Shown here: in pieces, positions 1 to 64,000 of the stretch
How the letters are laid out: every line of letters begins with the position of its first letter
Position numbering within the stretch: the stretch's first letter is position 1
Program-made: the position numbers and the translations under genes
IMG/VR virus record: IMGVR_UViG_3300028859_000006
Coordinates: 1 to 64,000 of that record
Direction: 5' to 3' (one strand)
Source of the DNA: a virus
DNA: 64,000 bases
Notes under the pieces: generated by a model
What the model was told of the DNA's origin: nothing
The model's database searches: none
What the model saw: only the letters and a program-made list of their open reading frames with translations

Positions 1-1
1 T

Positions 2-397
2 CAAAAATATAAAACATATGTGACAAAACCAGTTGTTTTAAGACAAATGGTTAAAACTGAAGTATCAAATAAATCAGCAAGTGGTAGTTTTTTATTGGTT
101 TATGGGATTTATAACTCTAAAGAAAAAACCGAATTGATGGTTAGATGTTTAGGAAACGTAGATGGTATGTATAGATTAATTGAGTTGCCAATGAAGAGCG
201 TTAGAATAAAGATCAATAACAATATAATTACTCCAACATTACAATTTGTTTATTATAGTAATTACGAATTAAATATTAACTCTTTACTTTCTATAGGAGA
301 ATGTCCAGATCCATTTTCTAACTATAACTTCCTATATTATATTATAAATATTCCAGAAAAATATATTCCAGAAAAATTAATACCAATAACATTATAA
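2..397 (+). CDS. Hypothetical protein, 5' end outside the window
   Basis: The frame is open to the left edge of the window. The first possible internal start is a GTG at position 20, so the true start probably lies upstream and this is a partial gene. The visible product of about 130 residues has no motif I recognise. It ends with a repeated IPEKYIPEKLIPI stretch. The next gene follows 25 bases later on the same strand. Confidence 0.55.
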   Translation, partial: QKYKTYVTKPVVLRQMVKTEVSNKSASGSFLLVYGIYNSKEKTELMVRCLGNVDGMYRLIELPMKSVRIKINNNIITPTLQFVYYSNYELNINSLLSIGECPDPFSNYNFLYYIINIPEKYIPEKLIPITL

Positions 398-422
398 TAA
401 ATTAAATTAAAAAATTATAAAT

Positions 423-710
423 ATGAAAAAATTAATATTATTTAGTTGCATTTTATTATTTAGCTGTAATAATAAAATACATTATGATGGACAAGAGTTT
501 GATAATTATGATCAATATGTAGAATATTCCATTAATCAGTTGAAATCTCCAGTAGTAATTACTAATATTAGATCTAAATTTTATTCTAGTGATACTATAT
601 ATTCTATTGTAGTTAAAGATGCCAATAATATAATTAAAGAATATGATTCACAATCAGAATTAATTGATATTATAGCAAAAACAAAAGATATTGGAGATAC
701 AATTAGATAA
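423..710 (+). CDS. Small predicted lipoprotein
   Basis: The 95-residue product starts MKKLILFSCILLFSC, a short charged N-terminus, a hydrophobic segment and a lipobox-like LFSC. Signal peptidase II cleavage before Cys15 and export to the cell envelope are therefore expected. The remaining 80 residues are polar and not recognised. Phage lipoproteins of this size often act in superinfection exclusion, but nothing here shows that directly. Confidence 0.7.
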   Translation: MKKLILFSCILLFSCNNKIHYDGQEFDNYDQYVEYSINQLKSPVVITNIRSKFYSSDTIYSIVVKDANNIIKEYDSQSELIDIIAKTKDIGDTIR

Positions 711-720
711 ATAATATATT

Positions 721-997
721 ATGGAACAAAATAAAGAAATTATTTACAGAGTTGTAAAAAATATATAAAATTATAGAAATATTTATAATTTTATAATTAT
801 CACAATAAAAAATGCGATGTTATTATAGTTACTAATGTAGATAATCCTTATTATAGAATTATGAATAATGATAAAGAAAATTTGGAATATGATGAATATA
901 TTGATAGTCATGATTTAAATATTTATTGACTTATTGATTATTTAATTTATTATGGATTAATGAATAAAAATTACAAACAATTAAATTTAAATAATTA
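721..997 (+). pseudogene. Decayed small gene
   Basis: A start at 721 reads MEQNKEIIYRVVKNI and then stops. A second frame from about 789 reads a plausible protein (VIIVTNVDNPYYRIMNNDKE and onward), meets an in-frame TGA near 927, then continues LIDYLIYYGLMNKNYKQ to a TAA near 997. One frameshift plus one stop would rejoin the pieces, so this looks like a broken gene. No homologue recognised. Confidence 0.4.
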
Positions 998-1001
998 AAT
1001 C

Positions 1002-1154
1002 ATGGATGATATAACAATATTATGCATATGCATTCCGCTTGCGATATTTTTTATATTTTTAGCAATATCTACTATTTTTGGTAAAAACAGAAATAGTGGA
1101 ATTGGTGGATTTAAACCACCAATATCAAATAAAAACTTAAATTCTAAAAAATAA
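1002..1154 (+). CDS. Small single-pass membrane protein
   Basis: A 50-residue reading frame. Residues 5-24 form a strongly hydrophobic helix (ILCICIPLAIFFIFLAIS), followed by a short polar tail rich in Gly, Asn and Lys. It sits between a decayed gene and another small gene, with normal spacing for this genome. Function unknown. Confidence 0.5.
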   Translation: MDDITILCICIPLAIFFIFLAISTIFGKNRNSGIGGFKPPISNKNLNSKK

Positions 1155-1157
1155 ATT

Positions 1158-1307
1158 ATGGATTATACCGCAGTTTATTACGACAAGAATTTAAAGGTTA
1201 TTTCTTATGAAAATTTAAAAGATTTAGAAATTTTTATAAATCAGAACAAATCAAGTAAATTAAAATATGTTCTTTCTGTGAATTTGGACCTTAATCTATT
1301 TAATTGA
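1158..1307 (+). CDS. Short hypothetical protein
   Basis: A 49-residue frame starting MDYTAVYYDKNLKVISYENL, four bases after the preceding stop. Its 3' end overlaps the convergent minus-strand gene by about 67 bases, unusual in this genome. That suggests it is a truncated remnant or that one of the two 3' ends was moved by rearrangement. Confidence 0.35.
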   Translation: MDYTAVYYDKNLKVISYENLKDLEIFINQNKSSKLKYVLSVNLDLNLFN

Positions 1308-1729
1308 ATTAAGAATTCACTTTTTGTTATTAATGTATTAGTTTTTCCAGATTTTCCAATAGAATGTTCTAATTTATAAGGTATTGATTCTTTTAAACTA
1401 TTTCTAAAATATTCATTTTTTTCAAATAAGCAATCATAAGATCTTGTTATTAAATTATCATATTCTTCGGATTGTCTATCAATTGGAGTAGATATCCAAT
1501 ATAATTTTTGCTTATCTACCCAATTTAAATATTGACCAGCTTTCCATGCTTCAAACCCTGATAGTTTCCATATATTCTCTTTAATTTGTATATCTGGAGT
1601 CCTTAAAGACTGTACAAAGCCTTCATATGAAGCCACAGATATACCGTCAATCTCGAATTGATAAGGATATAAATTTGATAGTTTTTTTTCTAAACCATCA
1701 GTTCTAAATTTAATATCTAATATTTCCAT
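1241..1729 (-). CDS. NADAR-like (YbiA superfamily) protein
   Basis: The 162-residue product has the layout of the NADAR/YbiA superfamily: an early LSNLYPYQFEIDGI stretch, then SYEGFVQSLR (family: 'SNFYPSPF..dG..y.s.Eh..Qa.K'), a Trp-rich centre and a C-terminal DRQSEEYDNLI...LFEKNEYFRNSL block. Known NADAR proteins are N-glycosidases; some remove ADP-ribose from guanine in DNA, as partners of DarT-like toxins. Here it is alone, minus strand among plus-strand genes. The family call rests on motif layout; an anti-defence role is inferred. Confidence 0.6.
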   Translation of the reverse strand: MEILDIKFRTDGLEKKLSNLYPYQFEIDGISVASYEGFVQSLRTPDIQIKENIWKLSGFEAWKAGQYLNWVDKQKLYWISTPIDRQSEEYDNLITRSYDCLFEKNEYFRNSLKESIPYKLEHSIGKSGKTNTLITKSEFLIQLNRLRSKFTERTYFNLLDLF

Positions 1730-1761
1730 TCTATATTATATGGTATAAAAATAAAAAAGTT

Positions 1762-2040
1762 ATGATTAAAGTAAATATTATATTATCCGAGATTAACTAT
1801 TATAAAAATAAGTTAACTGAATTTGAAAAGGAGCATATTACAATTGAAAATAATATTAAAACAGTACATATAAAATCGGTTAATGATTGTAATAATTATG
1901 TTAATATTATGAAATCATTAAATGAATATGAAAATAAATATAAAAATGCAATAGAATATAATGCTAAAATTGATATTAGAAAAGATAAGTTAAAACAATT
2001 ATCAAAATATTATCATTATTGTAATAAAATTAATATTTAA
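1762..2040 (+). CDS. Hypothetical charged helical protein
   Basis: A 92-residue Lys/Asn/Glu-rich product, probably mostly alpha-helical, with heptad-like hydrophobic spacing over residues 5-60. No known motif. It is the last gene before a strong promoter, so it probably ends a transcription unit. Confidence 0.55.
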   Translation: MIKVNIILSEINYYKNKLTEFEKEHITIENNIKTVHIKSVNDCNNYVNIMKSLNEYENKYKNAIEYNAKIDIRKDKLKQLSKYYHYCNKINI

Positions 2041-2055
2041 AATAGTTGAGAATAA

Positions 2056-2086
2056 TTTGTGTATTTGAATTTTTTTATTATCTTTG
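2056..2086 (+). promoter_or_regulatory. Bacteroidetes-type promoter
   Basis: TTTG at 2056-2059 and TATCTTTG at 2079-2086 with 19 bases between, matching the Bacteroidetes primary sigma consensus. It would initiate near 2093, about 45 bases before the 375-residue gene. Confidence 0.8.
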
Positions 2087-2138
2087 TATTTGAAATCAAT
2101 AAAAAATTGTTTTCATGTTTAATTAAAATAATAATAAT

Positions 2139-3266
2139 ATGAATTTATTAAATGTAACACCAACAACAACAGTATCATCAACAAAAAAAGTTGATAAACT
2201 TGGATTATTAAATAAACTTAATGTAATAGAATCTGACATAAAGGATTTTATATTAACATTGAGAGTATTAGAAAAAGTTAAAATTATTGATACCCATAGT
2301 CACTATTATTCTGATAATTCTAAAACTAATTTTTCTACTAAACAAGAAATTTTCAAACATTTAGGATATGAAATCACGGATAAAGTAAATAATTATAATA
2401 GTATATTAAGAGAATTAAAAAACTTTAATATTAAAGTACCAGATAATTTAATTAAATATGATTTAGAAGTTGAAGAAATTAAATCTGGTTGTAGATATAA
2501 TGGATCATCAAGTGAAAAATATAATCAAATTTTAATTAAAACAGATGAAAATTATAATAAATATCTAAATTCAAGATTAAATTCAAAACTTAGTTCTATC
2601 GTAGAAATAGCAGAAACATTTGGATTTATGATAATTCCATTAGAATTAGCAAAAAATTCAATTTTAACTTGTGATCCAAAAAGAAAATCTGTAGATATTG
2701 AATCTGCAATTAACAATTATAAATTTGCAAATTCAGAAAGATATTTTTACATTTTATGTCCAATTGGATTTTATGATTTTGAAAAACATGTAAAATCTCA
2801 AAAATACTATGATGTTTATTTTCCTAGTTCATTATCAATGGTTAGTATGAATGTTGGTATGAATTTACCATTATTCAGAAGTATGTATGAAACTATGGTA
2901 AATCTTGGTAATAGAGTAGATGCACTTGAAAATTCAACAAAAGTTTTAAAAGAGCAAGTAAAAGGAATAGAACAAAATATTTGTAGAATTCAGTCAGAAC
3001 TTGAAAAAATATCAAAAGAACAAATTCGTCAGCAACAACTAGCTATTCAGCAAGCTGAACAAATTAAAACATTAAACCTTGAAGTCCAACAAGCATTAGC
3101 AAGAAGAGAAGATCCTTTATTATTTTCTACATCTTATAGTATAACTAATTTTTCTGAAGATTCTCATTGTGATGTTGCATTTGCATGGGGTACAGAATTT
3201 CCAAATGAATTTTTAGAAATGATGAATGTTAAAGGAATTAAAAAAAGTAATTATTGGTTAAAATAA
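2139..3266 (+). CDS. Hypothetical protein with C-terminal coiled coil
   Basis: A 375-residue product with its own consensus promoter. Residues about 10-110 are helical and charged. Residues about 240-325 form a clear coiled coil rich in Gln and Glu (NRVDALENSTKVLKEQVKG, later IRQQQLAIQQAEQIKTLNLE). The C-terminus is a compact domain ending KGIKKSNYWLK. I do not recognise the family. It leads a plus-strand run of small genes. Confidence 0.7.
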   Translation: MNLLNVTPTTTVSSTKKVDKLGLLNKLNVIESDIKDFILTLRVLEKVKIIDTHSHYYSDNSKTNFSTKQEIFKHLGYEITDKVNNYNSILRELKNFNIKVPDNLIKYDLEVEEIKSGCRYNGSSSEKYNQILIKTDENYNKYLNSRLNSKLSSIVEIAETFGFMIIPLELAKNSILTCDPKRKSVDIESAINNYKFANSERYFYILCPIGFYDFEKHVKSQKYYDVYFPSSLSMVSMNVGMNLPLFRSMYETMVNLGNRVDALENSTKVLKEQVKGIEQNICRIQSELEKISKEQIRQQQLAIQQAEQIKTLNLEVQQALARREDPLLFSTSYSITNFSEDSHCDVAFAWGTEFPNEFLEMMNVKGIKKSNYWLK

Positions 3267-3270
3267 TATT

Positions 3271-3570
3271 ATGAAATTAAATGAAACTTGGGTATTATAT
3301 GATATGTGTATGTCTGAAATAGTTGAAGTATTTTCAGATAAAAATAAAGCAATTGAACTTTGTGATATAAATATTAAAGATTGTTATATTAAAAATCGTG
3401 AGTTAACTCATTTTTTTAAAGATATGTCTGATGAACAATATGATGAGCATTTTAAAAAATATTTTTCAAATACTTTATTTAGCGTTATTACATTAGATGA
3501 AGCTATTGAAAATATAAAAGAAAAATTAACTGATTATTTTGAATCAATAATATATCCTAATTATAATTAA
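3271..3570 (+). CDS. Hypothetical protein
   Basis: A 99-residue acidic product starting five bases after the previous stop, so probably cotranscribed. It begins MKLNETWVLYDMCMSEIVEVFSDKNKAIELC, which looks like a small alpha/beta domain. No known motif. Confidence 0.6.
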   Translation: MKLNETWVLYDMCMSEIVEVFSDKNKAIELCDINIKDCYIKNRELTHFFKDMSDEQYDEHFKKYFSNTLFSVITLDEAIENIKEKLTDYFESIIYPNYN

Positions 3571-3571
3571 A

Positions 3572-3910
3572 ATGATTGATAAAAAAAGATTAAAAGAACA
3601 CCTTAATAATGGTAAAATAGAATATGTTATGTGCGCTTCTAATTGGATAGATGATGGAATAGATTATCTTTATAAGCCATATAATATAGATAAAGGAATT
3701 TGCTATAATAGCGTACGGCATCCTTGCATATATGAGCAAACAAATAAAATTTATCCTGCTGAAAAATATGGAATGTTGACTGTTGAAGGATTTTTAACTA
3801 CAAAAAATAGATTTCTTAATAGAGAAGAAGCTTTAGAATTAGTTAAATCAAATGATCAGTTAAAACAAGATTTAATAGGTAGTGTATTAACATCTGAAGA
3901 TTTATGGTAA
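3572..3910 (+). CDS. Conserved phage hypothetical protein (EGFLTTKNRF type)
   Basis: A 112-residue product with blocks I associate with a widespread phage/plasmid family of unknown function: SVRHPCIYEQ, KYGMLTVEGFLTTKNRFLNREEALEL and a C-terminal VLTSEDLW. The family form is usually 'EGFLTSKGRFVdR.EA...LxSEDLy'. It overlaps the next gene by seven bases. Confidence 0.65.
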   Translation: MIDKKRLKEHLNNGKIEYVMCASNWIDDGIDYLYKPYNIDKGICYNSVRHPCIYEQTNKIYPAEKYGMLTVEGFLTTKNRFLNREEALELVKSNDQLKQDLIGSVLTSEDLW

Positions 3911-4164
3911 ATAGAAATATAATTAAAATAGGATATATGAGAATTAATATAGATACTATTTTATGCTATTATATTGGTAGAGGTGATAAAACTATTATAA
4001 TTCAAAGATCACTAGATGATATAAATGATATTGAAATAGATTTTGATAATAATATAGAATGTGAAAAATCATTAGCTGAATTAGATTCATTATTAGTTTT
4101 AAATGCTCATAATTATATAAGAAAATTAAAAATAGAAGAACTAAATGATAATAGAACGAGATAA
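3904..4164 (+). CDS. Small beta protein, first of a tandem pair, RK-KL tail
   Basis: An 86-residue product paralogous to the next gene: both have K(I)G-Y-R(L/I)-ID--I--YY near the start and a D-E/I-E-FD segment followed by a helix ending LDxL. The C-terminus YIRKLKIEELNDN carries the RKxKLxxL tail found in many small proteins of this window. Overlaps the next gene by 20 bases. Function unknown. Confidence 0.6.
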   Translation: MVNRNIIKIGYMRINIDTILCYYIGRGDKTIIIQRSLDDINDIEIDFDNNIECEKSLAELDSLLVLNAHNYIRKLKIEELNDNRTR

Positions 4165-4420
4165 AATTAAAATAGGTGATTATAGATTAAAAATTGATAG
4201 TATATTTGCATATTATCCTACTACAGTTGAAGAAAATGATCGTTGGTTTATTGTAATTGAACGTGACGTACCAGATGGTATTACAGAATTAGAAGTCGAA
4301 TTTGATACAGAAGAAGAAAGAGATAAAGTTTTATTAGAATTAGATAAATTATGTACTATTGATCCAATGAATTTAAGAAAAGAAAAATTAGAAGAAATAA
4401 ATAAAAATGGAAAAATTTAA
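4145..4420 (+). CDS. Small beta protein, second of a tandem pair, RK-KL tail
   Basis: A 91-residue paralogue of the preceding gene, with IGDYRLKIDSIFAYY near the start and ELEVEFDTEEERDKVLLELD in the second half. It ends LRKEKLEEINKNGKI, another copy of the shared tail. Overlaps the following gene by 14 bases. The pair probably arose by tandem duplication. Confidence 0.6.
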   Translation: MIIERDKIKIGDYRLKIDSIFAYYPTTVEENDRWFIVIERDVPDGITELEVEFDTEEERDKVLLELDKLCTIDPMNLRKEKLEEINKNGKI

Positions 4421-4655
4421 AATAATTAAACAAGTTCACACATATCAAAATAATATTACTAATTTTGTTGTATATAAAAAGAATTTTATTGGTTGGACTC
4501 CAGCAAATATTATTTACAATAATTTTAAATATCAATATGATTCATTCTTTGAAGCTGAGATGTCAATATTTAATTATTTTGAAACTAAACATGGTGGTAT
4601 AATAGATATTGATGTAAATATTTATACATACTCACCGTATTCTTTACCAATATGA
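4407..4655 (+). CDS. Hypothetical protein
   Basis: An 82-residue, Tyr/Phe/Asn-rich product with alternating hydrophobic residues suggesting a beta-rich fold. No motif recognised. Translationally coupled to the upstream gene by overlap. Confidence 0.55.
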   Translation: MEKFKIIKQVHTYQNNITNFVVYKKNFIGWTPANIIYNNFKYQYDSFFEAEMSIFNYFETKHGGIIDIDVNIYTYSPYSLPI

Positions 4656-4699
4656 ATTAAAAAATAAATAATATTTTATATATAAAGATATAATTAAAA

Positions 4700-4990
4700 A
4701 TGAAAGATAATAGATTAGTAAGAACTGAGTTAGTTACAAGAGAGATCGAAATTGATTTAACATATCATGAGATAAAAAAACTTATGATTGAAAAGTCTCC
4801 AACTGAAATTTTTGTTATGACATATAGTAGTTCCAAACCATGTATTCGTATTACTAAGCCAATATTAGATAGTGATAAAGAAATATGTGTTTGTTATGAA
4901 TCATGTAAAGATAAAGATGAATATTTCCTTACATGGATAGGTTTTTATAATTTACTTGAAAAATATGGATTATCAAATATTAGATTTTAA
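4700..4990 (+). CDS. Hypothetical protein
   Basis: A 96-residue product starting MKDNRLVRTELVTREIEIDL. It has five Cys-containing positions but no paired CxxC, so a zinc site is not evident. Function unknown. Confidence 0.55.
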   Translation: MKDNRLVRTELVTREIEIDLTYHEIKKLMIEKSPTEIFVMTYSSSKPCIRITKPILDSDKEICVCYESCKDKDEYFLTWIGFYNLLEKYGLSNIRF

Positions 4991-5020
4991 TATTTTATCA
5001 AATAAAAAAAATAAATTAAA

Positions 5021-5509
5021 ATGAAAATAAAAAAAGAAGATTATTATGAATATAAACAAAATAGATCATTATCATCATTTAAACATGCATTAATTGTTAT
5101 TGGTGTAGCATTTTTAGCATTTATGGCATTCCAATTTGGAACTAAAATTGGTCAAAATACAGAATTGAATTATTATTTAAATGTAATGAATCCTGTTGAC
5201 CCAAATATTGAAGTTGGGCAAACTTGGATTTATATTCTTAATAAAGATAATCCATTTGAAGATACAATTCAAATTAAGAAAAAAATTATAGGAATTAAAA
5301 ATGATTATATTTTATATGTTCAAAGCAACTCTGATAGTACAATAAATAGTAATGATACTATTAGTGAAAATGAATCTTATTTTATAATAGGATGTGAATT
5401 ATTGAAATCAGATAGTACTAAATTTAATATTGAGTTTCCTATATTTAATGAAAATATACCTGAATATAAACCTGAATATGAATTCAAATTAAATTATATA
5501 AATAATTAA
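5021..5509 (+). CDS. Membrane-anchored hypothetical protein
   Basis: A 162-residue product with a basic N-terminus, one transmembrane helix at about residues 22-42 (HALIVIGVAFLAFMAFQF) and a polar domain, probably outside the cytoplasm. Residues 62-105 (IEVGQTWIYILNKDNPFED onward) resemble a small beta-barrel. It begins a run of three membrane protein genes. Confidence 0.6.
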   Translation: MKIKKEDYYEYKQNRSLSSFKHALIVIGVAFLAFMAFQFGTKIGQNTELNYYLNVMNPVDPNIEVGQTWIYILNKDNPFEDTIQIKKKIIGIKNDYILYVQSNSDSTINSNDTISENESYFIIGCELLKSDSTKFNIEFPIFNENIPEYKPEYEFKLNYINN

Positions 5510-5513
5510 AAAT

Positions 5514-5675
5514 ATGAAAAAATTAGAATATATTAATGTATTTATTCTGATAATATTATGTGGTATTTTAGGGTATCTAATATCTTATCCATTTGATCTC
5601 AAATTTCAAACTATAGTTATATCAGTATTATTTTTATCATATTTAACTTTTTTTTTATATAAAAATAAAAAATAA
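5514..5675 (+). CDS. Small two-helix membrane protein
   Basis: A 53-residue frame with hydrophobic segments at about 8-26 and 34-49 and a lysine-rich end. It starts four bases after the preceding gene. Phages often carry such short inner-membrane proteins near lysis or exclusion genes; no specific role is visible. Confidence 0.5.
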   Translation: MKKLEYINVFILIILCGILGYLISYPFDLKFQTIVISVLFLSYLTFFLYKNKK

Positions 5676-5692
5676 AGAAAAATTAAAAAATA

Positions 5693-5869
5693 ATGAGAAT
5701 ACTATTATATTTTATGTTGTTTATGCTAATGTCTCTAACTGGTTTATTTTGTTATTTAATATATTATCAGCCAAATGATAAATTACATATTGGATTATCA
5801 ATAATAGCATTTTTTATATATTTAGGAATATTTATATATGTAGATGAAAAATCAAGAAAAATTAATTAA
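5693..5869 (+). CDS. Small two-helix membrane protein
   Basis: A 58-residue frame starting MRILLYFMLFMLMSLTGLF. Two hydrophobic segments (about 3-22 and 34-50) are separated by a polar loop and followed by a short charged tail. Same size and topology as the gene just upstream but no obvious sequence identity. Confidence 0.5.
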   Translation: MRILLYFMLFMLMSLTGLFCYLIYYQPNDKLHIGLSIIAFFIYLGIFIYVDEKSRKIN

Positions 5870-5883
5870 TTAAATGAATAAAA

Positions 5884-6123
5884 ATGAATAAAAATAATAT
5901 TACAGTCAAAGTGGAGGGAGCAACTGCAATCGGCAAATCCGCTGTTACACTAGCAATAGTAAAAGCTCTTAAAGAATTTGGATTTGAAGTAGATTTAGAA
6001 GATACTGGACATAGAAATATTAATCATTTAGAGCATTCCATGGAGCATGATATATCATTTTCTGAACGAATGAATACTATGAATAGTAATACTAAAGTGA
6101 TAATAAAAGAAATAACAATTTAA
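5884..6123 (+). CDS. Small P-loop protein
   Basis: A 79-residue product whose N-terminus has a beta-strand, a Walker A motif GATAIGKSA (residues 12-20) and a helix, followed by a strand-like FEVDLEDTG. Full nucleotide kinases are over twice as long, so this is a minimal or truncated P-loop domain. Phages often encode small P-loop proteins of this kind; its activity cannot be told from the sequence. More GC-rich at its start than its neighbours. Confidence 0.6.
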   Translation: MNKNNITVKVEGATAIGKSAVTLAIVKALKEFGFEVDLEDTGHRNINHLEHSMEHDISFSERMNTMNSNTKVIIKEITI

Positions 6124-6125
6124 AT

Positions 6126-6428
6126 ATGAAAAGATATAGAAGATTAGAAGATATTTTAGTGTTTCATTGGACTGGTGATTTTTCAATTATTGATGAAATT
6201 AATAATGCAGTAAAATCATTTAATAAAGAACATCAAGATACTTTAAATGCAAGTAAAGATGTTGATAATGACGATAAAATTTTAATAATAACTCATAATG
6301 GAGAATATGGTACAATGAGTGAATCAGTTAAAATGAATGATTATATTATATTTGATGTAAATGAAATTGAAACATCATTAGGTGCATATTCTGAAGATTA
6401 TTTAAATGATCATTTTATATTAATATAA
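6126..6428 (+). CDS. Hypothetical protein
   Basis: A 100-residue product. Residues 50-62 (DKILIITHNGEYG) form a strand-loop and the C-terminus is acidic. Two bases after the preceding stop; overlaps the next start by one base. No family recognised. Confidence 0.55.
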   Translation: MKRYRRLEDILVFHWTGDFSIIDEINNAVKSFNKEHQDTLNASKDVDNDDKILIITHNGEYGTMSESVKMNDYIIFDVNEIETSLGAYSEDYLNDHFILI

Positions 6429-6604
6429 TGAAAAGAATAGAAGTCGAATTTAATGTTAAAATGATTATTGATGTTGAAGATAATCAGAATATAGAAACAG
6501 TTGTTAATACAATTGAAATTGGTGAATTTGATATAGATGAAGATGCCAATATTATAGCATGTAACATAACGAATAGAAATTATTCTAATTTTTTAAAAAA
6601 ATGA
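6428..6604 (+). CDS. Small acidic protein
   Basis: A 58-residue frame (MKRIEVEFNVKMIIDVEDN onward) that overlaps the genes on both sides, ending in an ATGA junction with the phosphatase gene. This coupling supports it as a real gene. Function unknown. Confidence 0.55.
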   Translation: MKRIEVEFNVKMIIDVEDNQNIETVVNTIEIGEFDIDEDANIIACNITNRNYSNFLKK

Positions 6605-7302
6605 AAATTTTAAACATAGGGGATATTCACGGATTTGATTCATGGAAAAAATTTGTAGATGATATTTCTCAATATGATAAAATAATATTTGTAGGAGATT
6701 ATGTTGATGAATATCATCTAAGTAATATTACAATATTAAATAATTTATTAGATATCATTGAATTTAAGAAAAAATATCCAGATAAAGTTATTTTATTATT
6801 AGGTAATCATGATTATCAATATGCTATACGACCACCTAGTATGAATATTTTAGGACATTGCTCTGGATATAGAGCAGAAATGCATTTTGATTTATATGAA
6901 ATATTTCATAATAATTTAAAATTATTTCAATTATCTTATCAATACGAAAATTATATTTGGACCCATGCAGGAATTCATCGTGGATGGTATGACCATTTTT
7001 TAATAGAATTTAAAAAAGTTTCTGATTTTGAAGGTACTATATCAGATAAATTAAATTTAGCATTTGAATTTGAGTTAGAATGCTTACTTGATTGCGGATA
7101 TGTACGTGGTGGATATAATAAAGTTAGCGGTCCATTGTGGGCTGATAAAACTGAATCATGGACTAAACCATTAAAGAATTGTCATCAAATTTGCGGTCAT
7201 ACCCACACAGATAAAATAGTTCATCATGAAATACCAAATATAAATTCATCTGTTACATATATTGACTCCTTGCCAGAATATTGTTACATTTTAAATATAT
7301 AA
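6601..7302 (+). CDS. PPP-type metallophosphatase (lambda phosphatase-like)
   Basis: A 233-residue calcineurin-like phosphoesterase with the family motifs in order: GDIHG (7-11), GDYVD (32-36), GNHDY (67-71), a WTHAGIH block and GHTH near residue 199. These bind two metal ions and the phosphate. GDIHG with GDYVD is typical of the PPP class that includes phage lambda phosphatase, which dephosphorylates proteins and small phosphoesters. Length fits. The substrate cannot be told. It is the only recognisable enzyme in this gene run. Confidence 0.85.
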   Translation: MKILNIGDIHGFDSWKKFVDDISQYDKIIFVGDYVDEYHLSNITILNNLLDIIEFKKKYPDKVILLLGNHDYQYAIRPPSMNILGHCSGYRAEMHFDLYEIFHNNLKLFQLSYQYENYIWTHAGIHRGWYDHFLIEFKKVSDFEGTISDKLNLAFEFELECLLDCGYVRGGYNKVSGPLWADKTESWTKPLKNCHQICGHTHTDKIVHHEIPNINSSVTYIDSLPEYCYILNI

Positions 7303-7305
7303 ATT

Positions 7306-7527
7306 ATGAAAATTAAAATATTTAATTACTATTTCGGTACCAGACTTGCATATGCTGATACTATTACTAAACTTGAGTATGAATTGAATCATTGGATAGA
7401 ATATGATAAACCTGAAATTAAACAATTCACACAATCAAATACTAAAGAATATTTAATATATACCTTTTTATATTACGAAAAAAAAGAATTAAGAAAAACA
7501 AAACTTGAAAAAATTAATGAATTATGA
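7306..7527 (+). CDS. Small protein with RK-KL tail
   Basis: A 73-residue product beginning MKIKIFNYYFGTRLAYADT. It ends ELRKTKLEKINEL, a clear copy of the RKxKLxKLxE tail shared by many small proteins in this window. Overlaps the next gene by four bases. Confidence 0.6.
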   Translation: MKIKIFNYYFGTRLAYADTITKLEYELNHWIEYDKPEIKQFTQSNTKEYLIYTFLYYEKKELRKTKLEKINEL

Positions 7528-7742
7528 AAACAGATAAATTAAAAAATAGATTACTTGAGTTTTATATATTAGGATTCAAAAATGAAATAGATTTTTGTGA
7601 TGTACCAAATAAAGAAAATCTAAAAAAATCATATTTATTAGGAAAAAAACATTCAGATGCAGGCGATACATTTGAATCTACTGAATATTTGAACGACGAT
7701 ATCATTGAATATTTAATAGAAAAAGAGGAATTAAATTATTGA
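7524..7742 (+). CDS. Hypothetical protein
   Basis: A 72-residue charged product coupled by an ATGA overlap to the gene before it. Central LGFKNEIDFC and LLGKKHSDAGD suggest a helical domain. Last gene before a long gene-free stretch. Confidence 0.5.
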   Translation: MKTDKLKNRLLEFYILGFKNEIDFCDVPNKENLKKSYLLGKKHSDAGDTFESTEYLNDDIIEYLIEKEELNY

Positions 7743-8047
7743 GGATGAATAAATTATAAATAATATTTGCAATTTGCAAATTGCAAATTTAAAAATTTTA
7801 TATATAGTTTATGATTGTGAGTTATTAATTTAACTATCAATTAATTAAGTTAGAGAAGCTTAACGATTTATTATTTACGTAAAAAATGATACTGATTGTG
7901 CTATAGTTTAATAGTGCTAAATGGATAAGGAATAACCAATTCCCCCATTTTAGGTGACTTTTTTTAATTCAGTAAGACGATTAAGTTGTTTTTTTCAAAG
8001 TAAAAAAACATTGGTTACATCTATTCATTGTATTCTCAGGTGGAGAT
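7743..8047 (+). other. Gene-free stretch with folded elements, upstream of tRNA-like genes
   Basis: No convincing reading frame. It contains a perfect 24-base palindrome (7765-7788), a nested hairpin at 7919-7950 (AAATGG/CCATTT outside GGAAT/ATTCC) and a T7/A7 stem around 7994-8015. This is probably an RNA leader or a further structured RNA reading into the tRNA-like genes. Confidence 0.5.
7765..7788. repeat. Perfect 24-base palindrome
   Basis: ATTTGCAATTTG is followed directly by its exact reverse complement. It lies 22 bases after the last gene of the left-hand cluster. It could be a hairpin at the transcript end or a binding site for a dimeric protein. It is followed by a short A/T stretch rather than a clean T-run. 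Confidence 0.6.
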
Positions 8048-8145
8048 AGCTAGGTGGCGGAAAGGTTAGACGTTTGGGTAAAAGTCCCATTAGTGAGGTA
8101 GCTCAAAGATTATTTCTTATATAGGTTCGAGTCCTATCCTAACTA
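8048..8145 (+). tRNA. tRNA-like gene, Leu-type body with abnormal anticodon arm
   Basis: Acceptor AGCTAGG/CCTAACT (one C-A mismatch), a TGGCGGAAAGGTTAGACG D-region as in tRNA-Leu, a variable hairpin GAG-GTAG-CTC, and a perfect T-arm ATAGG-TTCGAGT-CCTAT (8121-8137). The anticodon arm is TGGG-TAAAAGT-CCCA, whose 7-base loop lacks the invariant U33. An additional AAGA/TCTT hairpin precedes the T-arm. CCA is not encoded. An identity cannot be assigned with confidence; Leu is the best guess from the D-region. Confidence 0.6.
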
Positions 8146-8155
8146 CATTTAAAAA

Positions 8156-8216
8156 TGAAAAGACGGATCTAAGCCAAAAAAGCATTAGTATGTGGGTTCA
8201 ACTCCCACATTTTCAC
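8156..8216 (+). tRNA. Minimal tRNA-like gene, no D-arm visible
   Basis: Perfect T-arm GTGGG-TTCAACT-CCCAC (8192-8208) and acceptor TGAAAA/TTTTCA. Only about 29 bases separate acceptor and T-stem. The best fold is CTAAGC-CAAAAAA-GC-A-TTAG, leaving six bases where a D-arm would be. The loop is C followed by six A, without U33. A competing pairing GG/CC (8165-8175) could make a tiny D-arm instead. About 61 bases long, like armless mitochondrial tRNAs. Confidence 0.5.
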
Positions 8217-8232
8217 TAAATAATATTAATTA

Positions 8233-8327
8233 AAGAAAGTAAGTCAAAAGGTCAGACTAGTAAAGCCAAAAAAGCGTTTATATAAAAAATATTCATTTAT
8301 GTTGGTTCGAATCCAACCTTTCTTTCA
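8233..8327 (+). tRNA. tRNA-like gene with long variable region and poly-A anticodon loop
   Basis: Acceptor AAGAAAG/CTTTCTT (7 pairs), D-arm AGTC-AAAAGGTCA-GACT, T-arm GTTGG-TTCGAAT-CCAAC (8301-8317), followed by T, C, A. The anticodon arm is TAAAGC-CAAAAAA-GC-G-TTTA: the same GCCAAAAAAGC core with one bulged purine as the preceding element, but the outer four pairs have changed in a compensating way. A 20-base variable region follows. CCA is only partly encoded. Confidence 0.6.
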
Positions 8328-8449
8328 AAAATTTAAAAATATGAAATCACATACTCAAAAAAATAATTTTTTATTTAACTGAAAAGTTTGTGATGATGAA
8401 AAAACTTTTTTTGAATTTTTGAAATAATAATAAAATATTGAATTTTTTA

Positions 8450-8481
8450 TTTGGTTAATCCATAATATAGTTGTATCTTTG
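8450..8481 (+). promoter_or_regulatory. Bacteroidetes-type promoter
   Basis: TTTG at 8450-8453 and TATCTTTG at 8474-8481, 20 bases apart. Initiation near 8489 makes the ATG at 8493 almost leaderless and favours the second ATG at 8514 for the following gene. Confidence 0.8.
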
Positions 8482-8513
8482 TAAGCTATATTATGGATTT
8501 ATTAATTTATATT

Positions 8514-8750
8514 ATGAAACAAGGGGATAAAGTAGTTTGTATATGTAACACAAGAGGAGCCTTTATGGGGAGTCCAAGATTATATGTAGGTAAAACATAT
8601 ACAGTAAAAGATTATCATATGGTAGGATTTTCTGCAAATTTTATATGTCTTGATGAGCATCCACAATATTCATATACAGAAAAAGATTTTATAACTCAAT
8701 CTGAAAATAGAAAAAATAAGTTAAATAAAATAAATAAATGTATAATATGA
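8514..8750 (+). CDS. SH3-like small protein with RK tail
   Basis: Starting at 8514, the 78-residue product begins MKQGDKVVCICNTRGAFMGS and contains a LYVGKTYTVKDY segment typical of small SH3/KOW-like barrels. It ends ENRKNKLNKINKCII, a variant of the shared RKxKLxKL tail. An upstream in-frame ATG at 8493 is less likely because of the promoter position. First gene of a new operon. Confidence 0.65.
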   Translation: MKQGDKVVCICNTRGAFMGSPRLYVGKTYTVKDYHMVGFSANFICLDEHPQYSYTEKDFITQSENRKNKLNKINKCII

Positions 8751-8935
8751 AAAAATTTAATTTAGATAGGGAGCATGGTATTTTTTGTGGAGTGTGTGCT
8801 GGATTGTCAAATTATTTTGATATTGATAAATTATTAATAAGAGTATTATTTTTGATATTTTTTAGTTATAGTTTATTACCATATCTTATAATTGCATTAG
8901 TCAAATCAAATAATGATACTGATGAACAAACATAA
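8747..8935 (+). CDS. PspC-domain membrane protein
   Basis: A 62-residue product (start MKKFN at 8747; an ATG at 8738 is also possible). Residues 10-50 match the PspC domain: GIFCGVCAGLSNYFDIDKLL followed by a hydrophobic helix. Bacterial PspC proteins sit in the inner membrane and take part in envelope-stress signalling. A phage copy could modulate the host stress response, but this is inferred. Overlaps the next gene. Confidence 0.7.
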   Translation: MKKFNLDREHGIFCGVCAGLSNYFDIDKLLIRVLFLIFFSYSLLPYLIIALVKSNNDTDEQT

Positions 8936-9320
8936 AAATAAAAAAGTTTCATTCGATTTTGATAGTACATTATCAAAAACTAATATTCAGGATTATGCAA
9001 AATTATTGATCGAAAAAGGAATAGAAGTTCATATTGTAACTGATAGATTTGAAAATACAACTAAATGCGCATACACAAATGATTATTTGTTTGAAGTAGT
9101 TGAAAAATTAGGAATTAATAAAAATAATATTCATTTCCTTAATATGACAGATAAACATAAATTTTTTTTAGATAATTCAGATTTTATTTGGCATCTTGAT
9201 GATGATGATATTGCTATGAGTTTTATTAATGCGGAAACAAATGTTATATGTATATTAAATGATAAAATGATAGATTGGAAAGTTAACTGCAATAATTTAT
9301 TACAAAAATATATAAAATGA
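8913..9320 (+). CDS. HAD-family phosphatase
   Basis: A 135-residue haloacid dehalogenase-like protein. FDFDSTL (about residues 14-20) is the catalytic DxDxT loop and IHIVTD-like VHIVTDR (about 41-47) is motif II; LDDDD near residue 91 supplies the acidic motif. It is short, like phage '5'-nucleotidase-like' HAD proteins without a cap. Substrate unknown. Start could be 8913 or 8922. Confidence 0.7.
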   Translation: MILMNKHKNKKVSFDFDSTLSKTNIQDYAKLLIEKGIEVHIVTDRFENTTKCAYTNDYLFEVVEKLGINKNNIHFLNMTDKHKFFLDNSDFIWHLDDDDIAMSFINAETNVICILNDKMIDWKVNCNNLLQKYIK

Positions 9321-9532
9321 AAAAAGGTAAAAAATTAAAAATATTCTTATGTTTTTTCGTGATATTATTAATGTCATTTTATTTAATTGATCTTGTATCA
9401 TATTATTTAATAGGCGCTGAAATTAATATTAAGTATTTTATATTTGATACAATTGCTATAATATATTGGATTTATCTTTTGAAAAATACTATTAAAAATA
9501 AAAACAAAAAAAGTGAAACAATAACTAAATAA
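9317..9532 (+). CDS. Small two-helix membrane protein
   Basis: A 71-residue product with hydrophobic segments at about 8-28 and 38-58 and a Lys-rich tail. ATGA overlap with the HAD gene indicates cotranslation. Function unknown. Confidence 0.55.
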   Translation: MKKGKKLKIFLCFFVILLMSFYLIDLVSYYLIGAEINIKYFIFDTIAIIYWIYLLKNTIKNKNKKSETITK

Positions 9533-9569
9533 AAATATAAACCAAATAAAAAATTAAACATAAATAAAT

Positions 9570-9890
9570 ATGGAAACTAAATTATCAAAGGAAGAATTGC
9601 AAGAGCAATTGAATATAATTGAAGAAAAAGAAAAAGAATTGAAAGAAGAAATTTTTTATCAAGATTATTCTGATCTTACATTTTTTCAATTATGGAAAAA
9701 TCATAACGATTGGAAAAGAATTATTATATTTGATATTATTTATAGTATTATAATTGCTGCATTATGTTATCATACAATATTATTACCAGTAATATTTATT
9801 CCTACTGCAATTCTTTTTTTAGCTTCTTTATCAACTGCATTAGACGTTAAGATGAAAATTAATAGCATTAAAAAGAAAAGAACAAATTAA
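9570..9890 (+). CDS. Membrane protein with N-terminal coiled coil
   Basis: A 106-residue product. Residues 3-32 are a Glu/Lys-rich coiled coil (SKEELQEQLNIIEEKEKELK), followed by two hydrophobic segments at about 50-90 and a basic tail. Probably an inner-membrane protein. Not recognised. Confidence 0.6.
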   Translation: METKLSKEELQEQLNIIEEKEKELKEEIFYQDYSDLTFFQLWKNHNDWKRIIIFDIIYSIIIAALCYHTILLPVIFIPTAILFLASLSTALDVKMKINSIKKKRTN

Positions 9891-9969
9891 AATTTAATAT
9901 GAATGAAATAGAAATATATGATTATAAATTTCTAATAGTAATTAATATTATATAATATAAAATTAAATT

Positions 9970-10368
9970 ATGGAATCAGATTCAAAATGTCCAAAATGTG
10001 GTTCATATAGATTCTACGATGGTACTAAATGTACAAATTGTGGATATAAGAATGATAATCCTGATGATGATATAATTATATGTCCTGGATTTTTTAAATA
10101 TGATAAATTAAATATGATAAATATGGTGTGGGGAGTTGATAGTGGAAGTATAGATGATAAAATTTTAAAGCCATTAGGATTAGTTTGTGATGGAGGTGGA
10201 TCATTTAAAAATAATGAGCTTAGTTATCATGTTACAAATATTAATAGTAATAAAAATAAAATTGATATTTATCTTACTAAAAAAGAATTTAATAATATTG
10301 AAAATTATATGAAAAAATATAATAAAGAAATTAGATTAAAAAAATTAAAAATATTAAATTTAAAATAA
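9970..10368 (+). CDS. Zinc-ribbon protein with RK-like tail
   Basis: A 132-residue product whose N-terminus contains CPKCGSYRFYDGTKCTNCGY, a four-cysteine zinc ribbon (residues 7-26). The rest is a mixed alpha/beta region with a GLVCDGGGSF turn. It ends EIRLKKLKILNLK, close to the shared RKxKL tail. Ribbons of this type bind nucleic acid or protein partners; the partner is unknown. Confidence 0.65.
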   Translation: MESDSKCPKCGSYRFYDGTKCTNCGYKNDNPDDDIIICPGFFKYDKLNMINMVWGVDSGSIDDKILKPLGLVCDGGGSFKNNELSYHVTNINSNKNKIDIYLTKKEFNNIENYMKKYNKEIRLKKLKILNLK

Positions 10369-10370
10369 AA

Positions 10371-10538
10371 ATGGAAAAAGCAACTTATTGTATAGGAGTA
10401 AATGAAGTAGGAATTAATTCATATGTAGAACATGAAATTCCTGAAAACGATGTAGATGAATCAACAGTGTTAACGCCTGATGTTGATATTAATGAATCTT
10501 ATAATGAAACAGATGGATTAATTAATGATGTAAAATAA
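10371..10538 (+). CDS. Small acidic protein
   Basis: A 55-residue very acidic frame (MEKATYCIGVNEVGINSYVE onward), starting two bases after the upstream stop and 12 bases before the next gene. Tight spacing supports it. No motif. Confidence 0.5.
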   Translation: MEKATYCIGVNEVGINSYVEHEIPENDVDESTVLTPDVDINESYNETDGLINDVK

Positions 10539-10555
10539 AATTATAGAATATGAAT

Positions 10556-10963
10556 ATGAAAAAAATTATAATTCTTCTTATACTTGGATTTGGAATATTT
10601 TCAAATTCATATTCTATTGATAAATATTCTATTGATAGCGTAAAAATAAGAGTAAATAATGTAAAATATGAAAATTGTTATACTCTATATGAATGGCAAT
10701 CTTGGCAAAAAGTCAATGGTCAATTGTATATAGATAAAGATAATAAAAGAATAACTTTAGCATTAAATATGCCTAAAGTATACATTTATATGAATGAAAA
10801 ACTTGAAAGATATAGTAATAATATAAATTTTGATTGTTTTTATACGAATGATGTTTATACGCTATCTATTTATATGTATAATAATGATACATATTTTTAT
10901 ATTTTAGATGACTTTAATCAAATTGAAATAATTTATAAATTAAATAAAAAATGGAAGAATTAA
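10556..10963 (+). CDS. Exported hypothetical protein
   Basis: From the ATG at 10556 (10550 is also possible) the product begins MKKIIILLILGFGIFSNSYS, a classical signal peptide with likely cleavage after NSYS. The mature part of about 115 residues is Tyr/Asn-rich and probably beta. Expected in the periplasm. Overlaps the next gene by 13 bases. Confidence 0.65.
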   Translation: MKKIIILLILGFGIFSNSYSIDKYSIDSVKIRVNNVKYENCYTLYEWQSWQKVNGQLYIDKDNKRITLALNMPKVYIYMNEKLERYSNNINFDCFYTNDVYTLSIYMYNNDTYFYILDDFNQIEIIYKLNKKWKN

Positions 10964-11379
10964 AACAAGGCACAAGAGTAAAATATCATGAGCAATTACT
11001 TATTGGAACAGGTAAAATTGTTGGAGTGGTAACAAATGATATGCCTTTAACTGGTAGATTATATATAGTTGAACCAGATGAAAAAGTAATTAGTGAAATT
11101 TATCATTATTCAAATATCGCAGTATTCGAAAGTAATTTAGAAGTTATAGATGAAATAAAAATAAAAAAAGCATTTTTATCATTTGAAGATAACTTAAACA
11201 TTAAAGATCTTGAAATAGAAGATGGAAACCAATTTAAATGCTTTCATATTGATTTAACTGAAGGTGAAGATAATGGTATGTATATCAAACTTTGTTCTTG
11301 GGATGAAAATTTAGAGCATAAAAATTTTGATCAATTTATAGGCAAAAAAGTTAAAATAACTATTGAAGAAATAAATTAA
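10951..11379 (+). CDS. Hypothetical protein with SH3-like N-terminus
   Basis: A 142-residue acidic product. Residues 5-50 (LKQGTRVKYHEQLLIGTGKI, then GRLYIVEPD) look like a KOW/SH3-like barrel with a characteristic 'G-G-I-G-V' turn. The second half is a separate alpha/beta region ending VKITIEEIN. No assigned function. Confidence 0.55.
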   Translation: MEELKQGTRVKYHEQLLIGTGKIVGVVTNDMPLTGRLYIVEPDEKVISEIYHYSNIAVFESNLEVIDEIKIKKAFLSFEDNLNIKDLEIEDGNQFKCFHIDLTEGEDNGMYIKLCSWDENLEHKNFDQFIGKKVKITIEEIN

Positions 11380-11382
11380 ATT

Positions 11383-11595
11383 ATGAAAAAATTTTTAATG
11401 TCATATTTTGCAATTATTTGGGAAGTCAAATATAGTATATTGACTACATGGTTGTTTTTCTTTTTATTAGCAACGTGCAGTAAATCACCTTTTAGTTTTT
11501 TACATTTAGCGATTTCATCATTTTGTTTTGTATTAGGAATTATTTCATTTATAATTTTATTTATAACTTTATTATCAAATCATAGATATAAATAA
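11383..11595 (+). CDS. Small two-helix membrane protein
   Basis: A 70-residue product, mostly hydrophobic, with segments at about 5-30 and 42-64. Three bases after the preceding gene and one before the next, so in the same operon. Function unknown. Confidence 0.55.
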   Translation: MKKFLMSYFAIIWEVKYSILTTWLFFFLLATCSKSPFSFLHLAISSFCFVLGIISFIILFITLLSNHRYK

Positions 11596-11596
11596 T

Positions 11597-11815
11597 ATGA
11601 AAATAGGAGAATTAATAGATTTAAACTCAGAAGCTCATGAAATTATAAATTCCAATTTAAGTTGGAATGTTAAATATGATTTGATTTTTTCTGATGATAT
11701 GTCATCAAAAGTTAAATTAGATTATTATGATCCAGACACATCATATGAAGAAGATGTACTAGCTTGGATTGGAGCCTTTGATGAATATTTAAAATATAAT
11801 AACATATTAAAATGA
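11597..11815 (+). CDS. Hypothetical protein
   Basis: A 72-residue product, MKIGELIDLNSEAHEIINSN onward, probably helical with an acidic middle. It overlaps the nadD-like gene by four bases, which ties it to that unit. Confidence 0.55.
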   Translation: MKIGELIDLNSEAHEIINSNLSWNVKYDLIFSDDMSSKVKLDYYDPDTSYEEDVLAWIGAFDEYLKYNNILK

Positions 11816-12432
11816 AAAATATCGCACTTTTTTTTGGTAGCTATAATCCTTGTCATAATACACATATTAAGGTAGCTGAATGTGTATCTAAGTTAGATTA
11901 TATTGATGAAGTGCAATTAGTAGTTTCGCCACAAAATCCATTTAAGCATGATTTAGCTGATTATAATGATAGATTTAATATGTGTGAGTTATCTGTAGAA
12001 AATTATGCTAATATCACAGTAAATCATATCGAACGTTATTTACCTTTACCATCATTTACCATTAATGCATTAAATGAGTTAAGTAAATTAAATCCTGATA
12101 CTAAATATTATATGATAATGGGGTTAGATATTTTTTTAGATATAGATAAATGGAAAAGTTATAAGGTTATATGTGAAAAATACCCTTTTTTAGTTTTACC
12201 AAGAGATTTTGATATAGAAACAAATGAAAAATGTTTTATTTATAAGAAAACTGAATTACTCAATAGTAATGTAATTATAAATAAAGATACTGTTTTTTTG
12301 AAAGATTTTAAAATATCATCATTATCTTCAACAAAAATAAGAAATAGTGTTGCAAATTCAGAAGATATTAGTATCTTTGTACCAGAAACAGTAAATAAAT
12401 ATATTCATCAACATAATCTATACAAAATATGA
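11812..12432 (+). CDS. nadD: Nicotinate/nicotinamide mononucleotide adenylyltransferase
   Basis: A 206-residue nucleotidyltransferase of the NadD type: FGSYNPCHNTH at residues 8-18 (family GxFxPxHxGH), VVSPQNPFK in the substrate loop, MIMGLDIFLDIDKW, and SSTKIR near residue 171. NadD joins AMP from ATP to (nicotinate/nicotinamide) mononucleotide to make the NAD ring system. Length is normal for bacterial NadD. Phage copies can restore NAD after host defence depletes it; here a NADAR, a PARG-like and other ADP-ribose-related genes lie in the same window. Confidence 0.85.
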   Translation: MKNIALFFGSYNPCHNTHIKVAECVSKLDYIDEVQLVVSPQNPFKHDLADYNDRFNMCELSVENYANITVNHIERYLPLPSFTINALNELSKLNPDTKYYMIMGLDIFLDIDKWKSYKVICEKYPFLVLPRDFDIETNEKCFIYKKTELLNSNVIINKDTVFLKDFKISSLSSTKIRNSVANSEDISIFVPETVNKYIHQHNLYKI

Positions 12433-12740
12433 TTTATGTAACAACTACTTATTCCGATGATTATACCCATATTGAAAATGTATGGGATGTAAATGTAGAT
12501 AATGTTGAAGAACTTTATAAAATTTTTATTACTGAAAAATCAATAGAGATGAATATTATTATAAATAAATATTGGTTAAATATAATGGATTTTGAACTTT
12601 TTCATAAACATTTAACAAAAACACAATATAATAATTTATCTAAAAAATGGAAAAAGTTTTTACGTTTATGGAATAAAGATAAATTCATTTTTGAAAAATT
12701 AAATGGATTAAAATTAGAATTTAAATGTTTATCTAATTAA
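12429..12740 (+). CDS. Hypothetical protein
   Basis: A 103-residue product overlapping nadD by four bases. It has a beta-like N-terminus (MIYVTTTYSDDYTHIENVWD) and an aromatic, basic C-terminal half. Position suggests cotranslation with nadD but no sequence link to NAD metabolism is visible. Confidence 0.55.
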   Translation: MIYVTTTYSDDYTHIENVWDVNVDNVEELYKIFITEKSIEMNIIINKYWLNIMDFELFHKHLTKTQYNNLSKKWKKFLRLWNKDKFIFEKLNGLKLEFKCLSN

Positions 12741-12746
12741 TAAAAT

Positions 12747-13118
12747 ATGCATAATTTCAGTGAACTGTTAAATTTTAATACATTAGAAGAAGGTCAAAAA
12801 AATTTGAATAAAGCGGTTGAAATTCGAGATATGATGGGAGGAGAATTATATTGGAACATAGCTAATGATGATTGTGATGAAATTTCAAATAAGCTTGTTG
12901 ATCTTAAAGTTAAATTGTTCAAAATAAAAGAAAAACTTAACGGCATAAGTATTAAAGTTATTAAATTTTATTTAAGAATAAAAAAAATAGAATATTTAGA
13001 TTCATCTTTAAATAGTAATGATAATAGATGTTTTGGATATTATATTCTAGATACTATAGAATTTAAATATATTGAAAATTTTTACAATAAAATTGATATA
13101 AATATATGGAAAATATAA
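12747..13118 (+). CDS. Hypothetical protein
   Basis: A 123-residue, largely helical product (residues 10-80 with regular Leu/Lys spacing). No recognised motif. Its last 13 bases overlap the next gene. Confidence 0.55.
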   Translation: MHNFSELLNFNTLEEGQKNLNKAVEIRDMMGGELYWNIANDDCDEISNKLVDLKVKLFKIKEKLNGISIKVIKFYLRIKKIEYLDSSLNSNDNRCFGYYILDTIEFKYIENFYNKIDINIWKI

Positions 13119-13339
13119 ACGAATTATCTTTAAAATTAAAGAATGAATTGATTAATGATTTAATGACATCTCCAAGAAATTTAGATGTAGAATATCTTCA
13201 TGTTGGAATGAAAGTATACTCCAGACGAGAGTTGGCTAATGAAATTAAAAATGAAACTGAATTTGGATTAGAGTGGCTAGCAACATCAATAACTGTTGCA
13301 ATAAATATAATTGCTAAGGATTCATTAAAAAATAAATAA
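13106..13339 (+). CDS. Hypothetical protein
   Basis: A 77-residue helical product (MENINELSLKLKNELINDLM onward) overlapping the upstream gene. Central VGMKVYSRRELANEI may be a small protein-binding helix pair. No family recognised. Confidence 0.5.
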   Translation: MENINELSLKLKNELINDLMTSPRNLDVEYLHVGMKVYSRRELANEIKNETEFGLEWLATSITVAINIIAKDSLKNK

Positions 13340-13373
13340 AGAAAATTATAATAAACAATAAATAAAAATTAAA

Positions 13374-13712
13374 ATGAAAGAAAAAATTAAAGAATACCCA
13401 GTTATTACGACAGAAGAATTCGAAGCAAAAAAATTATTTATGATAATTGATGTTCTTGATATATTTTATAAAAAGCATATCAAAAATAGTATAGAGTCAG
13501 TAAATATTGTTCTTAATTTTTTTGATAAATTCTCAAAAGAAAATAATATACAATGTAAAAATTTGTATGTAGTATCATTTGAATATAAAGGAGATGTAGT
13601 AGGATATTATGGATGCTGTGATATATTATCAGATGAATATTTAGAAAAATTTAGTGACTATTGCGATAATATCGGATTAGATTTAGATTATTATATCGAA
13701 GATAATGATTAA
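13374..13712 (+). CDS. Hypothetical protein
   Basis: A 112-residue alpha/beta product, MKEKIKEYPVITTEEFEAKK onward. Its acidic C-terminus overlaps the next start by eight bases. No known motif. Confidence 0.55.
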   Translation: MKEKIKEYPVITTEEFEAKKLFMIIDVLDIFYKKHIKNSIESVNIVLNFFDKFSKENNIQCKNLYVVSFEYKGDVVGYYGCCDILSDEYLEKFSDYCDNIGLDLDYYIEDND

Positions 13713-14169
13713 TTTAAAAAAAATTAACGGAAATGAAATTATAGATTTCATTAACAAATCATATGAAGATAATGATGATCTTGATGATTGCTCACTAGGA
13801 TTTCCACTTACATTTGAAAGTCAAAGAATTTTCAATGACAGATATGAATTGAGATTTATGTCCCGTTATAATAATTGGGGTAGTAACGGTACATTACAAC
13901 CTATATCTGATAATATTATTGCTATTGATGAAGAAGGTAATATTATAATAGGATTAGAAGAACCTTTTGAAGATGATGAAAGTTCTGATATATTAGAAGA
14001 TATACTAAGCAAATGGTTACCTACTCATGTTTTCAGTGATCAATCTGAAAATTTTAATAATATAATGATTGACGCACGTGAAAAAATTAATAAAATTTCT
14101 ATTAACGATATAAATCTTATGGATAATATAATCAAACAATTAACCAATGCTAGAACAATGATGAAATAA
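13705..14169 (+). CDS. Hypothetical acidic protein
   Basis: A 154-residue acidic product. The middle (ELRFMSRYNNWGSNGTLQP, then IIAIDEEGNIIIG) looks like a beta-sheet core reminiscent of SMI1/KNR4-type proteins, which bind toxin or effector partners. I cannot confirm the family. Overlaps its upstream neighbour. Confidence 0.5.
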   Translation: MINLKKINGNEIIDFINKSYEDNDDLDDCSLGFPLTFESQRIFNDRYELRFMSRYNNWGSNGTLQPISDNIIAIDEEGNIIIGLEEPFEDDESSDILEDILSKWLPTHVFSDQSENFNNIMIDAREKINKISINDINLMDNIIKQLTNARTMMK

Positions 14170-14170
14170 T

Positions 14171-14368
14171 ATGAATGCTACTGAAATTGTTACAAATAGA
14201 GAAGATTTTAAAGATAAATTAAAAAAACTTTTCATTCCATCATGTATAAAGGATTTTGGTGATATAGAACCATTTAACATAGGATACGCAATGAAAAACT
14301 GGACATTTTTTTATTATTCTGTTGAAAATATTGGAATACATACAGTAGAATTAATTGAAAATAAATAA
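14171..14368 (+). CDS. Hypothetical protein
   Basis: A 65-residue product, MNATEIVTNREDFKDKLKKL onward, one base after the preceding gene. Too short and plain to classify. Confidence 0.5.
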   Translation: MNATEIVTNREDFKDKLKKLFIPSCIKDFGDIEPFNIGYAMKNWTFFYYSVENIGIHTVELIENK

Positions 14369-14369
14369 T

Positions 14370-14777
14370 ATGAAAAAACAATTTATATCACCTTTTAATG
14401 AGGAGTCTTTTGAAAAAGAATTTATTCAACATGATATTAGTAAATATGATGTTTTGTATCATGTAACAACTGAAGATAGAATAGAAAATATTAAAAATGA
14501 TGGACTGAAAATTAACCAGCCTCAGTATAAATCACTTGTTGAGACAGGGATGTTGTTCTTTTCTTATCCTATACTACATAATACTCAAGATTTATTTAGA
14601 TATTATGATAAATCGTATATTGTAGCACTTGATGTACAAAAATTGATTAAAGATGGTATTATTTTTTATGATGATAATTTCTCAAATCAAGATCAATCAT
14701 CAAATAGAAATCATTTATGCTGTGAAGTAGATATACCAGTTAAATATATTAAAAAAATTATAGAACCATTTGAATAA
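14370..14777 (+). CDS. Possible ADP-ribosyltransferase-fold protein
   Basis: From the ATG at 14370 the product has 135 residues. YDVLYHVTTEDRIENIKNDG followed by LKINQP resembles the start of ADP-ribosyltransferase-fold domains (DarT, Tpt1/KptA and phage ARTs use 'lYHvT...Nl..Il..GL'). A phage or bacterial toxin-like ART would use NAD. The catalytic Glu cannot be placed with certainty. Interesting beside NadD, NADAR and PARG-like genes, but tentative. Confidence 0.45.
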   Translation: MKKQFISPFNEESFEKEFIQHDISKYDVLYHVTTEDRIENIKNDGLKINQPQYKSLVETGMLFFSYPILHNTQDLFRYYDKSYIVALDVQKLIKDGIIFYDDNFSNQDQSSNRNHLCCEVDIPVKYIKKIIEPFE

Positions 14778-14779
14778 TA

Positions 14780-14977
14780 ATTTGCATTGAAAATATTAAT
14801 TCAATTGATGCGTTCACTCGTAATTTGCCATTATTTAAGCCTTTGCATGTAGTATCTAATGATCAATTTAGAATTGAATTTAAAGAATATAAAAATAGGT
14901 TATATTATAAAAACCGTCATATATTTATTACACCATCTGAATATAGAAAACTTAAATTAAATAAATTAAATAATTAA
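14780..14977 (+). pseudogene. 5'-truncated copy of the 15187 gene
   Basis: Reads IICIENINSIDAFTRNLPLF, later FKPLHVVSNDQF, and ends SEYRKLKLNKLNN. This aligns with residues about 7-70 of the intact third copy at 15187-15423 but lacks the MIKPGD start. First of three tandem copies; probably broken. Confidence 0.5.
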
Positions 14978-15203
14978 ATCTGGCGATATATTAATTTGTA
15001 CTCAGCATAATTCAAGTTTTGGGTTCACTAACACTAACTTAAAACTTTTTACTCCATTGCATGTTAAACATTTAAAATATGGAGATACATTTGAATTTTA
15101 TGAATATCCAGGTAAAACTTATATATCTGAATATCACACTTTCATAAAATTATCTGATTATAGAAAACTTAAATTAAATAAATTAAATGATAAAACCTGG
15201 TGA
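14975..15203 (+). pseudogene. Second tandem copy, start codon changed to ATA
   Basis: Reads IKSGDILICTQHNSSFGFTN, later LFTPLHVKHLKYGD and SDYRKLKLNKLND. Where the intact copy begins ATGATAAAACCTGG, this one has ATAATTAAATCTGG, so the ATG has become ATA. It is either a fresh pseudogene or uses a rare start codon. It runs into the start of the third copy. Confidence 0.5.
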
Positions 15204-15423
15204 TATATTAATTTGTACTCATAATAAAGAAGGTTCAAGTAAAATTGAACTTTTCAAACCTTTACATGTTAAACTAACAACAAATGATGATCATTTTTTT
15301 GAATTTGAAGAATTTGAAAATGTTGCATACACCAGTAATTATCATATTTTTATAAAATTATCTGAATATAGAAAACTTAAATTAAATGAATTAAATGAAA
15401 TCTCAAATAAAGAAATTTATTGA
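15187..15423 (+). CDS. SH3-like small protein, intact third copy, RK-KL tail
   Basis: A 78-residue product: MIKPGDILICTHNKEGSSKI, then LFKPLHVKLTTNDD, a small KOW/SH3-like barrel by pattern, ending YRKLKLNELNEI, the shared C-terminal tail. Its last 29 bases overlap the next gene in another frame. Two decayed copies precede it. Confidence 0.6.
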   Translation: MIKPGDILICTHNKEGSSKIELFKPLHVKLTTNDDHFFEFEEFENVAYTSNYHIFIKLSEYRKLKLNELNEISNKEIY

Positions 15424-15688
15424 TTATATATTCGAAAAAATACATAAGCAAAAAATAGAATTAATTCTTAAAAAATATAAAATTGATACTGATTCATATG
15501 AGAAAGGTAGGCAATTTGGATATGAGAAAGGGTTTATTGACGGAACAAAATCGAATCCACAAAAACATTACTCTGTACCAAAAAAAGATTATGATGACTT
15601 AATTATATATTTAGCATCTCATAATCTTGTACTTATATATAACGTAGATTCACCAGATGGAACTGGATTAATGGTTAGAAAAATATAA
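15395..15688 (+). CDS. Hypothetical protein
   Basis: A 97-residue product. An amphipathic N-terminal helix is followed by GRQFGYEKGFIDGTKSN and a C-terminal beta hairpin. The long overlap with the upstream gene suggests fusion of gene ends during cassette rearrangement. Confidence 0.5.
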   Translation: MKSQIKKFIDYIFEKIHKQKIELILKKYKIDTDSYEKGRQFGYEKGFIDGTKSNPQKHYSVPKKDYDDLIIYLASHNLVLIYNVDSPDGTGLMVRKI

Positions 15689-15699
15689 AAATAATAATT

Positions 15700-16098
15700 A
15701 TGGGCCTTGATTTAACATTTTATAAAACAAAAGATATATATAATGAGATAACTCCAGTTATATATAAAGATAATGATTATACAGAAGATGAAGCAAAAAA
15801 TTCAATAATATTTGAAGATTTTGAAAAAAAGGTAATAGAAATTTATTATCTTAGAAATAATTACCAATTACTAACTTATTTAATTAGTGAATATGGTCAA
15901 ATAAAAAATGATAAAAAATCATATTTTAAAAATAATGAGCTTAATGATTGCATTGTTAAAATTAAAGAAAGTGATATATTAAATATTAAAGAAGTTATAA
16001 AAAATAAGCACTGGACAGATAAAGATGAAACTCATTTCATTGATATTCTTAAAAAATCAATTGTGCACAATAGCATTTTAATACATATTAGTTATTAA
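15700..16098 (+). CDS. Hypothetical protein (MGLDLTFYK type)
   Basis: A 132-residue product starting MGLDLTFYKTKDI, like a common phage family of unknown function that begins MGLDMYLxK. The rest is helical and acidic. Last gene of this operon before a promoter. Confidence 0.55.
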   Translation: MGLDLTFYKTKDIYNEITPVIYKDNDYTEDEAKNSIIFEDFEKKVIEIYYLRNNYQLLTYLISEYGQIKNDKKSYFKNNELNDCIVKIKESDILNIKEVIKNKHWTDKDETHFIDILKKSIVHNSILIHISY

Positions 16099-16128
16099 TA
16101 TTATTATTTAACTTTTAAGATACTACAT

Positions 16129-16153
16129 ATACCAAATATATGTGGTATCTTTG
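16129..16153 (+). promoter_or_regulatory. Promoter -7 element overlapped by an inverted repeat
   Basis: TATCTTTG at 16146-16153 matches the -7 element. No TTTG lies at the right distance upstream. Instead ATACCA (16129-16134) and TGGTAT (16143-16148) form an inverted repeat overlapping the promoter, which could be an operator for a regulator. Confidence 0.55.
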
Positions 16154-16188
16154 TATTTGAAATTTTTAAACAATTAAATCATATTATT

Positions 16189-16392
16189 ATGAGTACAATG
16201 TTAATATTATCAGTATTTTTAGGAATTATTTCTGTTATTTTTTTTGGATTTGCATTTCTTGGTAAATCAAATAGATTAATGATGTATATTATTGGATGCT
16301 TATTCTTTTGTGCTAGCATGATTTTTATGCATGAATATTCTGATCATGTAAAATGTAATAATTCTAAATTAGAGTATTATATTAAAAAATAA
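16189..16392 (+). CDS. Small two-helix membrane protein
   Basis: A 67-residue product with hydrophobic segments at about 3-24 and 31-50 and a polar tail with His residues. Has its own promoter-like element. It may share a transcript with the structured RNA downstream. Function unknown. Confidence 0.6.
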   Translation: MSTMLILSVFLGIISVIFFGFAFLGKSNRLMMYIIGCLFFCASMIFMHEYSDHVKCNNSKLEYYIKK

Positions 16393-16456
16393 ATTATTAG
16401 AGTATTTTTATTATAACTTCATGTTATTCATTTAGTGAAATAACAACAAGAGATAA

Positions 16457-16623
16457 ACAGGTTTGGTGAGGTTATGAAATAATATTTGTAAACCGAAGTG
16501 GAACTAAGATGCCATTGAAAAAAGTTAGTAAGTTCGGCGCAGGACTAAAAAGATTACAAGGTCTAAGTTAGAGAGGGATCCAAGAAAGAACTGAACTATG
16601 CCATAGTAGAAATAAATACCTGT
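16457..16623 (+). ncRNA. Structured RNA of unknown class
   Basis: ACAGGT (16457-16462) pairs with ACCTGT (16618-16623) to close a 167-base domain. Inside are GGTTT/AAACC (16460-16493 region), AGTTC/GGACT around a GGCGCA loop, and ACTA/TAGT near 16597. A hairpin GTTATT/AATAAC (16423-16444) precedes it and a strong intrinsic terminator follows. The stretch is clearly less AT-rich than coding neighbours and has no reading frame. It does not show the conserved motifs I would expect of RNase P RNA, tmRNA or a group I intron. Confidence 0.6.
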
Positions 16624-16636
16624 AATAATTTATAAA

Positions 16637-16665
16637 AAGTGAATGATTAATCATTCACTTTTTTT
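16637..16665 (+). terminator. Intrinsic terminator
   Basis: AAGTGAATGA and TCATTCACTT form a perfect 10-pair stem around TTAA, followed by seven T. It ends the structured RNA. Confidence 0.85.
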
Positions 16666-16760
16666 GCGTATATAATAGTTATATAACATAAATTTAATAT
16701 AATTTTAATAGTAAATCATCTAATAATATAGTGAATATTAAATATATAATAATAAAAAAT

Positions 16761-17465
16761 ATGGAAATAGAAGCACTTTTTATATCAGATGTGCATCTTG
16801 GTACAAAATATACAAAAGCTACTGAATTATTAGAAATATTAAAATATTATAAGCCAAAAAAATTATTTTTAATAGGAGATATCATTGATGGATGGGCGTT
16901 AAAAAAGAAGCATTACTGGAATCAAGAACAAACAAATGTAATTAGAAAAATTTTATCATATTCAAAAAATGGAACAGAAATATATTACATATCAGGAAAT
17001 CATGATGATTTTTTAAAACATTATATATTTGATTTTGGTAATATTCATATAATATCTGAAATGATATGGAATAATTGTTTAATTACTCATGGAGATAAAT
17101 ATGATACTGTAGTTATGAATAATAAATGGATTGCTCATTTGGGTAGTATTGGTTATGATATCGCTCTTTATTTAAATAAATATATTAGTAATATTAGAAA
17201 ATTATTTGGTTTAGATAAAAAATCTTTCAGTAAATGGTTAAAAAATAATGTAAAAGAAGCTATCAATTTTATATACAAATTTGAAGAAATTTTAATAACA
17301 GATACAATAAAAAAAGGTTGTGATACTGTAATTTGCGGTCATGTTCACACTCCTGATGATAAAATTATAAATAATGTAAGATATTTAAATACTGGTGATT
17401 GGATTGAAAATTGTTCATATATTATATATGATAAAAATAAATTCACTTTAAAATATTATGATTAA
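16761..17465 (+). CDS. LpxH-like metallophosphoesterase
   Basis: From the ATG at 16761 (an in-frame ATG at 16731 is less likely) the 234-residue product has calcineurin-like motifs: FISDVHLG (8-15), GDIIDGW (39-45), SGNHDD (78-83), ITHGD and GHVHTP. This order and the internal helix-rich insert are typical of UDP-2,3-diacylglucosamine hydrolases (LpxH and relatives), which act on lipid A precursors. It overlaps a glycosyltransferase gene by eight bases, which supports an envelope role. Confidence 0.8.
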   Translation: MEIEALFISDVHLGTKYTKATELLEILKYYKPKKLFLIGDIIDGWALKKKHYWNQEQTNVIRKILSYSKNGTEIYYISGNHDDFLKHYIFDFGNIHIISEMIWNNCLITHGDKYDTVVMNNKWIAHLGSIGYDIALYLNKYISNIRKLFGLDKKSFSKWLKNNVKEAINFIYKFEEILITDTIKKGCDTVICGHVHTPDDKIINNVRYLNTGDWIENCSYIIYDKNKFTLKYYD

Positions 17466-18183
17466 TATAAAAGATTTATTGACAATTATTATTCCTTGTA
17501 AAAATGAAGAAAAATATATAGAAAGCACTTTAACTAATATTAATAATCAAAATAATGTTAAAGGAATAATTGTTTATATTTCTGATGCAGGATCAACAGA
17601 TAACACATTAGATATAATTAGTAGTTTTGAAAATAATTTAAAAAATAATTTAAAAATTAAAATAATTGAAGGTGGTAGAGTATCTGTAGGTAGAAATAAT
17701 GGATTGAAATTAGTTGATACTCCTTATGTTTTATTTATGGACGCTGATACAACATTAGAAAATGATAATCAAATAAATGAATATTTAAATTGTATGATAA
17801 ATAATGATTTATATTTAATGACTTCTCCATTATATTGTATTGTAAATGATAAATATGCAAAAATAATGTTCAAATCTTTTAACGCTTTAAATAAAATATT
17901 ATCTAATATTCAACCGTTTGCAATTGGATTGTTTTTTATGACAAAAACTGATATTATTAAAAAATTAGGTGGCTTTGATGAATCTGTTATACATTCAGAA
18001 GATTATCTATTATCTAAAAAATATAATAGAAATAAATTTAAAATAGGTAAATATAAAGTAGGACAAGATAATAGAAGATTTAAAAGATTTGGATATTTCA
18101 AAATGATAAAATTATTATCAAATGGATTATTATATCAAAATAATATAGATTATTTCAGAAAAGATAATAATTATTGGAATTAA
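17458..18183 (+). CDS. Family 2 glycosyltransferase
   Basis: A 241-residue GT-A glycosyltransferase: LTIIIPCKNEEKYIESTL at residues 8-25, SDAGSTDNT near 40, GRVSVGRNNGL and the DxD motif in FMDADTT near residue 95, then HSEDYLLSKK in the acceptor region. It transfers a sugar from a nucleotide donor, here probably to a host surface lipid or polysaccharide given its coupling to the LpxH-like gene. A C-terminal membrane anchor is not obvious. Confidence 0.85.
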   Translation: MINIKDLLTIIIPCKNEEKYIESTLTNINNQNNVKGIIVYISDAGSTDNTLDIISSFENNLKNNLKIKIIEGGRVSVGRNNGLKLVDTPYVLFMDADTTLENDNQINEYLNCMINNDLYLMTSPLYCIVNDKYAKIMFKSFNALNKILSNIQPFAIGLFFMTKTDIIKKLGGFDESVIHSEDYLLSKKYNRNKFKIGKYKVGQDNRRFKRFGYFKMIKLLSNGLLYQNNIDYFRKDNNYWN

Positions 18184-18198
18184 AAAATTCTGAAAGAA

Positions 18199-18510
18199 CT
18201 ATAAGTTAAAATTAGTTGCAGCATTTTTTAGTTTAATTATTTCTTTATCTTTATCAAATATTAATATAGCATCTGGATAAATGATCCATCCTTTAGTATG
18301 ACTAAAATCATAAAAATTAATTGTATATGATGCCATAGTTCCAGTTTCATAATCAATTATTTTAAAAATTTTATTTGTTAATTTTTTCAAATAATATTTT
18401 TTTAATTCTGAATTTGAAAAACTTATATTATTCACATCAAGAATAACATAATCTCCTACTTCAGGTTTATCAGTATTATTTATTTCTTCAAATCTTTTTA
18501 AGTATTTCAT
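18199..18510 (-). CDS. Tagged cassette protein, SH3-like
   Basis: A 103-residue member of the double-tagged family: starts MKYLKRFEEINN, ends AATNFNL. The body begins KPEVGDYVILDVNN, a small barrel-like domain that recurs in this family. Last gene of a four-gene minus-strand operon; its TAG stop is followed by no further family gene, so its C-terminal tag is not just a junction effect. Overlaps the upstream gene by four bases (ATGA). Confidence 0.75.
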   Translation of the reverse strand: MKYLKRFEEINNTDKPEVGDYVILDVNNISFSNSELKKYYLKKLTNKIFKIIDYETGTMASYTINFYDFSHTKGWIIYPDAILIFDKDKEIIKLKNAATNFNL

Positions 18511-18875
18511 ATGTTAAATTTATTTGCATTTTTTTTAATTTCTATTCGTTGTTTTAATTCTTCTTTTGTTTTTCCAATTGCATTTATATCCTCTAAATTA
18601 AATATTTTATTATAACCTCCATAAGGTTTATCATATGGAAAAAACTTTAATACATTTTCTGGAATTTTAAATCCATATGTTACAATTATTCTATCATCAT
18701 TAAAAAATGTATATATTTGTCCAGGATGATTAAGAAGATAATCTTTTAAATTATCAAGTTCTTTTTCATCATAGTATCTTTTTAAATGATTAATATATTT
18801 TTTACTTATTATTGAAACATAATCTCCTACTTCAGGCTTATTAGTAGTATTTTCAAATGTTTTTATATATTTCAT
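18507..18875 (-). CDS. Tagged cassette protein, SH3-like
   Basis: A 122-residue member: N-tag MKYIKTFENTT, barrel start KPEVGDYVSIISKK, C-tag NANKFNI. The body resembles the 19219 gene (LNHPGQIYTFF versus LNYPGKIIKFY), showing duplication within the operon. Coupled by ATGA to its neighbours. Confidence 0.75.
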   Translation of the reverse strand: MKYIKTFENTTNKPEVGDYVSIISKKYINHLKRYYDEKELDNLKDYLLNHPGQIYTFFNDDRIIVTYGFKIPENVLKFFPYDKPYGGYNKIFNLEDINAIGKTKEELKQRIEIKKNANKFNI

Positions 18876-19222
18876 ATGTTAAATTTATTTGCTTGTAATA
18901 TAGCTTTTAATTCTTCTTTATTTTTAGAATATTTTATAATATCTATTGCTTTCATAGAAAATCCATATTCATTATTTGATAGAAATATTTTAAAATTATT
19001 TAATTCAAATGGAATATTATCATATTGTATAATATAATGTGTAGTTCCAGGAAATAATTTACCAGTAATTTCAACAAGTTTACCTATATTATTATTAATA
19101 AAATCATTAAATATTTTATATTTTTCATTATTATGACCTTCATACCATTCACATATGACGTAATTTCCTACTTCAAGTTTATCAGTATTATTTATTTCTT
19201 CAAATGTTTTTATGTATTTCAT
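18872..19222 (-). CDS. Tagged cassette protein, SH3-like
   Basis: A 116-residue member: N-tag MKYIKTFEEINN, barrel start KLEVGNYVICEWYEG, C-tag QANKFNI. The central IGKLVEITGKLFPGTTHYII and YDNIPFEL match the fold pattern of its neighbours. Coupled by ATGA. Confidence 0.75.
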   Translation of the reverse strand: MKYIKTFEEINNTDKLEVGNYVICEWYEGHNNEKYKIFNDFINNNIGKLVEITGKLFPGTTHYIIQYDNIPFELNNFKIFLSNNEYGFSMKAIDIIKYSKNKEELKAILQANKFNI

Positions 19223-19542
19223 AAATTAAATTTATTTGCTGCAATTTTAAGTTTCAAATCCTCTTTGGTTTTAGAAAATGCATATATTTCGTTATATTGA
19301 AAATTTTTAAAATATCCATATTTTTCAATATATCCTAATAATTCTTTCATATTATCAGGTATATTTTTACCATATGATACCTCAACGCTATGTATATTAT
19401 TTCCAATACTATAAAATTTAATTATTTTACCTGGATAATTAAGAAAAAAATCTTTATAATCTTCATATCTACTATTTATTGAAACATAATCTCCTACTTC
19501 AGGCTTATTAGTAGTATTTTCAAATAATTTTAAGTATTTCAT
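19219..19542 (-). CDS. Tagged cassette protein, SH3-like, first in operon
   Basis: The start is placed at 19542, where MKYLKLFENTT matches the family tag; a longer frame from 19608 would add 22 unlike residues. The 107-residue product has KPEVGDYVSINSRY and ends AANKFNL. It begins the operon and is divergent from the 19627 gene. Confidence 0.7.
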   Translation of the reverse strand: MKYLKLFENTTNKPEVGDYVSINSRYEDYKDFFLNYPGKIIKFYSIGNNIHSVEVSYGKNIPDNMKELLGYIEKYGYFKNFQYNEIYAFSKTKEDLKLKIAANKFNL

Positions 19543-19595
19543 ATTATTATATATTAAAAAAATATAATTAAATTCCTCAATTGAAATAATTATAG

Positions 19596-19603
19596 TATTT
19601 TTG
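19596..19603 (+). promoter_or_regulatory. Probable -7 promoter element
   Basis: TATTTTTG followed by TACATAAT, 23 bases before the 19627 start. The upstream TTTG element is not clear, so this is a weaker match than others. Confidence 0.45.
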
Positions 19604-19626
19604 TACATAATATTAAATATAAATAT

Positions 19627-20151
19627 ATGGAACTAAAAGTAGTAGATTATAAGATATATAAAATTCATACCACACGTGAACAATATCGTGAGAATGCTAT
19701 CAAATATGATTATGCATTAAAAAATAAAAATTGGGCTAACGATTTTGAAGGAATGATTGAAAAAAAATATTCTGGATATTCTGATGAAATAGGTTCATTT
19801 AGTGAGAATCATTATTTATTAAAAACTGTATTTGTTGGTGATAAATTTGATATAAATAAAGATTTTTATGATAAATGTAAAGAACCTTACTATAATATAG
19901 TAAATATTGAATTTAGAGAATATGGTGATAATTTGACCGATGAAATTATTAAATCTAAATTTGAAGTAGTTAAACCAAATAAACCAACTACATATCCTAA
20001 ATATAATAATGAAATTAAATTTAATTATGATAAAAAAAATGTTACAATTGAAAAAATATACTTTGATGGATATCAATGGCAATATAAATTAAAGAATATT
20101 GGGCATATTTATGATTATATTTCTGAAACTACTATCAATAAATATAATTGA
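19627..20151 (+). CDS. Hypothetical protein
   Basis: A 174-residue product starting MELKVVDYKIYKIHTTREQY. Tyr-rich, with a KPNKPTTYPKY hinge near residue 118 and a beta-like C-terminus. Single-gene unit with its own promoter-like element. No family recognised. Confidence 0.6.
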   Translation: MELKVVDYKIYKIHTTREQYRENAIKYDYALKNKNWANDFEGMIEKKYSGYSDEIGSFSENHYLLKTVFVGDKFDINKDFYDKCKEPYYNIVNIEFREYGDNLTDEIIKSKFEVVKPNKPTTYPKYNNEIKFNYDKKNVTIEKIYFDGYQWQYKLKNIGHIYDYISETTINKYN

Positions 20152-20183
20152 ATTGTTAAAAAAATATAAAAATTATTTAATTT

Positions 20184-20215
20184 TTTGGTATATAATAAAA
20201 AATGTGATAATTTTG
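20184..20215 (+). promoter_or_regulatory. Bacteroidetes-type promoter
   Basis: TTTG at 20184-20187 and TAATTTTG at 20208-20215, 20 bases apart, placed 23 bases before the mgtC-like gene. Confidence 0.75.
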
Positions 20216-20237
20216 TAATGTAATTAAAAATTAAAAT

Positions 20238-20867
20238 ATGCAACCAGAATACGAGCACATTATTCAAATCTTAGCATCATTAGCCGCTGGCTCTATATTG
20301 GGATTAGAACGTGGATTTCATGGTAAGCCTGCAGGTTTTAAAACTATGATATTGATTTGCGTTAGTTCATGTTTATTCACTATACTATCAGTTAATTTAG
20401 TTAGTGGTGATCGTATAGCATCAAATATAGTTACAGGAATAGGATTTATTGGTGCTGGAGTTGTATTTAAAGAAGGTGGAAATGTTCGTGGTATAACTTC
20501 TGCAGCTATCATTTGGATGGCATCAGCAATAGGTATGTGTATTGGGTTTCAAAATTACGCACTATCTTTCTTTGTTTTATTAGTAGTTATGCTAGTTATG
20601 ATTGTACTATTTAAGTTTGAGAAATTGTTTGATACTTTTCATCATTCTAAATTATATATTATACATTTTATATTTTCTGAATATTCATTAGAAGATTTAG
20701 AAAAAGAAATGACAGAACTTGAAATTTCATATAAAAGAAATAAAATAGGTAAAACTAATAATATTATTAATGTTGAATATAATGTAATAATTTATCCAAT
20801 TGAAAATATGAAAAAAATTGATAATTTTTTAATCAATAATACTCATATAAATAGTTTTTATGATTAA
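20238..20867 (+). CDS. mgtC: MgtC/SapB-family membrane protein
   Basis: A 209-residue product. The N-terminal 125 residues carry the MgtC signature: SLAAGSILGLERGFHGKPAG, later GIGFIGAGVVFKEGG and VRGITSAAIIWMASAIG, spread over four to five transmembrane helices. The C-terminal 75 residues are a soluble tail. Bacterial MgtC modulates F-type ATP synthase and Mg/phosphate homeostasis. A phage copy with its own strong promoter suggests host energy or ion control during infection. More GC-rich than average, in line with acquisition from a host. Confidence 0.85.
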   Translation: MQPEYEHIIQILASLAAGSILGLERGFHGKPAGFKTMILICVSSCLFTILSVNLVSGDRIASNIVTGIGFIGAGVVFKEGGNVRGITSAAIIWMASAIGMCIGFQNYALSFFVLLVVMLVMIVLFKFEKLFDTFHHSKLYIIHFIFSEYSLEDLEKEMTELEISYKRNKIGKTNNIINVEYNVIIYPIENMKKIDNFLINNTHINSFYD

Positions 20868-20886
20868 ATAAAATAAATAAATAAAT

Positions 20887-21546
20887 ATGTGGAATATTTT
20901 AAAAAGTAATGCTCGTAAAAAACTTGACGCTGAAAAAATTAAATTTGAATCTGAAAAAATTAAGCTTGAAGCTGAAAGATTGGATGCGCTATATAATATA
21001 GAAAGCAAACGACTAAATGATAAGATATCTAATGCATGTATCAAATTTAGAAAAAAAGAAAAAGACAGAATAAAAAAATTGAATGAAATTTGTCCAAAAT
21101 GTTCTTCTAATAAAGTTGTTGATAAAATAAGTCAATTGAAAGGAGAGATAAATGGAACATCATTTGGATCAATGTCATTTGGATCAGGATATTCTTCAGG
21201 ATCAATTCATGGAAGCATGGATACGTATGAAATTAATAAATGTAATGATTGTGGTAATGAATGGAAAAAAGTTACTTATAATAATTACGGTGAAACTTCA
21301 TGGGATCAAAAAATTAGATTCTTAAGATTATCTATATCTAATTTTATTCAATTTCCAGATAAAAAAGAACCTTATTATGTTATAGAAACAAGAAATTTCT
21401 GGTCTGGTACTAAATTAGAAATTTTACCTTTATTGCTTGAAAAAGAACATATTGAAAATGAATATTATAGTGTTAACAAAATTATAATGGATTTAATTAA
21501 AGGTAATGAAGATATTTTAATTGATAAATTAGGATTTATAAAATGA
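20887..21546 (+). CDS. Coiled-coil zinc-ribbon protein
   Basis: A 219-residue product. Residues 5-68 are a charged coiled coil; CPKCSSNKVVDK and CNDCGNEWKK flank a Gly/Ser-rich insert, making a four-Cys ribbon (about residues 71-120). The C-terminus is a helical domain. Possibly nucleic-acid or protein binding. Not recognised as a known family. Confidence 0.6.
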   Translation: MWNILKSNARKKLDAEKIKFESEKIKLEAERLDALYNIESKRLNDKISNACIKFRKKEKDRIKKLNEICPKCSSNKVVDKISQLKGEINGTSFGSMSFGSGYSSGSIHGSMDTYEINKCNDCGNEWKKVTYNNYGETSWDQKIRFLRLSISNFIQFPDKKEPYYVIETRNFWSGTKLEILPLLLEKEHIENEYYSVNKIIMDLIKGNEDILIDKLGFIK

Positions 21547-21574
21547 TAAATGGAATAGTTATAGATATTAAAAA

Positions 21575-22513
21575 ATGAAAAAAGATAAAAAATTAGTCAT
21601 ATCTTGTGGATTACCAGCAGCAGGTAAATCAAGCATCATTGAAAAATATGTTGATTATAAATGTACATTACTATCAAGAGATATTGAAGGAGATACATTA
21701 AGTTCTCTTAATAAAAAACTTGAACAATTAATGTTAGATGGCGTGGATATTGTATTAGATGGAACATATTCAACTAAATTATCTAGGGCTGATGTTATTG
21801 AATTAGCAAAAAAATATAATTATTATATATTATGTATTCATTTTACTACAAAAATTGAAGATTGTATGTTCAATCAGGTAACAAGAATGATAAGAAAATA
21901 TGGTAAATTATTCACAGAATTAAGTGAATATTCTAACTCTAATGATCCACATATGTTTCCTGTTGCTGCACTTTATAAAATTAATAAAAATTTTGAAGCA
22001 CCTGAATTATCAGAAGGTATTGATGATATAGAAAAAATAGATTTTAAACGTTATTCATCAGAATATAAAAATAAAGCAATTTTATTTGATTATGATGGTA
22101 CATTGAGATTAACTAAAAGTGGTGAACATTATCCAACTGATATTAGTGATATTGAAATAATTCCAGGTAGAACAGAAAAACTTTTAGAATTACAAAGTCA
22201 AGGTTATATATTACTTGGAGTTTCAAATCAAAGTGGAATAGCAAAAGGATTATTATCTAATGATACAGCAATAGCTTGTTTTGAAAAAACAAATGAAATG
22301 CTAGGAGTTAATATTGATTATAAATATTGTGGGCATTCAGTTCCTCCAATAACTTGCTATTGTAGAAAACCAGGAGTTGGACTAGGAATAGAATTTATTG
22401 AAAAATATAAACTTGATCCATCTCAATGCATAATGGTTGGAGATTTAACAAGTGATAAAACATTTGCTAAAAGATGTGGATTCAAATATATTGATGCTGC
22501 TAATTTCTTCTAA
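21575..22513 (+). CDS. Polynucleotide kinase/phosphatase-like two-domain enzyme
   Basis: A 312-residue fusion. The N-terminal half has a Walker A GLPAAGKSS (12-20), an SRD near 34 and LDGTYSTK, typical of T4 Pnkp-like kinases. The C-terminal half is a HAD phosphatase: LFDYDGTL (170-177), VSNQSGIAKG and MVGDLTSD. A zinc loop of the GmhB/histidinol-phosphatase type is seen (C252, H254, C261, C263). This resembles 5'-kinase/3'-phosphatase repair enzymes for nucleic acid ends, but the zinc loop leaves open a sugar-phosphate phosphatase. Confidence 0.75.
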   Translation: MKKDKKLVISCGLPAAGKSSIIEKYVDYKCTLLSRDIEGDTLSSLNKKLEQLMLDGVDIVLDGTYSTKLSRADVIELAKKYNYYILCIHFTTKIEDCMFNQVTRMIRKYGKLFTELSEYSNSNDPHMFPVAALYKINKNFEAPELSEGIDDIEKIDFKRYSSEYKNKAILFDYDGTLRLTKSGEHYPTDISDIEIIPGRTEKLLELQSQGYILLGVSNQSGIAKGLLSNDTAIACFEKTNEMLGVNIDYKYCGHSVPPITCYCRKPGVGLGIEFIEKYKLDPSQCIMVGDLTSDKTFAKRCGFKYIDAANFF

Positions 22514-22537
22514 TTAATATTAAAAAACATTAAATTA

Positions 22538-22570
22538 AACCTTGAATATTTTATATTCAAGGTTTTTTTT
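22538..22570 (+). terminator. Intrinsic terminator
   Basis: AACCTTGAATAT and ATATTCAAGGTT form a 12-pair stem followed by eight T, just before the next promoter. Confidence 0.85.
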
Positions 22571-22571
22571 A

Positions 22572-22579
22572 TACTTTTG
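22572..22579 (+). promoter_or_regulatory. -7 promoter element after terminator
   Basis: TACTTTTG immediately follows the terminator T-run and lies 25 bases before the 22604 start. The upstream element would fall inside the terminator stem. Confidence 0.5.
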
Positions 22580-22603
22580 TATTGTAATTAAAACAAACTA
22601 CTT

Positions 22604-22870
22604 ATGAAAGAGCCGAAAGATATAATTGATATTCCTACAATTGATAATATTGATTTATTCTATTCAAATAGGGATAGAGCAGAACATATGAATTTAGAAC
22701 ATTGTCCATGCTGTGGAAAAGAATTAAAAAATCCAGAATATTTCATCAATTCTATATATGGTGGATGTATGTATAAATCTGATGATAAAGAAGTTTATTC
22801 TGACACATGGATTATGGGTGTAGGTCCAGAATGTAGAAAAAAGTTTCCAGAAGGTTATGTATTCAAATAA
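22604..22870 (+). CDS. Small zinc-binding protein
   Basis: An 88-residue product with HCPCCGKEL (about residues 27-35), a GGCMY and a GPECRKKFP, giving four or more candidate metal ligands. Reminiscent of phage treble-clef or ribbon proteins. Function unknown. Confidence 0.6.
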   Translation: MKEPKDIIDIPTIDNIDLFYSNRDRAEHMNLEHCPCCGKELKNPEYFINSIYGGCMYKSDDKEVYSDTWIMGVGPECRKKFPEGYVFK

Positions 22871-22878
22871 TTGGTATT

Positions 22879-23136
22879 ATGAAAGATAAACTTTTTAAAA
22901 TTTTTAAAATTTTTTATAATTTCATTTTATTGATTGTATATGGATATATGTTTTCACTTACAATTGGTGCAATAAAAATTACATATAATTTATATAATAT
23001 TCATTATTATTCATTAAATAAATGTATTTAGAATTATATTGTTTTAGGATTAGTTTCATTGATAATTTTTATTATATTTATTACTATATTAGTTATTTCA
23101 TATATTACATTAAAAACTAAAAAAAATAAAATATAA
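22879..23136 (+). pseudogene. Membrane protein gene interrupted by an in-frame TAG
   Basis: From 22879 the frame reads MKDKLFKIFKIFYNFILLIV and reaches a TAG at 23029-23031. It then continues in the same frame as NYIVLGLVSLIIFIIFITIL to a TAA at 23134. Without the stop this would be an 85-residue two-helix membrane protein similar in topology to others here. Either a nonsense mutation or stop readthrough. Confidence 0.5.
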
Positions 23137-23140
23137 AATT

Positions 23141-23863
23141 ATGCCAAAAATTTATGAAGTGGGCGGATGTGTACGTGACCGTATCTTAGGAGTTGATTGT
23201 AAAGATATAGACTTTACTTTTGTATTGGATGACAAGAATCAATCAGTTGAATCTGGATTCATGTCAATGGACTTGTGGTTACGTAAAAATGGCTACACCG
23301 TATATAATTCAACTCCAAGATGTTTCACAATCAAAGCAAAGTTTCCAAAAGGACATAAGCATGAAGGGTTAACTGCAGATTTTGTAATGGCTAGAAAGGA
23401 AATTGGTTATTACGAAGGAACAAGACGTCCAATTTTAGAACTTGGTACACTTGAAGATGATTTAATCAGACGTGATTTCACATTGAATGCTATGGCACTT
23501 GATGAAGATGAAAATTTGATTGATTTATTTGATGGAGTAAAAGATCTTAAAATGGGTATTCTTAGAACGCCAAGACCTTGCCAACTTACATTTGATGAGG
23601 ATCCATTACGGATTTTACGTTGTGAGCGTTTTTGTATTACAAAAGGTTTCAGAATGACTGATGATATTGAAGTTGCTATTAAAAATTATGATTATGAATC
23701 AAAAATGCAAGTAGTTTCAAATGAAAGAATTCAAGATGAACTTACCAAGTGTTTTAAATTTGATACATTAAAAACAATTTTGATGTTGAATGAATTTCCT
23801 GAATTGAGAGATTATGTATTTAATCATACTAAGATGTGGTTGAAACCATCATTTCAAAAATAA
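23141..23863 (+). CDS. tRNA nucleotidyltransferase (CCA-adding) / poly(A) polymerase, N-terminal domains
   Basis: A 240-residue class II nucleotidyltransferase: GGCVRDRILG (8-17), KDIDFTF with the DxD carboxylates (21-27), a third acidic residue in TADFVMAR (78-85), and RRDFTLNAMA (110-119), then the RNA-binding helices (DEDPLRILRCERF). These enzymes add CCA to tRNA 3' ends, or poly(A). Bacterial versions usually continue into an HD domain; this one ends first, and a separate HD protein lies at 43880. The tRNA-like genes here lack CCA. Its codon use is less AT-biased than the average. Confidence 0.85.
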   Translation: MPKIYEVGGCVRDRILGVDCKDIDFTFVLDDKNQSVESGFMSMDLWLRKNGYTVYNSTPRCFTIKAKFPKGHKHEGLTADFVMARKEIGYYEGTRRPILELGTLEDDLIRRDFTLNAMALDEDENLIDLFDGVKDLKMGILRTPRPCQLTFDEDPLRILRCERFCITKGFRMTDDIEVAIKNYDYESKMQVVSNERIQDELTKCFKFDTLKTILMLNEFPELRDYVFNHTKMWLKPSFQK

Positions 23864-23899
23864 AAAAAGAGTTGTGATTTAAATCACAACTCTTTTTTT
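23862..23899. terminator. Bidirectional intrinsic terminator
   Basis: AGAGTTGTGATTT and AAATCACAACTCT form a 13-pair stem with A-runs on the left and T-runs on the right, between convergent genes. Confidence 0.85.
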
Positions 23900-24098
23900 A
23901 TTTTTTCTTTAAACGTTTATTTAAAATTTCACTTATAACATAATTAATATCATTATTTGTTGGTTTATAACCTTCAATTGTAGTGGATTTAAAATTTTTA
24001 ACTGCACTATTTATTGCAACTAAAAATTGAAGTTTTAATTCTTCTCTTATTCTCCAATTTTCAAATTCCTTTATTTCTTTTTCTTTATCTGTTTTCAT
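23898..24098 (-). CDS. Hypothetical helical protein
   Basis: A 66-residue charged helical product (MKTDKEKEIKEFENWRIREE onward). Minus strand, last of a three-gene unit, ending at the terminator. No motif. Confidence 0.5.
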   Translation of the reverse strand: MKTDKEKEIKEFENWRIREELKLQFLVAINSAVKNFKSTTIEGYKPTNNDINYVISEILNKRLKKK

Positions 24099-24105
24099 AA
24101 TATTA

Positions 24106-24441
24106 TTAATAACAATGTTTCATGTAATTCTTTAAATAACAATCAATATTTTCTCTACCCACTGTATTAGCTGATTGCATTGCATATGCAGGTAGTTTTA
24201 TTTTTTTCATGTCACAGTATCTACATAACCATTTCGCACACTCATAGCCATCCCCATTACCTGTACCTAAGTCATGATCAAAGCATATCGCATCAGGTAA
24301 TCCATTGATCATAATCCAATCTTGAAATTCAAGTTGTGATGTTACCCAGGATACATTTACGTCTTTTCCTATTGGACTAAAAACTAACCAATCATTTTTC
24401 ATTGGATCACGAGAGTCATCTAGCCAAAGTAATGTTTTCAT
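24106..24441 (-). CDS. Cyclic-phosphate-processing receiver-like domain protein
   Basis: About 111 residues. LLWLDDSRDP (about 3-12) and AICFDHDLGTGNGDGYECAKWL (about 50-71, read in two parts) match phage 'cPPRD' receiver-like proteins with 'WLDDxRxP' and 'FDHDLG'. This family has been linked by others to RNA end processing or tRNA repair contexts. The start is MKTL at 24441 or MMKTL at 24444. Confidence 0.65.
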   Translation of the reverse strand: MKTLLWLDDSRDPMKNDWLVFSPIGKDVNVSWVTSQLEFQDWIMINGLPDAICFDHDLGTGNGDGYECAKWLCRYCDMKKIKLPAYAMQSANTVGRENIDCYLKNYMKHCY

Positions 24442-24605
24442 CATTTTTTTGTAAATTTATTTTTAATTGATTTATATCTTTTTCTAAAAAAAGTTTTTAT
24501 AATTGATAAAATAATAGAACCACATAAAGACAATCCTAAATAAATCAACATAAAAACAAAAAATATTTTAGTTAAACGATCTGATGATTTGGACATTTTA
24601 TTCAT
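24441..24605 (-). CDS. Small single-pass membrane protein
   Basis: A 54-residue frame reading MNKMSKSSDRLTKIFFVFML and onward, with one hydrophobic helix (about 13-37) and a highly basic C-terminus. Its TGA lies within the ATGATG at the next start, a coupling typical of real genes in this genome. Confidence 0.55.
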   Translation of the reverse strand: MNKMSKSSDRLTKIFFVFMLIYLGLSLCGSIILSIIKTFFRKRYKSIKNKFTKK

Positions 24606-24678
24606 TTATTTTTTATTACAAATATATAATAAAAAAATGAATTATTGTTGAATAATTCATTAATTTTTGTTAAATATT

Positions 24679-24897
24679 TTAATAATCTTGATAATAATTC
24701 ATATTCGGTAAATTATTATCATGTGCATATTTTTTACCTTTATTTATTATATCTTCTTCTGATGTGGAATCAAAATTATATTCAATTCCGTTTTCATCAC
24801 ACCATCTTTTATAATAAGTATAATATTTATCTAATGATGTACCAGGCATCTGATTTGTATCAGCTTCGTTTAATTCTTTAAATTTTTTAACTTTCAT
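24679..24897 (-). CDS. Small protein with head-targeting-like N-terminus
   Basis: A 72-residue product starting MKVKKFKELNEADTNQMP, very like capsid-targeting leaders of T4-type internal proteins. It lacks the KFNL C-tag. The body is a Tyr-rich helical segment (YYTYYKRWCDENG). Sits just downstream of the large tagged cluster. Confidence 0.55.
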   Translation of the reverse strand: MKVKKFKELNEADTNQMPGTSLDKYYTYYKRWCDENGIEYNFDSTSEEDIINKGKKYAHDNNLPNMNYYQDY

Positions 24898-24914
24898 ATT
24901 TGTATATATTAAAT

Positions 24915-25367
24915 TTATAAATTAAATTTACTTGCTTCTTTTTTTAGTTTATATTGTTTATATTGTTCTGGATATTTGTCAATAATTTCTTTTCTATATT
25001 TATAATTTAAAACATCAAAAAAATCTTCATCATTTACATTATCTTTTATGTTCCAATTTGCACCTGCTTTTATTAATTCATTCATAATTTGAATATTACT
25101 ATAATATGAAGTATACCATAAAGCTGTTCTATTTAAATTATTAGTCAAATCTAAAATAGCTCCTGCTTTTATTAATTCTTTAACTCCTTCTAAAAAATCT
25201 TTATTAACTGATGTTATTAATGGAGTATTACCTTCCATTGTTTTGGAGTTTATATCAACATCAGTTTTTTCAATCAATTCCTTAATTTCTTCAATATTTT
25301 TAGTTCTAATATAAAAATATAGATTATCATTATTATAATTATTTTCAAATTTTTTTAAGTATTTCAT
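24915..25367 (-). CDS. Tagged cassette protein, ankyrin repeats
   Basis: A 150-residue member: N-tag MKYLKKFENNYNN, C-tag EASKFNL. The body has about three ankyrin repeats, recognised by EGNTPLITSVNKDFLEG, AGAILDLTNNLNRTALWYTS and AGANWNIKDN. Ankyrin repeats mediate protein binding. The end YPEQYKQYKLKKEA recurs in all ankyrin members. Last gene of the nine-gene minus-strand cluster. Confidence 0.8.
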   Translation of the reverse strand: MKYLKKFENNYNNDNLYFYIRTKNIEEIKELIEKTDVDINSKTMEGNTPLITSVNKDFLEGVKELIKAGAILDLTNNLNRTALWYTSYYSNIQIMNELIKAGANWNIKDNVNDEDFFDVLNYKYRKEIIDKYPEQYKQYKLKKEASKFNL

Positions 25368-25855
25368 ATGTTAAATTTACCTGCTTCTTTTTTAAGTTTA
25401 TATTCTTCATATTTTTTAGGATAATTATCAATTATATATTGTAATATTATTGGATTTGAACTATTAATTCTACTAAAAATATCTAATCCTTTTATATTTT
25501 TAGTATTAAGATCAATTCCAGATTTCATTATTAAATCAATAATATTATCAATTTTAAATTTATATGTGGTATAATTCCATTGATTATTATCTACAATATG
25601 AAATAAGCAATTTTCATTAACTCTATTTGTTAAATTTACATCTGCTCCACTCTCAATTAACAATTTAATGATACTATAATTTAATTTAATTACAGCCTTA
25701 ATTAATGGAGTTCTACTTTTACTAGAATCAAAGCAATTAACATTAGCTCCATCTGTTATTAATTCTCTTACTTTTTGTAAAGATGATTTAGATTCAGAAT
25801 ATTTTAATAATTCATCATCTAATTCTTTCTGAGTATATGTTATTAAATGTTTCAT
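25364..25855 (-). CDS. Tagged cassette protein, ankyrin repeats
   Basis: A 163-residue member: variant N-tag MKHLITYTQKEL (the least typical), C-tag EAGKFNI. Ankyrin units: DGANVNCFDSSKSRTPLIKA and SGADVNLTNRVNENCLFH, then SGIDLNTKNIKG. Same YPKKYEEYKLKKEA end. ATGA coupling both sides. Confidence 0.8.
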   Translation of the reverse strand: MKHLITYTQKELDDELLKYSESKSSLQKVRELITDGANVNCFDSSKSRTPLIKAVIKLNYSIIKLLIESGADVNLTNRVNENCLFHIVDNNQWNYTTYKFKIDNIIDLIMKSGIDLNTKNIKGLDIFSRINSSNPIILQYIIDNYPKKYEEYKLKKEAGKFNI

Positions 25856-26370
25856 ATGTTAAATTTATTTGCTTCTTTTTTAAGTTTGTATTTTTCATAT
25901 TGCGTAGGATATTTATTCATAATTTCTTTTGAATGTTTTATAGTTAAATAATCAAGAAATTCCAATTCATATTTATTAATAATATTCCAATCAGCTCCTT
26001 CTTCTATTAATAATTCCATAACATCATAATGATGTCTATCTGCAGCCCATATTAATGCACTTTTATTATCACAATCAACATAATCAATATTGGCGCCAGC
26101 ATTCAATAGTTCTGTTGATATTTGTGCATATAAATTATAATATTTAGATATATTATTTTTTATATAACAACTTAAAATTGAACATTTAATTAACGGAGTT
26201 CTATTCATCCAATTTACATCAATATTATCAATAATACATCCATTATCAATAGCATTTCTTATTTTTTTTAATAATTTTATAGCATCTGATTCATAATATA
26301 TTTCATCTTCTAAAATATAATTCAAATCAGAATTCATTATAGAAATCTCAAATTTTTTTAAATATTTCAT
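25852..26370 (-). CDS. Tagged cassette protein, ankyrin repeats
   Basis: A 172-residue member: N-tag MKYLKKFEISI, C-tag EANKFNI. Ankyrin units: DVNWMNRTPLIKCS, AGANIDYVDCDNKSALIWAA and EGADWNIINKYE. Same YPTQYEKYKLKKEA end as its neighbours, showing these are diverged copies. Confidence 0.8.
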   Translation of the reverse strand: MKYLKKFEISIMNSDLNYILEDEIYYESDAIKLLKKIRNAIDNGCIIDNIDVNWMNRTPLIKCSILSCYIKNNISKYYNLYAQISTELLNAGANIDYVDCDNKSALIWAADRHHYDVMELLIEEGADWNIINKYELEFLDYLTIKHSKEIMNKYPTQYEKYKLKKEANKFNI

Positions 26371-26873
26371 AAGTTAAATTGTTTTGCTAATTTTCTATCT
26401 GGATATTTATTATAAAACCAATTCCAATAACCTTCCAAATCATTATATGGTAAATTATTATTATAACATTGAAATTGTGTTACAGATTCTGGTAATTCTG
26501 GCAATTCAGATAAATTATTATTCTCGCATAAAAAATATTCTAAATTACTTGGTAATTCTGGCAATTCTTCTAAATTATTACCACCACAAGATAAATTTAT
26601 TAATGATTTTGGTAATTTAGGCAATGTTTTTAATTTATTCTCATGAATATATAATCCTGTTAATGTATCTGGTAATTCTGGCAACGTTTTTAATTCATTA
26701 TTACCACAAAATAATTCTTCTAAATTACTTGGTAATTCTGGTAATGATTTTAATTTATTGTGATGACAATCTAAATATGTTAATGTATCTGATAATTCAG
26801 GTAAAGACGTTAAACCTTTATTAGCAAGATTGAGTTTTGTTATTATATTTTCAAATCTTTTTATATATTTCAT
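26367..26873 (-). CDS. Tagged cassette protein, leucine-rich repeats
   Basis: A 168-residue member: N-tag MKYIKRFENIITK, C-tag LAKQFNL. Between them are about six 20-residue leucine-rich repeats of the LPELPxxLxxLxCxxNxL type, as in bacterial effector LRR proteins (YopM/IpaH-like pattern), ending in a YNDLEGYWNWFYNKYPD cap. Likely a protein-binding surface. A second LRR member lies at 38259. Confidence 0.85.
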   Translation of the reverse strand: MKYIKRFENIITKLNLANKGLTSLPELSDTLTYLDCHHNKLKSLPELPSNLEELFCGNNELKTLPELPDTLTGLYIHENKLKTLPKLPKSLINLSCGGNNLEELPELPSNLEYFLCENNNLSELPELPESVTQFQCYNNNLPYNDLEGYWNWFYNKYPDRKLAKQFNL

Positions 26874-27247
26874 ATGTTAAATTTATTTGTATCTTTAAGA
26901 TATGGTAATGCTTCTTTACTTGTTAACTTCCATTTTGAATTTAATGTTGTAATATTTCTAATTTTATCAAGTGTCATACTTGATAAAATATTAGGTTGTA
27001 TATATCTATCTATCTTAAAATCAATTTTCATAAGAATATTATATTCCTGTACATTAGCTGCATAAGCTATAATTTTAATAAAACTTTTATGATAAAATAT
27101 ATCATAATCTATATTATTTTCATCTAAAATATCAATGTGCTCATATAGATCTTCATATACATTTTCATATTCAAAATATGTTTTAAACATTATATTATAT
27201 CCATTTCTATCTATTTTCTTATCTTCATATTCTTTTATATATTTCAT
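26870..27247 (-). CDS. Tagged cassette protein
   Basis: A 125-residue member: N-tag MKYIKEYEDKK, C-tag DTNKFNI. The body is helical (residues 25-110) with no recognised repeat. ATGA coupling to both neighbours. Confidence 0.7.
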   Translation of the reverse strand: MKYIKEYEDKKIDRNGYNIMFKTYFEYENVYEDLYEHIDILDENNIDYDIFYHKSFIKIIAYAANVQEYNILMKIDFKIDRYIQPNILSSMTLDKIRNITTLNSKWKLTSKEALPYLKDTNKFNI

Positions 27248-27672
27248 AAGTTAAATTTATTTGTAGCGTTATTTAATTCCCATTGATAATATGTAGTTTC
27301 TTTTAATTCTTCAAATTTATCTTGAGAAACTTTTAACGATGATGATATAAATATTTTTTCAAATGAAGAAGGATATGTGTTTATTATTTCCCTTCCAATA
27401 TGAATTTTTTCATTTTCTTTTAATTCATGTTGATCTAGTTCACATATATAAGAAATAATATCTACATTCAGTTGAATACATTCATCAAAAATTTTTGGAG
27501 ATAAAATTCTGCATAGTGCTAAATAATTATTTTGCTTGTTAAATTTCCAATTATAACTACCGGATTTATATATCATATAAAATCCTGAAGGATATTCAGT
27601 TATAAAATCATTAAATTGAATTTTTGATTTTATTTTATCTTTATAATTCTCATATATTTTAATATATTTCAT
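27244..27672 (-). CDS. Tagged cassette protein
   Basis: A 142-residue member: N-tag MKYIKIYENYKD, C-tag NATNKFNL. The body FITEYPSGFYMIYKSGSYNW and HIGREIINTYPSSFEKIF hint at short helical repeats related to the ankyrin cap. Function unknown. Confidence 0.7.
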   Translation of the reverse strand: MKYIKIYENYKDKIKSKIQFNDFITEYPSGFYMIYKSGSYNWKFNKQNNYLALCRILSPKIFDECIQLNVDIISYICELDQHELKENEKIHIGREIINTYPSSFEKIFISSSLKVSQDKFEELKETTYYQWELNNATNKFNL

Positions 27673-28013
27673 AAGTTAAATTTTTCTTCTGCTTCTTTTT
27701 TAATTAAATAGTTATTATATTCATTTGGATAATTTTTTATAATATTTTCATATTGCTTATCAGTCAATAAATATGTAAAATAGTAACCTTTATTATTTTT
27801 AACATTCCAATCTGCTCCTGCTTCAATTAAAATGTTAACTATCTGCATATAATCATGCTGTGCTGCATAAAATAATGGAGTACGACCATCAATAGCTTTA
27901 ATATTTATATCAGTGCCAGTACGAATTAAATGTTTAATTCTATTAATATCACCTTTTAAAATTGCATTAAATAAATCAATGCCTTTATCTTCAAATAATT
28001 TTATATATTTCAT
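27669..28013 (-). CDS. Tagged cassette protein, ankyrin repeats
   Basis: A 114-residue member: N-tag MKYIKLFEDKG, C-tag EAEEKFNL. Two ankyrin units (TGTDINIKAIDGRTPLFYAA and EAGADWNVKNNKGYYF) and the common YPNEYNNYLIKKEAE end. The shortest clear ankyrin member. Confidence 0.8.
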   Translation of the reverse strand: MKYIKLFEDKGIDLFNAILKGDINRIKHLIRTGTDINIKAIDGRTPLFYAAQHDYMQIVNILIEAGADWNVKNNKGYYFTYLLTDKQYENIIKNYPNEYNNYLIKKEAEEKFNL

Positions 28014-28321
28014 ATGTTAAATTTATTTATATTCTTCCAAAGTTCTGGATCAGTTGACATTCTAAAAAATGGTTCTTCTTTAAAATTATTATGAGTTATC
28101 CAATTTTCAACAGTAAATTTATTAATATCACTAGATCCATTATAATATCTAAATGGTGGATATTCTAAATCTTCTATTTTTGCAAATGTATATGTGATTC
28201 CATTATAATCAATTAATTTAACTAAATATTTTTTATTTTTATTATAATTACTATTAAAACTATAATATGATCCAATATTAAGATTTAATTCTATTTTTTC
28301 AAATGTTTTTATATATTTCAT
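28010..28321 (-). CDS. Tagged cassette protein, barrel-like
   Basis: A 103-residue member: N-tag MKYIKTFEKIE, C-tag NINKFNI. LNIGSYYSFNSNYNKNKKYL resembles the VGDYV barrel start of other members. ATGA coupling. Confidence 0.7.
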   Translation of the reverse strand: MKYIKTFEKIELNLNIGSYYSFNSNYNKNKKYLVKLIDYNGITYTFAKIEDLEYPPFRYYNGSSDINKFTVENWITHNNFKEEPFFRMSTDPELWKNINKFNI

Positions 28322-28728
28322 ATGTTAAATTTATTTGAACTTATTATCAAATCAAAATCATCTTTATTTATTTGATTTATTATATAATCAACATGTTTAG
28401 CTGTTATGCTAAATGTATATATACAATTATATTCATTTTTAACTAAATCTAATCCATCTATAGTTTCAAAATATTCTTCAATAATATTAAATTCATCATG
28501 AATATTTGATAATTTCAAATAAGTTTCTCCTAATATTATAGCAAATTCAAATGTTGTTGAAGAAGGTGTCTTTGAATAAAAAGATATTTCATTATGATAT
28601 TTATATATTTTATTATAATTTGAAGTTAGATTAAAATCTAATGATAATATAAAATTTACTAAAAAATTCATAAAATAAGCACTATTATCAGTTAAATCAT
28701 ATTTCTCAAATGTTTTTATATATTTCAT
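28318..28728 (-). CDS. Tagged cassette protein, first in the nine-gene cluster
   Basis: A 136-residue member: N-tag MKYIKTFEKYDL, C-tag SSNKFNI. The body is alpha/beta without a recognised motif. A short TTATTA-rich spacer separates it from the PPK2 gene upstream, so the cluster may share that transcript. Confidence 0.7.
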   Translation of the reverse strand: MKYIKTFEKYDLTDNSAYFMNFLVNFILSLDFNLTSNYNKIYKYHNEISFYSKTPSSTTFEFAIILGETYLKLSNIHDEFNIIEEYFETIDGLDLVKNEYNCIYTFSITAKHVDYIINQINKDDFDLIISSNKFNI

Positions 28729-28746
28729 ATTATTATTTATTATTTA

Positions 28747-30396
28747 TTATTTATTATTATTATTTAACTTTTCAATTGCTTCATTCATAATATCATCTGT
28801 TATACCTAATTCATGAGTGGTTTTAACAATATGTTTTTTATTAAATACATCATATAAATCATGCTTATTATCATCTATAATTATAAAATTACTAACTATT
28901 TTATTATTTTTCAACCAATCTTTTATATCGGCACCTCTTTTTTTAGATTTGTCATTTGGAACACAGTCATATATTTTATATTTAAAACCTGCTTTTTTCA
29001 TCATATCTTCTATTTTACTTTTAGGTTTATCATCTCTATATGATGAAGATAAAACAACTTTAGCATCTGTTTTTTCAATTATTGTGTTTAAATTACTCAT
29101 GGCAGTTTTACTCCATTTATCAGGCTCATTAAAAAATTTATGATAATTTACATCAGAATTTTTATTATAAGGAATAAGTGGTCCATCAATATCTTCAAAT
29201 ATTACTTTTATTCCTCCATCTTTTTCTTTTTCTTTATCTTTTTCAATAGTTTTTATTATACCATTAAATGATTCTAATCTGGAATAATTTTCATCATCTG
29301 CATCTATTATTATCCAAGGAGCATTTTTAGTATTTGTTTTTTTGAAAATTTCATTTATATATTTAGTAAATTCGTCCCATTTATCTAAAGTTTGTTCATC
29401 ATTCTTACTAAATTTCCAATATTTTAATGGGTTAGATTTTCTTAATTCAAACCTCATTTTTTGTACATCCTGAGATATAGAAAACCATATTTTTATAAGT
29501 ATTATATCATCATCAATTAATTTATCTTCAAAATTATTGACTTCTTTCATGAATTTATTATATTTATCTTCATTTGAATATCCCATTACAGGTTCTACAT
29601 AACCTCTTGTATACCAAGATCTATCAAAGAACACAATTTCACCGTTTTTAGGTAACACTTTTTCATATCTTTCAAACCAATTATCACTTTCTTCTTCTGA
29701 AGGAATACCAAAAGTTTGAACTTTAAAATGCTTAGGATCAAGAAATCTTGTTATATTTCTAATTGCAGATCCTTTTCCTGCTGCATCTCTACCTTCAAAT
29801 ATAATTAACACTTTTTTATTATTATATACAATCCACTCTTGTAATTTCAATAATTCTATTTGATATTTATATTTTGTTTTTTGATAATCATCAAAAGGTA
29901 CTTTATTTATTTTAATATCTATTTTATTATATGGTTCATATGACTTATCAGTTTCAATTTTATTGTAGAAAAATTCATAAGTGTTATCTATATATCTATC
30001 AACATTATCAAGATATGCTTTGAAAACACTATCTGCATTCTTTATATTAATATCAAATGAATTTGTTATAGAATATATTTTTAGAATATCATTAGCAAAT
30101 TTACCTAATCTCATCTGTTTAATTATATCATCATCTACATTATTTAAAAAATCTTTAAATAAATCTTTAAATTTACCCATAGTATTTTTATTATAATTAT
30201 TTAATAAATATGTTTTATATGATTCTAAATCTTCTTTAATTTGAGTTTTATAGAAATCTAATGTGTATTTTTTATCAATAGATTGCTTCAAATTTATAAT
30301 TAAGCTTTTAAAAGAATGAATAAGGTTTTCCAATTCATCTTTACTACGATGAAAAAAAGCTTCATTTAGTTTATTATAATCATTATAGTTTAACAT
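28747..30396 (-). CDS. PPK2 polyphosphate kinase fused to a HAD phosphatase domain
   Basis: A 549-residue three-part protein. Residues 1-170 are helical and unrecognised; the first 14 (MLNYNDYNKLNEAF) resemble a head-targeting leader. Residues about 175-385 are PPK2: EGRDAAGKGSA Walker A (201-211), FDRSWYTRGYVEPVMG (257-272) and a lid with KSNPLKYWKFS. PPK2 phosphorylates nucleotides with polyphosphate. Residues about 397-545 are a HAD domain (VIFEDIDGPLIP, LSSSYRD, IIIDDN), like the HAD module of RNA-repair proteins. I do not know this fusion. It precedes the tagged cluster. Confidence 0.85.
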   Translation of the reverse strand: MLNYNDYNKLNEAFFHRSKDELENLIHSFKSLIINLKQSIDKKYTLDFYKTQIKEDLESYKTYLLNNYNKNTMGKFKDLFKDFLNNVDDDIIKQMRLGKFANDILKIYSITNSFDINIKNADSVFKAYLDNVDRYIDNTYEFFYNKIETDKSYEPYNKIDIKINKVPFDDYQKTKYKYQIELLKLQEWIVYNNKKVLIIFEGRDAAGKGSAIRNITRFLDPKHFKVQTFGIPSEEESDNWFERYEKVLPKNGEIVFFDRSWYTRGYVEPVMGYSNEDKYNKFMKEVNNFEDKLIDDDIILIKIWFSISQDVQKMRFELRKSNPLKYWKFSKNDEQTLDKWDEFTKYINEIFKKTNTKNAPWIIIDADDENYSRLESFNGIIKTIEKDKEKEKDGGIKVIFEDIDGPLIPYNKNSDVNYHKFFNEPDKWSKTAMSNLNTIIEKTDAKVVLSSSYRDDKPKSKIEDMMKKAGFKYKIYDCVPNDKSKKRGADIKDWLKNNKIVSNFIIIDDNKHDLYDVFNKKHIVKTTHELGITDDIMNEAIEKLNNNNK

Positions 30397-30485
30397 TAGG
30401 CACTAATATTTTTATTTGTATTATATATAAAAAAATAAGATCGTTATTTTATATTAAACTATTTTTATTTATGAATAATTATTTA

Positions 30486-30493
30486 TATCTTTG
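30486..30493 (+). promoter_or_regulatory. -7 promoter element
   Basis: TATCTTTG followed by TAATC, 84 bases before the 30577 gene. The upstream element reads TTTAT rather than TTTG. A long leader is implied. Confidence 0.6.
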
Positions 30494-30576
30494 TAATCTT
30501 AAATATTTTTAATGCTTATGATAAAAAAATATCATAAATATTATATTAAACTTTATATTAATTAAAAAATAAAAAT

Positions 30577-31023
30577 ATGAAAAATATTGAAAAAACTAAA
30601 TTTGAAATTAATAGTATAGACTTTAGTAATTTGAATGACACTGATTCAAATAATTTAAAAATAGAGTTATTGAAATATAATGATGATGAATTAAAAGAAT
30701 TATTATTATATATAATGGACGATAAATTATCAATAAACATAAATATGGATAGTGATCCAAATTTAAAAATACTATTTGATGATAAAAGAATTATGAATAT
30801 TCTTGAAACCATGTATGATGAAAATAAAAAAGAAATGGATAATATAGAAAAAAATACTCCAAATTTTAAAGCTATATTATGCGTTGGATTAGGATATGAT
30901 ATTTCAGGGTTGACTGATGAAAATATTAAAAATATTCTTGAAAATGAATTTGGTGATAAATCAAAAATGATATTAACAGCAATGAGATTAGCATTCAAAT
31001 TTGGTAAATGCTCTAATGAATAA
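30577..31023 (+). CDS. Hypothetical acidic protein
   Basis: A 148-residue acidic helical product (MKNIEKTKFEINSIDFSNLN onward), with FKAILCVGLGYDISGLTDEN in the second half. Own promoter and own terminator, so a single-gene unit. Not recognised. Confidence 0.6.
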   Translation: MKNIEKTKFEINSIDFSNLNDTDSNNLKIELLKYNDDELKELLLYIMDDKLSININMDSDPNLKILFDDKRIMNILETMYDENKKEMDNIEKNTPNFKAILCVGLGYDISGLTDENIKNILENEFGDKSKMILTAMRLAFKFGKCSNE

Positions 31024-31039
31024 TAAAATAATATTTATT

Positions 31040-31072
31040 AAAAAAGTTCAAGTAAATTACTTGAACTTTTTT
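31040..31072. terminator. Bidirectional intrinsic terminator
   Basis: AAAAGTTCAAGTA and TACTTGAACTTTT pair around AAT, followed by T-run. The same TTCAAGTA/TACTTGAA core recurs in the RNA island at 34.4-36.8 kb. Confidence 0.85.
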
Positions 31073-31076
31073 GTTT

Positions 31077-31676
31077 TTATAGTTTTCTATTTTTTATTTT
31101 GTAAAATTGAAAATCATTTGGTAAATTTTTATTTGGAAAATAATAAGTTAATGTATCATTAGTAGGCGATATTATTTGTTTGTAAAATCCATTAGGAACA
31201 TGAGCACCAGATTTTAGAATTAATAAATTTCCAGTAAAATCTAATACAACTTTAACTGTCAATTTTTTATATTTAGTAAATAGAGTAGTTCTTTCATAGT
31301 TTTCTAAATGTTCCCATGTTACTCTATTTAATGTATAATATTGCAAAGAGCAATTTAAATATGAAAATGTTTCATATAAATGATTTTTAGTATCAGAAAA
31401 AGTTGCGGCTGGAGCTAAATGTCCTTTATCCCATACATTATTCAAATAATCCGCATTAGTTGAAGTAATTATACCTGGAACTTCATAAAAATCCATTCCT
31501 GCTCTTGAAACATTCTTTGTCACATTAGTTATATAATAAATAACCCAATTAGGTTGCTTATATACCTCATTGTATGATACAGTATAAATGTCGTTTTTGA
31601 CTATAACATTAGTTCTTTGAGAAAAAGAAAATAATGTTGCAAACATAAAAATTAATAATATTGATAATTTTTTCAT
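31077..31676 (-). CDS. Secreted DNA/RNA non-specific endonuclease
   Basis: A 199-residue product with a signal peptide (MKKLSILLIFMFATLFSFSQ). VWDKGHLAPAA (81-91) matches the DRGHxxPxA catalytic motif of the beta-beta-alpha NucA family with Lys for Arg, His86 being the general base; LNRVTWEHLE downstream supplies the metal-binding Asn region. It should act outside the cytoplasm, for example degrading incoming DNA in the periplasm or external DNA. Single gene. Confidence 0.8.
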   Translation of the reverse strand: MKKLSILLIFMFATLFSFSQRTNVIVKNDIYTVSYNEVYKQPNWVIYYITNVTKNVSRAGMDFYEVPGIITSTNADYLNNVWDKGHLAPAATFSDTKNHLYETFSYLNCSLQYYTLNRVTWEHLENYERTTLFTKYKKLTVKVVLDFTGNLLILKSGAHVPNGFYKQIISPTNDTLTYYFPNKNLPNDFQFYKIKNRKL

Positions 31677-31734
31677 AAGATTTTTTATTTTATATATTAA
31701 TATATATAAGTATCAAAAATAAAATTTATAAAAT

Positions 31735-32034
31735 ATGAAATATATAAAAACTTTTGAATTCGTTAGCAGAGAAGTAGATTTACCAATAGGATATTATGTT
31801 ATTCCTGCTCTTAAAGGAATAAATTATGATATTCAATATAAAAATAAAATCAGTAATAATATTTTTCAAATAATAAATAAAAGTAAGACACAATTTAAAA
31901 TTGATTTTAAAGATTATTATCATGAAGATGGGTTTTGGATTGACAAAAAAGATGTTTATAAATTCTCAGGAAGTAAAAAAGTACTACAAGATAAATTGGA
32001 ATTAATGAAACAAACGAATAAATTTAACTTATGA
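31735..32034 (+). CDS. Tagged cassette protein, barrel-like (plus strand)
   Basis: A 99-residue member: N-tag MKYIKTFEFVSR, C-tag QTNKFNL. LPIGYYVIPALKG resembles the VGDYV barrel start. ATGA coupling to the next gene. One of few family members on the plus strand. Confidence 0.75.
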   Translation: MKYIKTFEFVSREVDLPIGYYVIPALKGINYDIQYKNKISNNIFQIINKSKTQFKIDFKDYYHEDGFWIDKKDVYKFSGSKKVLQDKLELMKQTNKFNL

Positions 32035-32423
32035 TAACAAATTTTAAACTATATGAAATAATAAAAAAATCTCCAACTAAAAAAGCATTAGCAAGAGATT
32101 ATAAAATAGGAGATTATGTTATATGTGAATGTAAAACATCATTTACATTTCCTGAACTTCCTGAACTTAATGAATTTACATTGAATAATATCGGACAAAT
32201 AATAGATATTTTGGATATAAGAAGACGTAGTGATATTTATGTTGTTCAATTTGATTATATTCCAGAAATATTAAGACCTGGATTCCAAATCAAATATAAT
32301 AAAGCTGATATAAATAAAAAATATGAAAATTCAATAACTTTTAATAGAGAAGATATAAAATATTTATCAGATGATAAATCAGATTTAGAAACATTAATAT
32401 CAGCAAATAAATTTAATTTATAA
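32031..32423 (+). CDS. Tagged cassette protein, SH3-like (plus strand)
   Basis: A 130-residue member with divergent N-tag MITNFKLYEIIKK and C-tag SANKFNL. YKIGDYVICECKTSF and VQFDYIPEIL match the barrel type seen at 18872 and 51205. No family gene follows, yet the C-tag is intact. Confidence 0.75.
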   Translation: MITNFKLYEIIKKSPTKKALARDYKIGDYVICECKTSFTFPELPELNEFTLNNIGQIIDILDIRRRSDIYVVQFDYIPEILRPGFQIKYNKADINKKYENSITFNREDIKYLSDDKSDLETLISANKFNL

Positions 32424-32424
32424 T

Positions 32425-32964
32425 TTATTTATATAAAATATTTTTCATATTTTTTGCATTATCTGATTGACCATCAAACGCTTCTACTTCCCAAGGACGT
32501 TGATCATAATTCATATCTGATATATCAACCACTTCATTCAACCATAAATATGCACCACTTTTGCTAATGATTAATGTTTTATCATAATATTGTTTTAAAT
32601 GAATTAATTCATGAGATAATATAGTAATATTTTGACTTCTATCATAATTTCCAATAAGAATATAATATATATCATTAGAATCCACTATATATGCTTTTAA
32701 TTCAATATCTTCTCCATTAATTTCTTCTGATGTCTGTTGAATATTTTTAATTATAACAGTTACGGTATCAATTTTAAGTGATCTTAGTCCTGATTCTACT
32801 ATAGTATCTAAATATGATTTATTAGTTAAATTATAAATATGATGATATTTATAAAATTCAATTTTATCAAATGGTTTATCTTTAACTGTAGATAATTTAT
32901 AAATTATAAATGTAACTATTAGTAAAGATAAAATTATTATTCCAATTTTTATTATTTTGCTCAT
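32425..32964 (-). CDS. Membrane-anchored metallopeptidase-like protein
   Basis: A 179-residue product with an N-terminal anchor (KIIKIGIIILSLLIVTFII). ILSHELIHLKQYYDKT places a HExxH-type HELIH motif at residues 118-122, and QRPWEVEAF near 158 gives a Glu as probable third zinc ligand, as in small phage 'RPWEiEA' metallopeptidase-like proteins. It probably faces the periplasm. Substrate unknown. Overlaps the upstream gene by four bases. Confidence 0.65.
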   Translation of the reverse strand: MSKIIKIGIIILSLLIVTFIIYKLSTVKDKPFDKIEFYKYHHIYNLTNKSYLDTIVESGLRSLKIDTVTVIIKNIQQTSEEINGEDIELKAYIVDSNDIYYILIGNYDRSQNITILSHELIHLKQYYDKTLIISKSGAYLWLNEVVDISDMNYDQRPWEVEAFDGQSDNAKNMKNILYK

Positions 32965-33488
32965 TTGTGAGTTATTTTTTTTAAAGATTCAATTATTAAA
33001 TTTATATTAGCATTAATCCAACCGCATAATTGATTAGATATTATATTCTCAGTTTCTCTATCCTTTTTAGCTAAATTTAACCAATATGATAAAGGTTTTA
33101 CTGCTAAATTATATTTATTACCACCTAACCATAAAGAATTGATTGTAGCAGAATATTTATTTGTTGATCTATTTATTCCATTTGGATTAACTTCTATGTT
33201 TTTTATTACATTAAATATAGTATTTGTAGGATCTGATTTTTTTAATTGAATTATCATTGCTTCATCTTCAATAATCTCATCATTAATGAGTCTATTTAGA
33301 GAATTTATTGATATTATTGATTTAGTAACTACTTGTTCAGTTAATTTACCAATAGGTAATAATAAATTTTTAAGTTGTTCTATTAATTTATTTGCTTTTA
33401 TTCCTGCGTTATACCTAGTATTTTCAGGAGTAAAACCATCAGTTAGTACATCTTCATTGTATTTATCAAAACTTTTTATATTTTTCAT
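32961..33488 (-). CDS. Hypothetical protein with head-targeting-like N-terminus
   Basis: A 175-residue product starting MKNIKSFDKYNEDVLTDGF, a leader similar to those of the tagged family and of T4 internal proteins, but without a KFNL end. The body is helical and polar (YWLNLAKKDRETENI near the end). Cotranslated with the metallopeptidase-like gene. Confidence 0.6.
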   Translation of the reverse strand: MKNIKSFDKYNEDVLTDGFTPENTRYNAGIKANKLIEQLKNLLLPIGKLTEQVVTKSIISINSLNRLINDEIIEDEAMIIQLKKSDPTNTIFNVIKNIEVNPNGINRSTNKYSATINSLWLGGNKYNLAVKPLSYWLNLAKKDRETENIISNQLCGWINANINLIIESLKKITHK

Positions 33489-33521
33489 AATACCATATAT
33501 ATTAAAAAATAAAAATCAAAT

Positions 33522-33695
33522 ATGCAGGACGATAAAAAATGGTTAGAAGATATTAATGACGATATGATATGTGAAGTTTGTGGGCATAAAAATAAAAATT
33601 GTACATGTAAAACTCAAAGAACTAATAATATAATTATGACAATTGGCGTTATTCTTCTTGTGTTAGCTTTTCTTGCATTAGAATTTTTAGTATAA
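33522..33695 (+). CDS. Small zinc-site membrane protein
   Basis: A 57-residue frame. MICEVCGHKNKNCTCKT gives CxxC and CxC candidate zinc ligands, and a C-terminal helix (NIIMTIGVILLVLAFLALEF) anchors it. Tail-anchored topology with the ribbon in the cytoplasm. Confidence 0.55.
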   Translation: MQDDKKWLEDINDDMICEVCGHKNKNCTCKTQRTNNIIMTIGVILLVLAFLALEFLV

Positions 33696-33711
33696 AAATA
33701 AAATAAATAAT

Positions 33712-34041
33712 ATGATTAAAGTTTATATTGCATCTCCTTATACAAAAGGAGATCCTGCAGTTAATGTCAAAACTCAAATTGATATGGCAGATGAATTAAT
33801 AAATAAAGGATTTGCGCCATTCGTTCCATTATATTTCCATTTTCAACATATGCATCATCCCAGACCATATGAAGATTGGTTGAAATTAGATTTAGAATGG
33901 ATAAAAAGTTGTGATTGTATATTAAGATTACCAGGAGAATCAAGCGGAGCAGATAAAGAAGTTGATTTTGCAACTAATAATGATACATTAGTATTTTTCT
34001 CAATGAAAGATTTATGTTTTTATTACGATATAGAATATTAA
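33712..34041 (+). CDS. Nucleoside 2-deoxyribosyltransferase-like protein
   Basis: A 109-residue product with IKVYIASPYTKGD at the start, FVPLYFHFQHMHHPRPYEDW in the middle and CILRLPGESSGADKEVDFA, the layout of the small nucleoside deoxyribosyltransferase/DUF4406 group. Enzymes of this fold cleave N-glycosidic bonds of nucleosides or nucleotides. Substrate unknown. Last gene before the RNA island. Confidence 0.7.
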   Translation: MIKVYIASPYTKGDPAVNVKTQIDMADELINKGFAPFVPLYFHFQHMHHPRPYEDWLKLDLEWIKSCDCILRLPGESSGADKEVDFATNNDTLVFFSMKDLCFYYDIEY

Positions 34042-34093
34042 TTTATTGATATATAAATATTTAAAAAATATTTTAAAATTTAACACTAAAATA

Positions 34094-34124
34094 TTTGGTG
34101 ATATGAAAACTTTTAGTAATTTTG
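34094..34124 (+). promoter_or_regulatory. Island promoter 1
   Basis: TTTG at 34094 and TAATTTTG at 34117-34124, 19 bases apart. The most diverged copy, with GTGATATGAAAAC in the spacer. Confidence 0.7.
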
Positions 34125-34251
34125 CATCACAAACAAAAACAAATGTAATTATTTACAATCAAATCAACTAAGAAAAATAATAAATATCTTAGTTGATTTG
34201 ATAATTTAATAAGAGGACTTGAAAAAAATTTCAAAACTTTAACATTAAATA

Positions 34252-34283
34252 TTTGGTGAAATGAAAACATTTTTATAATTTTA
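34252..34283 (+). promoter_or_regulatory. Island promoter 2
   Basis: TTTG at 34252 and TAATTTTA at 34276-34283, 20 bases apart. Confidence 0.65.
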
Positions 34284-34358
34284 TTCTACAATAAAAAAAC
34301 AAAAATTTTTAAGTAATAGTATTGAAAAAAAAAAACTTCAAAACTTTATCATTAAATA

Positions 34359-34390
34359 TTTGGTAAAACAAAAAACTTTTTGTAATTTTA
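34359..34390 (+). promoter_or_regulatory. Island promoter 3
   Basis: TTTG at 34359 and TAATTTTA at 34383-34390. The spacer GTAAAACAAAAAACTTTTTG is the form shared by copies 3 to 10. Confidence 0.7.
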
Positions 34391-34456
34391 TTCTACAACA
34401 AAAAATATCAAGTAAGAGTACTTGAGAAAAAAAGTTCAAAACTTTAACATTAAATA

Positions 34457-34488
34457 TTTGGTAAAACAAAAAACTTTTTGTAATTTTG
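34457..34488 (+). promoter_or_regulatory. Island promoter 4
   Basis: TTTG at 34457 and TAATTTTG at 34481-34488, same spacer. The preceding hairpin at 34408-34425 (TCAAGTA-AGAG-TACTTGA) may end or process the upstream transcript. Confidence 0.75.
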
Positions 34489-34565
34489 AACTACAACATC
34501 AAAAGAAAAGTAATTATAAAAATTATATTTTAATTGAAAAAAAGTAGAAAAAACTTTCAAAAATA

Positions 34566-34597
34566 TTTGGTAAAACAAAAAACTTTTTGTAACTTTG
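34566..34597 (+). promoter_or_regulatory. Island promoter 5
   Basis: TTTG at 34566 and TAACTTTG at 34590-34597, same spacer, followed by AACTACAA as at promoters 4 and 6. Confidence 0.75.
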
Positions 34598-34675
34598 AAC
34601 TACAATTCAAAAAGAAATATAGTTTTAAAAAATTAAATTTCAATTGAAAAAAGTTCAAACTTTAACATTAAAATA

Positions 34676-34707
34676 TTTGGTAAAACAAAAAACTTTTTGT
34701 AACTTTG
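34676..34707 (+). promoter_or_regulatory. Island promoter 6
   Basis: TTTG at 34676 and TAACTTTG at 34700-34707, same spacer. It lies 40 bases before cloverleaf copy A. Confidence 0.8.
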
Positions 34708-34746
34708 AACTACAATAAAAAACAAATCAAACTTCAGATTGAAAAA

Positions 34747-34816
34747 AATCTAATGGTACAAAAACCAACTCAAAGCTTGCGAGAGTATAGATAGTGCAAA
34801 TGAACACACTTAGATT
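34747..34816 (+). ncRNA. Cloverleaf-like RNA, copy A
   Basis: AATCTAA/TTAGATT closes the element (7 pairs). Inside are TGG/CCA around TACAAAAA, ACTC/GAGT around an 11-base loop AAAGCTTGCGA, and GTG/CAC around CAAATGAA. The four-stem layout resembles a tRNA but the loops are not tRNA loops. Compared with copy B, the central stem changes from CCTT/AAGG to ACTC/GAGT on both sides, which supports the fold. Confidence 0.7.
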
Positions 34817-34914
34817 AATGTAATAATAATTTAGTAGTAAGGAAACAAACTTTAATCTTGAAAAAGTTTATAGTGAAACTTGAAAATAAATTTAATATTA
34901 CAAAAGTAAATATA

Positions 34915-34964
34915 GTAAGTTCAAACTTACTGTTTCTAATCTGTGAAGATAAAAAGGACTGAAA
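34915..34964 (+). ncRNA. TGWGAA/GGACTGA RNA motif, copy 1
   Basis: Hairpin GTAAGT-TCAA-ACTTAC, then ATC-TGTGAA-GAT, then AAAAAGGACTGAAA. Two further copies at 35991 and 36741 have different but self-complementary stem triplets around the same loop and the same 3' tail. Confidence 0.6.
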
Positions 34965-35030
34965 ATGATTTGATTTTTATTTACTCTTGTAAACGTACTT
35001 GAGAAAAAATAGAAAATACTTTCAAAAATA

Positions 35031-35062
35031 TTTGGTAAAACAAAAAACTTTTTGTAAATTTA
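35031..35062 (+). promoter_or_regulatory. Island promoter 7
   Basis: TTTG at 35031 and TAAATTTA at 35055-35062, same spacer. It precedes the long RNA containing a tRNA-like element. Confidence 0.7.
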
Positions 35063-35079
35063 TTCTATAATAATTTAAA

Positions 35080-35410
35080 TCAAAAAATCAGATTTAAACA
35101 AGAAATATCAGCGAGATTTGCGCTCTGAGTGTATATATTTATAAGAAAATATATATCAACCAGATGAATGAGAAGCTCATAGTGGTGAGTCAATGATAAG
35201 ATTATAATCTTAAATAATCAATATTATCAAAGATAGACAGTCCATTGAAACAGATATATAAGACATGTAGAACTTATCTTGTTATAAATATACAAAGCAA
35301 CCACACCGTGGAGATTGAATATTGGAATTAAATTTCGAATATGATAAAATCCTAATGTTAGATGAGACGTGACTAACTACTTTCATTCCACTACAAGGAC
35401 TGATTATTGA
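35080..35410 (+). ncRNA. Structured RNA upstream of a tRNA-like element
   Basis: No reading frame. Hairpins visible: TATATATTT/AAAATATATA (about 35133-35157), ATGAG-AAG-CTCAT (about 35166), AAGATTATAATCTT inside GATAA/TTATC, and CCAC-ACC-GTGG (about 35301). It ends with another AAGGACTGA near 35395, the tail of the TGWGAA motif. Probably one long transcript from promoter 7. Confidence 0.5.
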
Positions 35411-35427
35411 TTAAATTATAAAATGTT

Positions 35428-35519
35428 GGAGATAAGCACACAGGGTGCATCATTATTAGAATAATCTAATTTGAAGGGGCAAGTGTCAATGACACAAGGT
35501 TCAATTCCTTCTATCTTCA
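35428..35519 (+). tRNA. tRNA-like element with long variable arm, abnormal anticodon region
   Basis: Acceptor GGAGATA/TATCTTC (7 pairs with one G-T), D-like arm GCAC-ACAGG-GTGC, a strong variable arm GTGTC-AAT-GACAC (35483-35495) and a T-arm with a canonical TTCAATT loop (35500-35506). The 34 bases where the anticodon arm should be fold as ATTAG-AATAAT-CTAAT, a six-base loop, with GAAGGGGC unpaired. No amino acid can be assigned. CCA is not encoded. Confidence 0.55.
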
Positions 35520-35521
35520 CT

Positions 35522-35591
35522 ATGAATATTGATTTCAACACTGAAAATCAGAACTTGTTCTGAAAGTAAGTTCCACTATTGATATTCATAA
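35522..35591 (+). ncRNA. Hairpin domain following the tRNA-like element
   Basis: ATGAATAT and ATATTCAT (8 pairs) close a domain of about 70 bases that includes CAGAA-CTTG-TTCTG. A TAACCAA/TTGGTTA hairpin follows at about 35589-35615. Likely part of the same transcript as the element before it. Confidence 0.45.
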
Positions 35592-35775
35592 CCAACAACA
35601 AGCGAGTTTTGGTTAAATAATAAATATTAAAAAATGTATATTAATTAATTGAAATCTCTTGAAAAAGAGCTGTTAATTTAAATAATATGATTTAATAACA
35701 TTATTTAATCAAAATTCCTTGGATAAAAACAAGTAGGAGTACTTGAAAAATAGTTCAAACTTTAACATTAAAATA

Positions 35776-35807
35776 TTTGGTAAAACAAAAAACTTTTTGT
35801 AAATTTG
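35776..35807 (+). promoter_or_regulatory. Island promoter 8
   Basis: TTTG at 35776 and TAAATTTG at 35800-35807, same spacer; preceded by the CAAGTA-GGAG-TACTTG hairpin at 35730-35745. It drives cloverleaf copy B. Confidence 0.8.
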
Positions 35808-35849
35808 AACTACAATAAAAAAGAAAATCATAATTCAGATTTAATAGAT

Positions 35850-35919
35850 AATCTAATGGGATAAAAACCACCTTGAAGCTTGCAAAAGGAAAGATAGTGC
35901 AATTAAACACTCTTAGATT
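35850..35919 (+). ncRNA. Cloverleaf-like RNA, copy B
   Basis: AATCTAA/TTAGATT, TGG/CCA around GATAAAAA, CCTT/AAGG around GAAGCTTGCAA, GTG/CAC around CAATTAAA. Same layout as copy A with compensating central stem bases. Confidence 0.7.
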
Positions 35920-35990
35920 GATAATGATAATAATCGTAAGATTATTAAATTACAAGAATAAATATGATAAATGAAAATTTATTTTTTCTA

Positions 35991-36017
35991 AGCTGAGAAG
36001 CTAAAAGAACTGATAAA
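35991..36017 (+). ncRNA. TGWGAA/GGACTGA RNA motif, copy 2
   Basis: AGC-TGAGAA-GCT followed by AAAAGAACTGATAAA. Preceded by an AATAAAT/ATTTATT stem. It follows cloverleaf copy B, as copy 1 follows copy A. Confidence 0.6.
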
Positions 36018-36083
36018 AGATTTTTTTTAATACTCATTTCAAGTAAGAGTACTTGAAAAAAATGTAGAAAAAATTCAAAAATA

Positions 36084-36115
36084 TTTGGTAAAACAAAAAA
36101 CTTTTTGTAATTTTG
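36084..36115 (+). promoter_or_regulatory. Island promoter 9
   Basis: TTTG at 36084 and TAATTTTG at 36108-36115, same spacer, preceded by the TTCAAGTA-AGAG-TACTTGAA hairpin at 36038-36057. The transcript to the next promoter is only about 110 bases. Confidence 0.75.
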
Positions 36116-36230
36116 TACTTAATAAATAATAATCATCTAATTGAAACTAGTTTATTGCTTCCATGTGATACTTCAATTTATGATTAGTAAGATTATTATT
36201 AATTTAAAAAAGTATAAAAATTCAAAAATA

Positions 36231-36262
36231 TTTGGTAAAACAAAAAACTTTTTGTAAATTTG
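36231..36262 (+). promoter_or_regulatory. Island promoter 10
   Basis: TTTG at 36231 and TAAATTTG at 36255-36262, same spacer. It drives four cloverleaf copies in a row (C to F). Confidence 0.8.
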
Positions 36263-36307
36263 GACTACAATAATGAAACAAATCAAATTTCAGATTGAAG
36301 CAATAAA

Positions 36308-36376
36308 AATATAATGGTACAAAAACCACCTTGAAGCTTGCAAAAGGAGATAGTGCAAATGAACACAACTTATATA
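36308..36376 (+). ncRNA. Cloverleaf-like RNA, copy C
   Basis: The closing stem is ATATAA/TTATAT instead of AATCTAA/TTAGATT, a two-sided change. The TGG/CCA arm, the CCTT/AAGG arm with GAAGCTTGC loop and the GTG/CAC arm are kept. Confidence 0.7.
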
Positions 36377-36401
36377 TTAAGTATCTTGCTGAAACAATTA
36401 A

Positions 36402-36469
36402 AATCTAATGGGATAGAAACCACCTTGAAGCTTGCAAAAGGAGATAGTGCAATTAAACACACTTAGATA
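36402..36469 (+). ncRNA. Cloverleaf-like RNA, copy D
   Basis: AATCTAA paired with TTAGAT, TGG/CCA around GATAGAAA, CCTT/AAGG around GAAGCTTGCAA and GTG/CAC around CAATTAAA. Nearly identical to copy E, 93 bases downstream. Confidence 0.7.
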
Positions 36470-36494
36470 TTAAATATTGTATAAGTAACTAAAA

Positions 36495-36562
36495 AATCTA
36501 ATGGGATAGAAACCACCTTGAAGCTTGCAAAAGGAGATAGTGCAATTAAACACACTTAGATA
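36495..36562 (+). ncRNA. Cloverleaf-like RNA, copy E
   Basis: Almost the same sequence as copy D, indicating recent tandem duplication. Confidence 0.7.
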
Positions 36563-36590
36563 TTAATGAAATTGAAAAAGTAATAAAAAT

Positions 36591-36634
36591 AATCAAAGGC
36601 AATAGCCACCTTGAAGCTTGCAAAAGGAGAGATT
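36591..36634 (+). ncRNA. Shortened cloverleaf-like RNA, copy F
   Basis: AATC/GATT closes the element. The first arm is GGC-AATA-GCC instead of TGG/CCA (two-sided change) and the CCTT/AAGG arm with GAAGCTTGCAA is intact. The last arm is missing, making it 44 bases long. Confidence 0.6.
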
Positions 36635-36740
36635 AATATTACAAAAGTAAATATTGCAAAAGTAATAAAAATTCAAGGATTTATATTACAAGAGTAGATA
36701 TAATGAACATAACCAAATGTTTATTGTTCCAATGATAAAG

Positions 36741-36767
36741 TTCTGTGAAGAACAAAGGACTGAAATA
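36741..36767 (+). ncRNA. TGWGAA/GGACTGA RNA motif, copy 3
   Basis: TTC-TGTGAA-GAA followed by CAAAGGACTGAAA. A GAACA/TGTTC stem lies just upstream. It ends the transcript unit of copies C-F and is followed by the TTCAAGTA-AAAG-TACTTGAA hairpin (36781-36800). Confidence 0.6.
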
Positions 36768-36807
36768 GATTTGTGACATTTTCAAGTAAAAGTACTTGAA
36801 CTTTTAA

Positions 36808-36947
36808 AACAACATGAATTAATATAAAATTATGTAGGTTGAAATTCCAGGAAAGTGGATCAATAATGAGCAGAAAGTTAATGTCTTTCTATCGCTTTTG
36901 TTAAGTCTTATTTAAAATTCTTCTATATTAATTCTGTTGTTTTTTTA
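36808..36947 (+). ncRNA. Long-stem RNA ending in a T-run
   Basis: Bases 36808-36825 pair with 36925-36941 over 17 pairs with one bulged T, enclosing about 100 bases that include AGAAAG-TTAATGT-CTTTCT. Seven T follow the closing stem, so it may also terminate transcription. No reading frame. Confidence 0.6.
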
Positions 36948-36964
36948 AAGCGTTCTTTGTAAAA

Positions 36965-37490
36965 TTGAAAATATTTGGCTGTCTGTAGTCATAAATAAAC
37001 TACGAAAGTAGTATAAAGTGAGTTATAGTTGTTTCTATAACTTGCGGTATTAAATGTGCAGTTGATTTTATTTTTTCGGAAATAAAATTAATTGTAAACA
37101 ATAATACTTGAGCAGACAATCAGGATATCATTAAACCTTGATTATCGAGGGTAACACTGTAGAGAAAGTGGTTTAATGCAAAGGCTATGTGGGTAGTCTG
37201 AGTGAGATGGGAACATCAATAAGAATAACCTGAAGGATTATTGCAAGAAATACGATTTCCAGTTGTGTAATTGCGTTATCCAATATAAAAGTTGACTTAA
37301 AACCGAAAGGTAAATTAGATTGTAATACAATGTACAGGTGGTGCTGTAATTAAGGTTACCTTAACATTACCAAGTGTTACGAGAGTATCTTAGTTGACTT
37401 AAAATATGGAGGTAGGGATATCTCAGAGAGTAGTTTAGTATAGCTCAGTTCAAAAGATTGAGAAGCTGGTTGTCGAACCACTACTTTCAT
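36965..37490 (+). ncRNA. Large ornate structured RNA
   Basis: Domain 1: TGTCTG (36980) and CAGACA (37113) close a junction with CTAC-GAAA-GTAG, AGTTATAG/CTATAACT and a 15-pair hairpin (37059-37094). Domain 2: CATTAAACC (37129) with GGTTTAATG (37170) around two small hairpins. Then AATAA-CCT-GA-AGG-A-TTATT, GAAAT-ACG-ATTTC, ACC-GAAA-GGT, TACAG/CTGTA and TTAAGG-TTA-CCTTAA. AGTTGACTTAAAA occurs at 37290 and 37392. Its tRNA-like end spans 37426-37488. The density of hairpins and GNRA loops recalls the ROOL/GOLLD class of large phage RNAs, but membership is not shown. Confidence 0.65.
37426..37488 (+). other. tRNA-like 3' module
   Basis: AGTAGT/ACTACT acceptor-like stem, TAGCTCAGTT as in normal tRNA D-arms, CTC/GAG, and TGGTT-GTCG-AACCA where a T-arm would be. 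The T-loop is four bases instead of seven, and there is no room for a full anticodon arm. A tRNA mimic or a decayed tRNA. Confidence 0.45.
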
Positions 37491-37545
37491 CATCCACAAA
37501 ACAAACTTTAACTGCAAATTTAATGCAAATTAAAATAAACAAATA

Positions 37546-37857
37546 AAGGAAAAGAGTTCGACTGTTGTTAGTGATAGGTGACTACTAGTTATGAGAAGCA
37601 ATTCGTCGTAGCCGTGAAAGACCCCAAGTCCAACATGATTTTTAAGAAAGTTCTCTAAATCCGCAAGATTTAATCTGGAAGGCATTCTAGATGAGTAATG
37701 ATTATTAAGAGAGTAATTAACAACAAAAGGAGTGGTGAATCTAATTGACCGTCATTGGAGGAGTACCAATTCAAAAGATTGGTGGAAAAGAAGCAGAAAA
37801 AATAATAGTTTCTAAAGTTCTTCTCTATAATGCTGTATTCTCAAGCAATATAAAATA
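37546..37857 (+). ncRNA. Structured RNA with long-range pairing, before terminator
   Basis: TGTTGTTA (about 37562) pairs with TAACAACA (about 37719) to close an internal domain. Other hairpins are AAATC-CGCAA-GATTT and ACCAAT-TCAAAAG-ATTGGT (about 37767-37785). More GC than coding sequence here, no reading frame, ended by a strong terminator. Confidence 0.55.
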
Positions 37858-37895
37858 AAAATCCTATCTAATTGAAAAATTAGATAGGATTTTTT
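37858..37895. terminator. Intrinsic terminator of the RNA island
   Basis: AAATCCTATCTAATT and AATTAGATAGGATTT pair perfectly around GAAA, followed by T-rich sequence. It separates the island from the convergent tagged-gene cluster. Confidence 0.9.
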
Positions 37896-37942
37896 ATTTA
37901 TAAGCTATTTCACTTATAAATACACTTTATAAGTTATTTCAC

Positions 37943-38254
37943 TTATAAATTGAATTTGTTTGCATCTTGTTTTAATTTATAATCTTTCATAAATTCTTCA
38001 ACTTCGTCGTCAATAACTATATATTCTCTGTTTTTTAAACATAATCTATCATCCACGTACTTTCCTTTTTGATCTAGATACACTCCAACATCACCATTAC
38101 AGGAACCAAATGGATGAGTAAGAGTACCAGTTAAATACTCATCATCCTCTTTAAATTTGATTTTAGTGCCTACTGGATATTTAGATCTACCTGCTAATAT
38201 AACATCATCATCTAACATTGTAAATTGATGCTCATTAAATTTTAGTATTTTCAT
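37943..38254 (-). CDS. Tagged cassette protein, barrel-like, last in cluster
   Basis: Start placed at 38254 (MKILKFNEHQFTM), giving 103 residues and C-tag DANKFNL. The tag codons are AAC AAA TTC AAT TTA, different from most other copies, so the peptide rather than the DNA is conserved. KYPVGTKIKFKEDDEYLTG is a small barrel-like segment. Confidence 0.7.
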   Translation of the reverse strand: MKILKFNEHQFTMLDDDVILAGRSKYPVGTKIKFKEDDEYLTGTLTHPFGSCNGDVGVYLDQKGKYVDDRLCLKNREYIVIDDEVEEFMKDYKLKQDANKFNL

Positions 38255-38258
38255 ATTA

Positions 38259-38708
38259 CTATATATTAAATTTTTTAGCATTAAATATATCAGGATGATT
38301 TATCTCTAACCATTTGTTATATTCATCTAAATTGTTATAAGGTAGGTTATTACCTTCACATACTAATATTTCTAATGTCTCTGGTAATAATGGTAACTCA
38401 GATAAATTATTATTACTACAATTTAATGTCTTTAATGAATATGGTAATGTCGGCAATTCTTTTAAATTATTAGAATAGCAAAATATTTTTTTTATTGAGT
38501 GCGGTAAAGTAGGTAACTCACGCAAAACATTATTAAAACAAGATAATATCTCTAATGTCTCTGGTAATGTTGGCAATTCTTTTAAATTATTATTATAGCA
38601 ATATAATTCTGTTGTTGTATCTGGAATATTTGATATTATAAATAATCCTTTATCATTTAATGTCAATACATTATCCATTATATGTTCAAATGTTTTTATA
38701 TATTTCAT
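38259..38708 (-). CDS. Tagged cassette protein, leucine-rich repeats
   Basis: A 149-residue member: N-tag MKYIKTFEHIMDN, C-tag NAKKFNI. Five repeats of the LPTLPxxLxxLxCxxNxL kind, capped by LPYNNLDEYNKWLEINHPD, as in the 26367 gene. Likely a protein-binding surface. Confidence 0.85.
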   Translation of the reverse strand: MKYIKTFEHIMDNVLTLNDKGLFIISNIPDTTTELYCYNNNLKELPTLPETLEILSCFNNVLRELPTLPHSIKKIFCYSNNLKELPTLPYSLKTLNCSNNNLSELPLLPETLEILVCEGNNLPYNNLDEYNKWLEINHPDIFNAKKFNI

Positions 38709-39277
38709 ATATTAAATTTATTTGTATTTTTAACCATTAAATAATTTGAATATTCTTCTGGATATTCTTCTATAATTTCTTTTCTATATGCAGGAGGTAA
38801 ATAATCTATAAATGTATGGTCAATATCATCAGTTATATTCCAATCTGCTCCATTTTCAATTAAAAACTTAGTTATTTTTAATGCTTTTTTATCTCTATAA
38901 TTATAATTAGAATTCACAATTAATGCAGTTTCACTATTATTATTTATTTTATTTATATCTGCTCCTGCTGTTATTAAATCTTGAATCATTTCTTCTTTTT
39001 TATTTCGTACTACTAATATCAATGGAGTATTTCCAAAATTATCAGTAGTATTAACATCAGCTCCTGAATCAATTAAAATTTTAAATATTTGATATAACCC
39101 ATACCTTATAGTGATTATTAAAGGAGTATCTCCATTACTATTTTTAATATTAAGATTTATATTTGGGATTTTAGATATCAATTCTTTAATTTTAGGTGAA
39201 TCAATTTCATAAATATATTTAAATATATCTTTTTCATCATAAAATTTTGTTAATTCAAATTGTTTTATATATTTCAT
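38705..39277 (-). CDS. Tagged cassette protein, ankyrin repeats
   Basis: A 190-residue member: N-tag MKYIKQFELTK, C-tag NTNKFNI. Four ankyrin units: NSNGDTPLIITIRYG, SGADVNTTDNFGNTPLILVV, AGADINKINNNSETALIV and NGADWNITDD. The YPEEYSNYLMVK end matches the other ankyrin members. Confidence 0.85.
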   Translation of the reverse strand: MKYIKQFELTKFYDEKDIFKYIYEIDSPKIKELISKIPNINLNIKNSNGDTPLIITIRYGLYQIFKILIDSGADVNTTDNFGNTPLILVVRNKKEEMIQDLITAGADINKINNNSETALIVNSNYNYRDKKALKITKFLIENGADWNITDDIDHTFIDYLPPAYRKEIIEEYPEEYSNYLMVKNTNKFNI

Positions 39278-39597
39278 AAGTTAAATTTATTTGCTTGTAA
39301 TTCTAATTCTAATTCTTCTTTAGTTCTAGCATATTTTTCAACATCACTTGAATTTAACTCTATATGATAAACATAATATTTTCCTTTTTTATCAAAACAT
39401 TCAATTAGTTCATCTGGTACATATTCATATCCAAACTTAATCCAAATAGGATTGGTTCCTCTTATATCAATAATTTTACAAATATTATTTTTAAAAAAAA
39501 CTGATATCCCTTGGTTTCTAGGTTCAAAGTTAATTATAGCATAATCTCCTTTTTTTATATCTCTATTTAATCTTTCAAATGTTTTTAAATATTTCAT
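39274..39597 (-). CDS. Tagged cassette protein, SH3-like
   Basis: A 107-residue member: N-tag MKYLKTFERLNR, C-tag QANKFNL. IKKGDYAIINFEP, FGYEYVPDELI and ARTKEELELELQ match the barrel members at 18507-19542 and 51205-51848. Confidence 0.75.
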   Translation of the reverse strand: MKYLKTFERLNRDIKKGDYAIINFEPRNQGISVFFKNNICKIIDIRGTNPIWIKFGYEYVPDELIECFDKKGKYYVYHIELNSSDVEKYARTKEELELELQANKFNL

Positions 39598-40037
39598 ATG
39601 TTAAATTTATCAGTATTTTTATTAAGTTTAAGTTCTTTAACTATTTCTGGATATTTTTTATCAAGCCATTTTTTCAATTTATCATCTGTAATTAAATCAT
39701 AAAATGTTTCACCTTTATATTTTATATTATAATCAATTCCGTTATCTAATAATAATTGAATCATTTTCTTTTTTTCATATATATCTCCTTCACCTGTTAT
39801 AACAAAAAATAAAACTGTTTGATATTTTAATATGTCATTTAATTTATCAATATAATCAGGTAATAAATATATAAATCTTTTAAGATTACCATCATAAGCG
39901 GATTGCATCAGGGCATTATAACCCATTCGTATACCCATTCGTATTAAATCATTTTCTACTGCTGAATTCCACATATCTAAATCATGAGATTTAAATACGT
40001 TAGTAAACCTATTTTCAAATGTTTTTAAATATTTCAT
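39594..40037 (-). CDS. Tagged cassette protein, degenerate ankyrin
   Basis: A 147-residue member: N-tag MKYLKTFENRF, C-tag NTDKFNI. GYNALMQSAYDGNLKRFIYL and LLDNGIDYNIKYKG are diverged ankyrin units. First gene of this five-gene cluster. Confidence 0.75.
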   Translation of the reverse strand: MKYLKTFENRFTNVFKSHDLDMWNSAVENDLIRMGIRMGYNALMQSAYDGNLKRFIYLLPDYIDKLNDILKYQTVLFFVITGEGDIYEKKKMIQLLLDNGIDYNIKYKGETFYDLITDDKLKKWLDKKYPEIVKELKLNKNTDKFNI

Positions 40038-40131
40038 GTAACTATATATTAAATTAAGTTATTAAAAAATAAAAATAAGAATATTTTATATTAATAATAA
40101 TAATCATTGAATTATATTTATTATCTTTGTA

Positions 40132-40139
40132 TTCTAAAT
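40132..40139 (+). promoter_or_regulatory. -7 promoter element
   Basis: TATCTTTG, 12 bases before the ATG at 40152. The element overlaps a longer in-frame extension from 40107, which shows that the extension is not translated. Confidence 0.7.
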
Positions 40140-40151
40140 AATATAAATATT

Positions 40152-40484
40152 ATGAATGTAACAGATGTAATGTTAAATGTTATTTCTTTATTTGATAAAG
40201 AAGACAAAGTAAATTCAGATTATTATCATAATGGTAGTGAAACTGGACCAATATTAGAATATGATGTTAGTTATGATAATGTTATTGAAGCTACATATGG
40301 ATGGAATGATTATGAAGAAGGAGAAACTACACAAATAAAAATTTATTTCACAACAGATGATATAAAAGTAGAAAAAAATATCTCTGGTTCAAGTGTGATG
40401 TGTGATGACCCATATGATGAAGATTCGAATTTTGTATTTTCAAATGAGATAGATTTTATAACTTGGTTAAAAGAAGAAATCTAA
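40152..40484 (+). CDS. Hypothetical acidic protein
   Basis: A 110-residue product starting MNVTDVMLNVISLFDKED, chosen over an ATG at 40107 because of the promoter. Acidic, with a beta-like centre (TTQIKIYFTTDDIKVEK) and a C-terminal NEIDFITWLKEEI helix. First gene of a small operon. Not recognised. Confidence 0.6.
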   Translation: MNVTDVMLNVISLFDKEDKVNSDYYHNGSETGPILEYDVSYDNVIEATYGWNDYEEGETTQIKIYFTTDDIKVEKNISGSSVMCDDPYDEDSNFVFSNEIDFITWLKEEI

Positions 40485-40774
40485 TGAATTACGATGAAAC
40501 ATTTGCTAAAAGAGATAAATTAATAATCAAAGCAGATTCTATAACAGAAAATTATTTAGAACTTGCTACAGAATTATTAGAAAAATCTAATAATTTTTTA
40601 CATACTTCTAGAATAACTCACACTGATATTGATTCTGATGGCATAACATTTGAATTTTGGATAAATGATTATGATTTTCCTCAAGGAAAACGTCAAATTC
40701 TTATAACTAAAGAAATTTTAGATAAAAATATTAATTCTTTTTTAAGAAAGAAAAAACTAAAATTATTAAAATGA
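40484..40774 (+). CDS. Hypothetical protein with RK-KL tail
   Basis: A 96-residue product; the start at 40484 forms a TAATG junction with the upstream stop. A helix-rich N-terminus, then ITFEFWINDYDFP, ending FLRKKKLKLLK, a form of the shared tail. Confidence 0.6.
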   Translation: MNYDETFAKRDKLIIKADSITENYLELATELLEKSNNFLHTSRITHTDIDSDGITFEFWINDYDFPQGKRQILITKEILDKNINSFLRKKKLKLLK

Positions 40775-41094
40775 ATAAGCCAGATAGAAATCAATATTAT
40801 AAATTATACTCTACTGTTATAGTTTGTAATTCAGTTGGATCATCATTATGTAATAAATGTAAAAAAAACAATCAAGAGTTTTCAGTTTTTCTTGGATCTG
40901 ATACTAAACTTAGTACTTTATTTGGATATTATTGTAGTGATTGTTTACCATTACTTGTAAAAGAAGCAAATATTAAAGGTCAATATAATTTTGAAAAATA
41001 TTACAATAACGCTTGTAAACGATATTATGAAGAATGTGTTCAATATGTAAGAAAAACAAAATTAGATAATCTAGGTAATATTATAAAAGAATAA
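40771..41094 (+). CDS. Zinc-binding protein with RK-KL tail
   Basis: A 107-residue product with CNKCKKNNQEF and YYCSDCLP, two CxxC pairs about 30 residues apart, indicating a zinc finger. It ends YVRKTKLDNLGNIIKE, related to the shared tail. ATGA coupling to the gene before. Confidence 0.6.
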   Translation: MNKPDRNQYYKLYSTVIVCNSVGSSLCNKCKKNNQEFSVFLGSDTKLSTLFGYYCSDCLPLLVKEANIKGQYNFEKYYNNACKRYYEECVQYVRKTKLDNLGNIIKE

Positions 41095-41098
41095 TAAT

Positions 41099-41278
41099 AT
41101 GAAAAAAATTAAAGCTGAAGCTGAAAAAATTATTGCGATAATTAAAGATCCAATTAATGGTACAATTCAAACAATAACATCTATATCCAAAGATACGTTT
41201 GAAACAGAAGATGGTAAAATATTTTATTATGATAAAGATGCAATAGAATATGAAAAAAAATTAAAATATGTTAAGTAG
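41099..41278 (+). CDS. Small hypothetical protein
   Basis: A 59-residue frame, MKKIKAEAEKIIAIIKDPIN onward, ending in TAG. Four bases after the preceding gene. The normal use of TAG here argues against general TAG recoding. Confidence 0.5.
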   Translation: MKKIKAEAEKIIAIIKDPINGTIQTITSISKDTFETEDGKIFYYDKDAIEYEKKLKYVK

Positions 41279-41288
41279 ATGATATTTA

Positions 41289-41328
41289 TTTGATATAATA
41301 AATAATTAGTTGTACTTTTGTAGTACAA
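41289..41328 (+). promoter_or_regulatory. Promoter with inverted repeat over the -7 element
   Basis: TTTG at 41289-41292 and TACTTTTG at 41313-41320, 20 bases apart. TTGTACT (41310-41316) and AGTACAA (41322-41328) form an inverted repeat over the -7 element, a candidate operator. Confidence 0.7.
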
Positions 41329-41353
41329 ATTAATCATTTAAAATCATATAATT

Positions 41354-41740
41354 ATGAGAATATTTAATATTGAAAATTTATCACAAAAAGATGCAATTGA
41401 ATTTTTAAGTAATAAATTAACTGATAAAGTTGAATATGTTAAAGTATCAAATGCTTGCATGGGAAATGATACTATTATATTGACATTATCTTTTGATAAA
41501 AAAGAAAATTGGCATTATGGTTATATCCAAAACTCAAACTATTTAAGAATGAATATTGAGCAATCTGGTGAAGTAGAAATATTTGAATGTTCATTACATC
41601 AAAAAGGTTCTTCAAGAAGAGAAAGATTAAATTCTAAATTCCGTAAATGTACAGTAAAATCAATGGAAAAAGTTGTTGAAAAAATAATTATTTTTGTTGA
41701 AAAAGTAAATTCAGAATTAAAAATATGTGAAATTAATTAA
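41354..41740 (+). CDS. Hypothetical protein
   Basis: A 128-residue product with its own promoter. The middle (TIILTLSFDKKENWHYGYIQ, SRRERLNSKFRKC) is a beta-sheet followed by a basic helix. A C-terminal helix precedes the next gene by 10 bases. No known family. Confidence 0.55.
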   Translation: MRIFNIENLSQKDAIEFLSNKLTDKVEYVKVSNACMGNDTIILTLSFDKKENWHYGYIQNSNYLRMNIEQSGEVEIFECSLHQKGSSRRERLNSKFRKCTVKSMEKVVEKIIIFVEKVNSELKICEIN

Positions 41741-41749
41741 TACAATTGT

Positions 41750-42058
41750 ATGAAAAATAACTATTTAAATTTATATGTAGATGATATTAAGATAACTAAT
41801 ATTATATTTAATCTTTTATCCAAATATAATAGTAATATGTCTAATCAAGATTTTAAAAATAATATTATTGAAATAGACAATATTCAATCTGATGATTTAT
41901 CTGAGTATGATGATGATTTGATTTGTGATTTTTATGACAATAAATTATCAAAAATTTGTAAAAAACAAATAGATTTTTATTTAAAAGATAATACTATGAT
42001 GGCAAGAGGTGAAAAATTTTGTGATTATATGCGGTTTATTAAGGGTATAAATTATTAA
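41750..42058 (+). CDS. Hypothetical protein
   Basis: A 102-residue acidic helical product, MKNNYLNLYVDDIKITNIIF onward. Last gene before a bidirectional terminator. Not recognised. Confidence 0.55.
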   Translation: MKNNYLNLYVDDIKITNIIFNLLSKYNSNMSNQDFKNNIIEIDNIQSDDLSEYDDDLICDFYDNKLSKICKKQIDFYLKDNTMMARGEKFCDYMRFIKGINY

Positions 42059-42063
42059 AAAAT

Positions 42064-42088
42064 AGAGATATTAAATATCTCTCTTTTT
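42064..42088. terminator. Bidirectional intrinsic terminator
   Basis: AGAGATA-TTAAA-TATCTCT with an A-run before and T-run after, between convergent genes. Confidence 0.8.
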
Positions 42089-42943
42089 GTTTTTTATTAT
42101 TTTTATCCAATCTTCTAATTTATGTTCTGGTATCCATTTTAATTCACTTTCAGTATCAGTTTCAAATTCTTCTGAAGTATATCTTTCACCTCTTCTTTTA
42201 GGAATAAATTCAAAATCTCCAAACATTTTAGCAACATCAATAATCGTAGTATTTATTCCAGATCTTAAATACCATTCATGATTCATATTTGTGAATGATG
42301 ATAATACTACACCTCTCACAATGTCCTCAATGTGTGTAAAATCTCTACTCTGAGTACCTGGCTCAACAACTGTACATTTATTACCTTCTTTAATTTGCTG
42401 CTCAAATATACCAATTACAGTAGCATAATCACCTGTAGTTATTTGTCCTTCTCCATACACATTAAAAAAATAACAAATTTCATATTGTAAATTATACCAA
42501 GTATTATAATTTTTAATTAGTTCAACTATTTTTGCTTTCATCCATGAATAAGGAGCTAAATTTTCATTTTCTCCGTTATTTCCAAATTTAGAAGAAGATG
42601 CAGAATATATTAATTTGGCATTCCATTTTCTACATAATTCCATTATTATTGGAGTTCCATATAAAATAGTTTTTTCTACATATTTAATATCATCAAAAGA
42701 TTTTACTATTCTTGAATATTCACCAAAATGAAATACTACATCAAATTCTTTATCTTTAAATATTTCAGGAGCATCCCATGTATTACCATCATAATATGTT
42801 ACCCCATCTATATGATTTTCTTTTTTGCCTGTGAAATAATTATCTAATGATGTTATATTTATATCTTTATAATTTTTCTTTAAATATTTAATAAGATTAG
42901 TTCCTACAAATCCAGCGCCTCCTGTTATTAATACATTATTCAT
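42071..42943 (-). CDS. NAD-dependent nucleotide-sugar epimerase/dehydratase
   Basis: From the ATG at 42943 the product has 290 residues (an upstream ATG at 42982 would add 13). ITGGAGFVGTNLI (residues 5-17) is the NAD-binding turn of extended short-chain dehydrogenases; SASSSKFG followed by YSWMK gives the Ser and YxxxK catalytic set, and FFNVYGEGQ and SRDFTHIEDIV are typical of GalE/RmlB-like enzymes. It interconverts a nucleotide sugar, probably for surface glycan or DNA/virion glycosylation. Single gene. Confidence 0.85.
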   Translation of the reverse strand: MNNVLITGGAGFVGTNLIKYLKKNYKDINITSLDNYFTGKKENHIDGVTYYDGNTWDAPEIFKDKEFDVVFHFGEYSRIVKSFDDIKYVEKTILYGTPIIMELCRKWNAKLIYSASSSKFGNNGENENLAPYSWMKAKIVELIKNYNTWYNLQYEICYFFNVYGEGQITTGDYATVIGIFEQQIKEGNKCTVVEPGTQSRDFTHIEDIVRGVVLSSFTNMNHEWYLRSGINTTIIDVAKMFGDFEFIPKRRGERYTSEEFETDTESELKWIPEHKLEDWIKIIKNKKRDI

Positions 42944-42989
42944 TCCTATTTTTATTTTTATATATTTATTATATATGGTCATAAAAACA

Positions 42990-43019
42990 AAAAAGATGAT
43001 ACATATATATCATCTTTTT
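42990..43019. terminator. Intrinsic terminator-like hairpin
   Basis: AAAAGATGATA and TATCATCTTTT pair around a short AT loop, with A- and T-runs outside. It can end minus-strand transcripts from the 43150 gene. Confidence 0.7.
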
Positions 43020-43149
43020 CTAAATATGCCTGATTTTACAGGACCTTTTGAGCTTAATTGTTATTCTTTCTTGGATATCAAAAGTGCTAATTACACTACA
43101 TATTATTTTTAATCTACTCAATAACTGATCATGATGACCTTAATAAAAT

Positions 43150-43826
<677 letters not shown>

Positions 43827-43879
43827 ACGTGAATTACAACTAAATCCACCTTCACTATTATGCGCAGCCAGCGCAACTT

Positions 43880-44638
43880 TTAGTTTTCATTTTTAAATGT
43901 TTTAATATAATTGATGGCATCTTCTTCAGTCCATTCTCCTGATTTTATTTTTTCATCAGTTACTTTCTTTATATCACCAACCATTCTACCAGTAGTAATA
44001 TTTAACATTCCCATAATAATAGTTCCTGTTATTGGTGATCTCCATTTAGATTCATTATCTTTCTTACGAACTTCCAATATTCTATTTTTTATTTCATCCA
44101 ATCCTGATATAATACGTTGTCTTTTATCATCATATTTAGTGGTTATATCACACTTACAGAACTCAATTAACTCTAATACTATATCATGTCCAACTTCTAA
44201 ATCTAACCTTCTTATAGCTGATTCTGTTACATCCCTATGCATCTTTACTCTACCATGATATTTGACCATTCTATAAACATAATCAATAGTTTTCTTATTA
44301 GTTATATTAAATCTTTTTAATATTTTTTTTACCATTTTTGCACCTACATTTTCATGATCATGAAATGTCCAATTTCCATCATCATTTTTAGATCTAACAG
44401 AAATTTTACCAATATCATGTAATACTGCAACAATTTTCATTTTTAAGTTATCATTATCATATTCAATCACGTTATTAAGTACGCCTAATGTATGGTAATA
44501 ATTATTTTTATGACCATTAGTAGTTGTATGTAAATTACATAATTCTGGTAAAATTATATCTAAATCACCATCTTTATATAACATATTAATAGTATCAGTT
44601 AATTTTTTTGACCGTAATAAACTTAACGCGTTTTTCAT
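43880..44638 (-). CDS. HD-domain protein like the C-terminal half of a CCA-adding enzyme
   Basis: A 252-residue HD-superfamily protein: AVLHDIGKIS (71-80) holds the HD pair, WTFHDHENVGAKMVKKIL and YRMVKYHGR supply further His residues. ILPELCNLHTTTNGHKNNYYHTLG upstream (read in parts) follows the order seen after the nucleotidyltransferase part in bacterial poly(A) polymerase/CCA enzymes. That half is encoded separately at 23141. HD domains there have phosphatase and phosphodiesterase activity. Alternatively an independent HD phosphohydrolase. Confidence 0.75.
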   Translation of the reverse strand: MKNALSLLRSKKLTDTINMLYKDGDLDIILPELCNLHTTTNGHKNNYYHTLGVLNNVIEYDNDNLKMKIVAVLHDIGKISVRSKNDDGNWTFHDHENVGAKMVKKILKRFNITNKKTIDYVYRMVKYHGRVKMHRDVTESAIRRLDLEVGHDIVLELIEFCKCDITTKYDDKRQRIISGLDEIKNRILEVRKKDNESKWRSPITGTIIMGMLNITTGRMVGDIKKVTDEKIKSGEWTEEDAINYIKTFKNEN

Positions 44639-44642
44639 TTTA

Positions 44643-45449
44643 TTAAATTAAATAGTAATTACTAAAAACATTTTTGAAAATTTCATAATTATTACCTACT
44701 GAGTTTCTATCATTGATAATGGCAAATATAACTTTTTCAAAATATTTAGAATATCCTTCATTTACTAATAAATGTTTGAACATTTTAGCCATTTCTTCAG
44801 GATCATTTTTGAATACTCCACATCCAAATGAACCTAAAATTATAATATCTACATCATTTTTAATAGCAAGAGATAGTATTAATCTTATTTTTTCTTTGGT
44901 GAGTTCTTCATAATCCCATTTCGTTATTTTTTCAGAATTAATATTAATTGATGATATATTATCTTTTGTAATTGTATCAGAATAATCATTAAAATCAACT
45001 TCTACATTATTAAGATTTAATGCTGCAATAGTTACAACATCTGACTCAACTTCATTTATATAATTATAATTTACATCTTTGAAAAACACAGCATTCTTTG
45101 TATATAACGCTTTATCGTCTCCTAATGGATAGTTATCAGTATTAATAACATGAGTTAAATTTGAGCATCTAAATAAGCATTCTTCTTGTGCTTTTGATCC
45201 TCTTGCAACTCCGCCACCTGGATGTTTATATGATGCCATATTAAGAACGCAAGTTTTACCTAATTTACTATATTCTGTAACTGCAGATACACTATCAGAA
45301 TTTATAACCTGTATATTTTCATAACAAGGAATCCTAATATCTGACATTAATCGTTCGTCAAATAAATGTAATGTAGTTTCTGAATTTAGCATTTCTGAAC
45401 TATGTGATTTGGTGTCTTCAAATACATGTATCAATTCTTGATTAGTCAT
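44643..45449 (-). CDS. PARG-like (microbial type) protein
   Basis: A 268-residue product with VLNMASYKHPGGGVARGSKA (about 68-87) directly followed by QEECLFRCSNL, the GGG...QEE signature of bacterial-type poly(ADP-ribose) glycohydrolases and related macrodomain proteins. LGSFGCGVFKNDPEEMAKMF near the end is also typical. The family removes ADP-ribose from targets. With the NADAR-like and NadD genes it fits a defence-reversal role. Overlaps the 45442 gene by eight bases. Confidence 0.8.
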   Translation of the reverse strand: MTNQELIHVFEDTKSHSSEMLNSETTLHLFDERLMSDIRIPCYENIQVINSDSVSAVTEYSKLGKTCVLNMASYKHPGGGVARGSKAQEECLFRCSNLTHVINTDNYPLGDDKALYTKNAVFFKDVNYNYINEVESDVVTIAALNLNNVEVDFNDYSDTITKDNISSININSEKITKWDYEELTKEKIRLILSLAIKNDVDIIILGSFGCGVFKNDPEEMAKMFKHLLVNEGYSKYFEKVIFAIINDRNSVGNNYEIFKNVFSNYYLI

Positions 45450-46212
45450 TTTCTATATTTTTTACTGATTTAAGGCTTAAAACTCTAAAATATTTATCTC
45501 CAAAAGTTTTATCTTCTTCTGTAATAACTTCCATTTCGAGAACTTTATTTTTTATTCTTTTTGATTTACCATTCATTAATGGTAATCCATAATCATAACC
45601 AGAATAAGATTGTTGAGAATATTCATTGAATCTGAATTCAAATGAATTGTCTCTATAATTTCCTTCACTATTTAAAGAATGATAAAAATTATGTGAAAAA
45701 ATACCAGAAATTTTATATTTTTCATAAGTTTCTGCAATTATTTTTTTATTATCAAATTCTTTTTTTTCATGTTCAATATTTTGATCAAGTAATTCTTTTG
45801 ATGTAAATAATATATCATTATAAAAATAACAACCTAATTCAATTAATCTATTTTTAACTATTTCATAACGTTCACCATAAACACCAGTTTCAAAATACCA
45901 TATCAAGTAAGATTGATCTTTACATTCACTAATAAGTTGACTTTCATATTTACCAAAATGAAAATATTTATCTGGATATTCAAATTTTGGCTCTTTTGAC
46001 CAACTTTGACTTTTTCCTTTTAATTCTTCATCAATTTTCACGTCAGGGTAAAGTTCTTTTACTTTATCTAAATCAAAAGAAATATTTTTTATATAATTAT
46101 AATTCTGTTTAATACCATATTGATATGATTCAGTGTTAATTGTTCTATACAAAGGTTCTTCTGAATAACTCCAAAGAGTATAAAATTTATTTGCAAATCC
46201 AATTAGTTTCAT
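45442..46212 (-). CDS. Hypothetical protein with exonuclease-X-tail-like motif
   Basis: Start placed at 46212 (MKLIGFANKFYTLWSY); a longer frame to 46281 would cross the promoter. The 256-residue product contains KYFHFGKYESQLISECKD and QSYLIWYFETG, resembling the 'fGKYkGk.i.di...YL.Wl' segment found at the end of RNase T/exonuclease X-like proteins and in many phage proteins. No nuclease domain was seen. First gene of a minus-strand operon with the PARG-like and HD genes. Confidence 0.6.
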   Translation of the reverse strand: MKLIGFANKFYTLWSYSEEPLYRTINTESYQYGIKQNYNYIKNISFDLDKVKELYPDVKIDEELKGKSQSWSKEPKFEYPDKYFHFGKYESQLISECKDQSYLIWYFETGVYGERYEIVKNRLIELGCYFYNDILFTSKELLDQNIEHEKKEFDNKKIIAETYEKYKISGIFSHNFYHSLNSEGNYRDNSFEFRFNEYSQQSYSGYDYGLPLMNGKSKRIKNKVLEMEVITEEDKTFGDKYFRVLSLKSVKNIEND

Positions 46213-46239
46213 ATGTTTATGTTTTAAATTATTGATACA

Positions 46240-46247
46240 CAAAGATA
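46240..46247 (-). promoter_or_regulatory. -7 promoter element, minus strand
   Basis: Reads TATCTTTG on the minus strand (CAAAGATA on plus), 28 bases before the ATG at 46212. It sets the start of that gene. Confidence 0.65.
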
Positions 46248-46364
46248 CTACAAAAATCTGATATATAAAAATATATAACAATTATTACCATTATATTGTA
46301 GTTAAATATTATTAAATATAAAACATATCAATCTAATATTTATATAAAGTAAAAATATAAAATT

Positions 46365-46568
46365 ATGGGATTCAATAAAAGATTTATATCAAAAGATTCA
46401 CTTAGAAACATTGCAAATTTAGATGATTATTTAAGTTTTTTTAATTATTTTAAAAGTGATGTAGTATTATTTGAAGATACATTCTCTCTTAATATTATGA
46501 AAGATTTAAAAAAATATAATATTACTGATAAATATGAAATATTAAATATAATGAATAAGTGCAAATGA
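46365..46568 (+). CDS. Hypothetical protein
   Basis: A 67-residue product, MGFNKRFISKDSLRNIANLD onward, helical with aromatic residues (YLSFFNYF). ATGA junction with the next gene. Confidence 0.5.
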   Translation: MGFNKRFISKDSLRNIANLDDYLSFFNYFKSDVVLFEDTFSLNIMKDLKKYNITDKYEILNIMNKCK

Positions 46569-46780
46569 AATATTTATGCAAAAAAACATACTCAAAAGAA
46601 ATTATAGCTGGAAATTTTTATGATTATTATTTAACATCTACTAAAAATTATGTTAAAATTGAAGAGTTATATTTCGTTGCTAATAATAATATGTTATCAG
46701 AGCCAAAAATTTATAAATATTTTTATACCGAAACAGAAATACGAAAAATAAAATTGGAAAAATTGAAAGAATTTAAATAA
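46565..46780 (+). CDS. MKYLCKK-family small protein, RK-KL tail
   Basis: Start at 46565 (MKYLCKKTYSKEIIAGNFYD). The 71-residue product is one of five paralogues here with a (M)KYLCKK-Y start, a G-YY turn and a short beta-rich body. It ends EIRKIKLEKLKEFK, the clearest form of the shared tail. Confidence 0.65.
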   Translation: MKYLCKKTYSKEIIAGNFYDYYLTSTKNYVKIEELYFVANNNMLSEPKIYKYFYTETEIRKIKLEKLKEFK

Positions 46781-46787
46781 TTTATTG

Positions 46788-46795
46788 TATCTTTG
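46788..46795 (+). promoter_or_regulatory. -7 promoter element
   Basis: TATCTTTG, 19 bases before the ATG at 46814. Confidence 0.65.
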
Positions 46796-46813
46796 TTTCA
46801 AATAAGATAATTT

Positions 46814-47050
46814 ATGAGATATCTATGTAAAAAATATTATATTGATTTTATTGTAGGAGAATATTATTATTCTGATAATATATCATATAGAAATATTAAC
46901 TATAATTATAAATATATTTTAATTAATAGCACTAAATTTATTTTAGATGATGATGACACTAGAATAGATCCAAAATTATATGAATATTTTAGTAATATTC
47001 AAGAACTACGAAAACTTAAATTAAAAAAATTAGATGAAATATCTATGTAA
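46814..47050 (+). CDS. MKYLCKK-family small protein
   Basis: A 78-residue paralogue, MRYLCKKYYIDFIVGEYYYS, ending ELRKLKLKKLDEISM. The last five residues come from reading the next gene's ATGAAATATCTATG in another frame, a 17-base overlap. Most of the body is near-identical to the next gene, so the duplication is recent. Confidence 0.65.
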   Translation: MRYLCKKYYIDFIVGEYYYSDNISYRNINYNYKYILINSTKFILDDDDTRIDPKLYEYFSNIQELRKLKLKKLDEISM

Positions 47051-47288
47051 AAAAGCATATAATGAAAATTTTATTGTAGGAAAGTATTATTATTCTGATA
47101 ATAATATTCATTCTGATAATATGTCATATAGAAATATTAACTATAATTATAAATATATTTTAATTAATAGCACTAAATTTATTTTAGATAATAACACTAT
47201 AATAGATCCAAAATTATATGAATATTTTAGTAATATTCAAGAACTACGAAAACTTAAATTAAAAAAGTTATATGAAATATCTATGTAA
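47034..47288 (+). CDS. MKYLCKK-family small protein
   Basis: An 84-residue paralogue with an added NNIHSDN stretch relative to its neighbour. It ends ELRKLKLKKLYEISM and again overlaps the next gene by 17 bases in another frame. Confidence 0.65.
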   Translation: MKYLCKKAYNENFIVGKYYYSDNNIHSDNMSYRNINYNYKYILINSTKFILDNNTIIDPKLYEYFSNIQELRKLKLKKLYEISM

Positions 47289-47481
47289 AAAATCATATCC
47301 AGATTTTATTGTAGGAAAATATTATTATAGTGAGAACTATGATTATGAAGGTTTTATAATAATAAATCAACATATGTTTTTTGACTTTCCTGAAATTAAA
47401 ACAGGAAATATTCATGACTATTTTGAAACAATGCCAGAAATTAGAAGAAAAAAGCTAGCAAAATTACAAGAATTCAAATAA
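47272..47481 (+). CDS. MKYLCKK-family small protein
   Basis: A 69-residue more diverged paralogue: MKYLCKKSYPDFIVGKYYYS, ending EIRRKKLAKLQEFK. Last of the tandem set; an isolated fifth copy is at 49145. Confidence 0.65.
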   Translation: MKYLCKKSYPDFIVGKYYYSENYDYEGFIIINQHMFFDFPEIKTGNIHDYFETMPEIRRKKLAKLQEFK

Positions 47482-47535
47482 TTTAAACATTCGTTTATTT
47501 TTTGTATATAATACAAATTTAAATCGGTTTTTTAT

Positions 47536-48981
47536 TTAATAATTTATCAATGATGTTGTAGTTAATGTCAACCATATTTTTTCTTTATCAGTATCAAATA
47601 ATACTTTATTATTTTTTTCTAAATAATTATGAAAATCTTCACTTTCTATAATTTCAATAAATGAGTCAACATTTTTTTTATCCATAACAACAGATAATCC
47701 AGATAATATTAACGTAGGAGATTTCATTATTTTATAATGAATTTTGCCCTTTATAAATGTAATAGGTAATATTATCTGAATCTCATTTTCATTCAGTTCT
47801 TTTAATAAGCCTTGTTTTCTACCGTATCCGTACCATGCATCATATTTAGATAATTTAGTAATATTACCATTATCTCTTTTATTTAATTCATATTTATTAT
47901 CTAATAGATATTTATATGCTAACGGAAAATCTTCAATTAAAATATCTTTAGTTATAATTTTATTATTAATATAAGGATATATGAACCAATAATCTTTTTT
48001 AGTAGTTGATTTATATGCCTTTTTACAAATATTTTTTTCTATTTTAATATTAGAATCATTTTTATAAACATAATTATCATCAGAATAATCAAATTTGTAA
48101 ATTTTATCTCTAAGTGTTGCTATTCCGCCATTTGCATATTTAATTATATTTTTTAAATTATTTGATGTCTCTTGTTTAAACCAATTACAATTTTTCTTAC
48201 TTAATATCTGTGAAACTGATTCTGTTTCATATTCAAAAGTATCATTAATTATATCATTACAAATTATTATACATGTATAAGCTGAAATATTATCCCAAAT
48301 TTTATTATTTTTATTATCATATATTTTTAATAATCTATTATTTATAATTTCTCTTAATATTTCTCCTGTTTTATTTATTAAAAATGAATTAGGTATAATA
48401 AATCCTACTTTCTTACTAATTTTTAATGATTTTTCAATAAATGCATAATATAAATCTATATTTCCTTTTTTAATAGTTTCAAAATTTAATTCTTTTAATT
48501 TATTAACATAATCATTTTCTAAATTTTGAATTCTTACATATGGAGGATTTCCAAATATGATATCAAATTTCATGTCAACAAATAAAAAATCACTATTTTG
48601 TATATTTACTAATAATAATTGATTATTATATCCTAATACATTAAAATATCTATTTAATAATTCTTTTAAAATATTTATAAAATTAATATCGATATCATAA
48701 CAATATAATCTATTTTCAACAAAAAATATCATATCATTTAATTCGACATTTTGTTTTCTAAAATATTCTAAAAGACTAAACACAAAAGAACCTTTACCAA
48801 CACTTGGTTCACAAATAATATCTGTTATTTTTGGCTCTAAATATTCAATTATTTGTTCACATACTATACTTTTTGTAAATACAACTCCTTGTTTTTTTAT
48901 TAATTCAATATCATTTGAATCAAAATTATTACTTTCATTTATTATTTCACTTATTATTTCACTTATTTCATTTTCATTCAT
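47536..48981 (-). CDS. N6-adenine DNA methyltransferase (type II/IIG-like)
   Basis: A 481-residue class I methyltransferase. GVVFTKSIVCEQIIEYL and CEPSVGKGSFVFSLL (57-71) form the SAM-binding motif X/I region; FDIIFGNPPYVRIQ has the catalytic NPPY (145-148) of N6-adenine enzymes. The C-terminal 270 residues look like a target-recognition domain (AWYGYGRKQGLLKELNENEI, as in Eco57I/TaqI-type enzymes). No restriction nuclease domain is seen, so it probably protects phage DNA. It interrupts the MKYLCKK gene set on the opposite strand. Confidence 0.85.
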   Translation of the reverse strand: MNENEISEIISEIINESNNFDSNDIELIKKQGVVFTKSIVCEQIIEYLEPKITDIICEPSVGKGSFVFSLLEYFRKQNVELNDMIFFVENRLYCYDIDINFINILKELLNRYFNVLGYNNQLLLVNIQNSDFLFVDMKFDIIFGNPPYVRIQNLENDYVNKLKELNFETIKKGNIDLYYAFIEKSLKISKKVGFIIPNSFLINKTGEILREIINNRLLKIYDNKNNKIWDNISAYTCIIICNDIINDTFEYETESVSQILSKKNCNWFKQETSNNLKNIIKYANGGIATLRDKIYKFDYSDDNYVYKNDSNIKIEKNICKKAYKSTTKKDYWFIYPYINNKIITKDILIEDFPLAYKYLLDNKYELNKRDNGNITKLSKYDAWYGYGRKQGLLKELNENEIQIILPITFIKGKIHYKIMKSPTLILSGLSVVMDKKNVDSFIEIIESEDFHNYLEKNNKVLFDTDKEKIWLTLTTTSLINY

Positions 48982-49122
48982 TCATGTTAATTATTTTTAT
49001 CTATTTAGTATATTTTCAACATTTTGTTTATATATTTAATATGAATTTGTTAATATATTTTACATCGTAATAATATTTATAATAATAATTTATAAAAAAG
49101 TCATATTTTTAAAAATTTATTG

Positions 49123-49130
49123 TATCTTTG
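49123..49130 (+). promoter_or_regulatory. -7 promoter element
   Basis: TATCTTTG, 15 bases before the ATG at 49145, preceded by AT-rich sequence like the one at 46788. Confidence 0.65.
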
Positions 49131-49144
49131 TAAAAAAGATTAAT

Positions 49145-49357
49145 ATGAAATATCTATGTAAAAAGACATATTTATCATATTTTATATTTGGTGAATATTA
49201 TGAAAGTGAATTAGGTAGAGATAATACTATAAACATGATCATTGATAGTAACTCATGGATACATTTTAAGTTAGATAAAAATTCAAAGTTATATGAGTAT
49301 TTTTATGATGAAAATCAAATTAGAAAAATGAAATTAAAAAAATTAAAAATATTTTAA
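49145..49357 (+). CDS. MKYLCKK-family small protein, RK-KL tail
   Basis: A 70-residue fifth member: MKYLCKKTYLSYFIFGEYYE, ending QIRKMKLKKLKIF. Separated from the other four by the methyltransferase gene, which suggests that the latter was inserted. Confidence 0.65.
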   Translation: MKYLCKKTYLSYFIFGEYYESELGRDNTINMIIDSNSWIHFKLDKNSKLYEYFYDENQIRKMKLKKLKIF

Positions 49358-49358
49358 T

Positions 49359-50048
49359 ATGAAAGTAAGAATGTCAAGCAAAAATGATTATGATTCTAAA
49401 TATGATTGGAATTGTTTTTGTCAAGGTGGAGAATCTGGAATCGTTTTACCATCAGGTAGTTTTGATAAATTATTTTCTGGAAATCCAATAGAAGGATTAT
49501 CAGAAGGAATATCAAGTAAAGAAACTTATACTACCGCATTTTTTGAAGCATTTCCTAAAACTCCAGATTGCTTTATTCGTGGAGAAGGTAAAACAATTGA
49601 AGAAGCTGAAGAAAGTGCTTGGAAAAAATTTCAAAAGATTATAACTTGTAATCATGAAATGGAACGTAGAGATAGAACAGATGGTTATGCATATTGTAAA
49701 CATTGCTCATATTCAGCGACTGTATTTGAACCTTTAACTAAATGTTGTAAATGTGGTAAACCAACCGCATATAGTACTGATTATAAAGGTAATTATTATT
49801 GTAAAAAACATCACTTTACAAAGCCAAAAAATCCAAATCATTCAATGTGGGAGATTGAGCATAAAAGACTTTCAAGAAAGCATAAGAAATTATTAAAAAT
49901 ATGTGCTAAAAAAATGTTTGAATCAGAAGGTCATTATGGTAAAATTAAATTTAAATACTTTGCAGGAAAAATTCTTACTTGTGATGGGTATAGATTAGAT
50001 ATTTTATTTAGAAGTCAAGAAATAAAGTTTATACAAAAATGGAAATAA
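49359..50048 (+). CDS. Conserved phage zinc-binding protein
   Basis: A 229-residue product. TTAFFEAFPKTPDCFIRGEG followed by KTIEEAEESAWKKFQKI is a block I associate with a phage family of unknown function. CxxH/CxxC sites (TCNHEMERR, YCKHCSY, CCKCGKP, YCKKHH) give one or two zinc sites at about 95-150. The C-terminus is basic. Probably nucleic-acid binding; function unknown. Confidence 0.65.
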   Translation: MKVRMSSKNDYDSKYDWNCFCQGGESGIVLPSGSFDKLFSGNPIEGLSEGISSKETYTTAFFEAFPKTPDCFIRGEGKTIEEAEESAWKKFQKIITCNHEMERRDRTDGYAYCKHCSYSATVFEPLTKCCKCGKPTAYSTDYKGNYYCKKHHFTKPKNPNHSMWEIEHKRLSRKHKKLLKICAKKMFESEGHYGKIKFKYFAGKILTCDGYRLDILFRSQEIKFIQKWK

Positions 50049-50050
50049 TT

Positions 50051-50082
50051 AAAAAAAGCATCAATTAAATTGATTCTTTTTT
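50051..50082. terminator. Bidirectional intrinsic terminator
   Basis: A-run, ATCAATT/AATTGAT stem, T-run, between convergent genes. Confidence 0.7.
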
Positions 50083-50587
50083 ATAAGTTAAAGTTTGAAG
50101 ATGCTAAATGAAGAGGTAAATTTTCAGTTATAACATCATATAAAATTTTGAATTCATCAATTATATCACCCATTGTTTTAGATTTTTTAATAATATTTTC
50201 TATTATAGGTGAATATATTTCAGTTAATTCAGTGTATACGTTATCTGGCATTTTCCTAATCTCAATTTTTGATGGACCTCCTATAAATCCATTAATTGGT
50301 GATGTATGATATTTAATTCTATTAACTGAATATTTTGGATTCATTGATTGCATAGCTGATTCCCTCTCTTTTTCTGTTATTATAATTTTTCTTAATTCAG
50401 GATCATTTAAGCATTCAGATTTTTCTATTATTTGTTCAATAATACCATAAATTGGAGAGCATGACCGATAATTAGTACCATAAGTCATATTTCCGTTACT
50501 GTTATTTATAGTAATATTAAAATCTTTATTCTTATATAAAGTAATTTCTCTCTCTTTCTGTTTTTCAAACGTTTTTAAATATTTCAT
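50081..50587 (-). CDS. Tagged cassette protein
   Basis: A 168-residue member: N-tag MKYLKTFEKQKE, C-tag ASSNFNL. The body is alpha/beta with YRSCSPIYGIIEQI and many Pro/Ile segments, not recognised. No family gene follows it, so its C-tag is kept for its own sake. Confidence 0.7.
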   Translation of the reverse strand: MKYLKTFEKQKEREITLYKNKDFNITINNSNGNMTYGTNYRSCSPIYGIIEQIIEKSECLNDPELRKIIITEKERESAMQSMNPKYSVNRIKYHTSPINGFIGGPSKIEIRKMPDNVYTELTEIYSPIIENIIKKSKTMGDIIDEFKILYDVITENLPLHLASSNFNL

Positions 50588-50596
50588 ATAAATAGT

Positions 50597-50806
50597 TTAT
50601 GATAATTTTTTATATTGATTATCTGTTATTATTAATATATAATCACCTTCAGTGGTTGATATATTATATACACTCTGATTATTATTTATAGCAGATAAGA
50701 TATCAAGATATTCATCTATCATATCCAAATCTAAATTTTTTTCAGATAATTTAGATGTCACGATTTCTTTAGTTATTTGTGATAACTCTAATATTCTAAC
50801 TTTCAT
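50597..50806 (-). CDS. Small hypothetical protein between tagged genes
   Basis: A 69-residue helical product, MKVRILELSQITKEIVTSKL onward, without either tag. Lies between tagged genes and may be unrelated. Confidence 0.5.
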   Translation of the reverse strand: MKVRILELSQITKEIVTSKLSEKNLDLDMIDEYLDILSAINNNQSVYNISTTEGDYILIITDNQYKKLS

Positions 50807-50869
50807 TAGTGTATATTAATATTAATTTTTAATTGTAATACTTTGTTAATGATTATTATATATTAATTT

Positions 50870-51208
50870 TTATAAGTTGAATTTATCTGATGTCAGTTCA
50901 AAATCTTGAAGTTTAACCTTTCCCATAAATAATGCATGATCTCTATTATCTGGTTCTAATTTTAAAATCCATTCAAAATATTCATCATAATCATCTGTTA
51001 AGCTATTATATTGTTTAACTTTTTCTTTATAAATATATACAAGAACATTTTCATTAGTATACCAAAGGCACCAATCTTCAATTAAATCATCTGGTACTCC
51101 TATCTTTTTTAAAGACAATCTAAAATATGGTTGCAATAATGTTACTTGCCAATATTTATCCTCATATTTCCAATCACCATATTTTTCAAATGTATTTATA
51201 TATTTCAT
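50870..51208 (-). CDS. Tagged cassette protein
   Basis: A 112-residue member: N-tag MKYINTFEKYGD, C-tag TSDKFNL. Trp/Tyr-rich body (DLIEDWCLWYTNENVLVYIY). Last of an overlapping run of eight tagged genes. Confidence 0.7.
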   Translation of the reverse strand: MKYINTFEKYGDWKYEDKYWQVTLLQPYFRLSLKKIGVPDDLIEDWCLWYTNENVLVYIYKEKVKQYNSLTDDYDEYFEWILKLEPDNRDHALFMGKVKLQDFELTSDKFNL

Positions 51209-51540
51209 AGATTAAAATTTTTTGCTTTTATTTTATATTCTAAATCTTCTTTATTTTCAGAATAATCAATAATACTACTATATAAAAATTCTCTAAATCC
51301 AATATTATGATTAAGATTATAATTCTCATATCCAAATAAACTTGCAATCTCCATAGGTATATCTTCGTATTCAACACTTACTGTATTGAAATGATATTTT
51401 ATTTCAATTTTTATAATTTTACCAATAGTATTATCAATAAAATCAGTCATTTCTTTATTCTGCATGGAAGATTTCATTAATACATAATCTCCTACTTTTG
51501 GTTCATCTTTAATATTTTCAAATTTCTTTATATATTTCAT
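51205..51540 (-). CDS. Tagged cassette protein, SH3-like
   Basis: A 111-residue member: N-tag MKYIKKFENIKD, C-tag KAKNFNL. EPKVGDYVLMKSSMQ, IGKIIKIE and VEYEDIPMEIASLF are the barrel blocks of this subfamily. Confidence 0.75.
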   Translation of the reverse strand: MKYIKKFENIKDEPKVGDYVLMKSSMQNKEMTDFIDNTIGKIIKIEIKYHFNTVSVEYEDIPMEIASLFGYENYNLNHNIGFREFLYSSIIDYSENKEDLEYKIKAKNFNL

Positions 51541-51848
51541 AAGTTAAATTTATTTGCTTGTAATTTCAATTTTAATTCTTCAATTGTTTTTCCATATTCC
51601 ACTAATAATTCGATATCAAAAATTCTTGTACCATCATGAAAAAATAAATCTATATTATCTGGTATATTTTCATATCTAACTCTACATTTATATTTTTTTA
51701 AATTTGGATCGAATTCTACAGCTGTTAATCTACCAAAATTTTTAGTTACAAAATTTATAACGCTATTAGTACTATAACTATTCATTAAAACATAATCACC
51801 AACTTCTGGTAAATCAATATTATTTTCAAATTTCTTTATATATTTCAT
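51537..51848 (-). CDS. Tagged cassette protein, SH3-like
   Basis: A 103-residue member: N-tag MKYIKKFENNID, C-tag QANKFNL. LPEVGDYVLMNSYST and VRYENIPDNIDLFF; close relative of the gene just downstream. Confidence 0.75.
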   Translation of the reverse strand: MKYIKKFENNIDLPEVGDYVLMNSYSTNSVINFVTKNFGRLTAVEFDPNLKKYKCRVRYENIPDNIDLFFHDGTRIFDIELLVEYGKTIEELKLKLQANKFNL

Positions 51849-52096
51849 AAATTAAATTTATTGGTATTTAATAATAATTCAAAATTTTCAATTTCTAATG
51901 AAGTTAAAAATCTTAAAATTTGTTCTTTAATAATTCCAATTTTACATATTTCATTTTGAACTAAATAAAATGACTCGTCTTTTTTAATTATTTTAGCATC
52001 AAATGTATAGTTATTTTGTCTATATTTTATATAATCACCAACTTTACAATCGTTAGGATTAAATAATTTCTTTTCAAATCTTTTTATATATTTCAT
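51845..52096 (-). CDS. Tagged cassette protein, SH3-like, short
   Basis: An 83-residue member: N-tag MKYIKRFEKKLFN, C-tag NTNKFNL. CKVGDYIKYRQNNYTFDAKI is a minimal barrel. One of the smallest members, showing that the tags enclose bodies of as few as 65 residues. Confidence 0.75.
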   Translation of the reverse strand: MKYIKRFEKKLFNPNDCKVGDYIKYRQNNYTFDAKIIKKDESFYLVQNEICKIGIIKEQILRFLTSLEIENFELLLNTNKFNL

Positions 52097-52590
52097 AAGT
52101 TAAATTTATCTATATTATTATATAATCCAGGAATACTATAAATATTTCTAAAATATTTCGGAGTCATAAATTTTTCCTTCTTACAATCATAAACAAAAAC
52201 TACTTCAATTTTTCTATAATCTTTTAAAAATACATGAATATCTCCAAATTCTGCTGATTCACCATCGTAATTGACTCCTAATACAAAATCTGGTCCTTCA
52301 CTTACATAATCAAATTCATATTGATTGATAGCATTTACTCCATCTTTTATTGATTTTGGAGTACCATCAAACCAATCGCAAACATCTATAGCAGCAGAGA
52401 TATAATCATTATCTGTTACATCATCAGCCATTCCAAATGCATATTCTAAAATTTGATGATTTAATGGTATAGGATCATCAGAAGGTAACGGCTTACCATT
52501 ACAAAAACTAAGTGCAATTTCTGGTGTAACTTCTAAATAAAATTCAGCATCATTTTGATCTAAACTTTCAAACCTTTTTATATATTTCAT
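52093..52590 (-). CDS. Tagged cassette protein
   Basis: A 165-residue member: N-tag MKYIKRFESLDQ, C-tag NIDKFNL. Acidic alpha/beta body (DVTDNDYISAAIDVCDWFDG, FVLGVNYDGES) of unknown fold. Confidence 0.7.
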   Translation of the reverse strand: MKYIKRFESLDQNDAEFYLEVTPEIALSFCNGKPLPSDDPIPLNHQILEYAFGMADDVTDNDYISAAIDVCDWFDGTPKSIKDGVNAINQYEFDYVSEGPDFVLGVNYDGESAEFGDIHVFLKDYRKIEVVFVYDCKKEKFMTPKYFRNIYSIPGLYNNIDKFNL

Positions 52591-52832
52591 AAGTTAAATT
52601 TAATTGTTTGATTAACTTGTTCAGGATCTTTTAATATTCTATATAATTCTAACCATCTTGTTATTTCTTCATATTCATCATCATCATATCTCCATTCATT
52701 TGGTAAAGTTGGATCATGAACTATTTCGTCATCATCATAAAGAATTTCAAATTTTTCTCCTATTAATACATTGAGTTCTTCCTTCGTAACTCTTATTATT
52801 TTTTTGCTACTCAAAGCATATAACGCTATCAT
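52587..52832 (-). CDS. Cassette fragment with C-tag but no N-tag
   Basis: An 81-residue product ending NQTIKFNL. Its body KKIIRVTKEELNVLIGEKFE, then LYDDDEIVHDP and EWRYDDDEY, is paralogous to the gene upstream (KIIKVTQEELDALIDNDFT, LYDNERIRYDS, EWRYDSDEE). It overlaps that gene by 26 bases in another frame. Together they look like one protein with two body copies split by a frameshift. Confidence 0.55.
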   Translation of the reverse strand: MIALYALSSKKIIRVTKEELNVLIGEKFEILYDDDEIVHDPTLPNEWRYDDDEYEEITRWLELYRILKDPEQVNQTIKFNL

Positions 52833-53076
52833 GCCTTCTAAATGATTTTAAAAACTTTTTTATATCATCTTCTTCATCTGAATCATATCTCCATTCATCT
52901 AGATGATTTGAATCATATCTAATTCTTTCATTATCATAAAGAACTGTAAAATCATTGTCTATTAATGCATCAAGTTCTTCTTGAGTTACTTTTATAATTT
53001 TAGAATCATTATCTAAATTTATTAAATTAATCATATTTTCTTTTTTCCTTGATTCAAATGTTTTTATGTATTTCAT
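52807..53076 (-). CDS. Cassette fragment with N-tag but no C-tag
   Basis: An 89-residue product starting MKYIKTFESRKKENMINLIN and ending HDSVICFE, without KFNL. It is the only clear member with the N-tag alone; its downstream overlapping neighbour has the C-tag alone. A programmed or mutational frameshift in the overlap (52807-52832) would give a full-length tagged protein. Confidence 0.55.
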   Translation of the reverse strand: MKYIKTFESRKKENMINLINLDNDSKIIKVTQEELDALIDNDFTVLYDNERIRYDSNHLDEWRYDSDEEDDIKKFLKSFRRHDSVICFE

Positions 53077-53387
53077 AAGTTAAATTTATTTGCACTATCA
53101 TTAAGTTCAATTCGGTTATATAATTCTTCTGTTGTTATTTCTTTACCAAATTCATCAACTAATTTATATGAAAAATTTAATAATCCTTCTTCAAGAATAA
53201 TATGCTCAATTGTATATTGTATTAACGATTTTTTATCATTTTTATAATCCTTTTCATATTGTATATAATAACTATCTTTAATCAAATCATCAAAAGGAAT
53301 ATGACGTTTATCAACTGGTATAGTAACAATAGCGAATATTCCTGTAATGCTATCAGTTGAATTTTCATTAAATTTTTTTATTTTCAT
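53073..53387 (-). CDS. Tagged cassette protein, first in run
   Basis: A 104-residue member: variant N-tag MKIKKFNENST, C-tag DSANKFNL. Body AIVTIPVDKRHIPFDDLIKD and a Tyr-rich strand region. Divergent from the 53447 gene. Confidence 0.7.
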   Translation of the reverse strand: MKIKKFNENSTDSITGIFAIVTIPVDKRHIPFDDLIKDSYYIQYEKDYKNDKKSLIQYTIEHIILEEGLLNFSYKLVDEFGKEITTEELYNRIELNDSANKFNL

Positions 53388-53446
53388 ATTAATAATTGAT
53401 TTTATCTATATATAAAATTTATAAGTTATTTTTTATATATAAAGAT

Positions 53447-53962
53447 ATGAAACATTTGAAATTATATGAGGAATTAAAATTCAATGAGAAACAATACCAT
53501 ACTTATGAACTATTGAATCTTGTTCAGATGCATGATTTAGGTTCAAAAGGAGAAGCTGAAATGATTGATATGATAAATTCTGGACAAATAGATTTAAATT
53601 TACAAGATCAACTAAGTTATAGAACAGCTTTAATATATTCTATGATTAATAGATATGAAAAAGTATTTGATGAATTGATAAAATCAGATGTGAATTTAGA
53701 TTTACAAGATGATAATGGAAATACAGCATTAATAATCTCAGCAATAGGTAGCACTGGAAGTAGTAGTGATTATTATAAATCTATAATGGAAAAATTAATT
53801 GATGCAGGAGCAGATTGGAATAAAACACAAAATTATGGACGTGAAAAAGATTTTCTTGAACATATACAAGATAACGAATTTAAAAGACATATATTAAAGA
53901 AATATCATAAACAATATGAAATATATTTAATGATAAAAACTTCTGAAAAATTTAATATATGA
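53447..53962 (+). CDS. Tagged cassette protein, ankyrin repeats (plus strand)
   Basis: Start placed at 53447 (MKHLKLYEELKFNEKQ) rather than the longer frame from 53396. The 171-residue product ends TSEKFNI. Ankyrin units: LNLQDQLSYRTALIYSMI, VNLDLQDDNGNTALIISA and AGADWNKTQN, with the YHKQYEIYLMIK end. ATGA coupling to the next. Confidence 0.8.
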   Translation: MKHLKLYEELKFNEKQYHTYELLNLVQMHDLGSKGEAEMIDMINSGQIDLNLQDQLSYRTALIYSMINRYEKVFDELIKSDVNLDLQDDNGNTALIISAIGSTGSSSDYYKSIMEKLIDAGADWNKTQNYGREKDFLEHIQDNEFKRHILKKYHKQYEIYLMIKTSEKFNI

Positions 53963-54432
53963 AATATATAAAAACATTTGAACAAAATTTAGATTTAAAT
54001 AATGAATTAATAGACTCTTGTATAAATAATAATATAAAAAAAGTTGAAAGTTTAATAAAACAAGGAGCTGATGTTAATTATATCAATAAAGATGGTTTCA
54101 ACTCATTAATATATTCTGTTAATAATATTGATATTTTAAAAATATTAATTAAAAACGGAGCGGATGTAAATATCCAAGATACTACAAATCAAGGTTATAC
54201 ACCATTATTACTAGCATCCTCTAATAGATTTATGTTTCCTTATATCGAAAATTATGATACTATAAAATTATTAATAGATTCAGGAGCTGATTGGAATGTT
54301 AAAGGTAGAATTGTTAAAATTACTTTTTTTGATTATTTACCTACTGAAATTAAAGAAAAAATTAAAAAAGATTATCCAGATAAATATGAAGATTATTTAT
54401 TACAACAAGAAGCTGAAAAATTCAACATATAA
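53959..54432 (+). CDS. Tagged cassette protein, ankyrin repeats (plus strand)
   Basis: A 157-residue member: N-tag MKYIKTFEQNLD, C-tag EAEKFNI with codons GAA AAA TTC AAC ATA. Ankyrin units: QGADVNYINKDGFNSLIYS, NGADVNIQDTTNQGYTPLL and SGADWNVKGR. The terminator follows directly, so this C-tag is not part of a junction. Confidence 0.85.
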   Translation: MKYIKTFEQNLDLNNELIDSCINNNIKKVESLIKQGADVNYINKDGFNSLIYSVNNIDILKILIKNGADVNIQDTTNQGYTPLLLASSNRFMFPYIENYDTIKLLIDSGADWNVKGRIVKITFFDYLPTEIKEKIKKDYPDKYEDYLLQQEAEKFNI

Positions 54433-54462
54433 AAAAAGACTCAATTAAATTGAGTCTTTTTT
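54431..54462. terminator. Bidirectional intrinsic terminator
   Basis: A-run, GACTCAATT/AATTGAGTC stem, T-run. Confidence 0.85.
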
Positions 54463-54485
54463 AAATTTTAGAAATATATTAATTT

Positions 54486-54686
54486 TTAATTTATTACTTC
54501 TACATTAGAACAATTCAGTCCTTTTTTACCTTCAACTAGATCAAAACTGACTTCGTCATTTTCATATATTTTGTCTATCAAATTTGTGATGTGAACAAAA
54601 TATTCCTTACCTGTTTCTTTTTCGGCTACGAACCCATATCCTTTTTCCGAATTGAAAAATTTTACGGTGCCATTTAATTTACTCAT
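54486..54686 (-). CDS. cspA-like: Cold-shock protein
   Basis: A 66-residue CspA-family protein: GTVKFFNSEKGYGFVAEK (residues 6-23) carries RNP1 (KGYGFV), and EYFVHITNL carries RNP2 (FVHI). Single OB-fold that binds single-stranded RNA and DNA; an RNA chaperone role is plausible in a phage so rich in structured RNA. Length is standard. Its codon use is less AT-rich than its neighbours, hinting at acquisition from a host. Confidence 0.9.
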   Translation of the reverse strand: MSKLNGTVKFFNSEKGYGFVAEKETGKEYFVHITNLIDKIYENDEVSFDLVEGKKGLNCSNVEVIN

Positions 54687-54753
54687 TATTTATTATTATT
54701 TTTATTATTGTGGATAAATTCCACATTCTATATAGTAATAAAAAATAATAAGT

Positions 54754-55629
54754 TTATAAATATTTGAAATAATTATTTTTATAAGATTTTTTGTTACCTG
54801 ATAATACTTCCCATATTCTATTAGTTTTAGTATTAAAATACGACGCACAATTTTTTACACTATTAAATTCTTTAATTATTTCTCCACTTTCTGATATTTG
54901 AGCAACTTTTTTAGATCTTAATAATTTATATTCTTCAGTCATAGGTCTTTTTTTTACACCAATCATAGCTTTACTCATTTTCAATTTAACTTCATCTGTT
55001 CTTTTTTGACCAGTATTCTTTTTTACCCTTTTTTCAATAGTTTCTTTACTTTGCTGTTTACCTTTTTTTGAAATGCTTATTTTTAATTTAGCTTCATCAC
55101 TCATTTTTTTACCTTTATTTAATATACTTAATTTTAATTTAGTTTCATCACTTGTTATTCTACCTTTTTGTGATTTACTCATTTTTAATTTAGTTTCATC
55201 TGAAATATTTATTCCTTTTAATTTTTCTGATATTATTTTTTTTGTTTCTTCACTTTGTTTTATACCAAAGTGACTTTTGTTTCCAATACTTTTTTGCCTT
55301 AATATATCTTTTGTTTTGTCACTATGTTTCATTCCTAAATTATGTCCAGCATTAGGTAAAATATTATATCCATTTTTACAGCAATCAAAAAAATCAATAT
55401 AATATTGTTCTCTAATTAAAATTTCATTAATACTACATTCTTCTAAAATTGTATATGTAAAATTTTCAATACCATATTTATCATAAGCTCTTTGTAATTT
55501 AATAGAATGATGTTTATTCTTTTTTAATTGATTCTTATGTTGAGTAAATCTTCCTTTAACATTTATTGATGATCCAACATAACATTTATTATTTATTAAA
55601 TTTGTTATTTTATATACACCAATAATCAT
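54754..55629 (-). CDS. GIY-YIG homing endonuclease with NUMOD3 repeats
   Basis: A 291-residue product. GVYKITNLINNKCYVGSSIN (residues 4-23) is the GIY-YIG motif, followed by RFTQHKNQLKKNKH, the catalytic helix region and E in LIREQYYIDFF. Residues about 100-230 hold six or more NUMOD3 repeats (SDETKLKMSKSQKGR type) that bind DNA, and a NUMOD1-like helix-turn-helix ends the protein. A mobile selfish gene. It is coupled by ATGA to a small ribbon-helix-helix gene. Confidence 0.9.
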   Translation of the reverse strand: MIIGVYKITNLINNKCYVGSSINVKGRFTQHKNQLKKNKHHSIKLQRAYDKYGIENFTYTILEECSINEILIREQYYIDFFDCCKNGYNILPNAGHNLGMKHSDKTKDILRQKSIGNKSHFGIKQSEETKKIISEKLKGINISDETKLKMSKSQKGRITSDETKLKLSILNKGKKMSDEAKLKISISKKGKQQSKETIEKRVKKNTGQKRTDEVKLKMSKAMIGVKKRPMTEEYKLLRSKKVAQISESGEIIKEFNSVKNCASYFNTKTNRIWEVLSGNKKSYKNNYFKYL

Positions 55630-55769
55630 TTTTGATTTATTATTTTTTCAATAAAATCTTTCATAGCATTTTCTATGAATAATGATTTATTAATTGATTT
55701 CTCTTTTGAAATCTTATCAAATTCTTTTGATATTTCTTTTTCTATTGTAAATGTTTTTTGAACTTTCAT
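55626..55769 (-). CDS. Ribbon-helix-helix (Arc-like) regulator
   Basis: Start at 55769 (MKVQKTFTIEKEISKEFDKI) gives 47 residues with a beta-strand KTFTI and two helices, typical of Arc/CopG regulators. ATGA-coupled to the homing endonuclease, which it probably represses; that role is inferred. Confidence 0.65.
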   Translation of the reverse strand: MKVQKTFTIEKEISKEFDKISKEKSINKSLFIENAMKDFIEKIINQK

Positions 55770-55816
55770 ATATTGTTTTATCTGTATATATAAATATAAT
55801 AAAGTCAAAAACAGGC

Positions 55817-55852
55817 AAAAAAAAAGACTACAGATATTTCTGTAGTCTTTTT
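55817..55852. terminator. Bidirectional intrinsic terminator
   Basis: AAAAAGACTACAGA and TCTGTAGTCTTTTT pair around TATT. Flanked by A- and T-runs. Confidence 0.85.
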
Positions 55853-55870
55853 AAATAAATAATAAGTTTA

Positions 55871-56227
55871 TTATATTTTAGATATTTTATTTAATTCGTT
55901 TAATTTGAATTTTCTTTCTAATTGTTTAGGAATTTCATATTTGAATTCGTAACCTTGACTTCTCAAATAATCTATTGCTATTAAAGGAGATATACTTTCA
56001 GTTATCATTCCGCCCCAATTGCCATTGTTTCTATGTAAGTTAATAATACCATTATAATATATTGTGATATAAGAATCATTCACATTATTATATGCAGTTG
56101 ATGTTGTATTAATTTGAACTGCTAATCCATAATTCCATTCACCTGCAAGATAATCAATAAATGGCTCACCGTACATTTCGCATATTATTTCAACTTCTTC
56201 TTTGGTTATATTTTTTAAATCTTTCAT
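55871..56227 (-). CDS. Hypothetical protein with RK-KL-like tail
   Basis: A 118-residue product: MKDLKNITKEEVEIICEMYG, then YITIYYNGIINLHRNNGNWG. It ends LERKFKLNELNKISKI, close to the shared RKxKLxKLxE tail and the only clear example on the minus strand. Overlaps the next upstream gene by four bases. Confidence 0.6.
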   Translation of the reverse strand: MKDLKNITKEEVEIICEMYGEPFIDYLAGEWNYGLAVQINTTSTAYNNVNDSYITIYYNGIINLHRNNGNWGGMITESISPLIAIDYLRSQGYEFKYEIPKQLERKFKLNELNKISKI

Positions 56228-56415
56228 TTTTTAGGTTTTTTATTTTTTATTATTAATTCAACTATATAAAAAAAACTTACAATTATTATAATATCAAATG
56301 TTAAGCAGAATCTCCACCATTCAAAAGAATATGCTTTTATATTTATAAAAATAGCAATTTTACTTATAATCATGCCTATAATAATGCTAAAAATATACAT
56401 TGTTTTATTTTTCAT
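56224..56415 (-). CDS. Small two-helix membrane protein
   Basis: A 63-residue product with hydrophobic helices at about 6-24 and 35-55 and a lysine-rich tail. In one operon with its neighbours. Function unknown. Confidence 0.55.
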   Translation of the reverse strand: MKNKTMYIFSIIIGMIISKIAIFINIKAYSFEWWRFCLTFDIIIIVSFFYIVELIIKNKKPKK

Positions 56416-56674
56416 AACTATTTTTTAATTTTAAATAAATTTGATAATATTCTTCTTCTGAAATTTTATCAATTTCATTATTTATCAATTTAGAATCTTT
56501 AGGTTCAGATATTACGTTATCACGTTCAATTTGTTTTTCCTCATATTTCTTCAATTTTACTTGAATTGCATCATGTTCATTTTTTTGTTTAAGACGTCTT
56601 TTTTCATGATAATCTATTGAATTAATCAAATGATTATATAATTTAGTTTCTTTATATCTTAAAAATCTATTCAT
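56405..56674 (-). CDS. Hypothetical charged helical protein
   Basis: Start placed at 56674 (MNRFLRYKETKLYNHLINSI) because a promoter-like CAAAGATA lies at 56700; a longer frame to 56791 would cross it. The 89 residues are helical and strongly charged. First gene of a minus-strand operon. Confidence 0.55.
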   Translation of the reverse strand: MNRFLRYKETKLYNHLINSIDYHEKRRLKQKNEHDAIQVKLKKYEEKQIERDNVISEPKDSKLINNEIDKISEEEYYQIYLKLKNSYEK

Positions 56675-56699
56675 ATTATTAGTATTTAAAGTTAATGTG

Positions 56700-56707
56700 C
56701 AAAGATA
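56700..56707 (-). promoter_or_regulatory. -7 promoter element, minus strand
   Basis: TATCTTTG on the minus strand, 26 bases before the ATG at 56674. No clear TTTG upstream. Confidence 0.55.
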
Positions 56708-56907
56708 CAAATAAAAATTGAATATAATATAAAAATTAATAATATTTAATATAATAGGACAGCAATAAAAATATATATAATAATGTCGCACTTAAAGTGA
56801 CGAGGTTCATTTTTTGGGTTATGTTAGTTTAGAGTCATTATGACTTTGGAATTGTTGAAAAGCAATGAATGAATTAGCAAACTAAAAATAAAAAAAATAA
56901 AAAAATT

Positions 56908-57795
56908 ATGACAAACAACAAACTGTTGGACAGGAACCCTTCTGTTCAAATTTCTAGCAAAAGAAACGAATTGAAAATTTATCAAGGTAACATTATTTAC
57001 TTAAATAATGGTGATAACTTTGAACTTAATTTTTTCAATCCAACAAATGAAAAAATTGGAGTTAGTATCGAATTTAACGGAATCAAAAAAGGAGATTCTT
57101 ATTTAATTTTAAATCCTGGTCAAAATGTATTTTTAGATCGGTTTTTAGATGAACAACGTAAAATGTTATTTGAAACTTATAACATTGATGGTAATAATAA
57201 AGAAGCGTTAGAAGCGATTGAAAAAAATGGATTAATTACCTTTAATTTCTATAAAGAATATTGGAGAAGTAATAATACTAATGAAGTAAATGTAAATTAT
57301 GAATTTCCACCTAAGCCTTATAATTATAATAATCTTAATAACACTGGAACATATTATGGAAATTATTTTGGAAATTCTTCAATAACATCATTAACTGGAA
57401 ATTCTATAAGTTTTTCTGGATTTTTTGATACTAATAATTCTAATTCTAAATATAATTCAGATACTAGTTGTGTTTATACTCAAAGTTGCAATTCATTAAA
57501 TAATAATATATTTAATTCATCAAGTAATATTGGAGGATCAACATTTACATCTAGTTTAAATATTAATTCTATTGAAACTGGTAGAGTTGAAAAAGGAGAA
57601 TTATCAGATCAAAAATTAAAAAATGTAAACGTCGAATTTTCAAATACATCATTCTATTCAATATCTTATAAACTTATGCCTTATTCTTCTAAATCTCAGA
57701 GTATCAATGAGATACGTGAATATTGTAATGAGTGCGGATATCGTTTAAGAAAAAGTTCTTGGAAATTCTGTCCGAAATGCGGAACTAAAATTTAA
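56908..57795 (+). CDS. Phage protein with beta N-domain and C-terminal zinc ribbon
   Basis: A 295-residue product. Residues 1-120 (YQGNIIYLNNGDNFELNFFN, LILNPGQNVFLDRFLDEQRK, LFETYNIDG) match a phage/plasmid family that I know only as hypothetical. A long Asn/Ser-rich low-complexity linker follows (about 130-225), then a double zinc ribbon YCNECGYRLRKSS and FCPKCGTKI at the end. Nine bases before a vWA gene. Linker and ribbon suggest an adaptor protein. Confidence 0.6.
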   Translation: MTNNKLLDRNPSVQISSKRNELKIYQGNIIYLNNGDNFELNFFNPTNEKIGVSIEFNGIKKGDSYLILNPGQNVFLDRFLDEQRKMLFETYNIDGNNKEALEAIEKNGLITFNFYKEYWRSNNTNEVNVNYEFPPKPYNYNNLNNTGTYYGNYFGNSSITSLTGNSISFSGFFDTNNSNSKYNSDTSCVYTQSCNSLNNNIFNSSSNIGGSTFTSSLNINSIETGRVEKGELSDQKLKNVNVEFSNTSFYSISYKLMPYSSKSQSINEIREYCNECGYRLRKSSWKFCPKCGTKI

Positions 57796-57803
57796 TTTAT
57801 AAT

Positions 57804-58412
57804 ATGAATAAGGTAGATATAGTTTGCATATTGGATATGTCTGGCTCAATGGGGTCGATAATAGTAAAAGCGAGAGAAGGATTTAACAAATTCTTAACGG
57901 AACAAAAGGAAAATGGAAATAAAATAAATTTTTCATTGATGTTTTTTGATACAAGTTTTTATATGCCATATAAAAACGTTGACATTAAAGAAGTAAATGA
58001 ACTTAATGAAAACACTTATTATGCTAATGGTGGTACTAGTTTATATGATGCGTTAGGATTTGCTTCAGATAATTATATAAAGCAACTAGGATCAACTAAA
58101 AAAAGTAAAAGAAGTGATAAAACATTATTTGTTATATTAACAGACGGAGAAGAAAATTCTTCTACTATATATAGTCGTGATATGATTAAATTAATGGTGA
58201 CAGATATGAGAGAAAATTTAAATATTGAATTTATTTATTTAGGTGCAAATCAAGATTCATGTTTTGTCGCAGAATCAATGGGAATGAGTAGAAGCAATTC
58301 ATTTAATTATGATGCTACGAATGACGGAATAATAGTAGCATATTCAAATATTTCTGCTGCAACGACTTATTATACCGAAAATAATGTAAAGGATAATCTT
58401 TTCCAAAAATAA
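57804..58412 (+). CDS. von Willebrand factor A domain protein
   Basis: A 202-residue single vWA domain: CILDMSGSMGS (residues 8-18) is the MIDAS DxSxS, NGGTSLYDAL holds the MIDAS Thr, and VILTDGEENSS the Asp. Such domains bind a divalent metal and a protein partner. No signal peptide, so cytoplasmic. Paired with the ribbon protein upstream, probably as one functional unit; exact role unknown. Confidence 0.85.
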   Translation: MNKVDIVCILDMSGSMGSIIVKAREGFNKFLTEQKENGNKINFSLMFFDTSFYMPYKNVDIKEVNELNENTYYANGGTSLYDALGFASDNYIKQLGSTKKSKRSDKTLFVILTDGEENSSTIYSRDMIKLMVTDMRENLNIEFIYLGANQDSCFVAESMGMSRSNSFNYDATNDGIIVAYSNISAATTYYTENNVKDNLFQK

Positions 58413-58447
58413 AGATAAAATAGTGAGATTTAATGAACCTTAAATAA

Positions 58448-58479
58448 CAAAAAAGAGAATCAATTGATTCTCTTTTTTT
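58448..58479. terminator. Bidirectional intrinsic terminator
   Basis: AAAAGAGAATCAATTGATTCTCTTTT, a near-perfect palindrome with A- and T-runs outside. Confidence 0.85.
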
Positions 58480-58888
58480 ATAAATTAAATTTTAATGCAT
58501 TTAGATAAATTTCGTAATTTTCTTTTGATATATCATTTATAATATTATCTATTTCTGTGATTTTTATTCTACCTAATTCTGAATATTTATCCATTATATA
58601 TTTTATAAATTTTGATATTTTTTCTATTTCTGAATCTATCCATCCTGGATTATCTAGTATAGTATTAATATCAAACAAAAAATAATCATTATTTGTGGAT
58701 AATCTTAAATTTAAAAAACAATTTCTTTGTATATCATTTTTATTATAACTAAACGCATAATCACAATTATATTCATATGAATAAATAATTTCATTTTGAT
58801 TTTTATTTATAAAATTATGTATATAATAAGCGAGTTCTTGAATTTTCTCTTTACTATTTGATTTTTCAAACTTTTTAATATATTTCAA
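58478..58888 (-). CDS. Tagged cassette protein, last in cluster
   Basis: A 136-residue member: N-tag MKYIKKFEKSNS, C-tag NALKFNL. Helical body (ELAYYIHNFINKNQN and later). Followed only by a terminator. Confidence 0.7.
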   Translation of the reverse strand: MKYIKKFEKSNSKEKIQELAYYIHNFINKNQNEIIYSYEYNCDYAFSYNKNDIQRNCFLNLRLSTNNDYFLFDINTILDNPGWIDSEIEKISKFIKYIMDKYSELGRIKITEIDNIINDISKENYEIYLNALKFNL

Positions 58889-58889
58889 T

Positions 58890-59135
58890 TTATTTAAATT
58901 TTATTTTTCCTTTTGCATTGGTTTTTTTATCTATTTCTTCTTCATCGATCCATATTTTAACTATTTCTTGAGTTTTAATATTAAATGCTTCAATATAATA
59001 ATCTGGTGATTTTAACTCATCATTTACATCTAAAATATGTACTAAATTTTCAACTTTCAAATTATTCTCAATCAACTTAACGAAATCTCCTTTCTTATAT
59101 TTAGGATTTTTTTCTATGTATTTAGCATTTTTCAT
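58890..59135 (-). CDS. SH3-like protein related to tagged members
   Basis: An 81-residue product, MKNAKYIEKNPKYKKGDFVK onward, ending KGKIKFK. Body matches the barrel of the 59689 gene (VKIIEVND and WIGESEID versus VHILDVND and WIDEEEID) but the canonical tags are absent. A de-tagged paralogue. Confidence 0.6.
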   Translation of the reverse strand: MKNAKYIEKNPKYKKGDFVKLIENNLKVENLVHILDVNDELKSPDYYIEAFNIKTQEIVKIWIDEEEIDKKTNAKGKIKFK

Positions 59136-59159
59136 AAGATATTATTTTTTTAAAATATG

Positions 59160-59684
59160 TTATAAATTAAATTTATTTACTGTTTTATCAAATTCTATTT
59201 TCTTTTTATATTCATCTACATTAAAAGTTTTATATTTATCATTTGAATGATGATATATATTACCATCATCTCCTATTTCAGCATCTACATTTCCTAAAAC
59301 ATCACATAATTTAGTAATGATTGTTAAGTTTTCACTATCATTTATTCTTTCAAAAAATCCAGATCCATGTCCATTTCTTGTCAACCATAAATCATTACCA
59401 ATTTGGTCATCTGTCATATCTTCAAAAACATCTCCTGCTGAATTAATAAACCATTCAACTTCTTTTACAATCTCATCTTTAGAATTTTCATCGATATCAT
59501 ATATATTTTTTCCTTCCCATGGATCATAATCTGTTTCATGACCTTCTTCAGTCCAAATTAATGCTGTTATATAGCTATCAACAGCAGTATCTATATCGTA
59601 ATCATTTTCAAATTCATTAATATCATGATATTCTTCGAAATCTTCATCATCGTCAAATTCTTCAAATATTTTTAAATGTTTCAT
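59160..59684 (-). CDS. Tagged cassette protein, acidic
   Basis: A 174-residue member: N-tag MKHLKIFEEFDDDEDF, C-tag TVNKFNL. Very acidic; it contains YITALIWTEEGHETDYDPWE and DLWLTRNGHGSGFFERI, a 'phage DUF' pattern I have seen without function. Shares its first ten residues with the next gene. Confidence 0.7.
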   Translation of the reverse strand: MKHLKIFEEFDDDEDFEEYHDINEFENDYDIDTAVDSYITALIWTEEGHETDYDPWEGKNIYDIDENSKDEIVKEVEWFINSAGDVFEDMTDDQIGNDLWLTRNGHGSGFFERINDSENLTIITKLCDVLGNVDAEIGDDGNIYHHSNDKYKTFNVDEYKKKIEFDKTVNKFNL

Positions 59685-59688
59685 AGTT

Positions 59689-60051
59689 TTACATATTAAA
59701 TTTGTTTGCTGTTAATAATAGTTCAAGTTCTTCAATTTCACTTGAAGTTAAATCTCTATCAATCTCACTTTCACCTATCCAAAATTCTTTTAATTCTCTT
59801 GTCTTTTTATGAATAGATATTACTTTATATCTTGGCTCATACATATCATCATCATTTTCATCAAAATCTGTATCGTTAACTTCAATAATTTTAACAAATG
59901 GACCTACAACATTCAATTCACTTTCAGAATCATCTAATTTTACATAATCTTCTAATTTTACATAATCTCCTACATGTTGAGATGTATAATGTCCTACTGG
60001 TGATAATTCGTCATCATCGTCAAATTCTTCAAATATTTTTAAGTGTTTCAT
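59689..60051 (-). CDS. Tagged cassette protein, SH3-like
   Basis: A 120-residue member: N-tag MKHLKIFEEFDDDD, C-tag TANKFNM. HVGDYVKLEDYVKLDD includes a duplicated YVKLxD, and the barrel is like the 58890 gene. Confidence 0.75.
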   Translation of the reverse strand: MKHLKIFEEFDDDDELSPVGHYTSQHVGDYVKLEDYVKLDDSESELNVVGPFVKIIEVNDTDFDENDDDMYEPRYKVISIHKKTRELKEFWIGESEIDRDLTSSEIEELELLLTANKFNM

Positions 60052-60056
60052 AATTT

Positions 60057-61439
60057 TTACATATTAAATTTATCTACATTTACAATATAACTATATTCAT
60101 TTATAATTTCAGGATTCAATATATTTGATTTCATTATTAATTTATAATTTTCATTATCATTTTCAATTAAGTATTTTTGAAATTCATAAGTTTTAAACCA
60201 TTCTAATATTTTTCCATTATATAATTTAGCAATTTCTAATAAATTTATATGCTTTCTATAATATTTAAACCAAATATCATAGTCATAATCATAAAATGCA
60301 TATTTTTTTTCCATTTTTTTAAACATTTCTAAATTATCTGTTTTAATCCAAATCGGAAATATATCATCAGGACTGTCTACATATTTACTAACTACATCAT
60401 CAATAGAGTTTTTTAAATTATCAAAATTAAGATGACTATAACTATCTTCATATTCAATAGTTTCATATCTTAAGTCATCAGAATCATATATATTAGATAA
60501 AAATTCTTTAATAGTTTTAACATTTAATTTATATTTTATCATATACTTAATCATAGTTTTATACTCAAAAACCAATTCTATCTGATATTTTTTTGTGTCA
60601 CTATCATGATTAGTATTATCATTAATATTAAAAGGCATTTTTTCTAATGCTTTCTTTGCTGCTATTTCTACTGCACGTTCATGAGCCATTGAAATTTCAC
60701 TTTCAAATGTTTCTAAATCATCAGTTAAATCTAAATATTTAAATAAGTCTGCTATTTTACCTTGTTCTGTAGGATCTATATTATCGTCAAAATAAAATAA
60801 CTTGGATAATTCTATAATTTTATCATTAGTTTCTTTTTTTGTATAATTACCCAAATAATCTAATTCTTCTTTATCAACATAGAATTCATAATTATTATTA
60901 TCTCGAGTTAATTGTAAAATAGAACTTATAGAACCATTTTCGATATCAAGTAAATTTTCAAGAACCTCAATATTAATAATTAAAGTGAATCCTTTCTCAT
61001 CATATGAAAATTCTTTTTCATATGGATAATGATAATTTTTTTCTGAATTTATTATTGCTTCATCTTCATCGAATCCAATATATTTGTTGATATCTTCTGG
61101 TTTAAATTTCTTTGATGATAATACTTTTATTAAATTTGGTATATTATCTATATTATCTTCAACATCAGAACTTTCTGTTATTGGATTATTTTTTAAATAT
61201 GCAACTTGTTTAGTTTGTTTAAATGTTAAGTCACTAAGTTTTTTAACTTTAATATTTATTTCATTATTTAATTCTGCTTGTGTTTTTCTATCTTTTTCGT
61301 TTTGAACTCTCTTTCTAAGTTTTTTGAGACTATCTTGCATATATGCAATCTTATCTGCAATGTTATCATCAATTTTGAAAGGTTTTTCGTTATTTATTTT
61401 GATTGGAGTAAAATATTCATAATTTTTAATATATCTCAT
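60057..61439 (-). CDS. Tagged cassette protein, largest member
   Basis: A 460-residue product: N-tag MRYIKNYEYFTPIK, C-tag NVDKFNM. The first 90 residues include a coiled coil (KIAYMQDSLKKLRKRVQNEK). The rest is acidic and unrecognised, with helix-rich blocks near the end (MFKKMEKKYAFYDYDYDIWF). It shows that the tags also occur on large proteins. Confidence 0.7.
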   Translation of the reverse strand: MRYIKNYEYFTPIKINNEKPFKIDDNIADKIAYMQDSLKKLRKRVQNEKDRKTQAELNNEINIKVKKLSDLTFKQTKQVAYLKNNPITESSDVEDNIDNIPNLIKVLSSKKFKPEDINKYIGFDEDEAIINSEKNYHYPYEKEFSYDEKGFTLIINIEVLENLLDIENGSISSILQLTRDNNNYEFYVDKEELDYLGNYTKKETNDKIIELSKLFYFDDNIDPTEQGKIADLFKYLDLTDDLETFESEISMAHERAVEIAAKKALEKMPFNINDNTNHDSDTKKYQIELVFEYKTMIKYMIKYKLNVKTIKEFLSNIYDSDDLRYETIEYEDSYSHLNFDNLKNSIDDVVSKYVDSPDDIFPIWIKTDNLEMFKKMEKKYAFYDYDYDIWFKYYRKHINLLEIAKLYNGKILEWFKTYEFQKYLIENDNENYKLIMKSNILNPEIINEYSYIVNVDKFNM

Positions 61440-61457
61440 AATAATATATATAATTTT

Positions 61458-61907
61458 TTATAGATTAAATTTTTTTGCACTTATTTTAATTAAAAGGTTA
61501 TTAATATATTCTTTTAATTCTATCATATCGTCTGAGGTTTTAATTGTAAAATCTCTAAATATAACATCAGGATTATATTTTTGAAATTTATTTTTATACC
61601 AATTCAATTGTAATTTACTCAATATATCATCTCTATTATAATCATCCGATAACGGAATTATATGTTCCATACTATTATAGTTATATGGTAATAAATTAAT
61701 ATCATCAACATGATTTAATATTATAAAAAAATATATATCATTAGTAAATAATTCAAATTTTATTTTTTTTGAATTTAAAAAATTAATAATATATGGTATT
61801 TTTTCAAAAAATTTATCACTAATAATTACTCCTGGTAATTTACCATATTCTCCTCCAACTTTAATATCGGACGGTTCTATTACTTTATAACTTTCTAAAT
61901 ATTTCAT
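61458..61907 (-). CDS. Tagged cassette protein, first in cluster
   Basis: A 149-residue member: variant N-tag MKYLESYKVIEPSD, C-tag SAKKFNL. IKVGGEYGKLPGVIIS resembles the barrel start. First gene of this minus-strand cluster, divergent from 62011. Confidence 0.7.
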   Translation of the reverse strand: MKYLESYKVIEPSDIKVGGEYGKLPGVIISDKFFEKIPYIINFLNSKKIKFELFTNDIYFFIILNHVDDINLLPYNYNSMEHIIPLSDDYNRDDILSKLQLNWYKNKFQKYNPDVIFRDFTIKTSDDMIELKEYINNLLIKISAKKFNL

Positions 61908-61956
61908 ATATAAACTTTATTTTATTATATTATTATATATAAAAAATATAAAATCA

Positions 61957-61988
61957 TTTGTGGGTATGCAAATTAATTTATATATTTG
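61957..61988 (+). promoter_or_regulatory. Bacteroidetes-type promoter
   Basis: TTTG at 61957-61960 and TATATTTG at 61981-61988, 20 bases apart. It lies inside a longer in-frame extension from 61960, so the ATG at 62011 is the start of the next gene. Confidence 0.75.
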
Positions 61989-62010
61989 CTTAAATAAAAA
62001 TAAAATAAAA

Positions 62011-62286
62011 ATGGCTAAGAAAAAAGATTCATATGTCTGTTCAGAGTGTTTAAATGAATTTCCTTCAAAGGAAATTTTTGCTGCATTAGTGCCCAATAGA
62101 GAGTATTATACAAATTATTGTAAAAAATGTTTAATTGATTTAGAAATTGATAAATGTAAAGCATATACAAGTAGTACATTCAAAGGTCCTTATATTTTAG
62201 TTAAAGATATTGGCAGTGAAAAAAAAGTAACGAAAAAGAAAACAACAACGAAAAAAACTACTAAAAAGATTATTAAAGAAAAATAA
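62011..62286 (+). CDS. Zinc-ribbon protein with basic tail
   Basis: From the ATG at 62011 the 91-residue product reads MAKKKDSYVCSECLNEFPSK, then YCKKCLIDLE, giving two CxxC pairs. The last 25 residues are almost all Lys and Thr (EKKVTKKKTTTKKTTKK), likely nucleic-acid binding. Possibly a DNA-binding or condensation protein. Confidence 0.65.
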   Translation: MAKKKDSYVCSECLNEFPSKEIFAALVPNREYYTNYCKKCLIDLEIDKCKAYTSSTFKGPYILVKDIGSEKKVTKKKTTTKKTTKKIIKEK

Positions 62287-62294
62287 TTATTTTT

Positions 62295-62720
62295 ATGAAA
62301 GATAATAAAGAGAAAATAAAAAAATTACGAAAATATTATTGGGATAATTGTAGTCATGCATCAAGAGAAGAGTGGTCAAATGAAGAAAATGATTTAAAAA
62401 ATGATATATCTTCAATATTTGGCAAATTTGATGTCACGGAAGAAAATATTAGTGATGATGAAATAGATAATTTAAAAAACTTAATAGATAATTGTGCTAT
62501 AGAAGTTAAAAAAAGCAAAATAAATAGTTATTTAAAATATTTAGATGAAAAAATTATATGGAGATGTGAATCACCATATAACATTATTGAAAAAGAAAAA
62601 ATTCAAACAAAATTTGATTATTTTTATAATTTAGATTATGATAAGATAGAAGAATCAGAATTGGATGATTTTTATGATTTAATTCAAAATTTTATGTGGA
62701 GTAAAAATGAAAAGAATTAA
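62295..62720 (+). CDS. Hypothetical acidic helical protein
   Basis: A 141-residue product with repeated acidic turns (VTEENISDDEIDNLKNLIDN; LDYDKIEESELDDFYDLIQN), suggesting an internal duplication. Overlaps the gmhA-like gene by 14 bases. Not recognised. Confidence 0.55.
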   Translation: MKDNKEKIKKLRKYYWDNCSHASREEWSNEENDLKNDISSIFGKFDVTEENISDDEIDNLKNLIDNCAIEVKKSKINSYLKYLDEKIIWRCESPYNIIEKEKIQTKFDYFYNLDYDKIEESELDDFYDLIQNFMWSKNEKN

Positions 62721-63282
62721 AAATATAATAAGAGAATCAATAAATGTAAAAGAATTAATTTATTCTGATGATACTTTAATTAAAACAATAGAAGATATTA
62801 CTAATTTGATGATTAAGTGCTTTAAAAATGACGGTAAAGTTCTTTTATGTGGAAATGGTGGAAGTGCTGCTGATGCTCAGCACATTGCTGCAGAATTATC
62901 AGGTAGATTTTATATAGATAGAGATCCATTATTTGCTGAAGCATTACATGTAAATACATCATATTTGACTGCTGTTGCAAACGATTATTCCTTTGATAAT
63001 ATATATTCAAGATTAATAAAAGGAATGGGTAGAAAAAATGATATTCTAATTGCAATCTCAACCTCAGGTAACTCTAATAATGTTTTTAATGCTTGTTATG
63101 AAGCTAATAAATTAGGAATGATAACTATTGCATTAACAGGTAAAGATGGTGGAAAACTCAAAGGAATAAGTAATTACACAATTAATGTTCCATCTGATAA
63201 TACACCAAGAATACAAGAATCTCATATTATGATTGGACATATCATATGTGAAATGGTAGAAGAAATAATGTTTAAAAAATAA
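62707..63282 (+). CDS. gmhA: Phosphoheptose isomerase-like SIS-domain protein
   Basis: A 191-residue SIS-domain protein. LCGNGGSAADAQHIAAELSG (47-66) and STSGNSNN (118-125) are the sugar-phosphate binding loops of GmhA, and IQESHIMIGHIICEMVE the C-terminal catalytic helix. GmhA converts sedoheptulose 7-phosphate to heptose 7-phosphate in ADP-heptose synthesis. Length is standard. The first residues MKRIKNIIRESIN resemble a head-targeting leader. The sugar epimerase at 42071 may belong to the same theme. Confidence 0.85.
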   Translation: MKRIKNIIRESINVKELIYSDDTLIKTIEDITNLMIKCFKNDGKVLLCGNGGSAADAQHIAAELSGRFYIDRDPLFAEALHVNTSYLTAVANDYSFDNIYSRLIKGMGRKNDILIAISTSGNSNNVFNACYEANKLGMITIALTGKDGGKLKGISNYTINVPSDNTPRIQESHIMIGHIICEMVEEIMFKK

Positions 63283-63291
63283 TAAAATCAA

Positions 63292-63690
63292 ATGAAAATA
63301 CGAAATGGATTTGTAAGTAACTCATCATCAAGCAGTTTTGTAGTAATTAAAGATTCTTTAACTAATAAACAAAAAGAAATGATTTATGATTATCAAAGTT
63401 ATGTTGAGTTTTTTAAAACTATTGATGAAATATGTATAGATAAATTCGAATATTGTGATACTGATCCATGGAGAATAGTTGATTATAATGATTTTATATT
63501 TGGTGAAACTTCAATGGATAATTTTAGTATGCAAGATTTTTTAGATTATATAAAAGTTGATCCAGATTCAATTAATTGGAACGAAGGATATAATGACGAG
63601 CCATATCAAAGTCAATTAGATTTTATAACTGAGTCAAAAAAAAAGTTTCGTAAAAAAAAACTTATTAAATTAAAATATAAAAAATATTAA
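63292..63690 (+). CDS. Protein with RNGFVSNSSSSSF N-terminal motif, RK-KL tail
   Basis: A 132-residue product starting MKIRNGFVSNSSSSSFVVIK, a leader that I have seen on many unrelated phage and bacterial hypothetical proteins and whose function is unknown to me. The body is acidic with YNDFIFGETSMDNFSMQDFL. It ends KKKFRKKKLIKLKYKKY, a basic version of the shared tail. Confidence 0.65.
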   Translation: MKIRNGFVSNSSSSSFVVIKDSLTNKQKEMIYDYQSYVEFFKTIDEICIDKFEYCDTDPWRIVDYNDFIFGETSMDNFSMQDFLDYIKVDPDSINWNEGYNDEPYQSQLDFITESKKKFRKKKLIKLKYKKY

Positions 63691-63695
63691 AATAG

Positions 63696-64000
63696 ATGAA
63701 AATTGAACCAAGTAGTTTTGTAGTTTCAAAAAAAGCGTTAAGTAAGAGACAAAAAGATATGATTATTAATTATGTTGATTGGATAAATATATTTATAACA
63801 AATGAAGATGATATTGATAAATTTAAAAATTATGAACCAAAATCTTGGAATATAACAGAATATAATGATTTAATATTTGGTGAAACATCTAAATATATAT
63901 TTGATATGATTGAATATTTAAAATATATAAGTGTTGATAGTAATTATATAATGTTTGATGACGGATGTACTGAACCAAGTGAAAATCAACTTGAATTTAT
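63696..64000 (+). CDS. Partial paralogue of the preceding gene
   Basis: Starts MKIEPSSFVVSKKALSKRQK and continues past the window edge. YNDLIFGETSKYIFDMIEYL matches the gene upstream (YNDFIFGETSMDNFSMQDFL), so this is a tandem duplicate. It has lost the RNGFVSNSS part of the leader but keeps SSFVV. Confidence 0.65.
   Translation, partial: MKIEPSSFVVSKKALSKRQKDMIINYVDWINIFITNEDDIDKFKNYEPKSWNITEYNDLIFGETSKYIFDMIEYLKYISVDSNYIMFDDGCTEPSENQLEF

Follow-up and report, generated by a model that had tools for sequence, protein, structure and literature searches.

In a huge bacterial virus, about sixty proteins that are otherwise mostly unrelated carry the same short peptide tags at both ends, i.e., an N-terminal tag (N-tag) typified by MKYIKxFE and a C-terminal tag (C-tag) typified by KFN[IL], the latter of which appears to be new. 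With a probability estimated at roughly 0.48, the pair would constitute a two-ended peptide address, where a T4-like N-terminal capsid signal is combined with a lineage-specific C-terminal second signal on a cargo of small proteins.

Within the window, i.e., the whole stretch of 64,000 nucleotides analysed, 148 open reading frames (ORFs) of at least 40 amino acids (aa) remained after filtering of overlaps and were searched for C-tags with the pattern F[ND][LIMV]; the C-tag, (K/N/Q)FN[L/I/M], ends 35 of them against 0.34 expected from composition. Among these 35, the N-tag is present in its strict form (MK[YH][IL]KxFE) in 24 and in a loose form (M[KR][YH][IL]...[EK]) in 30, the five others starting with MITNFKLYE (32031), MKILKFNE (37943), MKIKKFNE (53073) or MKHLITYT (25364), or having no N-tag (52587). 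The coordinates, the seven clusters and both tags reported in the first-pass annotation were all recovered, but of its 36 proteins 35 bear the C-tag, the 36th (52807-53076) having an N-tag without a C-tag. The adjacent ORF (52587-52832) has a C-tag without an N-tag, and the counterpart of this pair in a related 330-kb contig (G001) is a single 162-aa ORF (265564-266052) with both tags. The ORFs concerned are the following:

18199..18510, minus: tagged, MKYLKRFE...TNFNL, SH3-like; cluster A end
18507..18875, minus: tagged, MKYIKTFE...NKFNI, SH3-like
18872..19222, minus: tagged, MKYIKTFE...NKFNI, SH3-like
19219..19542, minus: tagged (internal ATG start), MKYLKLFE...NKFNL
24915..25367, minus: tagged, MKYLKKFE...SKFNL, ankyrin; cluster B end
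25364..25855, minus: C-tagged, MKHLITYT...GKFNI, ankyrin
25852..26370, minus: tagged, MKYLKKFE...NKFNI, ankyrin; AF2 model
26367..26873, minus: tagged, MKYIKRFE...KQFNL, LRR
26870..27247, minus: tagged, MKYIKEYE...NKFNI; G001 orthologue starts MKTYQQFNE
27244..27672, minus: tagged, MKYIKIYE...NKFNL
27669..28013, minus: tagged, MKYIKLFE...EKFNL, ankyrin
28010..28321, minus: tagged, MKYIKTFE...NKFNI
28318..28728, minus: tagged, MKYIKTFE...NKFNI
31735..32034, plus: tagged, MKYIKTFE...NKFNL, SH3-like
32031..32423, plus: tagged, MITNFKLYE...NKFNL; cluster C end
37943..38254, minus: tagged, MKILKFNE...NKFNL; cluster D end; 96 nt from GOLLD RNA
38259..38708, minus: tagged, MKYIKTFE...KKFNI, LRR-like
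38705..39277, minus: tagged, MKYIKQFE...NKFNI, ankyrin
39274..39597, minus: tagged, MKYLKTFE...NKFNL, SH3-like
39594..40037, minus: tagged, MKYLKTFE...DKFNI
50081..50587, minus: tagged, MKYLKTFE...SNFNL; cluster E end
50870..51208, minus: tagged, MKYINTFE...DKFNL
51205..51540, minus: tagged, MKYIKKFE...KNFNL, SH3-like
51537..51848, minus: tagged, MKYIKKFE...NKFNL, SH3-like; AF2 model
51845..52096, minus: tagged, MKYIKRFE...NKFNL
52093..52590, minus: tagged, MKYIKRFE...DKFNL
52587..52832, minus: C-tag only (IKFNL); overlaps 52807-53076
52807..53076, minus: N-tag only (MKYIKTFE); overlaps 52587-52832
53073..53387, minus: tagged, MKIKKFNE...NKFNL
53447..53962, plus: tagged (internal ATG), MKHLKLYE...EKFNI, ankyrin
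53959..54432, plus: tagged, MKYIKTFE...EKFNI, ankyrin; cluster F end
58478..58888, minus: tagged (TTG start), MKYIKKFE...LKFNL; cluster G end
59160..59684, minus: tagged, MKHLKIFE...NKFNL; phrog_1915 (unknown function)
59689..60051, minus: tagged, MKHLKIFE...NKFNM
60057..61439, minus: tagged, MRYIKNYE...DKFNM, 460 aa
61458..61907, minus: tagged, MKYLESYK...KKFNL

The pattern reaches beyond the window, to 64 of the 346 ORFs of the 190,824-bp record (G000), and 94 of the 558 ORFs of G001 are C-tagged, one of them by a chance match. In a de novo scan of terminal 3-mers over the 299 ORFs with a length of 60 aa or more, 57 have KFN followed by a single final residue (0.16 expected) and 28 start with MKYI. 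The tags are coupled in both genomes, with 57 ORFs bearing both, 7 only the C-tag, 10 only the N-tag and 225 neither in G000 (299 ORFs; p = 1e-42), the corresponding numbers in G001 (558 ORFs) being 78, 16, 21 and 443 (p = 7e-59). As regards the bodies between the tags, ankyrin (9/65) and LRR (3/65) are the only kinds recurring clearly in Pfam among 65 proteins, most bodies match no named family, and many tagged proteins have in common an SH3-like body and a C-terminal helix; the effector arsenal proposed in the first-pass annotation is for this reason a putative one. Small paralogues, SH3-like by eye and without either tag, are encoded in the same genome.

The T4 internal head proteins IPI, IPII and IPIII are described as carrying a capsid-targeting sequence (PMC3012670), and both ipII and ipIII start with MKTYQEFIAEA (NC_000866). 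The earlier comparison of the N-tag with this signal is supported in part by orthologues that exchange the N-tag for a start of T4 type, namely MKYIKEYE at 26870 in G000 versus MKTYQQFNE at 290927 in G001, with 55% identity over 110 aa and the C-tag in both. MKTYLQYIKEA and MKNYNQYIKES are further T4-like starts, though the sequence of most tags (MKYIKxFE) is a different one. The N-termini that reach a score of 22 or more against the T4 peptide amount to 15/299 in G000 (internal controls, 0/299), 19/558 in G001 (controls, 4/558) and 31/623 in the relative W04 (controls, 3/623), while those of Sphingomonas phage PAU (2/291; controls, 4) are not above control. Head genes of T4 type occur in the clade, where contig G026, itself with C-tagged genes, encodes matches to Portal_T4 (5e-63), the head maturation protease phrog_207 (4e-31) and Gp23 (2e-24); its protease matches phrog_207 strongly and Pfam S77 below cut-off. 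A portal gene is also present in contigs G016, G023 and G024, lying in the last two less than 3 kb from a C-tagged (KYNL) gene, and a protease search of the window's own 190.8-kb fragment gave no match. In PAU, 12 of the 17 N-tagged genes lie within 100-114 kb alongside the portal and protease genes, in a region holding 25 of the 291 ORFs (p = 4e-11); N-tagged genes of W04 show no clustering at the head module.

The T4-type prohead-protease site is [LI]xE. Searched for after the N-tag (residues 9-20) in 294 tagged proteins, as the first pass had proposed, this site is not enriched (1.6% versus 1.4-1.7% further in); any such site within residues 6-30 is found in 124/294 (42%) versus 29% in random body windows, and the wider [LIVMF]xE is enriched after the N-tag in the relatives W04 (26/232 positions versus 120/4678) and PAU (8/102 versus 37/1431).

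AlphaFold (AF2) models of two tagged proteins with different domains, one SH3-like (51537..51848) and one ankyrin (25852..26370), support placing the N-tag outside the fold, residues 1-10 having a pLDDT of 44 (mean 85.8) and 39 (mean 81.9), respectively. The models likewise support a C-tag that does no more than finish the last helix and is not cleanly outside the fold; the helix is predicted to enter the C-tag in both, reaching residue 101 of 103 in one and 169 of 172 in the other, and order becomes poor (pLDDT 58 and 46) in the last 2-3 residues only. A single shared domain with the tags as structural elements, as considered in the first pass, or a C-tag that is merely a helix end, agrees with this capping of the last helix and with the SH3-like body and C-terminal helix shared by many tagged proteins, but is very unlikely given an N-tag predicted to be free in two different folds, bodies falling into 81 rough clusters and the untagged SH3-like paralogues. 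Selection on the peptide, previously claimed from the use of different codons, is better tested by the substitution spectrum. Among 334 non-redundant N-tagged representatives, 296 carry the C-tag, of which 251 end in KFN[LIMV] and 45 have one of the four sites changed; in these 45, the only residues seen in place of Phe are Tyr (36) and His (1), and since it changes only in this way where the rest matches (37/37 changes), the C-tag is selected as a peptide. The codon argument itself stands for tag Lys and Phe, whose codons are close to gene-body usage, but not for tag Asn (AAC in 51-53% versus 11% in gene bodies), the last C-tag codon (nearly always NTA, also in genes without overlap) or Tyr3 of the N-tag (TAC in 23/93 versus 8% in bodies), and the Asn bias points to a nucleotide-level component too. 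In line with conserved ends that serve the nucleic acid, by ATGA-coupled translation of tandem genes and as short homology arms for body swapping, an overlapping ATGA terminates 87 of the 158 C-tagged genes (G000 and G001), with the codon bias also found in the 71 non-overlapping ones. As an alternative to a peptide role this is improbable, considering the Phe replacements, the retention of the C-tag when the N-tag type differs, and the cluster ends at 18199, 32423, 37943, 50081, 54432 and 58478, where, as first reported, each C-tag is complete and no C-tagged gene follows within 150 bases on the same strand; it may be additional.

A rather doubtful but more serious alternative is that the tags sort proteins to an assembly hub or compartment that the phage makes inside the cell, instead of to the virion. 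In relatives, the N-tag is carried by, among others, a CCA-type nucleotidyltransferase with deaminase, a DUF2201 metallopeptidase/VWA protein and a peptidoglycan-binding protein, which resemble intracellular workers more than injected cargo; the nucleotidyltransferase/deaminase and peptidoglycan-binding domains are odd for capsid cargo and count against the capsid reading, and the large number of tagged proteins would also suit a compartment. The interchange with a T4-type capsid signal, the clustering of PAU N-tagged genes at the head module and the T4-type head genes of the clade argue the other way. The N-terminus of a T4 head protein reportedly directs proteins to GroEL, a precedent for tags that mark their bearers as clients of a chaperone, a protease or an adaptor, for stability or timing; a short motif predicted to be exposed at the N-terminus would fit, but the T4 internal-protein match and the PAU clustering are left unexplained, making such a role unlikely.

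The two-ended address is the favoured reading. The N-tag (MKYIKxFE; variants MITNFKxFE, MKIKRFNE and MKTYQQFNE) would act like the T4 internal-protein capsid-targeting sequence, keeping proteins in the core of the prohead and thereby securing their packaging and their delivery into the next host cell. The C-tag ([A/T/S][N/K/D]K[F/Y]N[I/L]), with which the last helix ends, probably has a different component of the head or scaffold as its partner, a contact that would probably make loading selective. The bodies (ankyrin, LRR, SH3-like and other) would be fast-changing small proteins, plausibly acting early against the host. Sorting into the capsid or a compartment for injection, as first suggested, is favoured by the predicted free N-tag, the T4-type swap and the head genes of the clade, but not by the cleavage site; neither virion proteomics nor localisation data were found, so that capsid delivery is an inference. 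Like the T4 internal proteins, described as small and diverse with a short N-terminal signal (PMC3012670), the set includes a clade orthologue with MKTYQQFNE and the clade has portal, protease and gp23 of T4 type; unlike them, it mostly starts with MKYIKxFE, shows no enrichment of the cleavage site, comprises at least about 60 proteins versus the three T4 ones compared, and ends in KFN[IL], where the T4 proteins end in ...KNLL, ...IKDK and ...RGNS without a C-tag. In phage P1, an N-terminal peptide of DarB is described as sufficient to send a reporter to the capsid, but no consensus among Dar N-termini is reported and the account of PMC9024508 drawn on here mentions no C-tag. The large phage SPN3US has many proteins inside its head, and 42 of its head proteins are reportedly left uncleaved by the protease, but its cleavage motif is AXE and no shared end tags are described in the part of PMC10052503 concerned.

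N-tag sets of the same type, each phage-specific and comprising 17 to ~60 proteins, are found in PAU and the megaphages LR756500, LR756501, LR745206 and LR756504. The search for the tag pair in large Bacteroidetes phages, as proposed initially, found that they share the N-tag but not, as a general feature, the pair; the second motif is NADDFGFF at the C-terminus in LR756500 and DPYGEExW at any position in LR756501, with no second motif linked to the N-tag found in PAU, LR745206 and LR756504. A bolder and rather doubtful extension is a two-part loading code in huge Bacteroidetes phages, by which dozens of proteins would enter the capsid through a common N-terminal capsid signal and a second-motif password (KFN[IL], NADDFGFF, DPYGEExW), each phage packaging its own cargo and not a competitor's; the second motif would then change between phage lineages. 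If the tags are indeed marks of virion cargo, sequence alone would suffice to place dozens of family-less proteins per genome in a single process, and the use of such a peptide pair to bring foreign proteins into very large capsids would become testable. The T4 internal-protein idea, so far about a few proteins, would then also cover a large and modular set, and one would have to ask which component recognises a capsid tag at the C-terminus.

Proteins sharing two terminal peptides, namely an N-tag (a start of the MKYIKxFE type) and a C-tag (an end of the KFN[L/I/M] type), had been proposed by the first-pass annotation to recur in seven clusters of the window, and this is borne out: in seven clusters of tagged ORFs, lying on both strands and with many genes joined by ATGA overlaps, 35 of the 148 window ORFs end in F[ND][LIMV] versus 0.34 expected from composition. 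Among these 35, an N-tag is recognised in 24 with the strict start MK[YH][IL]KxFE and in 30 with a loose one, counts which, like every N-tag count reported here, are only descriptive because the patterns were composed after inspection of the data and varied between scripts. Over the whole linear 190,824-bp virus record, of which the window is C1:1-64000, 64 of 346 ORFs are C-tagged. The two tags are coupled: considering the ORFs of at least 60 aa of this record, 57 bear both, 7 the C-tag only, 10 the N-tag only and 225 neither (n = 299; p 1e-42); the corresponding figures in G001, a related 330,208-bp contig found by its tags, are 78, 16, 21 and 443 (n = 558; p 7e-59); of the 94 C-tag ORFs there, one is a chance match (301317, ...GFDV). 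In an untuned count of C-terminal 3-mers, made without preset motifs, KFN occupies the fourth- to second-last residues of 57 of 299 proteins of the record (0.16 expected) and of 92 of 558 in G001 (0.28 expected). The sole C-tagged window ORF without a recognisable N-tag is 52587-52832; it overlaps 52807-53076, which has an N-tag and no C-tag, and in G001 a single ORF bears both tags. Other features of the window are the following:

28747-30396: PPK2 polyphosphate kinase-HAD fusion, without a C-tag; by eye its start, MLNYNDYNKLNEA, resembles the T4-type capsid signal.
34042-37942: 3.9 kb in which no ORF longer than 51 aa is listed; it contains a repeat present 8 times, most copies resembling a Bacteroidetes promoter (TTTG, 20 nt, TAnnTTTG), and a 74-nt unit present 6 times. 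Five of these six units, folded together, yield a weak (-5.6 kcal/mol) cloverleaf reminiscent of tRNA, its loop at the anticodon position being 11 nt long, and neither ARAGORN nor Rfam makes a call on any of the units.
37426-37847 (+): GOLLD RNA (RF02032; 278.9 bits, E 1.6e-78); tag cluster D ends 96 nt away.
43150-43689: protein with a T.KLSLLTP unit repeated towards its C-terminus.
46559-47481 and 49145-49357, as well as C1:113261-117162: tandem arrays of small paralogues without either tag, SH3-like by eye.
62707-63282: SIS-domain protein, without a C-tag; by eye its start, MKRIKNIIRES, resembles the T4-type signal.

For the analysis of the peptides themselves, the record, G001 and the IMG/VR loci among the matches listed provided at least 379 distinct N-tagged proteins, i.e., at least 334 representatives at 70% identity. 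Among the matches listed, 251 of 334 representatives end in KFN[LIMV], 45 match three of the four positions and 38 neither (5 of these 38, counted as without C-tag, match two of the four), a C-tagged share which is biased upward because the pattern used to retrieve the IMG/VR loci contains both tags and the Phe. The consensus reads MK[Y/H][I/L]Kx[F/Y]E for the N-tag and [A/T/S][N/K/D]K[F/Y]N[I/L] for the C-tag in the same matches. Given a match at the other three positions, the C-tag Phe is replaced by Tyr (36) or His (1), the Tyr changes coming from gene ends unmatched by the search pattern, and by none of the one-base neighbours Leu, Ile, Ser, Cys and Val among the matches listed; this is as predicted by selection on an aromatic residue and not on DNA.

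The view that the C-tag is selected as a peptide since its codons differ thus keeps its conclusion, through the substitution spectrum of the Phe, while the codon argument itself is weakened. The Asn codon AAC makes up 51-53% in the tags of the record and G001 versus 11% in gene bodies, the last C-tag codon is nearly always NTA, non-overlapping genes included, and Tyr3 of the N-tag is encoded by TAC in 23 of 93 cases versus 8% in bodies. Such biases are at odds with a pure peptide reading, and a nucleotide role, which stands among the main competitors, or homogenisation of gene ends by recombination may be acting too. A C-tag that is a mere by-product of ATGA overlaps is rejected as the sole cause because the tag is retained at cluster ends, where, as originally noticed, no family gene comes next, and in 71 non-overlapping genes; the codon biases are left without explanation by this rejection.

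The N-tag is reminiscent of the starts of T4 internal proteins, i.e., MKTYQEFIAEA for ipII and ipIII and MKTFKEFTST for ipI. Window gene 26870-27247 (MKYIKEYE) and its G001 orthologue (MKTYQQFNE) are 55% identical over 110 residues and both have the C-tag, and further C-tagged proteins start with MKTYLQYIKEA, MKNYNQYIKES or MKNFIEFINES. Scoring of N-termini against the T4 peptide, versus internal controls, gives 15 versus 0 in the record (n = 299), 19 versus 4 in G001 (n = 558) and 31 versus 3 in the megaphage LR756500 (n = 623); in Sphingomonas phage PAU, N-termini do not exceed the controls (2 versus 4, n = 291). The conserved prohead-protease site envisaged past the N-tag was not found in the KFNL clade, i.e., the genome and its relatives sharing the C-tag, where [LI]xE is not enriched, whereas [LIVMF]xE is more frequent directly past the N-tag of PAU and LR756500, by a factor of three to just over four, as expected for T4-type trimming. 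Since no such enrichment is seen in the KFNL clade and T4 internal proteins lack a C-tag, the tagged set is not to be classed as a member of that family.

A 1,061-aa protein ties the genome by tblastn to megaphage records of 462-735 kb, to phage PAU and to Lak and Tenacibaculum phages; according to a huge-phage survey (Nature, 2020; PMC7162821), its largest genomes fall together with Lak in a single Mahaphage clade, whose hosts are predicted to be Bacteroidetes. Sought in such large Bacteroidetes phages, the tag pair is retrieved for its N-terminal half only, the KFNL partner being replaced by another motif or by none found. N-tags are of the type MKYI(K/L)EYEEFLLEA in LR756500 (n = 29, covered save about 5 kb) and MKT[LI]..LYEAKLNEA in PAU (n = 17), and, with loose patterns, MKYLKxFNES and MKHLKxFNES in LR745206 (n = 63, about 463 of 635 kb covered), MIKKFKxFE in LR756501 (n = 24, about 463 of 735 kb) and MKYLKxFE in LR756504 (n = 36, about 459 of 636 kb). 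As second motif, LR756500 has a C-terminal NADDFGFF in 13 ORFs out of 623 with a length of 60 aa or more, and 10 of the 13 also have the N-tag (p 3e-12); LR756501 has DPYGEExW in 40 of 578 covered ORFs, and 18 of these 40 also have the N-tag (p 2e-14). A wider DPYGEExW pattern matches 52 times in the covered ORFs of LR756501, near the N-terminus, internally or C-terminally, once in a related form in G001, and never in the record or the covered parts of the other relatives. No second motif tied to the N-tag was found in PAU or in the covered parts of LR745206 and LR756504; a C-terminal LGI is enriched in LR745206 (9 ORFs, none in the N-tagged list). A separate scan, A3, covered 116 of 152 N-tagged proteins; the 36 dropped were mostly short.

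Regarding head genes, 12 of the 17 N-tagged genes of PAU lie within 25 of its 291 ORFs around portal and protease (p 4e-11); those of LR756500 are not clustered there. The search for an S77 protease gave no match in the record or G001, nor did that for a portal gene in G001, and a T4-type portal occurs in 4 of 43 KFNL-clade contigs searched. One contig of the clade with C-tagged genes, G026, encodes Portal_T4 (4.8e-63), Gp23 (1.9e-24) and a head maturation protease of 793 aa (phrog_207, 4.3e-31; Pfam S77 match below cut-off), and the portal genes of two others, G023 and G024, each have a C-tagged gene (ending KYNL) within 3 kb. The head proteases of LR756501, LR745206 and LR756500 are 632-807 aa long, and in the alignment a unit of about 18 aa (YSEYxAENxDKxI) is repeated in tandem past the catalytic domain; that of G026 is likewise long.

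Between the tags, the bodies vary: among the matches listed, 294 tag-stripped proteins fall into 81 clusters, of which 26 include a protein of the window's genome, the total of 81 being a rough number because single linkage merged SH3-like with LRR bodies, the largest cluster being certainly too inclusive. In Pfam, the 65 tagged proteins of the genome comprise 9 with ankyrin and 3 with LRR, non-repeat families each occurring in single members. The best PADLOC matches are PDC-M72A (8 members) and Ankyrin (3); as they seem to track ankyrin repeats and the remaining matches are at 3e-5 or weaker, a defence or anti-defence identity was rejected. Top PDB fold matches of the SH3-like model include SH3, tudor and chromo barrels (best E 0.083), and one tagged SH3-like protein has no INPHARED relative at E 0.01. 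That the tags are parts of one common domain, or the C-tag simply a helix end, was assessed on two AlphaFold models, one for an SH3-like member (mean pLDDT 85.8, from an alignment of 58 sequences) and one for an ankyrin member (mean pLDDT 81.9, from 16 sequences). Residues 1-10 fall to 44 and 39, respectively, and the two models rule out the N-tag as a piece of the fold; it resembles a linear motif that is conserved and unfolded. The last helix enters the C-tag in both, ending at residue 101 of 103 and 169 of 172, and pLDDT falls, to 58 and 46, in the final 2-3 residues only, so the C-tag, continuous with that helix, seems to be a conserved helix terminus whose tail is free. The best-conserved columns of the two alignments include tag residues from either end. 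Since the fold does not leave the C-tag clearly outside, this structural explanation was given more weight, though it stays very improbable, and the best explanation less.

That best explanation, to which we give a probability of roughly 0.48, is a two-ended address, where the N-tag would act as a T4-type capsid-targeting signal and the C-tag as an additional signal, specific to the lineage, by which proteins are loaded or retained. What the computations show is the peptides with their coupling, the exposure of the N-tag and the context of head genes; loading into the capsid, injection and a partner of the C-tag are inferred. Besides a nucleotide-level role, the main competitors are that the tags direct proteins to an intracellular phage compartment, the other destination initially suggested, or are client signals for a chaperone or protease. 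As regards virions, no proteomics was found for PAU, "mass spectrometry" having 0 occurrences in the main text of its paper, and the MA9V-1 account, as far as covered, gives SDS-PAGE only; among the matches listed, titles and abstract starts yielded no published account of a paired terminal tag in phages. With a two-ended address, the tagged set may function like T4 internal proteins, by analogy, and its cargo would be a changing set of small proteins meant to be delivered along with the DNA.
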